Translations under genes and position numbers: made by a program
The notes under the pieces: generated by a model
Seen by the model: the letters and a program-made list of their open reading frames with translations, nothing else
What the model was told of the DNA's origin: nothing
Databases searched by the model: none
Assembly (NCBI GenBank): GCA_902779785.1
Contig: CACZDC010000032.1
Coordinates: 1-42,035, forward strand
Source of the DNA: an uncultured Bacteroidia bacterium
GTDB taxonomy: Bacteria; Bacteroidota; Bacteroidia; Bacteroidales; UBA932
Length of the DNA stretch: 42,035 bases
Direction: 5' to 3'
Shown: piece by piece, positions 1-42,035 of the stretch
How positions within the stretch are numbered: position 1 is the stretch's first letter
Layout of the letters: each line of letters starts with the position of its first letter

Positions 1-25
1 GGTTCTTCGTCACTTTTGGTGCAAT
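1..25 (+). repeat. Left terminal inverted repeat of the ISL3 element
   Basis: The 25 bases are the inverted copy of 1547-1571 with one mismatch (G versus A at position 19). The transposase stop codon begins at base 26, directly inside the repeat. Confidence 0.92.
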
Positions 26-1510
26 TTAGCCTGTTTTGGAGAGTGACATTTTAAGCATTAGGAGACGGTAGTCGGCCCTTCCGTACATCTGCCTTTTGAT
101 TGCTTTTAACTTGTTGTTCAACCCTTCAATTGGGCCGTTCGACATGTCATAAATGATGGCATTCTTGACCGCAACGATATCTTTTTCGATGCCAGCGGAG
201 AAGGATGCCATTTCTTTTAGGCGTGATAGTCTGTACTTTTCGATCCATCTGTCTAAGAGTTCCGTTTTCTTTTGTTTAAAGACCTCTTGGAACGCCAGAT
301 AACATGATCGGAGATCGGACAAAGTCTTTGATGCTTCAATGATACGTGTCATTTGTATGTTCCGTTCTGAACATTCGCCAGTGTTTCTATTAACTTCATA
401 TTCCGGGTTTGCAACATAGATTCTCAGTTTCTTGTCCTCAAGGATTTCATCCAGTCTCTGCTGGGATTGTTTGCGGTTGTCCCGGCTGATTTCTCTCATG
501 CATTCTTTCACGACGAGTCGTTTATAGTGATATCGCTTACATATCTGTTCTTCAGAAAGCCCTTTCTCCAATAACCGGCGGATAGGCTCGAAGTACTTTT
601 GACTGCGCATGTTTTCGCTCTTTTGCCGTTCCTCTTCCGAAGGCGGAAGGCCGCTGGGGAAGGCTGCAAGCAACTCATCCCGGATTATCTGCTTGGAGAT
701 TTTTAGCTGCGAGGAAAGGTGTCGGCTACAGTTCTGCATCAAATGGAAGCGATCCGCAACCTGGGCAAGACCGGGATGTGCCTGCTCTATGGCTGCGGCA
801 TATGCACACGCCCTGTCGCGGCTGATTGTTTCCAGGTGTTGGTATTTGCTTAGAACTTTCTCCGTCGCCTCAGCAGTGCGCCCCTCAAACAGCTCTAATG
901 GCTGATGCGTTAGAGCCTCTACTATCATCGTCCCATAGGTTTTACCCTTGCGGAAAGCGAAGTCGTCAATGCATATGTGGTGGATATCATCCTCCGGCAC
1001 ATATGCCGTCGGGATTCGGTATAAGATTCTAAGACATGTCGATGCACTCACCGGGACGCCCAGTGGCCTTGAAAGAAAAGCCCCTTTACGTGCGGATACT
1101 TCAAGGAGCAGGTTCTCTAGCAATTCGGTCGCACAGGCCGTCCGGCGGTCGTGGTGTTCACATACCCCAGCTATCTGCTCGGAGAACACATGACGCGGAC
1201 ACTTGGAGTTCTTGCACCTGAAACGACGCGTCGTGAGTCTTATCAGTACTTGCTTCCCATGGAGCGGAAGGCTCGATAACACACGGACATAATGAGAATG
1301 CACAGAATGGCTCTTCGCTCCGCAGATAGGGCAGCGACTATAACTCTTACGTCCGTGAGCGTAGATCTCTACATGACCCTCATCAATCCTTATCTCATCG
1401 TAAAACAGATCCTTGTAGTTCAATAACCGCCCAATTGCTTTGCATTGTGACGAACTTTTAATAACTTTGTTGCAGCTTTTTACCATTCGTAACCATTTGA
1501 TTTCTAACAC
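26..1510 (-). CDS. ISL3-family transposase
   Basis: DDE-type transposase of about 490 residues that would cut and join the ends of its own element. The N-terminus carries a zinc-ribbon typical of ISL3 (CPICG, then CKNSKCPRH at about residues 62-107). The catalytic core follows: IDDFAFRKGKTYG holds the first Asp, VADRFHLMQN the second Asp, and NGPIEGLNNKLKAIKR near the C-terminus the Glu. The listed start is a GTG; an ATG at 1486 (MVKSCNKV) is an equally plausible start and would give about 486 residues. No frameshift or internal stop is seen, so the enzyme could be active. Confidence 0.93.
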   Translation of the reverse strand: MLEIKWLRMVKSCNKVIKSSSQCKAIGRLLNYKDLFYDEIRIDEGHVEIYAHGRKSYSRCPICGAKSHSVHSHYVRVLSSLPLHGKQVLIRLTTRRFRCKNSKCPRHVFSEQIAGVCEHHDRRTACATELLENLLLEVSARKGAFLSRPLGVPVSASTCLRILYRIPTAYVPEDDIHHICIDDFAFRKGKTYGTMIVEALTHQPLELFEGRTAEATEKVLSKYQHLETISRDRACAYAAAIEQAHPGLAQVADRFHLMQNCSRHLSSQLKISKQIIRDELLAAFPSGLPPSEEERQKSENMRSQKYFEPIRRLLEKGLSEEQICKRYHYKRLVVKECMREISRDNRKQSQQRLDEILEDKKLRIYVANPEYEVNRNTGECSERNIQMTRIIEASKTLSDLRSCYLAFQEVFKQKKTELLDRWIEKYRLSRLKEMASFSAGIEKDIVAVKNAIIYDMSNGPIEGLNNKLKAIKRQMYGRADYRLLMLKMSLSKTG

Positions 1511-1546
1511 CTTAAGTTACGAAAAATTTAGCCTAATTTTTAATGG

Positions 1547-1571
1547 ATTGCATCAAAAGTGACGAAGAACC
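1547..1571 (-). repeat. Right terminal inverted repeat of the ISL3 element
   Basis: Inverted copy of bases 1-25 with one mismatch. It ends in GACGAAGAACC at 1561-1571 and marks the outer boundary of the element. Confidence 0.92.
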
Positions 1572-1637
1572 TTGTTTTACATAGACGATTTTGTGTAAGT
1601 CATTGTTGGCCAGCCGTTTCCATTTTACGGCACTCTA

Positions 1638-3326
1638 TTACGGCTTATAGTATTCTTTGAGCGCCGCCACATCTGCCACGCCAAGTACGTCGGAGGTCAT
1701 TATGAACTCGTCCATCTGGGCGGGAAGACTGTATTCCAGGGCGCCGGTGCCGTCCTGGCCGATATTCATCGAAAGCGAGTCGAATGAGGTCGAGGCGAGC
1801 TCCGAGGGAATATCCGCCTCGTCTCCATAGAATGCAAAGTCGTAGTATATCCTGACCTTGCGGTTTTCGCGGTCCACGCTCAGGATTACGTGCATCCAGC
1901 CCTTGTCATAATTGGAAGGAAGAAGACTTTCCAAATCCATCCTGTTCTTGCCGTCGCCCACATTGAACTTGATGTCCTTGGTGCCCCTGTAAGACAGGAT
2001 GAAGCCCTTATACTTCCCTTCCTGCCAGTCCTTGTTCGAGATCAGTCCCGGATCCGCCTTCGAGGGAGATACGGGAGAGCCCTTCAGCCAGAAGGCCACG
2101 GAGAACGAGCCGCTTCCGACCTTGACATCCTTGAGCGTCACATATCCGTTATTCAGCGCGATTCCCTTTCCAAAGTAGGCGTCATAGTACTGGAGTGTGC
2201 CGGACTCTGATGTCTGGACCTTGCCGAAGGCGTCGCCAGTGCTCTCGTCAAAAGGAAGATAGGCAATCACCTTGTGAGCGGAAAGGAGTGTCTGCATATT
2301 GCTGAGGGCCGGAGTAGGCACAGTCTGATGATTGCGGTACTCTTCGCCGGGAATCTTTGTTTCCTTACGCGGCCCAACCTCAGTGACATCCTTGAATACG
2401 CCCGCGGGAACGTGTCCGCTCCAGGTCTCGGGATATTCCAGTCCAAGGGCATAGGCTGCTATCGCCGCGACGTCACGTCCTTCCGCCTCCACGATCGTGC
2501 CGCTTGCCACAGTCTTTCCTGCAACCCCCAGGAAGACATATTTCTCCTCGTCGGAATCCCCTCCGTGAGTCTTGTCTTTTCCCCCGTGGTCGGCCGTTAC
2601 GATGAAGAGGGTGTCGTCCAGGATGCCTTTCAGTTTCAACTGGTCATAAATCCTTCCGATCAGTGCATCCGCCGTACTGACCGTCGAGAGGTAGATATCC
2701 GTACCGAAGCCGTATTTCTCGCCGATGTCGTCAGGAGATGAGAACTGGACGAACAAGACAGTAGGGGTCTTGTCCCTGAGGTAAGTGAGAATCCTTCCGG
2801 TCACTTCGGCGTCATCCTCTCCGGTCCCTTTCTCGACGTTGAGATTATTCTCGACTATTCCTATATTGATAGGGTTCCATTCCACGAATGAAGCCAGCTC
2901 GGCATCCGGCATTGCCTCCCTGGCGACCCTGAACAGGGACGGATAGGGGCTGTAGACCGGATATGGGGTCTTCTCTATGATGGCATTTGTAAGTCCGTGG
3001 AACTCCGGAAGGACTCCGTGAAGAATCGAGGCCCAGCCCTGTGCGCTCCAAGTCGGCAGGGCCATAAGGGACTTGTATGTCGTCGCCTGGTCCTTGAAAA
3101 TCTCGTCGCAGCGCGGGGTGTCCGTGTCCCTGAAGGACGCGCCGGCCCCGTCCACGCCGATAATCACCACGTGCTTGTAGGCGCCTTTGGAAACGACGAC
3201 CTCCTCCGGCACCACAGGATCTGTCCGGGGCTCCGTATTCTTGTTGTTGTCAATGTTCTCTTTGGAACTGCAGGAAGCAAGAATGCACAGTAGAGAAGTG
3301 AAAAAAGTGGCGGAAAATGTTTTCAT
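1638..3326 (-). CDS. Alkaline-phosphatase-superfamily lipoprotein with C-terminal LamG-like domain
   Basis: A 562-residue lipoprotein with an SPII signal (LASC, Cys19). Residues about 50-320 look like the alkaline phosphatase / type I phosphodiesterase fold: VVIIGVDGAG with metal-ligand Asp59, PTWSAQGWAS with probable nucleophile Ser94, and TADHGGKDKTHGG with Asp246, His247 and His254. The segment usually written DxxGHxxG reads DDIGEKYG here, so a Glu (203) stands where a metal-binding His is expected; activity may be altered. Residues about 350-562 resemble a concanavalin/LamG jelly roll, often glycan binding. The gene is divergent from the hybrid regulator of the neighbouring utilisation locus and probably belongs to it. 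Whether it is a phosphatase, phosphodiesterase or sulfatase cannot be told from sequence alone. Confidence 0.82.
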   Translation of the reverse strand: MKTFSATFFTSLLCILASCSSKENIDNNKNTEPRTDPVVPEEVVVSKGAYKHVVIIGVDGAGASFRDTDTPRCDEIFKDQATTYKSLMALPTWSAQGWASILHGVLPEFHGLTNAIIEKTPYPVYSPYPSLFRVAREAMPDAELASFVEWNPINIGIVENNLNVEKGTGEDDAEVTGRILTYLRDKTPTVLFVQFSSPDDIGEKYGFGTDIYLSTVSTADALIGRIYDQLKLKGILDDTLFIVTADHGGKDKTHGGDSDEEKYVFLGVAGKTVASGTIVEAEGRDVAAIAAYALGLEYPETWSGHVPAGVFKDVTEVGPRKETKIPGEEYRNHQTVPTPALSNMQTLLSAHKVIAYLPFDESTGDAFGKVQTSESGTLQYYDAYFGKGIALNNGYVTLKDVKVGSGSFSVAFWLKGSPVSPSKADPGLISNKDWQEGKYKGFILSYRGTKDIKFNVGDGKNRMDLESLLPSNYDKGWMHVILSVDRENRKVRIYYDFAFYGDEADIPSELASTSFDSLSMNIGQDGTGALEYSLPAQMDEFIMTSDVLGVADVAALKEYYKP

Positions 3327-3353
3327 AATGCATCATTTGTAGCATATTATCAG

Positions 3354-3384
3354 CAAAAATAATGAAGAAATTCTTACCTTGCAA
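3354..3384 (-). promoter_or_regulatory. Bacteroidota-type promoter for the phosphatase-like lipoprotein
   Basis: Read on the minus strand, TTG (3384-3382), then 20 bp, then TATTTTTG (3361-3354), matching TTTG/TTG-N19-21-TAnnTTTG. It lies 27 bp upstream of the ATG at 3326. Confidence 0.6.
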
Positions 3385-3468
3385 CAGATATTTCCAAGAA
3401 GCAGTACGTTATGGAGAATCCTTGCAATTATCGAAGGAATCGGTATAATAAAAGCTGCCCTGGAAGCT

Positions 3469-3476
3469 TAATTTTG
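3469..3476 (+). promoter_or_regulatory. Possible -7 element for the hybrid regulator
   Basis: TAATTTTG matches TAnnTTTG, but no -33 TTTG is found at the right distance. It ends only 5 bp before the ATG at 3482, so a transcript from it would be almost leaderless. Weak call. Confidence 0.3.
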
Positions 3477-3481
3477 CAAGT

Positions 3482-6400
3482 ATGAAATACCTTGCCACAT
3501 TACTGATAACGCTGTCGATATTCCCTTTTTCGTCCCGGGCAGGGGCGCAGGAAGCGTGGCAGACTTCGCAGCTGGATATGCACTCCGGGCTCGGGGACAA
3601 CTGCGTCAACGACGTCCTTTTGGATTCAAGGCACTTCCTCTGGATCGGGACAAATGCCGGGCTGGAATTCTACGACGGCAGCAATATGGCCCGTGTCGCT
3701 TTCCCGGAGGCGGAGAATGCTGTCCCTCCGCTGGTGTTCTCGCTCTCCGAGGACAATGCCGGCGTAGTCTGGGCCGGGACTTCGGAGGGACTTTTCCATA
3801 TCGATAGAGACCGGCTTGAGATGCGGCGCCTTGACGGGGAAGCGTTACGCGTGGCATCCTTCCGGCAAATGTGCTGCGGAAAGGACGGTTCCCTGTGGGT
3901 GGCGGCAGACGAAAGAGATTTACTGAAAATCAATACTTTGACAGCGGAAATCGGGACGGTTCCGCTGGAGGCCAGGGCCGTCTGCGGCAGCCCGGACGGA
4001 ACGGTTTATGCGCTTTCCTCGGATCATCGTCTTTTCGTCCTGACCGGCGGTGCTCCGTATTCGGTCAACTACCACTCCGCAGAGATGCTTGACGGGGTTA
4101 CCGTCTCACGTATAGCATACGCCGGAGGCAGCCTTTTCCTCTTTGCGGAAGGCGGCGGAGTATATGCCATAGATCTGGAGAGAAAAGAACTCCGTCCTCT
4201 GACTTTTGTGAGCAGGGTAAGGGATGCCGCAGGGCTGTCCGACGGGGAGATCTGGCTGGCCGCAAGGGATGGTATCCAGGTCCTTGACAGTACTCTTGCG
4301 CCCATCCGTGTCATCCGTCCGCTCCGGGACAACTCCTTCCGCTGCCTTTCCGTGGATCCGCAGGGCGGAGTCTGGGCCGGAACCCTCTTTGAGGGACTTG
4401 CCCATATCGTTCCAGACGTGGTCCGTTTCCGTCGTTATGGGGACGATTTCGCCCCCGGGAGGTTCAAGGCGCGTGATTTTGCCGAAACGCCGGACGGCCG
4501 GATATGGACAGGAAGCGATACGCGAGGCCTTCTGTGCCTGGATCCGTCGGCCCCGGAGCGCGCTGCAAAGCAGTTTTTCCCGGGGAGGAATGTCACAGGC
4601 CTGATGGCTGAAGGAAGTTCTCTCTGGGTCGGGACCATTGACAACGAACTGCCGGTGATGCGGTTGGATACGGAAAGCGGAAAGACCGTCGCTTTCCCCT
4701 CTGCAGGAAAGTCGGCCTATGCTTTCTGCCGTGACACCCGGGGGCGGCTCTGGATCGGTGGACAGGACGGTTTCGTGGTCGGCCGGGACAGTGCCGACGG
4801 CAAGTTCGAAGTGGAGATGTCAATGCCGACAAAACAGGTCTGCAGGATTATTTGCGCCTCGGACGGAGCCGTCTGGGTGGCGAGTATCAACGGTAGCATT
4901 ATTCGTTATAAATCAAGTGATTACTCCACCTACAGGATCCCCATATCCAATATTCTCACCGACATCATCGAAGATGGAAAGGGGAGGATTTTCGCGACTT
5001 CCGAAGGCACTGGCCTGTGGGAATACAAGAGAGAGACGGACTCTTTCCAGAGTTTGGGCCTGACGGACACAAGACTGCTGAAAATTTCCCGGGACGGAGA
5101 CTTGCTCCTCGTCACCGGATCCCACGGAATCCAGATCCTGAATCCGGACGATGCGCGCCCGCTTCCTTTGATTTCCACGGAAATACTTGGCATAGACAGT
5201 TTCAACTATTCCTCCAACTTCATTTCCGGGGATGGAACGCTGTACGCCGGTACCTCTGACGGATTTATCTCTTTCTCCGTCAGTGCATTGCGAGAAAGCT
5301 CGTCCGTCATCCGCAAACCGGCCATCTCTTCTTTCCGCATTCTGTCTTCATCCGGAAAGACGGAAGGGGGCCGCTTCCTTCGCCCGGTTTCTATGCTGCT
5401 CGGCAGCAAGACTCGTTCCTTCGAGGTCAGCGTGTCGCTGTTGGACTATGCCCTCTTCCCCGGCGCGAACATCTTCTGGAAAATAGACGGTCTGGGGGAA
5501 TGGACCCAGGTTGAGGACGGCCGTTTCACGGTCTATGACATCCCTTCGGGAAGATGGAAACTCAGACTCAAGGCCGTTTCGCTTTCCGGCGAGGAGAGCG
5601 AGGAGGCGATTATGAACCTGAGAGTCAAGCCGCCGCTGCTTCTCAGCCCTGTTGCCATTCTGCTGTACATTGTCCTTTTCCTGATGACAGTCTTCGGCAT
5701 AGCTCTCTTCGTCGAGAGGAAGGCCAAGGCCAAGGCGGAGATGGAGCAGGAGCGAAAGATCCTTGAGTCCAAGATGGACTTCCTGACTTCCATCGCCCAC
5801 GAAATCCGCACCCCGCTGTCTCTGGTGCAGATTCCGCTGGAGGAGCTGATCAGGAAATTCTCTTCCTCGCCGGACGGTTCCGTCCAGGAAAACCTGGACA
5901 TTATGCGGCGGAATTCAATGAAGCTGACGGTGCTTATCAATGAACTGCTGGATTTCCGGAAACTGACGGATTCGACCTATCAGATCCATCCCGAGTTCCT
6001 GGACATCCGGACCGTCCTGAAAGACGCTCACCGCCGTTTCCTGCCTATGTTTGTCCAGGAGGGAAAGACGCTTTCCATCCAGATGAGAGAGGCGCCGGTT
6101 TACTGCGAGACCGATGTCCGAAGCCTCGGCCGCATCTTTGACAACCTGCTTTCCAATGCCCTGAAATACTCTTCCCACCATACGGTCATCACTTTGTCGG
6201 TCTCCGGTTCCGAGGCGGTCGTGAGCGTGGAGAATGACGGGACCATCATTCCCGAAGACGTGCGGGAGGAGATATTCAAACCCTTCTACCGCTACGATGA
6301 CGCTGCCTCCGCAGGCATCGAGGGAACCGGCCTGGGGCTGTCCACCAGCCGTCAGTTCGCCTCGCTTCTCGGCGGCTCGCTCTGTATGGACGACGATATG

Positions 6401-7258
6401 GGTATCAACCGTTTCCTTTTCACCGTCCCGGTCTCCGCAGAGGAAAGTCCGGGCAGCGGCCTGCCTGTCGTGGAGTCCAAGGACAAGTCCATAATGGTCG
6501 TTGAGGACGACAGGGATATGGCCCGTGTCATCGGGGATATCCTGGGCGAAGCCTATGGCGTCATTTACGCGTCCAACAGCCGCCAGGCAATGGAAAAGAT
6601 TACCTCAGGAGCGTCTCCTACCCTGGTGGTGTCGGATGTCATTATGCCTGAGATGGACGGGATTGCCTTAACCAAAGCCCTGAAGAGCAATCTCGCCACC
6701 AGCCATATCCCGGTTATCCTGCTTTCCGCGGAGGTCCCGGACGTGTTTATGCAGGAGGGGCTCGAGGGCGGTGCGGATGCCTACCTCGAAAAACCATTTT
6801 CGCCGAAGAAGCTGCGTACGACGGTGGACAATCTGATAGAAAACCGCCGCAGGATCTACGAATTCTATATCTCGTCGCTTCCTTCCAGCGGAGAGCTCCC
6901 GACGGGAAGGGTCTCCGCCGTGGAGCAGAAATTCCTCCGCAGCATCCAGGAATATGTTTCGGAGAATCTCCATAAGAACATTACCCTCGACGACCTTGCC
7001 GAAGTGGTCTGCCTCTCTCCTTCCACCCTGTACAAGAAGATGAAGGATTATGCCGATGTGTCCCCGATGGAATATGTGATGAAGGTACGTCTCCACCGTG
7101 CCGTAGAACTCTTGAAGGACGACTCCGTCTCCGTGCAGGAGGTGGCTCAGTCGGTCGGGTTCAACACCCACTCTTTCTTCTCGGAGTGTTTCAAACGCGA
7201 ATTCGGGATGACCCCGCGGCAGTGGAGGCTCCGAAATGTGGCAAAACCTACGAAGTAA
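3482..7258 (+). CDS. Hybrid two-component system regulator (HTCS)
   Basis: A one-protein sensor-regulator of 1258 residues, the usual size for HTCS proteins controlling Bacteroidota polysaccharide loci. Order: signal peptide (1-22), two-component propeller repeats (about 30-620, repeated motifs such as LWIGT, VWAGT, LWIGG), Y_Y_Y domain (about 655-715), one membrane helix (about 720-745), HisKA with phospho-acceptor His773 in IAHEIRTP, HATPase with N-box NALKYS and GTGLGLS (about 870-985), receiver with Asp1052 in VVSDVIMPEMDG, and an AraC-type HTH (about 1145-1256). The propeller would sit in the periplasm and bind an oligosaccharide or a related product; the HTH would switch on the downstream genes. 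The next gene begins one base after its stop codon, so the two are probably cotranscribed. Confidence 0.96.
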   Translation: MKYLATLLITLSIFPFSSRAGAQEAWQTSQLDMHSGLGDNCVNDVLLDSRHFLWIGTNAGLEFYDGSNMARVAFPEAENAVPPLVFSLSEDNAGVVWAGTSEGLFHIDRDRLEMRRLDGEALRVASFRQMCCGKDGSLWVAADERDLLKINTLTAEIGTVPLEARAVCGSPDGTVYALSSDHRLFVLTGGAPYSVNYHSAEMLDGVTVSRIAYAGGSLFLFAEGGGVYAIDLERKELRPLTFVSRVRDAAGLSDGEIWLAARDGIQVLDSTLAPIRVIRPLRDNSFRCLSVDPQGGVWAGTLFEGLAHIVPDVVRFRRYGDDFAPGRFKARDFAETPDGRIWTGSDTRGLLCLDPSAPERAAKQFFPGRNVTGLMAEGSSLWVGTIDNELPVMRLDTESGKTVAFPSAGKSAYAFCRDTRGRLWIGGQDGFVVGRDSADGKFEVEMSMPTKQVCRIICASDGAVWVASINGSIIRYKSSDYSTYRIPISNILTDIIEDGKGRIFATSEGTGLWEYKRETDSFQSLGLTDTRLLKISRDGDLLLVTGSHGIQILNPDDARPLPLISTEILGIDSFNYSSNFISGDGTLYAGTSDGFISFSVSALRESSSVIRKPAISSFRILSSSGKTEGGRFLRPVSMLLGSKTRSFEVSVSLLDYALFPGANIFWKIDGLGEWTQVEDGRFTVYDIPSGRWKLRLKAVSLSGEESEEAIMNLRVKPPLLLSPVAILLYIVLFLMTVFGIALFVERKAKAKAEMEQERKILESKMDFLTSIAHEIRTPLSLVQIPLEELIRKFSSSPDGSVQENLDIMRRNSMKLTVLINELLDFRKLTDSTYQIHPEFLDIRTVLKDAHRRFLPMFVQEGKTLSIQMREAPVYCETDVRSLGRIFDNLLSNALKYSSHHTVITLSVSGSEAVVSVENDGTIIPEDVREEIFKPFYRYDDAASAGIEGTGLGLSTSRQFASLLGGSLCMDDDMGINRFLFTVPVSAEESPGSGLPVVESKDKSIMVVEDDRDMARVIGDILGEAYGVIYASNSRQAMEKITSGASPTLVVSDVIMPEMDGIALTKALKSNLATSHIPVILLSAEVPDVFMQEGLEGGADAYLEKPFSPKKLRTTVDNLIENRRRIYEFYISSLPSSGELPTGRVSAVEQKFLRSIQEYVSENLHKNITLDDLAEVVCLSPSTLYKKMKDYADVSPMEYVMKVRLHRAVELLKDDSVSVQEVAQSVGFNTHSFFSECFKREFGMTPRQWRLRNVAKPTK

Positions 7259-7259
7259 T

Positions 7260-9572
7260 ATGCATAGAGTATTTAGCTTCATTATTACACTGGTAATGTT
7301 GCCCTTGCTGTGCTTTGGCCAGTCTGCCGGAGACGGGATTACAGTGGGATCGTTCAATGTAAGATTCTTGGATGACAACCGGCCGGAATATGACTATAAG
7401 TTCGGAGGGCAGCCCTGGCCGGTCCGCCGTCCCGCCGTCAAGGCTTTTTTTGAGCAGAAAATCCCGGATATAGTAGGACTTCAGGAGGTCCGGAGAACCC
7501 AGGCGGCTGACTTGGAGGAAGACTTGGGGACGGATTGGTTCATCTATTGCCCCGGACGTCTCAGCGGGGGCAGGATGGTGCGCACCTCTGACGAGTCTGT
7601 CGGCGTGATGTACCGCAAGGCCCGTTTCAATATGCTGGACCACGGATGTTTCTGGCTGAGTGAATCCCCTTCAGATACTGCTTCTACGCGCCTCGGACAG
7701 TCAAGCCCCATTATCACTTCCTGGCTCCGTCTGGAGGAAAAATCACATCCGGGAAAGGACATCTGGTTCTTCTCCGCACATATAAGCTGGTCAGTTGAGG
7801 CCAATCCGCGGCTTCCGGACCAGGAAGTCGAGACCTTGCTCTCACAAATTGAGAAATTGACCGGGATAAAACGGGAAGAGTTCAAATCTGCCTCCATATT
7901 CCTTGTCGGCGACCTTAACAACTCACCGGAAAAATCGGCCATCCGGACGCTTTCAGGCTGGTTCAACGATGCACGCCTGAGCTGCCCCGAAAACGAAGCT
8001 ACTTCCCGCAAGACATTCAACTCCTGGGGAAAGGAGAAATCGGCCGGAATAATAGACTATATCTTCTATGGCGAAGGAAAGCCCGAAGAGTACATAGTGG
8101 ACAATGCCGCCTATGCCCCGGACGTGAGCTTTATTTCCGACCATTATCCGGTGCTGATGCGTTTGACCATTCCTCCGGCGAAATACTGCCTTACGCCCCA
8201 GGCTCCGCCTCAGCCGCGTTACAACGGCCCTGCGGTCCTTGGCGCAAGACCGGGACATCCTATTTATTTCCGTCTCCCTTTCTCCGGGGACAGGCCTATG
8301 AAATTCAGCGCCTGTGGCCTTCCGAAAGGCCTTAAACTCGACAGGAAGAGCGGAGTCGTAAGCGGGACTGTAGGAAAAGAGAGGGACTATGAGATAAAAT
8401 GGACCGCCCGAAACAAGGCCGGAAAAGGAGAGGGAAGCCTGACTCTTAAAGTCGGCGAATCGATAGCCCTCACCCCGCCTATGGGTTGGAACAGTTGGAA
8501 TTGCTGGGGGCTCGAAGTCTCGCAGGAGAAGGTCGCGGCATCCGCCAAAGCCTTGATAGAGAGCGGCCTTGCCGACTACGGCTACAGTTATGTCAACATA
8601 GACGACGCTTGGCAGGCCCAGTCCCGAAGCGAGGACGGAACGCTTCTTCCGAACGAGCGCTTCCCTGACATAGCCGCTCTTGGAGACTGGCTGCACGGAA
8701 ACGGGCTTAAACTGGGGATATATTCTTCCCCCGGGGACCGCACCTGCGGGGGCTATCTCGGCTCGCTGGGTTACGAAGAGCAGGATGCCGCCACCTGGAA
8801 TGAATGGGGCGTGGATTACCTCAAATACGATCTGTGCGGCTACAGGTCCATATTGAAGGAACTGCCCTCCGTCGGCAAGGAGGAGCATATCAAGCCGTAC
8901 CTTATAATGAAAGATGCGCTTGCGAAGCAGCCCCGGGACATTGTCTATTCTATCTGCCAGTACGGCCTTGAAGATGTATGGACCTGGGGAGAGGAGGCCG
9001 GAGGCAATCTATGGCGTACGCACGGTGACCTGACGGACAAATGGGAGCGTGTCGTACGCATCGGATTTGTGAAACAACGTAATCTTGCTCCTTTCTCCGG
9101 CCCGGGACACTGGAACGACCCTGATATGTTGGTAATCGGAAAGGTTGGCTGGGGAGAAGGCCTCCGTGACACCCGCCTTACCCCGGATGAGCAGTATTCC
9201 CACGTGTCGCTGTGGGCCCTTCTGGCCGCTCCGCTGATTATCGGCGGAGACCTTTCCGCAATAGACAAGTTCACGCTTAACCTTCTCTGCAACAACGAGG
9301 TGATAGCCGTGGACCAGGACCCGCTCGGGAAGCAGGCAAGTCTGCTGTTGGAAGAAGATGCCCTGCAGGTCTGGGGTCGGCCGCTTAGTGACGGCTCTAA
9401 TGCCGCAGGCATCTTCAATATGGGCGAAAATGCCATGGAAGTGAATGTGGCCCGGATCCTTGGCAAAGCCGGATATTCAAAGGTCTCTTCCTGCCGTGAC
9501 CTCTGGCGGCAGAAAGACTGCCCGCCGAGCTTCACCATCCCTTCGCACGGAGTGCTGCTGGTGAGATTCTAG
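7260..9572 (+). CDS. Secreted EEP-domain / GH27 alpha-galactosidase fusion
   Basis: A 770-residue bifunctional protein. The start at 7260 is preferred over the in-frame ATG at 7236 because it begins the signal peptide (MHRVFSFIITLVMLPLLCFG) and avoids overlap with the regulator. Residues about 27-302 form an endonuclease/exonuclease/phosphatase domain with VGLQEVR, AHISW, VGDLNN, IIDYIFYG and SDHYPV, the usual metal and catalytic residues. Residues about 322-399 look like an Ig-like He_PIG domain. Residues about 405-770 are glycoside hydrolase family 27: TPPMGWNSWNCW, nucleophile Asp524 in YLKYDLCGY, and the acid/base motif WNDPDM. No lipobox, so probably periplasmic. GH27 members remove terminal alpha-galactose, alpha-N-acetylgalactosamine or beta-L-arabinopyranose. 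The pairing suggests a substrate with both a phosphate ester and such a sugar (inference). Confidence 0.92.
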   Translation: MHRVFSFIITLVMLPLLCFGQSAGDGITVGSFNVRFLDDNRPEYDYKFGGQPWPVRRPAVKAFFEQKIPDIVGLQEVRRTQAADLEEDLGTDWFIYCPGRLSGGRMVRTSDESVGVMYRKARFNMLDHGCFWLSESPSDTASTRLGQSSPIITSWLRLEEKSHPGKDIWFFSAHISWSVEANPRLPDQEVETLLSQIEKLTGIKREEFKSASIFLVGDLNNSPEKSAIRTLSGWFNDARLSCPENEATSRKTFNSWGKEKSAGIIDYIFYGEGKPEEYIVDNAAYAPDVSFISDHYPVLMRLTIPPAKYCLTPQAPPQPRYNGPAVLGARPGHPIYFRLPFSGDRPMKFSACGLPKGLKLDRKSGVVSGTVGKERDYEIKWTARNKAGKGEGSLTLKVGESIALTPPMGWNSWNCWGLEVSQEKVAASAKALIESGLADYGYSYVNIDDAWQAQSRSEDGTLLPNERFPDIAALGDWLHGNGLKLGIYSSPGDRTCGGYLGSLGYEEQDAATWNEWGVDYLKYDLCGYRSILKELPSVGKEEHIKPYLIMKDALAKQPRDIVYSICQYGLEDVWTWGEEAGGNLWRTHGDLTDKWERVVRIGFVKQRNLAPFSGPGHWNDPDMLVIGKVGWGEGLRDTRLTPDEQYSHVSLWALLAAPLIIGGDLSAIDKFTLNLLCNNEVIAVDQDPLGKQASLLLEEDALQVWGRPLSDGSNAAGIFNMGENAMEVNVARILGKAGYSKVSSCRDLWRQKDCPPSFTIPSHGVLLVRF

Positions 9573-9597
9573 CATAAAACTGAGGCGGGTATCCCTA

Positions 9598-9645
9598 CGC
9601 CGGTATTTGACGCCGCGCCAGTGAAGGCTCCGGAACGTGTCCAGG
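9598..9645 (+). pseudogene. Remnant of a hybrid-regulator AraC C-terminus
   Basis: Bases 9608-9640 match the 3' end of the regulator gene (7209-7241) at 27 of 33 positions without gaps. In frame the remnant reads LTPRQ-stop-RLRNV against MTPRQWRLRNV in the intact gene, the Trp codon TGG having become TGA. Nothing longer of the gene is recognisable upstream. It lies between the EEP-GH27 gene and susC. Confidence 0.6.
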
Positions 9646-9710
9646 GCAAAAAAAATAAAATCGTTGCAATTCTCGGAGATTTCGGTGTAAATCCAAGGAA
9701 ATAATCGTCG

Positions 9711-9718
9711 TATTTTTG
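9711..9718 (+). promoter_or_regulatory. Probable -7 promoter element for susC
   Basis: TATTTTTG fits TAnnTTTG and lies 21 bp before the ATG at 9740. No clear -33 TTTG is found at the expected spacing, which would suit an activator-dependent promoter under the hybrid regulator. Confidence 0.45.
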
Positions 9719-9739
9719 CCGTCATATAATACTAATTAT

Positions 9740-12700
9740 ATGCGACGATTTATTGTATCATTATTATTGGGCCTGTTTGCCTTAGGTGTTTCGGCGCAGC
9801 AGATCACCGTCAAGGGTGTAGTCAAGGACGCCGTCACCGGCGAGAGCGTAATCGGCGCCGGTGTGCTTGTGAAAGGCAGCACTTCCGGCACGGTCACATC
9901 AGTTGACGGCTCTTTTTCTCTTGCCGCGGCACAGGGCTCAGAGATTGTAGTTTCATCCCTTGGCTATGAGGACTACACTTTCACGGTGAGTGGCCCGGGG
10001 CCGATATTCATTGCCCTGCAGACTTCATCCGAATATCTGGAAGATGTCGTGGTAGTCGGTTACGGCAGCGTCAAGCGCGCCAATCTCACCGGAGCCGTGG
10101 ACCAGGTCTCGTCGGAAGTTTTCGCCGGCCGGCCCTCGTCCAATACAACGCAGATGCTGGTGGGAGCCATCCCGAACCTCAACATCTCGCTCTCCGACGG
10201 TAAGCCAAGCCGCACGGCCGAATACAACATCCGCGGTACCACCTCCATCGGCGGCGGTGGCAGCGCCCTCGTTCTGATTGACGGCGTGGAAGGCGATCCC
10301 GCGCTGCTGAACCCGGACGACATCGAGAGCGTTTCCGTGCTGAAGGATGCCGCATCGGCCTCCATCTACGGTTCGCGCGCCACCTTCGGCGTCGTGCTCA
10401 TCACCACGAAGGACGCGGCCAAGGAATCGGGGAAATTCAACTTCAGCTATAACGGCAACTTCTCGTTACTGACACCCTGCAACCTGCCGGACATCGTGGA
10501 CGACGGCTATGTGTACGCCGCCCTGTTCCGCGAGGCCTATTACAACTATATGGGCACGGAACCGTCCGGTATGAACACGAGCCAGGATTTCTCCGAGGCG
10601 TGGATGAGCGAGTTCCTTCGCCGTAAAGAAAAAGGCATTACGGATGAGGTGGCTGTGGATGAGTCCGGCAGGTATGTCTACTACGGCAACACCAACTATT
10701 ACAAGGTAATCTACAAGCCCTCCACGATGGCCCAGACGCACAACCTCTCGGCCAGCGGCAGCACCGGCAAGATGGATTATTACCTTTCCGGCCGTCTCTA
10801 CAAGTACGACGGTATCCTCAACTTCAATCCCGACACGTATCTGACGACCTCCCTGCGCGCGAAGCTGACAGCCCGTCCCACCGACTGGCTCACCATCCGG
10901 GAGAACATTTCGTTCAACTACGACAAGAACCACATCCCGGCCGGTTCCAACCAGACCAACAACGGCCTCTACCTTCGCGCCATTCAGGATAACGGTCGCG
11001 TAAGCTCCCCCATCTGGAACCCGGACGGCACCTTTACCAAGAGCGGCGCGATGGCCATCGGCGGTCTGGTGTCCGGCAAGAACTACACGGACCAGTTCAA
11101 AAATGAATTCAAGTCCACCACCGGACTCCGGGCCGAATTCTTCGACCACGCCCTAAGCCTGAACGGCGACTTCACCATCAAGTCGGCCTGGTACAACAAC
11201 ACCAAGAAGAATTCGATGGTTTCCTACAGCGAGGCTCCCGGGCAGATTACCTGGCTGGGTACCCCGGGCGTCAACGACTTCATCCAGGACACCTGGAACC
11301 GCTCGAATTATTTTGCTACCAACGAGTATGCGGAATTTGCCAAGTTGTGGAACGACAAGCACGATTTCAAGGCGCTCGCCGGCTTCAACTGGGAGCGTTC
11401 CCTGAGCAAAATCGGCCAGGTGCTCCGCTACGGGCTCATTTCCGAGGACGCTGAGAACATCCAGCTCGCCCTCGGAGACAACATCACCACCTATTCCTAT
11501 GAGACGCGCTGGCGTACTGCGGGCATTTTCTTCCGTTTGAATTATGCATACGACGAGCGTTATCTCGTGGAAGTCAACGGCCGCTATGACGGCTCGTCCA
11601 AATTCCCGCCCCAGCAGCAGTGGGGTTTCTTCCCTTCGTTCTCGGCGGCCTGGAGGCTCTCCCGGGAGCATTGGTTCAAGGTGGATCCGAAGTTCGTATC
11701 CAACGCCAAGTTCCGCTTCTCCTGGGGCGAGCTTGGAAACGGCAATATGGATGCCTATTCTTATATGGAGCGCTTCGGCTTCAGCAACCTTTCTTACATC
11801 ATCGACGGAAAGAGCAAGCACAGGACCACCGGCATCCCGAGCCAGATTCCCGACGGACTCACCTGGGAAACCGCCCGGACCATCGACGGCGGCGTGGATC
11901 TCGGATTCTACAACGGCAAGATCAACCTGACAGCTGACTATTATGTCCGCAATACGCTGAATATGTACACGGTGGGGCCGAGCCTTCCCGACACCTACGG
12001 CGCCAGCGCGCCGAAGGGCAATTACGCGGACCTGGTTACACGCGGTTATGAGATCAGCCTCAGCTACGACGACAGTTTCAACCTGGCCGGACACCCCTTC
12101 AATTACGGCTTGAAAGCCACGCTGGCCGACAACCGCACCTTCGTCACCCGTTACAACAACCCCACCAAGTCGCTGAGCGACTACTATGAAGGCCAGGAAA
12201 TCGGCGAAATCTGGGGCTTCCAGTTCGACGGGTTTTTCGACGACCAGGACCAGATCGACAATTACTACGGGCAGGGCGTTCCCTACGTCAACGACCTCAT
12301 CCAGGTGCACGAGGGCTATCTGACAAGGCCAGGTGACGTCATCCTGCGGGACCGGAACGGTAACCATAAGGTGGACAAGGGCTCCCTGACGGTGGATGAT
12401 CCCGGCGATATGGTCATCGTGGGCAACAAGCATCCCCGCTATATGTACTCCTTTACGCTCAACCTGGAATGGAACGGCATTTACGCTTCCGCTATGTTCC
12501 AGGGCATCGGCAAGCAGGGGTGGTACCCCAGCGGTGAATCCATTATCTGGGGCCAGTACCACCGTCCGTACGGCAACGCCCTGGCCTGGACGGTGAACAA
12601 CGCGTGGACGCCGGAAAATAAGGACGCCTTCCTTCCCAAGTATACGGGTTATTACCGTATTTTCTTCTCCGGCCAGCATAAAGTGGACCGCTATGTTTTC

Positions 12701-12976
12701 GACGCCTCGTATCTCCGCCTCCAGAACCTGCAGGTCGGGTGGAACCTGCCGCAGAAATGGATCAAACGGATGGGGCTCGGCGGCCTGGGTATATATTTCT
12801 CGGGCGAGAACCTCTTCACCTGGGCGCCTATCTACAGGCTCACCACGGACGTGGACATCGCCACGGCGACAAAGGGCTCCGACCAGGACCTGGGCAACGG
12901 GAAGGACAACTTCGGCGACGGCAACAGCCTGCCTTCGATGCGTACGTTCTCCCTCGGCGTAACCATTAAAATCTGA
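9740..12976 (+). CDS. SusC-family TonB-linked outer membrane transporter
   Basis: A 1078-residue outer-membrane importer that would take up an oligosaccharide with its SusD partner, driven by TonB. The start at 9740 (MRRFIVSLLLGLFALGVSAQ) begins the signal peptide; an upstream in-frame TTG is not credible. After cleavage comes a carboxypeptidase-regulatory-like domain (about 22-105, VKGVVKDAVTGESVIGAGV), the TonB box and plug (EDVVVVGYG through IYGSRATFGVVLITTK, about 110-230) and a long beta-barrel ending in a typical terminal strand (RTFSLGVTIKI). It is intact, in contrast to the broken susD starting 5 bp after its stop. Confidence 0.95.
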   Translation: MRRFIVSLLLGLFALGVSAQQITVKGVVKDAVTGESVIGAGVLVKGSTSGTVTSVDGSFSLAAAQGSEIVVSSLGYEDYTFTVSGPGPIFIALQTSSEYLEDVVVVGYGSVKRANLTGAVDQVSSEVFAGRPSSNTTQMLVGAIPNLNISLSDGKPSRTAEYNIRGTTSIGGGGSALVLIDGVEGDPALLNPDDIESVSVLKDAASASIYGSRATFGVVLITTKDAAKESGKFNFSYNGNFSLLTPCNLPDIVDDGYVYAALFREAYYNYMGTEPSGMNTSQDFSEAWMSEFLRRKEKGITDEVAVDESGRYVYYGNTNYYKVIYKPSTMAQTHNLSASGSTGKMDYYLSGRLYKYDGILNFNPDTYLTTSLRAKLTARPTDWLTIRENISFNYDKNHIPAGSNQTNNGLYLRAIQDNGRVSSPIWNPDGTFTKSGAMAIGGLVSGKNYTDQFKNEFKSTTGLRAEFFDHALSLNGDFTIKSAWYNNTKKNSMVSYSEAPGQITWLGTPGVNDFIQDTWNRSNYFATNEYAEFAKLWNDKHDFKALAGFNWERSLSKIGQVLRYGLISEDAENIQLALGDNITTYSYETRWRTAGIFFRLNYAYDERYLVEVNGRYDGSSKFPPQQQWGFFPSFSAAWRLSREHWFKVDPKFVSNAKFRFSWGELGNGNMDAYSYMERFGFSNLSYIIDGKSKHRTTGIPSQIPDGLTWETARTIDGGVDLGFYNGKINLTADYYVRNTLNMYTVGPSLPDTYGASAPKGNYADLVTRGYEISLSYDDSFNLAGHPFNYGLKATLADNRTFVTRYNNPTKSLSDYYEGQEIGEIWGFQFDGFFDDQDQIDNYYGQGVPYVNDLIQVHEGYLTRPGDVILRDRNGNHKVDKGSLTVDDPGDMVIVGNKHPRYMYSFTLNLEWNGIYASAMFQGIGKQGWYPSGESIIWGQYHRPYGNALAWTVNNAWTPENKDAFLPKYTGYYRIFFSGQHKVDRYVFDASYLRLQNLQVGWNLPQKWIKRMGLGGLGIYFSGENLFTWAPIYRLTTDVDIATATKGSDQDLGNGKDNFGDGNSLPSMRTFSLGVTIKI

Positions 12977-12981
12977 AGACT

Positions 12982-13635
12982 ATGAAAAAGCAACTTGCCA
13001 TATTAACGCTTGCGATGCTGGCCCTGCAGGCCTGTACGCTTGAAGAAAAAATGGTGTCTTCCGGCAGCCGGGAACTGGTCTTCGGATCCAGTTCGGGCCT
13101 GGAGGCATACTCCCTGTCCTTTTACAACCAGCTTCCTTCGCTGGGCGACCTGAGTTCCGCGGAAGGGACTCGCGCCGACTATATCGCGGCCAAGAGCATC
13201 AATTCTTTCTATTGCGAGGGGTACAGCCCGGAAGGGGTCACCTCGTGGAGTTGGAGCAGCCTGAGGGCCATCAATTTCCTGATTGACGGCATCCACAGCG
13301 AAGACTGCACCGTTCCCCAGGAGGACAAGGACCACTATGAGGGCATCGCGCGCTGGTTCAGGGCCCGCTTCTACCTGGCCAAACTCCAGAAGTACGGCGC
13401 CGTGCCGTGGTTCGACCACTGTCTCAACAGTACCGAAGTTGACCTGATGTACAAGAACAGGGACCCTCGGGACACCATCATCACCCACATAATAAAGGAT
13501 TTGGATTTCGCCGCGGAACACATCACCACCACCTCTTCTACGGGCAACACCCGCATCTCCAAGAATGCGGCCTACGCCCTCAAGAGCCGCGCCTGGCAGC
13601 GTCTGCAGGAATACTACGCTGACCTGAACAAGTAA
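12982..13635 (+). CDS. SusD-family lipoprotein, N-terminal fragment of a broken gene
   Basis: A 217-residue fragment; full SusD proteins are about 500-600 residues. It has an SPII signal with Cys18 (LQACTLEEK) and acidic residues just after the Cys, as in surface-exported lipoproteins of this phylum. The TPR-like SusD scaffold is visible (RAINFLIDGI, ARWFRARFYLAKLQKYGAVPWF, AAYALKSRAW) and then stops at TAA 13633-13635. The rest of the gene resumes in the same frame at about 13750. The fragment alone would lack most of the glycan-binding face and probably does not work. Confidence 0.85.
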   Translation: MKKQLAILTLAMLALQACTLEEKMVSSGSRELVFGSSSGLEAYSLSFYNQLPSLGDLSSAEGTRADYIAAKSINSFYCEGYSPEGVTSWSWSSLRAINFLIDGIHSEDCTVPQEDKDHYEGIARWFRARFYLAKLQKYGAVPWFDHCLNSTEVDLMYKNRDPRDTIITHIIKDLDFAAEHITTTSSTGNTRISKNAAYALKSRAWQRLQEYYADLNK

Positions 13636-13731
13636 TCCTTTATCGCACGTTATCTACTATCAAAACCCACCCTCCCCGCTCCCTTTCCCGGGGGCGGGGA
13701 GGGATAAGCGGAGAAGCGGGGGAAAGTCATC
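13636..13731 (+). other. Stop-containing replacement segment inside susD
   Basis: This stretch has no SusD coding similarity. Read in the susD frame it gives a short low-similarity peptide, a second stop (TAA at 13705-13707) and then the next ATG at 13732. It contains a GC-rich hairpin (13670-13703), and a 9-bp inverted repeat straddles its end (GAAAGTCAT at 13722-13730 and ATGACTTTC-like at 13747-13756). It stands where SusD proteins normally have about 45 residues leading to the PEVILG-type segment. Confidence 0.6.
13670..13703. repeat. GC-rich palindrome inside the susD interruption
   Basis: CCCTCCCCGC at 13670-13679 is a perfect inverted repeat of GCGGGGAGGG at 13694-13703. Four more pairs inside the loop (80-83 with 90-93, one G-T) make a 14-bp stem with a 6-base loop. 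The form resembles short dispersed palindromic repeats. Confidence 0.7.
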
Positions 13732-14772
13732 ATGTATAAAAAGCAAATGACTTTTCAAGTTATCCTGGGCGTTCAGGCTTCGCTGGACGACATTGTGACC
13801 GGCAGTGCAAACTATTATTACAATTCCGCCACCTACGGCGACGGCATCTGCCTTTCCCGGGCATTTATCTTCACCTATCTCTGCAAGGATGGCAGCCGGT
13901 TCACCGACAAAGCCAAATACCAGGCCATCAGTTTCATCAACGAGTTCTCCAACCGTGATGAACGTCTGGCCCAGACCGTCAAGGGTCCCAACTATGAAAT
14001 CAACGGCGGAGGCTGGAGGGACCGCCGTCCCGACATCGTGGGCGGCTGCGCCGTCACCGGATACCAGCCCATCAAGTTCGTGGAAGACGACGTGAGCAAG
14101 AACGGCACAAGCAAGAACGAGAACAGCCTGCCGATTCTCCGTTATGCGGAGGTGCTCCTCAACTATGCCGAGGCAAAGGCCGAACTCGGAGAACTTTCCG
14201 ATGCCGACTGGGCCAAGACCATCGGCGCCCTCCGTCTGAGGGCGGGATTCGGCGACAAGGCAGGAGTGACCTCGTCCAAGCCCACTTCCGTGGATCCCTA
14301 TCTCCAGCAGGTTTTCTATCCGGACATCAACGATCCGGTCATCCTGGAAATCCGCCGCGAGCGGGCGATCGAACTCGTCCTCGAAGGATTCCGGGAAATG
14401 GACCTCAGGCGCTGGAAGGAGGGAGAGTGCTTCGAGCGGGTACCCATCCTCGGCCTGCACGTGCCAACCCTGAACGCTCAGTTCAAGGTCAACAACGACG
14501 ACACCAACGATTTCTACGTGACATACGACGAATACGCCGCCGTACCGTCTTATGCCCAGAACAAATATGTCCAGGTCCTTCCGGACAGTTCTCCCGAACA
14601 GGGACTCCGTCTGGATGAGAATCCCGACGGCGGCTACGACCTCCGCTTCGTCCTTGCCATCAAGCGCAAGTGGTACTCCGACAACAGGCAGTATCTCGAT
14701 CCCATACCGCCCCTTGTCGTCCGCGATTACGAAAGCCGTGGCTATCACATTGACCAGAACCCCGGATGGTAA
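13732..14772 (+). CDS. SusD-family protein, C-terminal fragment of a broken gene
   Basis: A 346-residue open frame in the same reading frame as the N-terminal fragment. SusD similarity begins at about residue 10 (VILGVQASLDD) and runs to the end, with YGDGICLSRAFIFTYLCKDG, LRYAEVLLNYAEAKAELGE and ILEIRRERAIELVLEGFREMDLRRW, all typical of the SusD C-terminal domain, and ending in GYHIDQNPGW. It has no signal peptide, so if translated from the ATG at 13732 it would stay in the cytoplasm. Confidence 0.85.
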   Translation: MYKKQMTFQVILGVQASLDDIVTGSANYYYNSATYGDGICLSRAFIFTYLCKDGSRFTDKAKYQAISFINEFSNRDERLAQTVKGPNYEINGGGWRDRRPDIVGGCAVTGYQPIKFVEDDVSKNGTSKNENSLPILRYAEVLLNYAEAKAELGELSDADWAKTIGALRLRAGFGDKAGVTSSKPTSVDPYLQQVFYPDINDPVILEIRRERAIELVLEGFREMDLRRWKEGECFERVPILGLHVPTLNAQFKVNNDDTNDFYVTYDEYAAVPSYAQNKYVQVLPDSSPEQGLRLDENPDGGYDLRFVLAIKRKWYSDNRQYLDPIPPLVVRDYESRGYHIDQNPGW

Positions 14773-14784
14773 AAATTAAGTATT

Positions 14785-17322
14785 ATGAAAAAATATATTG
14801 TCTTTTTACTTGCGATTGCACTGAGCCTGCCCTCCTGCTATAAGCATCAGGGCCTGGACTACAGCCGCTGGTACACCGTTGACGACGGAGACGATCCGGA
14901 TCCCGAGACCATCGAGGGTCTGCTCGTGATGTCCTCTAATGTGCGTTATTATTCTGCCCGCAGCAAGCAGAACGATCCCGATGTCGGCGACAGGGACTGG
15001 GAAGTCCGCAAGGTCGGCTATTTCCAGATGGTCAACACGATGGAGCCGCCGGTGCTGGGCCTGCAGGAAGCGGAAATGAACCAGGTGGACGACATCATCG
15101 CCAACTGCAAGGGCTACTCCTTTGTGGGAGTAGGCCGTGCCGACGGCAACCGCAGCGGAGAATCGACGTCAATCCTCTACAAGACCAATGAAATCCAGGT
15201 AGACAAGTGGGGAACGGTCTGGCTGTCCGCCACGCCTGACGTCCCGAACACTTATTTCCCTGAAAACCAGGACCGGAACAGCCGCACCGCTACCTGGGCC
15301 GTACTGACTGTCAAGGAAAACGGGCGCAAGTTCTTCTATATCAACACCCACCTCAGTCTGTACGCGGCATCCCAGGCCAAGGAGGTTGGCGTCGTGCTCA
15401 ATACGGTCGATGAGAAATGTCCCACGGGGCTTCCCGTCGTCCTTTCGGCCGACTGGAACGTCGAAGAGGATGACGCTGTCCTGGCTCCGATTCTCGCCAA
15501 GTATTCGAGCGCCAGGAAGACCGCGCCTCTAAGCGACAATATCGAGACCTTCCACTGGTGGGGCAGCCAGTCCACCATCAGCAAGCACCAGCACCTGGAC
15601 CACATCTTCTATGGCGGGTTCGACAAGTGCCTGCGTTTCCGCACCCTCAACATGCAATGGAAGAAACTGTGGATCTCGGACCACCATCCGGTGTATGCGG
15701 TCCTCCAGTTCAAGGGCGGCGGCGGTGAGACACATACCCCGCCGGTGGCCGATTTCGATCTTCCGGCCAATCCGCAGATGGACGAGACGTTGAAGTTCAC
15801 CGACAAGTCGACCTCCGAGGACGGCATTGAACTCTGGGAGTGGAACATCGGCGGCATCCTGTCTTCCGAACAGAATCCTGAAGTGGTGTTCAATACTTAT
15901 GGTGACGATATCCCTGTCAGCCTGACCGTTACCGACCATTACGGTCAGAAGGCTTCCGTTACCAAGAACCTCTCAGTCGCCCTTTCCTCAGGACACGACC
16001 TCACCATCGCGTGGAGCGTGCTCTATGATGATACGTCCGACAGCAAGGGCACCGCGGTAGCAGACTGGGCGGCACCTGCCGTTTCCGCGGACGGCAGCAA
16101 GATATACGTCGCCTCTTCCGGCTACCATCTGGTCGGATTCAATCCCGACGGCACCATCTTCGGCAGTTACGATATTGGAAAGCGCGGCCCCTATGTGACG
16201 GACCGTGACATTCAGACCCCGACTCCTTCCATCGATGCCCAGGGCAATGTGTACATCCCCGTTCAATATGGTTACAGTTCGGACGGCCACGGCGGCCTGT
16301 ACAGCGTGAAACCGGACCTCTCCGACGAGAACTGGTATCACGACACGGGCAACACCTCGCAGTACCGCTGCACCATCGCGGCTCCGATCGGTGACTATGT
16401 CGCCGTTCCGCTGACCAACTGCGGCAATGATCTCACCTTGAACTTCGCCGTATTCAAACGCTCTGACGGAAGCCTGCAGCAGTGTCTGCAGTGCGACAAA
16501 GGCTCCTGGGGCGGCTTGGCCATCGGCTACAACGGAGAGCTCATTTACGGCACTAACCGAGGAGGCACCAACCAGGGCCGCACGCCTGGAGGTTCGGATT
16601 CCGGTGGCGGCTATCACGTTTCCCCGGTGGATGGCGCCATAGGTAATTGGAAATCCAGTGCAAACAGTGAAACCGGTCGCAAGAGCAACCTCCTCGGTAT
16701 GTTCCATTCGGACAACAATGCCTACCTGTGTAAGGCCGGCCAGCCCGCAGTGGGAACCGATCACGGTGTCTACGTAAGTTCTACCAGTGACAACGAGAAT
16801 ATAATCTGCGCCAAATATAATCTGGACAGTTACCAGTTGGGCGTTACTCCCACCCCTGTCTGGAAGGTGGAACTGGAGAGCCATTCGACCATTGGCGTTC
16901 TTGGTCTCGGCTGCGTGCTGGATCCCGAGGGCAATGCCTACTTCCGCGCTGCGGAAAAGGTGTTCCGCCTTAACAACAGGGACGGTTCCCAGGGGTGGTC
17001 GTACACGACCGAAGGCAACTATAATACGGGTGTTCCGGCCATTGACTCAATGGGCTACATCTATGTGGTGGACTACAACAAAGACAACAGCAAGTTGCTG
17101 AAACTGTCCTCGGCCGACGGCAAACTCATCTCGTCGATCAATCTTGACGGAACCCGTACCAGCCCCACCATCGACAAGGACGGAAACATCTATGTGACCG
17201 GTTCTTCCTCGTCGGGCGCTGTCCTTTACAAGATCACTTGCCCCAAGACGACGGCTCCCGGTTCCAACTGGTCGCAGTTGGGCGGCAATCCCCAGAAGAC
17301 CTGTAATCCTCCCGCAAAATAG
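14785..17322 (+). CDS. EEP-PKD-propeller lipoprotein
   Basis: An 845-residue lipoprotein (LPSC, Cys18). Residues about 44-310 are an endonuclease/exonuclease/phosphatase domain with a complete set of motifs: MSSNVR, LGLQEAE, INTHLSL, LSADWN, HLDHIFYG and ISDHHPV. Residues about 319-400 form a PKD-type domain (PVADFDLPANPQ to SLTVTDHYGQ). Residues about 403-845 are PQQ-like propeller repeats (IYVASSGYHLVGF, NVYIPVQYG, NIYVTGSSS). EEP enzymes hydrolyse phosphodiesters or phosphomonoesters in DNA, inositol phosphates or sphingomyelin-type lipids; a lipid-anchored member next to susCD more likely acts on an extracellular phosphorylated glycan or lipid. It is a close paralogue of the protein encoded at 17478. 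Confidence 0.88.
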   Translation: MKKYIVFLLAIALSLPSCYKHQGLDYSRWYTVDDGDDPDPETIEGLLVMSSNVRYYSARSKQNDPDVGDRDWEVRKVGYFQMVNTMEPPVLGLQEAEMNQVDDIIANCKGYSFVGVGRADGNRSGESTSILYKTNEIQVDKWGTVWLSATPDVPNTYFPENQDRNSRTATWAVLTVKENGRKFFYINTHLSLYAASQAKEVGVVLNTVDEKCPTGLPVVLSADWNVEEDDAVLAPILAKYSSARKTAPLSDNIETFHWWGSQSTISKHQHLDHIFYGGFDKCLRFRTLNMQWKKLWISDHHPVYAVLQFKGGGGETHTPPVADFDLPANPQMDETLKFTDKSTSEDGIELWEWNIGGILSSEQNPEVVFNTYGDDIPVSLTVTDHYGQKASVTKNLSVALSSGHDLTIAWSVLYDDTSDSKGTAVADWAAPAVSADGSKIYVASSGYHLVGFNPDGTIFGSYDIGKRGPYVTDRDIQTPTPSIDAQGNVYIPVQYGYSSDGHGGLYSVKPDLSDENWYHDTGNTSQYRCTIAAPIGDYVAVPLTNCGNDLTLNFAVFKRSDGSLQQCLQCDKGSWGGLAIGYNGELIYGTNRGGTNQGRTPGGSDSGGGYHVSPVDGAIGNWKSSANSETGRKSNLLGMFHSDNNAYLCKAGQPAVGTDHGVYVSSTSDNENIICAKYNLDSYQLGVTPTPVWKVELESHSTIGVLGLGCVLDPEGNAYFRAAEKVFRLNNRDGSQGWSYTTEGNYNTGVPAIDSMGYIYVVDYNKDNSKLLKLSSADGKLISSINLDGTRTSPTIDKDGNIYVTGSSSSGAVLYKITCPKTTAPGSNWSQLGGNPQKTCNPPAK

Positions 17323-17331
17323 AATGACCTT

Positions 17332-17469
17332 ATGAAAAAGAAATACTTGTCACCGGACACGGCAGTGTTCAACATTACTTGCATAGAGCGGGCGTTTTGC
17401 AACGGCTCTGAACTGGATTCCCTTGAGGAAAAGAACGACCTGAGTGGTTTTGACTGGAATTATAATTGA
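17332..17469 (+). CDS. Small 45-residue peptide of unknown function
   Basis: The frame starts at ATG 17332 (MKKKYLSPDTAV), includes two Cys (17 and 23), an acidic centre (ELDSLEEKND) and an aromatic, Asn-rich tail (GFDWNYN), and stops at TGA 17467-17469. It begins 9 bp after the stop of the upstream EEP lipoprotein and ends 8 bp before the next ATG, so it would be read as part of the operon. No signal peptide or membrane segment. Short peptides opening with MKKxYxxP and ending in acidic or aromatic tails are common beside lipoprotein genes in Bacteroidales; their role is unknown to me. Too short for many gene callers. Confidence 0.6.
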   Translation: MKKKYLSPDTAVFNITCIERAFCNGSELDSLEEKNDLSGFDWNYN

Positions 17470-17477
17470 TTGAGGCC

Positions 17478-20400
17478 ATGAAAAAGCTTAATTCCATAGT
17501 CCTTCTCCTGCCCCTTATCTTCTCTTGTGCCCAGGAGAAAAATCTTGAGACAGAGACGCTTGCCGAGACGCTTGTTTTCGAAGCGAACATCCCGCAGACT
17601 AAGACGCATCTTGGCGAAAAAGAGGGAAGCGCTTATCCGAACTATTGGTCCGCGGGAGACGCTATCTCCGTCAACGGAGTTACATCGGAGCCTTTGGAGA
17701 CCGACTCGCCTTATGTCGGAACGAACAAGGCCGAGTTTTCCGTAACTTTGTCCTCGGGGAGCCCGTATTATTTCGCATACCCTGCGACTTACCTGTCGAA
17801 TTACAGCAACGGGTCGGCGACAATCACCCTCCCGGCGACACAGGCGTGCTCATCTACGACCTATGATCCGTCCGCATTCATAATGACGGGCACATCCAAC
17901 TCCGTGAAGGTTAATTTCTCGCCGAGGATGTGCTCCATCAAGTTGACTGTGCCGGGCACGTACGAGGCTAAGATTTCCTCCGTGATGTTCGAGTCTCTCG
18001 GGACGGAGAAAGTCAGCGGACCGTTCACGACTGATTTCGAAAGCATCAGCCCTGCTTCCGGCGCTTCGCCCCGTGTCGTGGTGTATGCTCCGGGAGAGGG
18101 TTTGGCATTCGGCAATGCGGTACATCTGCTGATTCCAGCCCAGACATACGCGAGCGGAATGCGCTTTACCATAAGCGCTACCGACGGGACCCGGATGGTA
18201 TTCTCTACCACCTCTTCCTTCGCCGCCCAGGCCGGGAAGGTCTATCCTCTGACTTCGCAGAGCTATGCTCCTCAGCCTGAGCTTATTCCGGAAGGACTGA
18301 TGGTCATGTCCTCCAATGTCCGTTTCGCCTCGGCCCGCGACAAGAGCAGTAATCCGGATACCGGCGAACGCGACTGGACCAACCGGAAGGCGGCCTACTA
18401 CGCCATGGTCAATTATTACCGCCCGGCTGTTATCGGCCTGCAGGAAGCGGAAAAAGAACAAGTCAAGGACATCAAGAACAACTGCAGCGGATATAACCAC
18501 TATGGTCTTGGCCGCAAGCAGGGTAAGGATATCGTTGCCGACGACAGTTACTGGGGTCTGGTCCCCGGAACGCAGGCCGGTGAGGAATCTTCCACCATCC
18601 TTTACAGGACGGACCTCATTACCCTTAACAGTTCCGGTACATTCTGGCATTCCACCACTCCCAACACCGCCGGCAGTTATTACTCGGCGATGACAGACAA
18701 GGTGCCCCAGACCTCCACCTGGGCCATAATGACATATAAGCCTACAAATAAGCAGTTCTTCATCCTGAACACTCATCTGAGCCTGTATGACTCGCGGCCC
18801 GATGAGATTGCCCTCATCATGAGTACGGTAAACAGCAAGAATACCGGAAATCTTCCGGTGATTATGACAGGTGACTGGAACCTGGTGGAAGGCGACTCGT
18901 GGCTGGATCCCATCGAGGCTACTTATTCCAATGCCCGCCATACGGCTCAGATAAGCGATTCTTACGGGACCTACCACTGGTGGGGAACACAGAGCAAGCT
19001 GATCGACCATATCTATTATAAAGGGATCGGCGACTGCTACATGTTCCGTACCGATAATCGCAAGTGGAACGACAAGTATATCTCCGACCACTATCCGGTG
19101 TTTGCGGTATTCGATCCGAATCTCGGCAGCAGCGCATCCGTCCCGACGGTCGATTTCGACCCGCCGGTGGATCCGCAGATCGACGAGGTGGTTACCTTCA
19201 CTGACCGCTCCTACTCTCCGGCCGGAATTGCATACTGGGAATGGGACATCGACGGCATACGCTCCAACGCGCAGAATCCCACGGTTACCTTACAGTCTGT
19301 GAAGGACGCGGCTGAGGTGCGCCTTACCGTCGTTGACAACAACGGTAATCACGCAAGCGCAATCAAATTTATCAAGGTTGAAAGTACAGATGACCACAAG
19401 CTGACTGAAGCGTGGAGCCGGGTGTACGATTCTACGACGGAAGCCACCGCTTACTGGTCTTCGCCTGCCGTGAATGCCACTGGTGACCGGATTTATGTTT
19501 CTTCCTCCGGCTATCATCTTGTCGCATACAATGCTTCGGGTACGCAGCAGGGGAGCTTTGATATCGGGCAGTACGGCGCCGCCATCAGCGGCAGCAAGAA
19601 CTGCCAGACCTGCACGCCTTCCGTGGATTATGACGGGAACGTCTATATTCCGGTTCAATATTCTACTGGCGCCGGCGGCAACGGAGGACTCTTCTGCATC
19701 AGACCGAACATGACGGAGAAATGGTATGTAGCGACAGGAACGAATTCCCAGTACCGCACCCACATTCCTGCCATCTTCGGCGATTATGTGAGTGTCATTA
19801 CGCGAAATGTCGACAGCGGCTTGTTTGACTCGAATATGGTCATACTGAAGCGCAGCGACGGAAGCCTTTTCCAGACACTTGGCTGCGACAAGGGCTCTTA
19901 CGGCGGCATGGCCGTGAGCACCGGCGGGAGACTGGTATTCGGCTCAGCCCGTGGCGGAGCCTCTTCCGGTACTGCTGCCGGAAGCGAGACCAGCGGCGGC
20001 TACAAGGTTGGAATCTTTGACAACGCGACCGGTTTTTGGAAGACTTCCGCCAACAGCGACGCGGGCCGCGCCCTCAACATGCTCGGCATGACCCATACTG
20101 ACGGCTACGGCTACCTGACCAAAGGCTTCCAGCCGGCTATCAACTGGAATGACGGCAGCGTCTATGTCTGTGCCACGACCGATAACGAGAATATGATTGT
20201 AGCCCGCTACAACCTGAGTTTTTATGTCTACGGCTCCGCTCCCACGCTGATCTGGAAAGTGGAAGTTGAGGCAGCGGCCAACAACTTCGGCCTCGGCTGT
20301 GTGCTGGACGCCGACGGCAACGCCTATGTGCGTGCGGCCAACAAGATTTTCAAGCTGAATGCCGCCGACGGCACCACGGCATGGTCACGCGAGACCGGAA

Positions 20401-20765
20401 CAGGCAACTGCGGCGTCCCGGCCATCGACAATCTCGGCTATGTCTATGTCACCGACAGCGGCAAGCGGCGCCTGCTCAAGCTCTCGCCTCAGGACGGTTC
20501 GCTTGTATCTCAGTTCTTGTTTGAAAACTCCCAGCCGAGGACCAGCCCGACAATCGACAGCAGCGGAAATATCTATGTAACCTGTACCTCCATCAATGAC
20601 GAAGGAGCCATCCTCTACAAGCTTACATGCCCCCGCACTACCGGGCCGGCTGCCAACTGGTCGCAACTCGGCGGAAATCAGATGAAGACCTGCCAGGCCG
20701 GAAGCTGGGAACACGTGACCGGCTCGGCAACGCACGAAGGCTACACAAGTGAAAGTCTGTATTAG
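17478..20765 (+). CDS. Fimbrillin-like / EEP / PKD / propeller lipoprotein
   Basis: A 1095-residue lipoprotein; the start at 17478 gives a proper SPII signal (LIFSC, Cys17). Residues about 25-265 resemble the fimbrillin family (Mfa-like: TKTHLGEKEG, WSAGDAISVNG, SPRMCSIKLTVPG, LLIPAQTY, AGKVYPL). Residues about 272-547 are an EEP domain with MSSNVR, IGLQEAE, LNTHLSL, MTGDWN, KLIDHIYY and ISDHYPV. A PKD-type domain follows (about 553-635) and then PQQ-like propeller repeats (about 638-1075). From the EEP onward it parallels the 845-residue protein upstream, so the pair probably arose by duplication followed by gain or loss of the fimbrillin-like part. It also has a short extra C-terminal tail. 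Probably cell-surface, with phosphoesterase activity on an unknown substrate. Confidence 0.87.
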   Translation: MKKLNSIVLLLPLIFSCAQEKNLETETLAETLVFEANIPQTKTHLGEKEGSAYPNYWSAGDAISVNGVTSEPLETDSPYVGTNKAEFSVTLSSGSPYYFAYPATYLSNYSNGSATITLPATQACSSTTYDPSAFIMTGTSNSVKVNFSPRMCSIKLTVPGTYEAKISSVMFESLGTEKVSGPFTTDFESISPASGASPRVVVYAPGEGLAFGNAVHLLIPAQTYASGMRFTISATDGTRMVFSTTSSFAAQAGKVYPLTSQSYAPQPELIPEGLMVMSSNVRFASARDKSSNPDTGERDWTNRKAAYYAMVNYYRPAVIGLQEAEKEQVKDIKNNCSGYNHYGLGRKQGKDIVADDSYWGLVPGTQAGEESSTILYRTDLITLNSSGTFWHSTTPNTAGSYYSAMTDKVPQTSTWAIMTYKPTNKQFFILNTHLSLYDSRPDEIALIMSTVNSKNTGNLPVIMTGDWNLVEGDSWLDPIEATYSNARHTAQISDSYGTYHWWGTQSKLIDHIYYKGIGDCYMFRTDNRKWNDKYISDHYPVFAVFDPNLGSSASVPTVDFDPPVDPQIDEVVTFTDRSYSPAGIAYWEWDIDGIRSNAQNPTVTLQSVKDAAEVRLTVVDNNGNHASAIKFIKVESTDDHKLTEAWSRVYDSTTEATAYWSSPAVNATGDRIYVSSSGYHLVAYNASGTQQGSFDIGQYGAAISGSKNCQTCTPSVDYDGNVYIPVQYSTGAGGNGGLFCIRPNMTEKWYVATGTNSQYRTHIPAIFGDYVSVITRNVDSGLFDSNMVILKRSDGSLFQTLGCDKGSYGGMAVSTGGRLVFGSARGGASSGTAAGSETSGGYKVGIFDNATGFWKTSANSDAGRALNMLGMTHTDGYGYLTKGFQPAINWNDGSVYVCATTDNENMIVARYNLSFYVYGSAPTLIWKVEVEAAANNFGLGCVLDADGNAYVRAANKIFKLNAADGTTAWSRETGTGNCGVPAIDNLGYVYVTDSGKRRLLKLSPQDGSLVSQFLFENSQPRTSPTIDSSGNIYVTCTSINDEGAILYKLTCPRTTGPAANWSQLGGNQMKTCQAGSWEHVTGSATHEGYTSESLY

Positions 20766-20774
20766 TACTTCGAA

Positions 20775-22040
20775 ATGAAAAAAGCTTGTTTTCTTATCGC
20801 AGCCCTGTCGGTTCTCCTCTCCTGCCGCGGAGAGTCCCTGCCTCCCTTCCCGGAGGTAGGGGAGCCCTATGCCATAACTCGCGGACCGCAGGACCATCTG
20901 CTGGCCAATTACTTCGGCATCAATGCCTGGAGCCCGGACGGACGCTATGTGGCGGTGCTGGAAACGGATTTCACGGGCCGGCTCCCCGAAGTGACGGATA
21001 CGGCTGTAGTGGCCCTGGTGGACCTTTCCGACAGCTGCCGCTTCATCCCGATCTCAAAGACGGTCAGCTGGAATTTCCAGGAGGCGGCGATGTTCCACTG
21101 GCTTCCCTGGGAAGACGGGCTCTGCGTATTCAACGATATGCGGGATGGAAAGTTCGTCAGCGTGCTGCTGAACTGGAAAAGCGGGGAGGAGCGCATCGTT
21201 CCGAGGCCCGTGAGCGCCGTGGACCCGACGGGCGAATGGGCCGTCAGTCTGAATTATGCGCGGCTGAGGGTCTGCCGCCCCGATTATGGATATGCCGGGA
21301 ACGGACAGGATGCGCTGCTCGGCGAAGTCTGGCCGGAAGATGACGGACTGTGGCTGCTCAATCTCAAAACCGGAGAAGAACGGCTGATTCTCTCCGTCGC
21401 TGGTGCCAGGGATATGATGCCGGATATTACCTCCGGGGACGGACTGGCGTATTTCTGCCACACGATCATCTGCCCGGATGCTTCGAAAGTGTTTTTCCTC
21501 GCCCGTACTATCCAGGATTTCAATGCCCAGATGGAGACGAAGGGATATGTCTATAGATGGGATACCGTCTCGTTCACCATCCATACGGACGGGACGAGCC
21601 TCAGACGTTGCTTCCCGGATGGCTGGAAGGGTTCCCATTTCAATTGGAAGGACAACGAAACCCTCGCGGTGACGGCACGCTGGGATGCCGGGGAAAGCTG
21701 GTCGCACACTCTGTTGAAAGTGGGAGAGGAGGAGAAGGTCCGACATCTTGCCCCGGGCATTATGGACTGGGACGGACATTGCGTCTTCTCCCCGAACGGG
21801 CAGTTTATCAGCAGCGAGGGCTACTGGAACAAGGACGGCTACCGCAGCTGGGTGCTTCTTCGCCTGGAGGACGAGGCCCTTGTTTCCCTCGGCCGTTTCC
21901 TTGTTCCGGAAAAGTACAAGGAGCAGTATTCCCGCTGCGACCTTCACGCCCGCTGGCGTCCTGACGGGAAGCAGATGGCCTTCAATTCTGTCCACGAGGG
22001 AAGCCGGCAGGTTTATCTGAGAGATGTAAAATGGAAATAA
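20775..22040 (+). CDS. PD40/TolB-like beta-propeller lipoprotein
   Basis: A 421-residue lipoprotein (LLSC, Cys17). Repeated motifs of the WD40-like/TolB propeller type occur through the length: NAWSPDGRYVAV, DPTGEWAVSL, CPDASKVFFLA, FSPNGQFISSEG and WRPDGKQMAFNS, consistent with six or seven blades. Such proteins include oligogalacturonate-lyase-like enzymes as well as non-catalytic binding propellers; I see no motif that decides between them. It lies 9 bp after the EEP gene and 1 bp before the GH39-like gene, so it belongs to the operon. Confidence 0.75.
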   Translation: MKKACFLIAALSVLLSCRGESLPPFPEVGEPYAITRGPQDHLLANYFGINAWSPDGRYVAVLETDFTGRLPEVTDTAVVALVDLSDSCRFIPISKTVSWNFQEAAMFHWLPWEDGLCVFNDMRDGKFVSVLLNWKSGEERIVPRPVSAVDPTGEWAVSLNYARLRVCRPDYGYAGNGQDALLGEVWPEDDGLWLLNLKTGEERLILSVAGARDMMPDITSGDGLAYFCHTIICPDASKVFFLARTIQDFNAQMETKGYVYRWDTVSFTIHTDGTSLRRCFPDGWKGSHFNWKDNETLAVTARWDAGESWSHTLLKVGEEEKVRHLAPGIMDWDGHCVFSPNGQFISSEGYWNKDGYRSWVLLRLEDEALVSLGRFLVPEKYKEQYSRCDLHARWRPDGKQMAFNSVHEGSRQVYLRDVKWK

Positions 22041-22041
22041 G

Positions 22042-23457
22042 ATGAAGAGAATATTGTTCTTTGCTTTGCTGGCGCCGGCCTTTCTGCAGGCCCAGGAAAT
22101 CCAGCCTGACATTACCTCCGTCCAGGTCAGCGTGACGGTCGATCCTTCTGTCATAAAGGGGCCCGTCAAGCCTATGAACGCCGTCAACAATGGCCCGGCC
22201 TATGACAGCGATATGCAGAAGGCGGACTTCAGGATTCTCAACATCCCTTACAGCCGCACCCACGATGCCCACGGCTATTACGGGGAGCATCTGGTGGATA
22301 TCAGCGACATCTTCCCCGACTGGAGCAAGAACCCCGACAAAGAATCTTCCTATGACTTCCGTGAGACGGATCTCTATATCAAGACTTTGATTGAGGCGGG
22401 CAGCGAGCCTTTCTACCGCCTCGGGCAGACGATCGAGAACCAGACGGCGGCTAAGTACAATATCTTTCCGCCCAAGGATTATAAAAAATGGGCAAAGATT
22501 TGCGAACACATCATACGCCACTATAATGAAGGCTGGGCGGACGGCTTCCATTACAGTATAAAGTACTGGGAGATCTGGAACGAGGCCGACCTGGACCAGT
22601 CTTCAGGCCGCTGGAAGACGGAACCCCGCACCTGGGGCGGGCCCATCGAGGAGTTCCACAAGATGTACGCAATTGCCGCAAAGCATCTGAAAGAGTGCTT
22701 CCCGGATCTTAAGATCGGCGGGCCTTCCTATTGCCGTATCCAGGGGACCAAGACTTATTTCCCGCAGTTCTTCCAGTATATGCGGGACAACCAGGTCCCG
22801 ATCGACTTCATCTCCTGGCACAAATATGGGGCTGAACCTTCGGTCTATCTGATGGAGGCGGAACTCATAAGGGGTTGGATGAAAGAGTATGGATATGAAG
22901 CTGCGGAACTGATTCTCAATGAATGGAACTACCGCCGTTTCAAGGAGGGCTCCGGCACTTCCAACGAGCGCTACAACCGCCTGAACCGCCGCTCGATGAA
23001 GGGCGCGGCCTTTGTCGCCGCCACGATGTCGGCCCTCCAGGATGCTCCGGTGGATATGCTGATGTATTACGATTTCCGTTCAAACTCCAATTACTGCGGA
23101 TTCTACGACTACCAGACCCAGGAGCACAAGCCCGTCTATTACGCCTTTTATGCCTGGAGCAAGCTGGAAGGCAGCCAGTGCGCCTGCTCCGTAGATGGCG
23201 GGGCGGGGGACATCTATGCCGTGGCTTCGGTGAAGGACGGCAAGACGACCCTTCTTCTGACCCGTTACGACGGGGATAACAATGCCTGCAATTTGGCCAA
23301 GCTCAGTGTCTCTCTTGCCGGCCGGACTCCGGGACGGGTTTTCTGCCATCTGACTGATTCCGAGCATATTTACACGGAAATTCCGCTCTTTCCCTCGGAG
23401 GACGGAACGGTCAGCATCGAGCTTTGGAACAATTCAGTCGCCATCCTGGAATTCTAA
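22042..23457 (+). CDS. GH39-like glycoside hydrolase, secreted
   Basis: A 471-residue protein with an SPI signal (cleavage near FLQAQ). The fold looks like clan GH-A: acid/base Glu181 in KYWEIWNEAD and nucleophile Glu294 in LILNEWNY, with FISWHKYG between them. These motifs fit GH39 (beta-xylosidase, alpha-L-iduronidase and related activities) best. A small beta-sandwich probably covers the last 90 residues. No lipobox, so periplasmic. The start is 1 bp after the previous stop and the next gene follows 3 bp later, indicating tight coupling. Sugar specificity cannot be read from the sequence. Confidence 0.8.
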   Translation: MKRILFFALLAPAFLQAQEIQPDITSVQVSVTVDPSVIKGPVKPMNAVNNGPAYDSDMQKADFRILNIPYSRTHDAHGYYGEHLVDISDIFPDWSKNPDKESSYDFRETDLYIKTLIEAGSEPFYRLGQTIENQTAAKYNIFPPKDYKKWAKICEHIIRHYNEGWADGFHYSIKYWEIWNEADLDQSSGRWKTEPRTWGGPIEEFHKMYAIAAKHLKECFPDLKIGGPSYCRIQGTKTYFPQFFQYMRDNQVPIDFISWHKYGAEPSVYLMEAELIRGWMKEYGYEAAELILNEWNYRRFKEGSGTSNERYNRLNRRSMKGAAFVAATMSALQDAPVDMLMYYDFRSNSNYCGFYDYQTQEHKPVYYAFYAWSKLEGSQCACSVDGGAGDIYAVASVKDGKTTLLLTRYDGDNNACNLAKLSVSLAGRTPGRVFCHLTDSEHIYTEIPLFPSEDGTVSIELWNNSVAILEF

Positions 23458-23460
23458 GCT

Positions 23461-25212
23461 ATGAAACGGATTCTGCTTGTCCTCTCCTTTATATTCGCCC
23501 TCCTTCCTCTCGCAGGCAGGGAGGTAGTTTCCCTTGCGGGGCGCTGGAACTATATCGTAGATCCTATGGATACGGGTATCTACAAGTACCAGATGCAGCT
23601 CCAGCGGCCTTCGAAACGCTATTTTGCGGACCGGCATTTCTTCCAGGACAAGAGCAGGCTTGTCGAGTACGATTTCGACAAGGCGCCGACACTCGCTGTC
23701 CCCGGGGACTGGAATACCCAGGACGAGCGGCTCTACTATTACGAAGGCTCAGTCTGGTACCGTCGGCTCCTTGAGGTCCATAAAGTCCCGGGGCAAAGGT
23801 ACTTCCTCCATTTCGACGCGGTCAACTACAAATGTATGGTCGGTCTCAACAATGAGATCCTGGGCGAGCACAAGGGCGGTTTTACGCCATTTGGCTTCGA
23901 GGTGACCGGCGTTTTGAAGGAGGGCGAGAACAGCCTGGTGGTATGGGTCAACAATACCCGTGGCGTGTCCGAAGTTCCGACGCTCAATTTCGACTGGTGG
24001 AACTATGGTGGCATCACCCGGGATGTCACGCTCGTCAGCGTTCCGGAGCTTTACATCAAGGACTGGAGCTACCGTTTTGACGGGAAGGAAGTTGCGGTCG
24101 AGGTGTTCCTTGACGGAGGCGCCGCCGAGGTGAAAGTCGAGATTCCGGAGCTGGGGCTGAAGAAGAAAGCCTGTGCGGGCAAGGATGGCATAGCCCGTCT
24201 CAGGGCGAAAGTCCGTCCGGAACTGTGGTCCCCTGAGAATCCCCGGCTTTACGACATTTCAATAAGTTCCGGGGCTGACCGTCTGGATGAGCGCATCGGT
24301 TTCAGGACCATTGAGACCGCCGGGGAGCAGATTCTGCTGAACGGCAAGCCTGTCTTCCTGAAAGGGGTCGCGGTCCACGACGAGAGCATCGGGGTGAATC
24401 CCGGCCGTTGCAAGGGCGAGGAGGACGTGCGGGCGCTTCTGGAGGCGGCAAAAGACCTTGGCTGCAACTTCCTTCGCCTTGCCCACTATCCCCACAGCGA
24501 ACAGATGGTCCGCCTCGCCGAGGAAATGGGCTTTATGCTATGGGAAGAGATCCCTTGCTACTGGAATATAGACTGGAAGTCAGAGGAGACCTATGCCAAT
24601 GCGGAGCGCCAGCTGCTGGAAATGATCCGGCGGGACCGGAACCGCTCCGCCACCATCATCTGGTCCGTGGCCAACGAAACCCCGCATACACCCGAGCGCT
24701 TTGCTTTCCTGAAAAAGCTGATTGAAAAAGCCAGGGCGGAGGATCCGACGCGGCTCATCAGTGCGGCCATCCAGAAGAACAAACCTGACCTTTATCATCC
24801 TGTTATCGAGGATGACCTTGTAGAACTGACCGATCTCGTCAGTTTCAACCAGTATGTCGGCTGGTACGACGGCGTTCCCGCAGACTGCGACTCGGTCTGC
24901 TGGAGTGTCCCTCGCGGGAAACCTGTCATAATCAGCGAGTTCGGCGGCGGGGCCCTCTACGGCAACCACGGAAGCGCGTCCGAGATGTTCACGGAAGAGT
25001 ACCTTGAACTTCTGTACAGGAAGAATCTCGGGATGCTGTCGAAGATTCCCGGCCTTGCCGGCCTCAGTCCCTGGTGTCTCAAGGACTTCCGCTCGCCCAA
25101 GCGGCCCCTGACGGGTATCCAAGACGATTTCAACCGCAAGGGCCTCATCGACGAGCAGGGCCGCCGCAAACAGGCCTTCTATGTTATGAAGGCTTATTAT
25201 TCCTCGCTGTAA
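23461..25212 (+). CDS. GH2 glycoside hydrolase (beta-glucuronidase/beta-galactosidase type), secreted
   Basis: A 583-residue enzyme, close to the 600 residues of GusA-like GH2 proteins. It has a signal peptide (1-19), a sugar-binding jelly roll (about 25-195, YYYEGSVWYRR), an Ig-like domain (about 196-300) and a TIM barrel with acid/base Glu406 in WSVANETP and nucleophile Glu493 in ISEFGGG. NRKG near the C-terminus fits the N-x-K motif linked to uronic-acid recognition in beta-glucuronidases, but similar residues occur in other GH2 enzymes, so activity stays open. Last gene of the locus; its end overlaps the opposite-strand hydrolase gene by 16 bp. Confidence 0.9.
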   Translation: MKRILLVLSFIFALLPLAGREVVSLAGRWNYIVDPMDTGIYKYQMQLQRPSKRYFADRHFFQDKSRLVEYDFDKAPTLAVPGDWNTQDERLYYYEGSVWYRRLLEVHKVPGQRYFLHFDAVNYKCMVGLNNEILGEHKGGFTPFGFEVTGVLKEGENSLVVWVNNTRGVSEVPTLNFDWWNYGGITRDVTLVSVPELYIKDWSYRFDGKEVAVEVFLDGGAAEVKVEIPELGLKKKACAGKDGIARLRAKVRPELWSPENPRLYDISISSGADRLDERIGFRTIETAGEQILLNGKPVFLKGVAVHDESIGVNPGRCKGEEDVRALLEAAKDLGCNFLRLAHYPHSEQMVRLAEEMGFMLWEEIPCYWNIDWKSEETYANAERQLLEMIRRDRNRSATIIWSVANETPHTPERFAFLKKLIEKARAEDPTRLISAAIQKNKPDLYHPVIEDDLVELTDLVSFNQYVGWYDGVPADCDSVCWSVPRGKPVIISEFGGGALYGNHGSASEMFTEEYLELLYRKNLGMLSKIPGLAGLSPWCLKDFRSPKRPLTGIQDDFNRKGLIDEQGRRKQAFYVMKAYYSSL

Positions 25213-25865
25213 GGCTCGTTGAAGGGGAGGAGGAAGGGATTGACCGCGCTCTCGCGGGCGATAGAGCTTGCCGGGCCGTGGCCGGGGAAGAGGTCTGTGT
25301 CGCCGGGGAGGGTCATCACTTTTTCCAGGATGCTGCGGATCAGGACGTCGTAGTCGCCGCCCATAAGGTCGCTGCGGCCTATGGCTCCTGCAAAGAGGGT
25401 GTCGCCGCTCAGTAGAACTTTTCCCGTCTCACTGTAGTAGCAGACTCCGCCGGGGGAATGCCCGGGAGTCGCTACAACCCTCCAGTCCACTCCGCCAAGC
25501 TGCAAGAGTTCCCCGTCCCGGACCGGGATGAAGTCGAAGGGAGGGACGGTTTTCTTGAATTCCAGACGCTCGAACATATCCATCCCCATACGCGCGATCT
25601 CCTTGTCCGCCGCGCCCATATAGACCGGACAGCCATAGCGTCCGGCCAGGTACGCCACGCCCCAGGTATGGTCGAAATGGCCGTGGGTAAGAAGTATGGC
25701 TTCGGGGGTAAGTCCTTTTGTTTCAATGAATTCCGTGACGGCTGCCTCCTCGTGCTCGCGGAACATCCCCGGGTCGCAGACTATGCATTTGTCCTGAGTG
25801 TCGTCCCATACCAGGTAGCAGTTGGTCCCCAGGATATTGAAAGTAAAGCTCTTGATCTGAATCAT
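25197..25865 (-). CDS. Metallo-beta-lactamase-fold hydrolase (glyoxalase II-like)
   Basis: A 222-residue cytoplasmic protein with the metal-binding motif THGHFDH (His61, His63, Asp65, His66), then TPGHSPGG, LSGDTLFAGAIGRSD and FPGHGP. This order is typical of the small glyoxalase II/YcbL-like branch, which hydrolyses thioesters or related substrates. The start at 25865 (MIQIKSFTFN) is the natural N-terminus; the frame open further upstream lies over the neighbouring kinase gene. It is divergent from the kinase, and its 3' end overlaps the GH2 gene. Exact substrate unknown. Confidence 0.88.
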   Translation of the reverse strand: MIQIKSFTFNILGTNCYLVWDDTQDKCIVCDPGMFREHEEAAVTEFIETKGLTPEAILLTHGHFDHTWGVAYLAGRYGCPVYMGAADKEIARMGMDMFERLEFKKTVPPFDFIPVRDGELLQLGGVDWRVVATPGHSPGGVCYYSETGKVLLSGDTLFAGAIGRSDLMGGDYDVLIRSILEKVMTLPGDTDLFPGHGPASSIARESAVNPFLLPFNEPYSEE

Positions 25866-25885
25866 AGCGCGAAGGTACGAAAAAG

Positions 25886-25917
25886 TTGGCAAGTGAAATG
25901 CTTTTTTATTATATTTG
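25886..25917 (+). promoter_or_regulatory. Promoter for the deoxynucleoside kinase pair
   Basis: TTG at 25886-25888, 21 bp, then TATATTTG at 25910-25917, 20 bp before the ATG at 25938. Good match to the Bacteroidota consensus. Confidence 0.65.
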
Positions 25918-25937
25918 TGAATCCAAGCGTAAAGAGT

Positions 25938-26549
25938 ATGCACATCGGAATCGCCGGCAATATCGGTAGTGGCAAAACCACGCTGACAACGCTCCTGGCC
26001 CGCCATTATGGCTGGACCCCAAAGTTCGAGTCGGTCACTTATAATCCATATCTCGCTGATTATTACGCCGATATCAAGCGTTGGTCCTTCGCCCTCGAGA
26101 TGTATTTCCTCTCCCAGAGACTCAAGGACGTAATCGAAATCGGCAAGTCGGACAAGGTCATAATCCAGGACCGCACCCTTTTCGAGGGGGTCCATATCTT
26201 CGTCGCGAACAACTATGCCCAGGGAAACCTTTCCGAAAGGGACTACAACACCTTTATGGACTCGTACAATGTGATGATGTCCGTGGTGAAGCAGCCCGAC
26301 CTGCTGATCTATCTGAAGAGTTCCATCGAGCACCTGGTCGCCCAGATCCAGAAACGCGGCCGCGACTATGAGCAGACAATCTCCATCGACTATCTCTCCG
26401 GCCTCAACGAAAGATATGAAAAATGGATAGGGGAGTACAGCGGCAGGCTGATCGTCATTGACGCCGACAAATTGGATTTTCTCAACAATCCGGAGGATTT
26501 TGCGCTCATTACCGACCGGATAGACGCCGAACTCTATGGATTGTTCTGA
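25938..26549 (+). CDS. Deoxynucleoside kinase, first of two tandem copies
   Basis: A 203-residue kinase that would phosphorylate deoxynucleosides in salvage. P-loop GNIGSGKT at residues 7-14, the dNK motif DRTLFEG (Asp-Arg pair), a lid region with IQKRGRDYE, and a C-terminal TDRIDAELYGLF shared with the next gene. The start at 25938 (MHIGIAGN) follows a good promoter; longer upstream frames run antisense to the hydrolase gene and are rejected. It is clearly homologous to the gene at 26587, so the two probably differ in base preference, for example adenine versus guanine (inference from the usual pairing of such enzymes). Confidence 0.93.
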   Translation: MHIGIAGNIGSGKTTLTTLLARHYGWTPKFESVTYNPYLADYYADIKRWSFALEMYFLSQRLKDVIEIGKSDKVIIQDRTLFEGVHIFVANNYAQGNLSERDYNTFMDSYNVMMSVVKQPDLLIYLKSSIEHLVAQIQKRGRDYEQTISIDYLSGLNERYEKWIGEYSGRLIVIDADKLDFLNNPEDFALITDRIDAELYGLF

Positions 26550-26557
26550 TTTTTTGT

Positions 26558-26565
26558 TAACTTTG
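26558..26565 (+). promoter_or_regulatory. Possible -7 element before the second deoxynucleoside kinase
   Basis: TAACTTTG in the 37-bp gap between the kinases fits TAnnTTTG and lies 21 bp before the ATG at 26587. No -33 element at proper spacing, so only suggestive. Confidence 0.4.
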
Positions 26566-26586
26566 CAGACTAATTTATTGTAATTT

Positions 26587-27207
26587 ATGCACATCGCGAT
26601 TGCAGGAAATATCGGAAGCGGCAAGACGACCCTCACCAAGATGCTCGCCGCCCACTACGGCTGGACTCCGAAATTCGAGTCCGTGGACTTCAATCCCTAT
26701 CTTGCTGATTTCTATGAAGATATGGAAAGATGGTCCTTCAATCTGCAGATCTATTTCTTGAACAAGCGTTTCCAGGACGTGGTCGAGATTTCCAAGCACA
26801 AGGAAGTCATCATCCAGGACAGGACCATCTACGAGGATGCACGCATCTTTGCCCCCAACCTCCACGGAATGGGCCTTATGTCCACCCGCGACTTCGAGAA
26901 CTACAGCGATCTCTTCGACCTGATGATGTCCCTCGTGAATCCGCCGGATCTGATGATCTACCTGCGTTCAAGCATCCCGAACCTGATCGCCCAGATCCAG
27001 AAACGCGGCCGCGAATATGAGCGTTCAATCCGTATCGACTATATCACCGGCCTTAACCAGCGCTACGAGGACTGGATCAAGGACTACAAGAGCCGGCTTC
27101 TGATAATCGATGTGGACAATATAAAATTCGAGAACCGGCCGGAAGATTTCCAATACATCACGGACCGCATCGACGCGGAACTCTACGGCCTCTTCCCGGC
27201 TGAATAA
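26587..27207 (+). CDS. Deoxynucleoside kinase, second of two tandem copies
   Basis: A 206-residue paralogue of the upstream kinase. P-loop GNIGSGKT at residues 7-14, DRTIYEDARIF motif, IQKRGREYERSIRIDYI lid and a C-terminus (TDRIDAELYGLFPAE) almost the same as its neighbour. It acts in deoxynucleoside salvage in the cytoplasm. The segments after the DRT motif differ most between the copies (LHGMGLMSTRDFENYSD here), which is where substrate choice is likely set. The 28-bp gap to the ligase gene suggests cotranscription. Confidence 0.93.
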   Translation: MHIAIAGNIGSGKTTLTKMLAAHYGWTPKFESVDFNPYLADFYEDMERWSFNLQIYFLNKRFQDVVEISKHKEVIIQDRTIYEDARIFAPNLHGMGLMSTRDFENYSDLFDLMMSLVNPPDLMIYLRSSIPNLIAQIQKRGREYERSIRIDYITGLNQRYEDWIKDYKSRLLIIDVDNIKFENRPEDFQYITDRIDAELYGLFPAE

Positions 27208-27235
27208 CAGACAAACTTAAGTAATTATCTCAAAT

Positions 27236-29161
27236 ATGTCAGAAAAAAGAACTACGATCATTGATTTCGTAGAGCAGTACACCAGGCAGTTCGCCGACCA
27301 TCCGTACCTCCGCGAAAAAGTCAACGGTGAGTGGAAAGTCATCACTCAGGAACAAACCCGTGAAACCGCATACAAGATTGCTGCTGGACTTATGTCCATC
27401 GGCTGCCAGAAAGGCGACAAGATCGCGCTTCTGAGCGAAAGCCGCGCAATGTGGGTGCTCGCCGAACTCGGCGCAATGTATGCCGGAATGACCGACGTCC
27501 CCCTCTCCGTCAACCTCGGTGAAGGTCAGGACCTTATCTTCCGTATCAACCATTCCGAGTCCAAGTGGATCCTCGTCTCCGGCAACCATCTGCCGAAGAT
27601 TCGCGCCATCCTCCCGGAATGCCCTCAGGTAGAGAAGGTTATCGTCTTTGACGACACCGCTTTCGACTATGCCGAACTGCAGGAGAAGGAAGTGAAGATT
27701 TCCGAGATCATCAAAGCCGGCGAGGCGTTCCTGAAAGAGAACTTCGCTGCCTTCGAGGAGCGCTACAAGAGCATCGGTCCCGACGACTATGCCAATATCT
27801 CCTACACTTCCGGTACCACCGCCGACCCTAAGGGCATCCTCCTTACTCACCGCAACTATACCGCCAACGTGGCCCAGGGCCATTCTTCGATCTCCATCGA
27901 CGAATACTCGGTGATGCTCATCATCCTCCCTCTGGACCATTGCTTCGCCCACGTCGCCGGTATGTACACGATGATGTACTATGGCGGCTCCATCGCTTTC
28001 GTCCCGATCGGAAAGAATGCTCTCGCAACGCTGCGTAACATCCCTACCGCAATCAACGAGGTCCGTCCCCACGTGATGCTCTCCGTTCCGGCCCTTGCCC
28101 GCAACTTCAAGAAGAACATCGAAAGCGGCATCAAGAAGAAGGGCGCCACGACCGAGAAACTCTTCAACTTCGCGCTTAACAACGCTATCAAATACAATAA
28201 GGAGTACTACAACCGCGGCACAGGCGGCACCTTCTGGAGGAAGCCTCTGGTGAAGCTCTTCGACAAGATCCTCTTCTCCAAGGTCCGCGAAAGCTTCGGC
28301 GGCAGGATGAAGTTCTTCATCGGCGGCGGCGCCCTCCTGGACATCGAACTCCAGCGCTTCTTCTGCGCCGTGGGTATGCCTATGTTCCAGGGCTACGGTC
28401 TTACCGAGGCGACTCCTATCATCTGCGCCAACTCTCCCGAGACCGCGATTTTCGGCTCCTCCGGCCGCATCGTCCAGCCTATGGACTGCATCATCTGCGA
28501 CAATGAGGGCAAGGAAGTTCCCATCGGCACCCGTGGTGAGATCGTCGTCCGCGGCGAGAATGTTATGGCCGGTTACTGGAAGAACCCGAAGGCTACGGCC
28601 GAGACCGTCGTCGACGGCTGGCTCCACACCGGAGATATGGGCTATATCTGCCCCTTCGACACCCGTTTCCTCTATGTCGTTGGCCGTTTCAAGAGCCTGC
28701 TTATTTCCTCCGACGGCGAGAAGTATTCACCGGAAGGCTTCGAGGACAGTCTCGCCGACGGAAGCAAGTATGTGACCGCCTGCGTCCTGCACAACAACCA
28801 GAAGCCTTACTGCGTCGCCCTCGTGCTTCCCGACAAGGCCAATCTTGCCGAGGCCGTGCAGAAGAAGGGACTCGATCCTGCCAGCGTCGAAGGCCGCAAG
28901 GCTATGCTGGACATCATCCAGGGCGAAGTGGACAGCTACAAGAAGGGTGGCCGCCACGAGGGTATGTTCCCCGAGCGCTGGCTGCCTAGCGCCGTGGGTA
29001 TCTGCGACGAGGAATTCACCATCGCCAACAAGATGATGAACTCCACTTCCAAGATTGTCCGCCGCAAGGTCGAGGAGCACTACGCTTCCCTGATCGACTA
29101 TATGTACACCGCGGAGGGCAAGGACATCCACAACGAGCGCAACCTTGAGGCTCTGAAGTAG
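27236..29161 (+). CDS. Long-chain fatty-acid--CoA ligase (AMP-forming)
   Basis: A 641-residue ANL-superfamily enzyme that would activate a fatty acid with ATP and CoA. The AMP-binding P-loop-like motif is YTSGTTADPKGILLTH (about 190-205); FQGYGLTEATPI and DGWLHTGDMGY follow, then the hinge VVGRFKSLLISSDGEKYSPE with the catalytic-Lys region after it. Length and motif order match the FadD/FAA-type enzymes of Bacteroidota. No signal peptide; peripheral cytoplasmic membrane location is usual. It is followed by a gap with two palindromes. Confidence 0.92.
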   Translation: MSEKRTTIIDFVEQYTRQFADHPYLREKVNGEWKVITQEQTRETAYKIAAGLMSIGCQKGDKIALLSESRAMWVLAELGAMYAGMTDVPLSVNLGEGQDLIFRINHSESKWILVSGNHLPKIRAILPECPQVEKVIVFDDTAFDYAELQEKEVKISEIIKAGEAFLKENFAAFEERYKSIGPDDYANISYTSGTTADPKGILLTHRNYTANVAQGHSSISIDEYSVMLIILPLDHCFAHVAGMYTMMYYGGSIAFVPIGKNALATLRNIPTAINEVRPHVMLSVPALARNFKKNIESGIKKKGATTEKLFNFALNNAIKYNKEYYNRGTGGTFWRKPLVKLFDKILFSKVRESFGGRMKFFIGGGALLDIELQRFFCAVGMPMFQGYGLTEATPIICANSPETAIFGSSGRIVQPMDCIICDNEGKEVPIGTRGEIVVRGENVMAGYWKNPKATAETVVDGWLHTGDMGYICPFDTRFLYVVGRFKSLLISSDGEKYSPEGFEDSLADGSKYVTACVLHNNQKPYCVALVLPDKANLAEAVQKKGLDPASVEGRKAMLDIIQGEVDSYKKGGRHEGMFPERWLPSAVGICDEEFTIANKMMNSTSKIVRRKVEEHYASLIDYMYTAEGKDIHNERNLEALK

Positions 29162-29197
29162 TTTCACCCTCATTTTCGCCTATTTTTGCGGGTGAAA
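29162..29197. repeat. 36-bp palindromic repeat, copy 1
   Basis: TTTCACCC at the left is the inverted form of GGGTGAAA at the right, around a T-rich centre. It starts just after the acyl-CoA ligase stop codon and matches copy 2 closely over its full length. It could also end transcription. Confidence 0.65.
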
Positions 29198-29213
29198 TTG
29201 AATGCAAGTTCAG

Positions 29214-29249
29214 TTTCACCCGCATTTTTCGGCTTTTTTGCGGGTGAAA
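29214..29249. repeat. 36-bp palindromic repeat, copy 2
   Basis: A perfect 11-bp stem, TTTCACCCGCA with TGCGGGTGAAA, around a 14-base T-rich loop. It lies 16 bp after copy 1 in the same orientation and just before the dnaX promoter. Confidence 0.7.
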
Positions 29250-29254
29250 GTGGA

Positions 29255-29286
29255 TTTGACCGAACGAAAAAAATAGTTTATCTTTG
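29255..29286 (+). promoter_or_regulatory. Promoter for dnaX
   Basis: TTTG at 29255-29258, 20 bp, then TATCTTTG at 29279-29286, a full match to TTTG-N19-21-TAnnTTTG. The dnaX ATG follows 6 bp later, so the leader would be very short or absent. Confidence 0.75.
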
Positions 29287-29292
29287 TGGACT

Positions 29293-31179
29293 ATGAGTCA
29301 GTACATCGTATCGGCAAGGAAGTACAGGCCGGACTCCTTTGAATCTCTTATCGGCCAGGACAATATCGCCCGCACGCTCTCCAATTCCATAAAGCGCGGG
29401 CAGCTTGCGCACGCCTATCTCTTCTGCGGCCCCCGTGGCGTCGGGAAGACGACGACTGCGCGTATCTTCGCGAAGATGATCAACTGCGAGCATCCCGGCG
29501 AGGATATGGAGCCCTGCGGAGAGTGCGAGTCCTGCGTGTCCTTCCAGGAGGGCCGTTCCTATTGTATCCACGAGCTTGACGCAGCGTCGAACAATTCAGT
29601 CGACGACATCAAGGCCCTGATGGACCAGGTCCAGGTCCCGCCGCCGGTAGGGAAGTACAGCGTCTACATCATCGATGAGGTCCATATGCTCTCGGCCCAG
29701 GCGTTCAATGCTTTCCTGAAGACCTTGGAAGAGCCTCCGGCACACGCCATTTTCATCCTGGCCACTACCGAGAAGCATAAGATTCTTCCGACCATCCTTT
29801 CGCGTTGCCAGACCTACGATTTCAACCGCATTACGATAGCTGACATTGTCCGGAACCTCAGCGGTATCGCCGCCAAGGAGGGGGTGAAGATCGATGACCG
29901 TTCCCTCAATGTAATCGCGAAGAAGGCCGACGGGGCAATGCGTGACGCGCTGACCATCTTTGACCAGACGGTCGCTTTCTGTGGAAGCGACATCAAATAT
30001 GAGGATGTCATCCGGAATCTCAATGTGCTGGACGACAAGTATTGTTTTTCGCTGGTGGATGATTTTCTCTCCGGCGATTACGGGAATGCTTTCCTGGTGC
30101 TTGACGAGGTGCTTCGCAAGGGCTTCAACGCTTTGCATTTCGTGGCGTCGCTTTCGAGTCATCTTAGGGATCTTGTGGTGGCTCGCACTGCGGGGCTGGA
30201 TTCTCTTCTGGATCTTCCGGAGTCGCTGAAGCAGGATTATGCGGCTCAGGCGGGGCGCTGTCCGCTGCGTTTCCTCTATGAGGCGCTTGCGGTGACTACT
30301 CAATGTGAGTCCGGCTTTAAGGCGGCGGTGAATCCGCGGCTGCACATCGAATATGCGTTGATGCGGCTGTGCGCTCTCGGCGGCAAGGCTTTCGAGGCCG
30401 CTCCTGCGCAGGCTGCTGCGCCTGCAGCCGCTGCGCCTGCCGTAGCGCCCGCCGCGGCTCCTGCTGCCGCGCCCGCTGAGTCGGCTGTCGCGCCTTCGGG
30501 CAGTGCCGTCGTCGGCCGGGAAATGGCCTCCTCGGGCACTGACCCTCGGCTCCACCATTCTGACGCGCCGGCGGCTTCGGCTGTCGCGCCTTCGGGCAGT
30601 GCCGTCGTCGGCCAGGAAATGGCCTCCTCGGGTACTAACCCTCGGCTCCACCATCCTGTCGCACCTGTCGCACCTGCCGCGGCCCCTGCTGCCCCCGCGG
30701 CGGCGCGGAGGCGGGCGCCGAAGACTGGCTCGGCTCTGTCGATGAACGCGATACTGGAAGAAAAAGAGGCGGAACCCGTGGTTCAGGAGACAGCTCCGGA
30801 AAAAAGCGGCCTGCCTTCAGACGAGGCGGTCCTCAAGTGCTGGAGCGAGATTTCCGCCGAAGAAAGCCGGCCTCGCCTTGCGTCTATGCTTCAGAGCGGC
30901 AAGGTGGAACTGAAAGAGGAAGACGGAGTGAAAGTCATTGATTTCTACGTGCTTAACGAATCTCAGAAGAAGTGGATGGAGGAGAAGGTGCTGCGCAGTA
31001 TGGAAGAAAAAATCCGCAGTTCGCTTCTGTGCCGCAGGATCAATATCGTCATCTCCGTCATTCCGGAGGAAGAAAGGGAAAAAGTCCTGTATATGCCTGA
31101 GGAGCAGGCGAAAGACCTAATGGACAAGAATCCGGAGGTCCGCGCTTTTGTCTCCGACCTTGGATTAGACACGAAATAA
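29293..31179 (+). CDS. dnaX: DNA polymerase III subunit gamma/tau
   Basis: The clamp-loader ATPase, 628 residues from the ATG at 29293 ([13 protein letters not shown]); a TTG nine bases upstream lies within the promoter. Visible: Walker A GPRGVGKT (46-53), zinc cysteines 65, 75, 78 and 81, DEVHMLS (Walker B), [11 protein letters not shown] and TILSRCQ with the arginine finger region. After about residue 365 comes an Ala/Pro-rich linker with a 32-residue tandem repeat, then a C-terminal domain of about 130 residues that in tau binds the polymerase. No canonical A-AAA-AAG slippery site in frame is seen, so a shorter gamma form by frameshift is not supported. Confidence 0.96.
30481..30655 (+). 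repeat. Two tandem 96-bp units in the dnaX linker
   Basis: The sequence from 30481 recurs from 30577 with few changes over about 79 bp, coding for [12 protein letters not shown](R/Q)EMASSGT(D/N)PRLHH twice. The period is 96 bp, so the frame is kept. The motif is unlike the Ala/Pro runs on either side, which suggests an inserted coding-compatible repeat that then duplicated. Confidence 0.75.
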
Positions 31180-31180
31180 G

Positions 31181-31963
31181 ATGAAGCTCAGAGCAGAAAA
31201 CCTCGTAAAGAAATATGGCGTCCGCACGGTTGTGAAGGGCGTCTCGATGGAAGTGGAACAAGGCGAAATCGTCGGCTTCCTGGGCCCGAACGGTGCCGGC
31301 AAGACCACCAGTTTCTATATGATTACCGGCCAGATCGTCCCCAATGACGGCCATATCTACATCGACGACAAGGAACTCACCAAGCTCCCGATGTATAAGA
31401 GGGCCCAGCTTGGAATCGGCTACCTCCCTCAGGAGGCTTCGGTTTTCAGGAAAATGTCGGTCGAGGACAATATCCTTTCGGTAATGGAAGTGTCGGCCTC
31501 CACGAAGTCGATGACCAAGGAGCAGCGTATGGAGCGTCTCGAGAGCCTAATCGCCGAGTTCAATCTCTCCAAGGTCCGCAAGTCCCTCGGCATCCAGCTT
31601 TCCGGAGGTGAGAGGCGCCGCTGCGAGATTGCCCGTGCCCTCGCCGTAGACCCGAAATTCATCCTCCTGGACGAGCCCTTCGCGGGAGTCGACCCCATCG
31701 CCGTCGAGGACATCCAGTATATCATCGCAAAGCTCAAATATCGCAATATCGGGGTCATCATCACTGACCATAATGTGGGTGAAACCCTGGCCATCACCGA
31801 CCGCGCCTATCTCCTGTACGAGGGCTCCATCCTCCAGCAGGGGACGCCGGAAGCCCTGGCTTCGGATGAGGACGTCAGGACCAAATACCTGGGTGCAGGC
31901 TTCGTCCTGAAGCGTTCGGTGAGTGTGGAAAGGGCCCGCCTGGAGGCCCAGGGAGGCTTATAG
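31181..31963 (+). CDS. lptB: LPS export ABC transporter ATP-binding protein
   Basis: A 260-residue ATPase that powers lipopolysaccharide export from the inner membrane with LptF and LptG. Walker [10 protein letters not shown]-loop region [13 protein letters not shown], signature QLSGGERRR, Walker [14 protein letters not shown] and the switch His in IITDHNVGE are all present. [12 protein letters not shown] and the [12 protein letters not shown] phrase are characteristic of LptB rather than other ABC ATPases. It starts 1 bp after the dnaX stop and is therefore probably cotranscribed. A C-terminal tail of about 15 residues is longer than in E. coli. Confidence 0.93.
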
Positions 31964-33397
31964 TCTCTTCCTGACTATCTTCCATCCGATGGCGGCCACC
32001 AGGATGGACATCAGCGGAGAAAGCAGATTGAAAATGCAGAAAGGCGCGTAGGAGAGCGTCGGGACCGACAGTATGGTCGCCTGTGTCATTCCGCAGCTGG
32101 ACCAGGGGAAGAGCGGGGAAGTGACTGTCGACGAATCCTCTACGCTGCGGCTCAGCAGCTTAGTCTCAAAGCCTTCTTTTTCAAAACTGTCCTTATATAT
32201 ATTGGAGGTCAGGATTATGGACAGATACTGGTCCGAGACTATTCCGTTGAGGGCGGTTCCGGTCACGACCGTGGAGGCGACCAGTCCCGTGCGGCTTCTG
32301 GTAAAAGGTGAAAGGATTCTGGCCAGGTCGCCTATCATCCCGCTGGCCTTCATACAGGCACCGAAGCACATTGCGCAGATAATCAGATAGATAGTGTTCA
32401 GCATCCCTATCATCCCTCGGGACGAGACAAGCTCGTTGACCTGCTCGTTGCCGGTCTCTATGGGTATGGAATTATAGATCGATTCCACCACGCCTGCAAA
32501 CATAATCCGGGCTTTCCCTCCTTCCGTCACCGCGGCGCCGATTTCCCGGATCAGATCCCCCTGGAACAAGACCGAAGCTATGACAGCGGCCAGGCTCCCC
32601 AGGGCGAGAACCGCCACCGCCGGCATCTTCTTCCATATCATAAAGAAAGTTATAAGGGGCACCAGCATCAGCCAGGGAGTGATTCTGAAGCGGGAAGAGA
32701 GCACTTCCGAATACATTTGCATCTCTCCCGCGCTCGAGCCGTCGTGAGCCAGTCCCAGTATCGTGAAAACGATAAGGGTGATAGTGAAAGAGGGCACGGT
32801 AGTCAGCATCATATAGCGTATATGTGAGAAGAGGGGCACGCCGTTGACGGAAGAGGCCAGGACCGTGGTGTCCGAGAGAGGGGATATCTTGTCTCCGAAA
32901 TAGGCCCCGGATATGATTGCGCCGGCGGTAATGGCCTCCGAGAAGCCTTCCGCCTTGCCGATCCCGATAAGGGCCACTCCGACTGTCGCGATAGTCGTCC
33001 AGGATGAGCCCGTCATTACCGACACTATGGCGCAGAGTATGCAGGCCGTCAGAAGGAATACCTTCGGGCTGATAATCTTGATCCCATAACAGATGAAGGC
33101 TGGGACGACGCCGCTGACCGTCCAGGTCCCCGAGACTGCGCCTATCATCAGCAGTATGAGGATGGCCGTGGCAAGGTCGCCGACATAGGAACTAACCGCC
33201 CCCTCGAACTCTTTCCAGGGAGTCTTGTAGAACAGCACCGACAGCAGGACGCAGATGCCTGCGGCCGTCAAAAGTGCCACCTGGGAGGCCCCGAGAATGG
33301 AATCGGCGCCGAATACTGAAATGTCCAGCGCCAGAAGTACGACCAGAACCAGGAGGGGGAGAATCGCTATGGCCGTACGCTTAAGTTCGTTTTTCAT
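31958..33397 (-). CDS. nhaC: NhaC-family Na+/H+ antiporter
   Basis: A 479-residue polytopic inner-membrane protein with about 11-12 hydrophobic segments. Motifs of the NhaC family are visible: [37 protein letters not shown] and [14 protein letters not shown]. It would exchange sodium for protons, or possibly another cation or a dicarboxylate, since the family covers several substrates. The start at 33397 (MKNELKRT) is the ATG; the TTG one codon before is less likely. The regulator gene ends 6 bp upstream on the same strand, so they form an operon. Its 3' end overlaps lptB by 6 bp. Confidence 0.9.
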
Positions 33398-33403
33398 CAA
33401 ATA

Positions 33404-34555
33404 TCAGAACAATACGTAGTCTTGAACGTCTTTTGCACTTATCGGGTTGCCTCCGAGTATCATCAGCCTTTCCACCACATTCCTCAGTTCCCTGATGTTC
33501 CCGGTCCATTCCTTATCGACCAGCATCTGGATAGCTTCGGGGGAGAATTCCTTTCTCGGCATCGCGGTTTCGGAGGAAATCTGGTCGAGGAAGTGATTGA
33601 CCAGCAGGGGAATGTCATCCTTCCTTTCGTCCAGATTCGGAACTTTGATCACTATTACGCTGAGGCGGTGGTAAAGGTCTTCGCGGAAGTTGCCCTTCGC
33701 AATCTCCTCCTGCAGGTTCTTGTTGGTGGCGGATATGACTCTCACGTTGACAGTTATATCCTTGTCCGAGCCAACGCGTGAGATTTTCCTTTCCTGCAGC
33801 ACCCTCAGCACCTTTGCCTGTGCGGCAGGGGACATATCTCCGATTTCATCGAGGAAAAGCGTGCCGCCGTCGGCCTGCTCGAATTTGCCCTTGTGCTGCT
33901 TTATTGCGGACGTGAAGGAGCCTTTTTCGTGCCCGAACAGCTCACTTTCAATAAGTTCCGAGGGAATTGCGGCGCAGTTGACCTCGATGTATGGCATCAT
34001 CGAACGCTGCGAAAGCTGGTGAAGGCTGCGGGCGACCAGTTCCTTGCCGGAACCGTTCGGCCCTACAATCAGCACGCTAGCATCGGTGGGCGCGACTTTC
34101 TCGACCATCTCCCTGACGTGTTTTATCCCTTCCGATTCTCCGATCATCTCCTGGCCATAGACCTTTTTCTTCAGGATGCGGGTCTGGGACACCAGGGAAG
34201 CCTTGTCGACGGCATTCTTCAAAGTGATCAGTATGCGGTTCAGGTCGAGTGGTTTCTGGATGAAATCATAGGCGCCGTTCTTTATGCACGATACGGCAAG
34301 CTCTATGTCCGCGTGGCCGGAAATCATTATCACGGGGGACTCTACTCCGTCCTTGATCAGGGTGGCAAGGACTTCGGTCCCGTCCATTCCCGGCATCTTT
34401 ATGTCGCAGAAAACTGCATCGTACTTTTCTTTTTCCGCCTTTTGGACGGCCTCTTCGCCGTTTTCTGCAAGGTCTACCTGATAGTCCTCCATCTCGAGGA
34501 TTTCCTTCAGGGAATAGCGTATCGAACGCTCGTCGTCAGCAATCAGAATTCTCAT
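33404..34555 (-). CDS. NtrC-type response regulator lacking a DNA-binding domain
   Basis: A 383-residue protein from the ATG at 34555 (MRILIADDERS). Receiver 1-120 with phospho-acceptor Asp51 (FCDIKMPGMDG), then a sigma-54 AAA+ domain: Walker A GPNGSGKE (165-172), GTLFLDEIGD (Walker B) and the Arg-finger region FREDLYHRLSV. The loop usually written GAFTGA, which touches sigma-54, reads GSFTSA (212-217). The protein ends right after the AAA+ lid (KDVQDYVLF), with no FIS-type helix-turn-helix, whereas full NtrC proteins have about 450-470 residues. Similar short forms are, as I recall, common in Bacteroidota. No partner kinase is in the window. Confidence 0.9.
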   Translation of the reverse strand: MRILIADDERSIRYSLKEILEMEDYQVDLAENGEEAVQKAEKEKYDAVFCDIKMPGMDGTEVLATLIKDGVESPVIMISGHADIELAVSCIKNGAYDFIQKPLDLNRILITLKNAVDKASLVSQTRILKKKVYGQEMIGESEGIKHVREMVEKVAPTDASVLIVGPNGSGKELVARSLHQLSQRSMMPYIEVNCAAIPSELIESELFGHEKGSFTSAIKQHKGKFEQADGGTLFLDEIGDMSPAAQAKVLRVLQERKISRVGSDKDITVNVRVISATNKNLQEEIAKGNFREDLYHRLSVIVIKVPNLDERKDDIPLLVNHFLDQISSETAMPRKEFSPEAIQMLVDKEWTGNIRELRNVVERLMILGGNPISAKDVQDYVLF

Positions 34556-34579
34556 AGTGCAAATATCGTAAAAAATTTC

Positions 34580-34587
34580 TACATTTG
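34580..34587 (+). promoter_or_regulatory. Probable -7 element for cmk-ispH
   Basis: TACATTTG fits TAnnTTTG and lies 14 bp before the ATG at 34602, in the short gap between the divergent regulator and cmk genes. No clear -33 element. Confidence 0.45.
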
Positions 34588-34601
34588 TCTTTCGGAGATT
34601 T

Positions 34602-35312
34602 ATGCTTATGAATATTCCTGACATTATAATCGCCGTTGACGGCTTTTCTTCGACAGGCAAGAGTTCTTTTGCCAAAATGGTAGCGAAGGAGTTTTCCTTC
34701 CTTTATCTGGACAGCGGTGCTATGTACCGCGGCGTCACGCTTTTCTCGATGGAAAGCGGATGGATAGACGCCGGAGGCAAGATTGACGAGCCTTCCCTGA
34801 AAGCCGCCCTGCCTGCCCTGGACCTTCATTTCGAGGCGGACGGCCTCCATATGGGCGAAAGGTGCATCGAGAAGGAAATCCGCACGCTGGAGGTGTCCTC
34901 CCACGTCTCTCCCGTGTCGGCGATTCCATTCGTCCGCAGCTGGGTGGACGAGAGGCTGCACGCCTTTTCTGAGGGTGGCCGCGTCATTATGGACGGCCGG
35001 GACATCGGGACGACCGTCTTCCCGAACGCCGAGCTGAAGATATTTATGGTCGCCGACGAGATGGTCCGGGCTCAGAGGCGTTATGACGAAATGGTCGCGA
35101 AGGGCGAGAGTCCGAAGCTGGAGGACGTCCTTAACAATCTCAAGGAGCGCGACTATATCGATTCGCACCGCGAGACTTCGCCGCTTCGGAAGGCCGACGA
35201 CGCCTATGTGATGGACAATACCCATATGAGTTTCCACGAAGAACTTGTCTGGGTGCTCGGAGTCATCCAGGGCAAGTTCGGCATCCTCGAGGCCCCGTCC
35301 CTGAAATGGTAA
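34602..35312 (+). CDS. cmk: Cytidylate kinase
   Basis: A 236-residue (d)CMP kinase supplying CDP and dCDP. Nucleotide-binding P-loop GFSSTGKSS, YLDSGAMYRGVTL (substrate region) and VIMDGRDIGTTVFPNA are typical Cmk motifs, followed by RAQRRYDE and a lid with RDYIDSHRETSPLRKADDA. An ATG two codons in (34608) is an alternative start. The gene overlaps ispH by 7 bp, a pairing often seen in Bacteroidales. Confidence 0.94.
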   Translation: MLMNIPDIIIAVDGFSSTGKSSFAKMVAKEFSFLYLDSGAMYRGVTLFSMESGWIDAGGKIDEPSLKAALPALDLHFEADGLHMGERCIEKEIRTLEVSSHVSPVSAIPFVRSWVDERLHAFSEGGRVIMDGRDIGTTVFPNAELKIFMVADEMVRAQRRYDEMVAKGESPKLEDVLNNLKERDYIDSHRETSPLRKADDAYVMDNTHMSFHEELVWVLGVIQGKFGILEAPSLKW

Positions 35313-36169
35313 GCGTCGAAATAGACCCCGGCTCGGGCTTCTGCGGCGGGGTTATCCGGGCTATCGGCAGCGCCGAGGCCTATCTGAATGAAAATGACCA
35401 TCTTTACTCGCTCGGAGCCATAGTTCACAACGAGGCCGAGCTGGAGCGCCTCGCTGCTTCCGGCCTTATCACAGTGTCATCCCCCTCGGAAGTCCCTCAG
35501 GGGGACGCGCTGCTGGTCAGGGCCCACGGCGAGCCGCCTTCCACCTATGCCGCCGCCAGGGAAAGGGGACTCCGCGTGATTGACTGTACCTGCCCCGTGG
35601 TGCTCAGACTGCAGGAGGAAATCCGCAAGGCCTATGAGCGTGTCCATTCCGGCGAGGCTTCCGGCAAGGTGCTGATATTCGGGAAGATAGGCCACGCGGA
35701 AGTGCTTGGTCTCGTCGGCCAGGTGGGAGGAGACGCCATAGTGATAGAAAAGCGCGGGATGCTTGAGGATCTGCTCCCTTCCCTCGATCCGAAAGCCCCG
35801 GTGGAAATCTTCTCCCAGACTACCAAGAGCCCTTCCGAATACGCCGCAGTCTGTGAACTTGCCAAGTCCTACTTCGACAATGTCCTTGTCCACGAGAGCA
35901 TCTGCGCCCAGGTCGCCGGCCGTTACGAGCGCCTTGCATCTTTCGCCAAGGCCCACGACGTCATTCTTTTCGTCGCCGGAGCGTCCAGTTCCAACGGGAA
36001 AGTCCTCTCGGACCTCTGCCGCTCCGTCAATCCGCGTACCTGGATGGTCGCCGGACCGGACGAAATCGACCCGGCCTGGGTAAAAGACCAGGACCGGGTC
36101 GGAATCTGTGGCGCGACTTCCACGCCGAGGTGGCTTCTGGAAGCTGTTGCCGCCTATTTCACGCGCTGA
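35306..36169 (+). CDS. ispH: 4-hydroxy-3-methylbut-2-enyl diphosphate reductase
   Basis: A 287-residue iron-sulfur enzyme making IPP and DMAPP in the last step of the MEP pathway. The three cluster cysteines are visible: Cys13 (GFCGGV), Cys96 (CTCPVV) and Cys200 (ESICAQVAGR). Conserved His41 (VHNEAE) and His74 (RAHGEP), SQTTKS around 170-175 and GASSSNGKVL near 230 complete the active site. The start overlaps the cmk end, suggesting translational coupling. The 3' end overlaps efp on the opposite strand by 16 bp. Confidence 0.95.
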   Translation: MVSVEIDPGSGFCGGVIRAIGSAEAYLNENDHLYSLGAIVHNEAELERLAASGLITVSSPSEVPQGDALLVRAHGEPPSTYAAARERGLRVIDCTCPVVLRLQEEIRKAYERVHSGEASGKVLIFGKIGHAEVLGLVGQVGGDAIVIEKRGMLEDLLPSLDPKAPVEIFSQTTKSPSEYAAVCELAKSYFDNVLVHESICAQVAGRYERLASFAKAHDVILFVAGASSSNGKVLSDLCRSVNPRTWMVAGPDEIDPAWVKDQDRVGICGATSTPRWLLEAVAAYFTR

Positions 36170-36723
36170 CCGTAGCTGCGGTCGGTGGTATTCACTGTGA
36201 TGACTTCACCGGTTTCGATGAACAGCGGAACCATTATTTTGGCGCCGGTCTCGAGGGTGACTTCCTTAAGGGCGGAAGTTGAGGCGGTGTTGCCTTTGAC
36301 GGCGGGCTCGGAGTAGGTCACTTCGAGGGTGACATAGGTCGGGAGCTCGCAGGTGAGGCAGCGCTCTTCGGGTTCGACCAGGAACATCATCTCGACCCTC
36401 TGGCCTTCCTTCATAAGGTCAGCGTTCTCGACGACATCGTGGGGAAGGGTGATCTGCTCGTAGGTCTCTTCGTGCATAAAGTTGAAGTTCTCGCCGTCAT
36501 CATAAAGATACTGGTAGGGGCGGCGTTCGACGGTGATGGTGTCGATCTTCGCTCCGGCGGTGAATGTGTTTTCGAGGATGCGGCCGTTCTCGAGGTTACT
36601 GAGTTTCGTCTTCACGAATGCGGGGCCTTTGCCCGGCTTTACGTGCTGGAAATATACTACCACGCAGGGTTTTCCGTTAAAACTGATGTAAAGGCCGTTT
36701 TTGAAATCAGCGGTTGTTGCCAT
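36154..36723 (-). CDS. efp: Elongation factor P
   Basis: A 189-residue protein with the three-domain EF-P layout; it helps ribosomes through proline runs. The domain I loop reads HVKPGKGPAF with Lys32 at the tip, so modification would be of the lysine type rather than Arg rhamnosylation; no modifying enzyme is seen here. The family signature near the C-terminus is KIMVPLFIETGEVITVNTTDRSYGQRV. It has its own promoter, divergent from the tRNA promoter. Confidence 0.96.
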   Translation of the reverse strand: MATTADFKNGLYISFNGKPCVVVYFQHVKPGKGPAFVKTKLSNLENGRILENTFTAGAKIDTITVERRPYQYLYDDGENFNFMHEETYEQITLPHDVVENADLMKEGQRVEMMFLVEPEERCLTCELPTYVTLEVTYSEPAVKGNTASTSALKEVTLETGAKIMVPLFIETGEVITVNTTDRSYGQRVK

Positions 36724-36751
36724 AAAAATCTCTGTTTATCAATTTGATTTG

Positions 36752-36783
36752 CAAAAATAAGCAATTAGCATTTTTTCTCCAAA
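36752..36783 (-). promoter_or_regulatory. Promoter for efp
   Basis: On the minus strand TTTG (36783-36780), 20 bp, TATTTTTG (36759-36752), a full match to the Bacteroidota consensus, 28 bp before the efp ATG. Confidence 0.72.
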
Positions 36784-36797
36784 TTCTCCATAAAAAA

Positions 36798-36828
36798 TTT
36801 GTCAATTCAAAATTTTGTGCTACATTTG
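36798..36828 (+). promoter_or_regulatory. Promoter for the tRNA locus
   Basis: TTTG at 36798-36801, 19 bp, TACATTTG at 36821-36828; the tRNA starts 16 bp later. A full consensus match. Confidence 0.75.
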
Positions 36829-36844
36829 CAGTCCCAAACCTCAA

Positions 36845-36956
36845 GCGGATGTGGTGAAATGGTAGACACGCTACTTTGAGGGGGTAGTGGGCGATGGCTG
36901 GCTAGCGCATCTGCTTTGGGAGCAGAGGGTCGTGTGTTCGAGTCACATCACCCCGA
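36845..36956 (+). tRNA. Chimeric tRNA locus: 5' part of tRNA-Leu(GAG) joined to 3' part of tRNA-Pro(TGG)
   Basis: From 36845 the sequence follows tRNA-Leu: acceptor GCGGATG, D-arm TGGTGAAATGGTAGACAC, anticodon stem CTACT/GGTAG around loop TTGAGGG with anticodon GAG at 36878-36880, then the start of a long variable arm (GGGCGATGGC). At about 36898 it changes to tRNA-Pro: TAGCGC (end of D-arm), stem TCTGC/GCAGA around TTTGGGA with anticodon TGG at 36917-36919, T-arm GTGTG-TTCGAGT-CACAT, 3' acceptor CACCCCG and A at 36956. The Leu acceptor 5' strand cannot pair with the Pro 3' strand, and the Leu T-arm and Pro 5' acceptor (expected CGGGGTG) are missing. Neither tRNA is complete, although a good promoter and terminator flank the locus. 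Confidence 0.8.
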
Positions 36957-36959
36957 CGT

Positions 36960-36995
36960 AGACGGGTCCTCCGGCGGGACTCGTCTATTTTTTTG
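36960..36995 (+). terminator. Rho-independent terminator after the tRNA locus
   Basis: AGACGGGTCC (36960-36969) pairs with GGACTCGTCT (36977-36986) in 10 pairs, one of them G-T, around a 7-base loop, followed by A and a run of seven T. Confidence 0.85.
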
Positions 36996-37053
36996 TAGTC
37001 CTGGTTTTGTAATGTCGCGGGAAATTGCTAAATTAGAGCCGAAAAGGGAAACG

Positions 37054-39249
37054 ATGGCAAACGTAGACACAGCTCAGTTAAGCGCAAAACTCAAGGCTTT
37101 CTTTGGTTACGACAGTTTCAAAGGAGACCAATTGCCGATAATCCAGCATCTTATTGCCGGAAACGACGCCTTTGTGCTGATGCCCACCGGCGGCGGCAAA
37201 TCCCTTTGCTATCAGCTCCCCGCCCTGGTGATGGAGGGTACGGCTATAGTCATTTCGCCCCTTATCGCCCTGATGAAAAACCAGGTCGACGCAATCCGCG
37301 GCTTCGTTTCCGGCGAAGAAAGCATAGCGCATTTCCTGAACTCCTCGCTCAGCCGCGCCCAGATTTCGGACGTCCAGGAGGACCTCCGCTCCGGCCTCAC
37401 CAAGCTGCTGTACGTCGCCCCGGAATCCCTTACCAAGGAAGAGAACATAGCTCTGCTCAAGACTATCCATATTTCTTTCTACGCCGTCGACGAGGCCCAC
37501 TGCATCTCTGAATGGGGCCACGATTTCCGTCCGGAGTACAGGAAGATCCGTTCCATAATAGACCAGATCCAGCCTGCTCCGCTTATCGCCCTCACGGCGA
37601 CCGCCACTCCGAAGGTCCAGAGCGACATCCTCAAGAACCTCCGCATCCAGGACGCCAGGGTGTTCAAGTCCTCCTTCAACCGTCCCAACCTGTATTACGA
37701 GGTCCGGGACAAGGTGGAGGCGGAAAAGGACATAATCCGTTTCATCCGGCAGCATCCCGGCCGCTCCGGAATTGTGTACTGTCTGAGCCGGAGAAAGGTA
37801 GAGGAGCTCGCCAGCCTGCTCTGTATCAATGGAATACGCGCCCTCCCATACCACGCCGGACTGGACGCGAAGACCAGGGCTGAGAATCAGGACAAGTTCC
37901 TTATGGAAGAGGCCGAAGTGATTGTGGCCACAATCGCCTTCGGAATGGGCATAGACAAGCCGGACGTGCGTTTTGTCATCCATTATGACATCCCCAAGAG
38001 CATCGAAGGCTATTATCAGGAGACGGGGCGTGCCGGACGCGACGGCAAGGAAGGCCTTTGCATCACCTATTACAGCTACAAGGACATACGCAAGCTGGAA
38101 AAGTTTATGCAGGGAAAGCCCATCGCCGAGCAGGAAATCGGGCGCCAGCTCCTCAGCGAGACGGTGGCTTATGCCGAATCCAGCCAGTGCCGCAGGAAAC
38201 TGCTGCTGAATTATTTCGGCGAGGAATATTCCGAGGAGAACTGCGGCTGCTGCGACAACTGCCTGCATCCAAAGCCGCGTTTTGACGGCCGCGAGGAGAT
38301 GTGTATGGTCATCGAACTGGTGGACAGTCTCAGGGAGCATTTCAAGGTGGAGCATATCGCTTCCATCCTCGCCGGAGAATCGACGGCTATGATCAAGTCC
38401 TACCATCACGACAAGAGCCGTTTCTTCGGCGCCGGGAGCAATCACGAGGTCCGCTTCTGGATAGCCGTGATCCACCAGGGCCTTATCCTGCACCTGCTGG
38501 AGAAGGACATTGAGAATTACGGACTTATCTCCGTGACTGACGAGGGACTGAACTTCTTTGTCCGTCCTTATGAGCTTATGCTGGTGGAAGACAGGGCCTT
38601 TTCCGAAGGCGGCGACGACGATGACGACGAGCCTGTGCCGGGAGCCGGCGGCGGGGCCGATCCCGTGCTTCTGGCTATGCTCAAGGACCTTCGCCGGGAC
38701 GTGGCCCATTCCCAGCACGTACAGCCCTGGGTGGTCTTCTCGGAGCCTTCGCTTGAGGATATGGGCATACTGTACCCGATTACCCTTGAGGAATTGAAGA
38801 ACTGTCAGGGGGTGGGCGAGGGCAAGGCCCGCAAATATGGACAGCCGTTCATAGAGCTGATAGCCCGCTATGTCGAGGAAAATGAAATTATGCGCCCGGA
38901 TGATTTCATCGTGAAGTCGGTGGCTCCGAAGTCCGGGAACAAGGTTTACATCATCCAGAGCATAGACAGGAAGATGGACCTGGAGATCATAGCTTCGGCC
39001 AGGGGGCTGGATATGGACGAGGTCCTGACTGAAATCGAGGCCATAGTCGCGTCCGGAATGCGTCTTGACCTTAATTATTATATCCGGGAGCATCTGGACG
39101 AGGAAGTCGTCGAGGAGATTTTCGACTGGTTCCGCGACGAGGCTCAGTCGGATTCCCTGGAGGAGGCCATCAAGGCGCTCGGCGCAGATTATGAAGAAGA
39201 GGAAATAAGGCTTGTCCGCATTAAATTCTTGTGCGAAGTGGCCAATTAG
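37054..39249 (+). CDS. recQ: ATP-dependent DNA helicase RecQ
   Basis: A 731-residue 3'-5' helicase in recombination and repair. Walker [33 protein letters not shown] (motif II and the aromatic-rich loop), and [16 protein letters not shown] followed by [12 protein letters not shown] (motifs V and VI). The RQC zinc site has Cys in [10 protein letters not shown] and CGCCDNC. An HRDC-like region follows ([17 protein letters not shown]), and a C-terminal extension of about 100 residues beyond it. The start at 37054 ([13 protein letters not shown]) is preferred; an in-frame ATG at 37012 would add 14 residues, and frames starting earlier run into the tRNA. Confidence 0.95.
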
Positions 39250-39263
39250 AGCAGTGCAGAGAA

Positions 39264-41240
39264 GTGATTCCGAAAGAAACAGTAGACCAGATAGTTGATG
39301 CGGCCAAGATCGAAGAGGTCGTAGGGGATTTCGTGAGCCTTAAGCGAAAAGGCGGAAGTTTCTGGGCTTGCTGCCCCTTCCATAATGAGAAATCTCCCTC
39401 TTTCCACGTAGTCCCCGCACGTGGGATATACAAGTGTTTCGGCTGCGGCAAGGCCGGGAATGCGATAGGCTTTCTGATGGACTATGAGCGTCTCAGTTAT
39501 ACTGAAGCGCTGAAATACCTTGCCGACAAGTACCATATAGAGGTTCGCGAAAAGGAGGAGACCGCAGAGGAAATCGCTGCCCGGCAGAAGGACGAGAGCC
39601 TGCATCTGGTCTCCGACTTTGCCTTGAAATTCTTCTGCGGGCAGCTTTCCTCAGGGGAGGGCCGGGCCATCGGTTACCAGTATTTCCGCTCCCGCGGACT
39701 GCTTGACCAGACAATCGAAGAATATGGCCTGGGATGGGCCCCGTCGGGAAAGAATGCCTTTACCGAGGCTGCGCTGAAGGAAGGTTACAAGAAGGAATAT
39801 CTAGTGGAGACCGGCCTCTCAAGCGAATGGGAGGACGGTTCTGTCCACGACCGTTTCTACGAAAGGGTGATTTTCCCCATCCATTCGGTCAGCGGCAGGG
39901 TGATCGCCTTCGGCGGCAGAACGCTTAAATCCGGCGACGAGGCCAAGAAGATTGGCAAGTATGTCAATTCCAAGGAGTCGGAGATTTACATAAAGAACAA
40001 GGCTCTATACGCCATCCACAAGGCCAAGAACGAGATCAACAAGCAGGACAAGGCTATACTTGTCGAAGGCTATCTGGATGTGCTGTCGATGCATCAGCTC
40101 GGGGTAAGGAATGTGGTCGCCTCCTGCGGCACATCCTTGACGGAGGAGCAGGTCAAGCTGATCAAGCGCTTCACCGACAATGTGACCGTAATCTATGACG
40201 GCGATTCCGCCGGAATCCACGCCACCCTGCGTGCCATCAACCTGATACTCAAGGAGGGAATGAACGTGAAGGCGGTGCTGCTTCCCGACGGCGAGGACCC
40301 GGATTCATACGCCCAGTCCCATACTCTCGAAGAGGTCAAGGCCTATATAGCCTCCCACGAAGTGGATTTCGTGGAATTCAAGGCCCAGCAGCAGCTGGAC
40401 CCTGTCGGGGATGATCCCCTTCAGAGGGCGAATCTGATCAACGATGTCGCGGACACCATCGCCCTTATTCCGGACGGAGTGAAGAGGGCGGTGTACGTTG
40501 AGGCTACCGCAAGGCGTTTCCGTGTGGATGAAGACCTTTTGTTCGAGAGGATAGGCCGCACGCGGGAGAAACTTGTCTTCGAGCAGCAGCGTGACCGCCG
40601 CAGGGAAGAGCGGGAGGAAGAACGTGAGCCGGAAAGGCGTCCTTCAGCGACGGCTGTCTCCCGTAAGAAGGACCCATTGGTGAACGATGAACTGCTGGCG
40701 CCCTCCGAGGAAGAGCTTCTGACCTTCATCCTGACAGACGGCACAGAGTCGCTTTCTTTTGAGGTGGATTCGGAATTCTATGATCCGGAAGGCTCGCAGA
40801 GCGTGGCGGAGTTCATAGACACGGCCCTTTCCGGCGACGGCATAGTTTTCTCCAACGATGCCTACCGGCGGACTTACGACGCTTATTTCGCGCTCTATGA
40901 CAAGGGCCTGGCCCAGGACCAGATCGTGCGCGAACTTATGTCGGGCGAGGACAGGGAAGTCGCTGACGTGACGGCGCGCTGTTCTGTCCCGAAATACGAA
41001 CTGACGGTCAAGAATTTCACGTCGGCCCTTACCGCGAAGGAGTCCTGGCTGGTCATCTATGTGCCAAGGGCTATCCTTGCCTATCACGTCAAACGCCTCC
41101 AGCAGAGGCAGGAAATCCTCACCAGGGAACTCTCCGGAGCCGGCATCGGACGGCAGCTTGAGATAATGGCTGAACTGGGGAAACTCAACAGCCTGATGAA
41201 AAGGATAAATGTAAAACTCGGAAGAATAAGGAAAGAATAG
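39264..41240 (+). CDS. dnaG: DNA primase
   Basis: A 658-residue primase that makes RNA primers at the replication fork. The CHC2 zinc-binding N-terminus is visible ([12 protein letters not shown] and [11 protein letters not shown]), then the catalytic core with TOPRIM motifs [14 protein letters not shown] and YDGDSAG, and a C-terminal helicase-binding region (about 470-658) after an Arg/Glu-rich linker. The start is taken as the GTG at 39264 (giving [20 protein letters not shown]), which fits the usual DnaG N-terminus; a GTG at 39231 would add 11 unlikely residues overlapping recQ. Confidence 0.94.
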
Positions 41241-41242
41241 AT

Positions 41243-42035
41243 ATGAAACATAAAAGAACGCTTGTAACCTGCGCCCTGCCTTACGCCAACGGTCCGGTCC
41301 ATATCGGCCATCTTGCGGGCGCCTATATCCCCGGGGACATCTATGTCCGCTACCTTCGCCTGAGGGGAGAGGACACGCTGTTCATCTGCGGCAGCGACGA
41401 GCACGGAGTGCCCATCACGATCAAGGCCCGGGAAAAGGGCGTGAGTCCGCAGGACATTGTGGACGAGTACCACAAGATAATGAAGGACGCTTTCAGCGGA
41501 CTGGGGATCAATTTCGACATTTATTCGCGTACTTCTTCCGAAGTGCATTCCGAGAATGCCTCGGAGTTCTTCCGCAAGCTTTATGACAGCGACAGTTTCA
41601 TCACTCAGGAATCCGAGCAGCTTTACGACGAGGAGGTCGGTATGTTCCTCACTGACAGGCTTATAGAGGGGACTTGCCCCAAGTGTGGCAACCCCCGTGC
41701 CTATGGCGACCAGTGCGAGAAGTGCGGCTCTACCCTGAGCCCCGAAGAGCTCATAGACCCGCGTTCTAAACTCAGCGGTTCTGTCCCGGTCAAGAGAAAG
41801 ACCAAGCACTGGTATCTTCCGCTGGACCGTTACGAACCCTGGCTCCGCGAATGGATCCTTGAGCAGCACAAGGAGTGGAAGACCAATGTCTATGGGCAGT
41901 GCAAGAGCTGGCTGGACGGCGGCCTGATGCCACGTGCCGTCACCCGCGACCTTGACTGGGGCGTGCCGGTTCCCGTTGAGGGGGCCGAAGGCAAGGTGCT
42001 CTATGTCTGGTTCGACGCGCCCATAGGCTATATTT
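41243..42035 (+). CDS. metG: Methionine--tRNA ligase, 5' part (runs off the window)
   Basis: The frame opens with ATG at 41243, 2 bp after the dnaG stop, and continues past the window end (264 codons seen). [23 protein letters not shown] contains the class I HIGH motif as HIGH, then GSDEHGVPI, the zinc-knuckle pairs CPKCG and CEKCG, and [11 protein letters not shown] and [10 protein letters not shown]. These are diagnostic of MetRS (the knuckle type of E. coli and Bacteroidota). The KMSKS loop and anticodon-binding domain lie outside. Confidence 0.95.

Follow-up and report, generated by a model that had tools for sequence, protein, structure and literature searches.

Putative phosphatase domains of the EEP type in a conserved polysaccharide-utilisation locus of a ruminant-gut bacterium: a possible phosphoglycan system

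In this study, we describe a polysaccharide-utilisation locus at positions 1638 to 25212 of the window, i.e., the whole 42,035-bp stretch of DNA analysed. The window is contig C32 in a genome assembly of 126 contigs and 2.78 Mb, with a completeness of 95% and a contamination of 4.8%. Adjacent susC and susD genes are accompanied by a regulator and glycosidases in a gene order that is kept in relatives. The locus probably serves a bacterium from the ruminant gut for feeding on a complex sugar polymer. We give roughly even chances to a phosphate-decorated heteroglycan as the target, probably also carrying alpha-galactose and a beta-linked uronic acid, on which the three endonuclease/exonuclease/phosphatase (EEP) domains of the locus would act as putative phosphatases. 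The basis for this reading consists of gene content, conservation, catalytic residues, closest solved relatives and domain fusions. The wider pattern of EEP-glycosidase fusions is a more interesting result than the single locus.

Pfam recovers, each in its place, all the parts named in the initial annotation (HTCS, SusC/D, GH27, GH39-like, GH2, three EEPs and an AP lipoprotein). The locus starts on the reverse strand with a lipoprotein combining an AP-superfamily domain (PF01663) with LamG (1638..3326, Pfam); the genes that follow are on the forward strand. The HTCS regulator (3482..7258; Reg_prop, HisKA, HATPase_c, Response_reg and HTH_18 matches) precedes the EEP1-GH27 fusion (7236..9572), composed of EEP (PF03372, residues 39-303), He_PIG and GH27 (PF16499, 413-695; PF17801, 708-778), whose signal-peptide start is by eye probably at 7260. 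Next come the SusC-like TonB-dependent transporter (9716..12976; TIGR04056, 758 bits vs. a cut-off of 368) and susD in two pieces, a 5' piece closed by a stop (12982..13635, SusD-like_3) and a 3' piece (13732..14772, SusD_RagB). The EEP2 lipoprotein (14785..17322; Pfam and an alignment of 13) consists of an EEP domain (14980-15684), a PKD-like part recognised by eye and a PQQ-type propeller. The EEP3 lipoprotein (17466..20765; Pfam and AlphaFold2) carries a fimbrillin-like N-terminal part, an EEP domain (18306-19091), a PKD-like part and again a PQQ-type propeller, with the fimbrillin-like and PKD-like parts assigned by eye. A 421-aa propeller lipoprotein with PD40 repeats (20775..22040; Pfam, conserved in relatives), a GH39 glycosidase (22042..23457, PF01229) and a GH2 enzyme, a probable beta-uronidase (23461..25212, PF02836/02837), complete the locus. 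By eye, a lipobox cysteine is present on the AP protein, EEP2, EEP3 and the 421-aa protein, in agreement with the earlier description of two EEPs as lipoproteins, and the proteins that carry GH domains show plain signal peptides, from which the EEP1-GH27 fusion is predicted to be periplasmic. The start of the contig carries an ISL3-type transposase, and housekeeping genes (deoxynucleoside kinases, DnaX and others) lie downstream of the locus.

A search for the same gene set in other genomes, as had been proposed, showed that gene content and order are conserved in relatives. A relative of EEP3 with at least 57% identity over more than 630 residues occurs in 16 of 300 same-genus genomes (own genome included), 15 of which have an EEP2 relative on the same contig; the neighbourhoods were read in 12 of the 16. 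Scanning a named genome collection with the EEP2 alignment yielded 20 loci, all from Bacteroidales or Bacteroidia MAGs; the two sets share MAGs in good part and are therefore not independent. Nine of these loci originate from rumen, reticulum or omasum (buffalo, sheep, yak), seven have RUG names, which we take to denote rumen genome sets, and four have no stated source, so that every locus whose title states an organ comes from the ruminant forestomach. Judging from habitat and size, the genus is probably Candidatus Cryptobacteroides. Among the 20 loci, short contigs included, SusC, SusD and EEP2 (the latter by construction) were counted in 20, HTCS in 19 (some cut), EEP3 in 18, the propeller lipoprotein in 17, GH39 in 15, GH2 in 14, a GH63-type enzyme in 11, GH27 in nine and AP in three, a tally that misses genes further out because the named loci end 10 kb from EEP2. 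Outside the genus, no full-length EEP2 was found at E-values up to 1e-40 among 295 genomes of 183 genera sampled from the order. Matches in the order-wide search were confined to the own genome and a single other genome of the genus, in the latter over the EEP domain alone; the search gave no characterised homologous locus, and thus no known substrate to borrow.

The three AP orthologues are a lower bound, since 10-kb flanks would miss the position that AP has in the window; AP was also seen in three of the 12 relatives' neighbourhoods, in the same genomes as the three named loci. By eye, the enzyme seems to keep the Asp, a candidate Ser/Thr nucleophile and the Asp-His, and all four orthologues have Glu at one expected metal His, a position that we take to be a metal-binding His in the AP-superfamily pattern. 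AP is probably accessory to the locus. The fold of the widely kept 421-aa propeller protein is near oligogalacturonate lyase (PL22), yet tied with S9 peptidase.

In the window, susD is interrupted. By blastn, the susD of one relative aligns to bases 1-614 and 793-1791 of the region, and the 178 bases between them (13596..13773) are unrelated to that gene, which has 235 bases there. This segment has a C-rich palindromic core and in-frame stops. In relatives, susD is uninterrupted; its single ORF is 615-617 aa long in 11 of the 12 and 644 aa long in the remaining one. An origin of the segment as a genomic repeat was rejected, a second full copy being absent from the genome. The split is possibly a real lesion or a fault of MAG assembly and, susD being interrupted in the assembly, the own locus of this strain may not work.

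The three EEP domains are recognised by PF03372 with E-values of 5e-11 (EEP1), 2e-6 (EEP2) and 1e-9 (EEP3). Across 45 aligned EEP domains (three from the window and 42 from relatives), the eight positions that we take to be the EEP active site (N, E, H, D, N, D, D and H) are invariant; the catalytic residues noted earlier are kept in all three. The GD motif deviates in EEP2, which has SADWN (Ala for Gly) vs. TGDWN in EEP3. By sequence, all three domains group with the solved structures 3mpr, 4c1r, 3g6s and 3l1w, among which the only named activity is that of the mannosyl-6-phosphatase Bt3783 (4c1r), presumably a member of the yeast-mannan locus of Bacteroides thetaiotaomicron; 3mpr is from the same species and near-identical to it over the aligned part. 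EEP1 matches 3g6s best, a structure of no known activity, and then 3mpr and 4c1r. Structure prediction, which the initial annotation had proposed for comparing all three domains with sphingomyelinase, inositol polyphosphate 5-phosphatase and nuclease structures, was run for EEP3. The model of its EEP domain (AlphaFold2, pLDDT 88.7) fits the Bt3783 group better than nucleases and, by a wide margin, than sphingomyelinases, with no inositol polyphosphate 5-phosphatase among the 50 fold matches listed. Judged by sequence group and catalytic residues, and for EEP3 also by fold, the EEPs of the window are Bt3783-like putative sugar phosphatases. They share with Bt3783 the EEP fold and the catalytic residues, and it is their top match, or close to it, in both sequence and fold; its stretch FWLS-x-TP reads FWHS in EEP3 and VWLS in EEP2. 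However, identity to the EEP3 domain is only 25-28%, the window has three EEPs, two of which carry propellers while the third is joined to GH27, and, in contrast to the Bt3783 system, a GH92 match is absent among the window proteins (Pfam).

According to the structure matches, the EEP fold also takes in sphingomyelinases and other diesterases, and the EEPs could accordingly be phosphodiesterases directed at a phosphodiester polymer or lipid, such as the teichoic or lipoteichoic acid made by Gram-positive neighbours, or a glycolipid of the GPI/GIPC type. The AP-superfamily enzyme adjoining the locus belongs to a diesterase family, and the glycosidases fused to EEPs in the genus are mostly from alpha-acting families (GH27, GH63, GH89, GH97, GH13), which fits the alpha-Gal, alpha-Glc and alpha-GlcNAc substituents borne by teichoic acids. 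We nevertheless hold a phosphodiester target to be unlikely: the sole named activity in the closest structure group is that of a sugar monophosphatase, the EEP3 model fits this group far better than it fits sphingomyelinases, AP was seen in only the three loci counted as a lower bound, and no lipase, amidase or ceramidase domain is found within the locus of the window (Pfam). In addition, a uronidase and a GH39 enzyme are, to our knowledge, not expected in teichoic acid breakdown.

The glycosidases provide clues to the substrate of the proposed phosphoglycan system. GH2 is very close to solved entries named beta-galactosidase/beta-glucuronidase, beta-galacturonate enzyme and beta-glucuronidase, and its FNRKG aligns to FNRKG, WNRKG or YNRKG or a similar N-R-K-G in all five solved relatives shown. 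The N-x-K stretch of GH2 beta-uronidases recognises the uronate carboxylate. This stretch is common to the window GH2 and the uronidases 6d1n, 7vqm and 6ncy, which align over nearly its full length; the window enzyme, however, is a predicted uronidase for which GlcA and GalA specificity both fit. GH27 matches alpha-galactosidases, and the nearest solved relatives of GH39 are a glucosidase and beta-xylosidases. For the GH63-type enzymes found in relatives, matches were obtained to the MGH1-like (mannosylglycerate hydrolase) and trehalase models, and weaker ones, below cut-off, to those for alpha-glucosidase and glucosylglycerate hydrolase. The best solved relatives of SusD, GH39 and GH27 indicate no single substrate. 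From the GH2, GH27, GH39 and GH63-type matches we therefore propose a glycan with alpha-Gal, beta-uronate and perhaps alpha-Glc, bearing phosphate.

The same glycosidases may instead serve an unphosphorylated plant glycan, e.g., arabinogalactan protein, with EEPs that have changed in activity or act on something minor. GH2 and GH27 are among the families likely contributing to arabinogalactan-protein degradation in the sections of PMC8406133 available to us. In the own genome, EEPs stand beside many different enzyme sets, beyond what known glycan phosphorylation would predict; at locus L012, the neighbours are GH115, a glucuronoyl-esterase domain, GH27 and GH2, suggesting unphosphorylated plant glycans. 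GH115 and glucuronoyl esterase represent plant xylan-type chemistry, in which we know of no involvement of phosphorylation. We regard this explanation as rather unlikely, given that GH43, GH16 or another arabinogalactan backbone family is absent from the locus of the window (Pfam) and that the EEPs strictly retain the residues with which phosphoesters are hydrolysed.

The number of EEPs itself is not informative about the target. The own genome has 30 EEP matches, housekeeping-type included, the highest of 61 genomes compared (1-17, median 7, in 36 same-genus genomes; 1-10, median 4, in 24 genomes of other families), with many same-genus counts lowered by incomplete genomes and the own count possibly raised by the 4.8% contamination. 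Matches in frames of at least 450 aa make up 14 of 30 in the own genome, 27 of 116 in the genus and 5 of 98 in the other families, the latter two counts using open-frame lengths, a column that in the own genome joined two separate 279-aa ORFs. Outside the window, 16 of 27 own matches lie at most 10 kb from a SusC- or SusD-like ORF (19 of 30 with the window), as counted with our own profiles; 20-kb stretches and one seam match lower this count and weak TonB-receptor matches may raise it. All eight active-site residues are present in 23 of the 30 domains, the gaps resulting partly from cut slices. Across the 36 same-genus genomes, EEP number correlates with first-look SusC candidates (rank correlation 0.43, p 0.008), a crude proxy since scored SusC matches stop at about 11 per genome; that EEP number follows SusC number is thus partly true. 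The argument that four phosphoesterase modules imply a phosphate-ester target falls, because many EEPs of this genome have SusC/D genes nearby and their number therefore singles out no target. The proposed direction, phosphate on a glycan, is retained, whereas the lipid and teichoic options of the same proposal have no direct support.

Phosphoesterases beside SusC/D genes also call for comparison with the PusCD loci of Flavobacterium. In the accessible parts of PMC8115612, such SusCD-like loci with phosphoesterases are induced by phosphate starvation, and nucleic acids or organic phosphate could likewise be the source from which EEPs and AP release phosphate. Both systems pair SusC/D with phosphoesterases, but the window locus carries an HTCS and three glycosidases and has EEP1 fused to one of them; SusCD complexes other than PusCD are, in the same parts of PMC8115612, those mostly beside carbohydrate enzymes. 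Phosphorus scavenging is therefore quite improbable as the role of the locus.

For the phosphate-decorated heteroglycan, we propose the following mechanism. The HTCS would sense a breakdown product of the glycan. At the surface, EEP2 and EEP3 with their C-terminal propellers would hold the polymer and strip its phosphate, and SusC/D would take in the oligosaccharides. Periplasmic EEP1 may then clear leftover phosphate, which would otherwise stand in the way of its fusion partner (GH27 in the window, GH2 or GH63 in relatives), after which GH27, GH39 and GH2 would complete the breakdown of the chain in the periplasm. We infer enzyme location (from signal peptides, by eye), phosphatase activity, order of steps and substrate alike. 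By analogy, the EEPs are read as putative glycan phosphatases that make the chain accessible to glycosidases, much as in sulfated-glycan utilisation loci, where a sulfatase removes the charged group before a glycosidase cuts the sugar, although the window has phosphoesterase-type enzymes and not sulfatases.

The repeated joining of this EEP type to sugar-cutting enzymes in this group of bacteria is a hint that glycans bearing phosphate may have been overlooked as a food source. Tentatively, the EEPs of the genus may be a class of modules that serve generally to de-phosphorylate glycans and are repeatedly joined to GH2, GH27, GH63, GH89, GH97, GH13 and DUF6259; the genus would then be a specialist of ruminant-gut phosphorylated glycans, comparable, for phosphate, to the sulfatase-rich degraders of marine and gut habitats, and such glycans a substantial unrecognised nutrient there. 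If EEP modules are glycan phosphatases, they offer a sequence handle on phosphorylated glycans and a role for many EEP genes now named just endonuclease/exonuclease/phosphatase, and the fusions, as natural pairings, may reveal which sugar bears the phosphate. In the available portions of a large glycan-locus survey (PMC6499787), scoring covered sulfatases and peptidases in addition to CAZymes, but not EEPs. EEP-glycosidase fusions were not found described in the literature searched, which included the available portions of PMC6499787, PMC8406133 and PMC8115612 and in which slashed names are perhaps unsearchable.

Within the locus, the EEP1 orthologue sits at the C-terminus of GH2 in relative L066 (70% identity; L066 and L074 are the same contig) and of a GH63-type enzyme in relative L057 (67%), and some relatives have GH27 without any EEP. 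In the tree, these three copies of EEP1 fall into a single clade, so that the same domain has moved between three different glycosidases within the locus. A DUF6259-EEP fusion flanks the locus of relative L063, and the own genome also has EEP-GH97 and BNR-EEP. In the genus, 15 of the 27 EEP matches in frames of at least 450 aa (12 genomes; a non-random choice, made mostly for length) were scanned, giving GH89-EEP in three, GH97 in two (one with a GDSL domain between), GH13, DUF6259, a LamG/BNR-associated and a fimbrillin-like case (below Pfam cut-off) in one each, and six with no other Pfam domain above cut-off. On a tree of 48 EEP domains (53 rows less five with long branches), the fused label, which takes in DUF6259, requires 8 gains or losses, at least 6 of them forced by well-supported branches. 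As low a number was reached in 5 of 500 shuffles; the label is clustered beyond chance and the fusions are therefore partly inherited. In the 24 genomes of other families, all five EEP matches in frames of at least 450 aa were scanned and comprise one EEP-GH2, one EEP-metallophosphatase, two with sorting tails and one bare domain.

Within the genus of the window, EEP domains also occur in fusion with glycosidases. A C-terminal EEP domain is joined to a GH89 alpha-N-acetylglucosaminidase in three same-genus genomes, such fusions being encoded on stretches L092 (3258-6164), L096 (1505-4327) and L101 (3392-6370). A GH97-GDSL esterase-EEP triple fusion is found on L093 (3965-7339), a single protein combining glycosidase, esterase and phosphoesterase-type domains. 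In the 48-row tree of EEP domains, 11 rows, all from this genus, form a separate long-branched clade, with members on L002 (17140-19467), L004 (14880-17291), L102, L104, L105 and L106. In several of them the EEP domain is preceded by a long N-terminal part without any Pfam domain above the cut-off.

Other neighbourhoods carry EEP or further phosphoesterase genes. On L006 a run of EEP genes (7745-17849), including a double-EEP protein and an EEP-GH97 protein, follows SusC/D-like ORFs. On L018 an EEP gene has as its neighbour the gene of a protein of 1725 aa (5260-10437), which harbours calcineurin-like phosphoesterase as well as GDSL esterase domains and has an N-terminal part resembling that of EEP3 from the window locus.

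In the window itself, the alkaline-phosphatase-superfamily lipoprotein (1638-3326, minus strand) carries Glu where a His metal ligand is expected, as do all four orthologues inspected by eye. The 421-aa propeller lipoprotein (20775-22040) is strongly conserved (65-81% identity to 15 relatives); PD40 repeats aside, it has no family match above the cut-off, and its fold is close to the propellers of oligogalacturonate lyase and S9 peptidases. The susD gene is split by about 178 bases containing a C-rich palindrome and stops (13596-13773), a segment present as a single copy in the genome. In relatives susD is intact (615-617 aa in 11 of 12), and the break is either a lesion or an assembly error.
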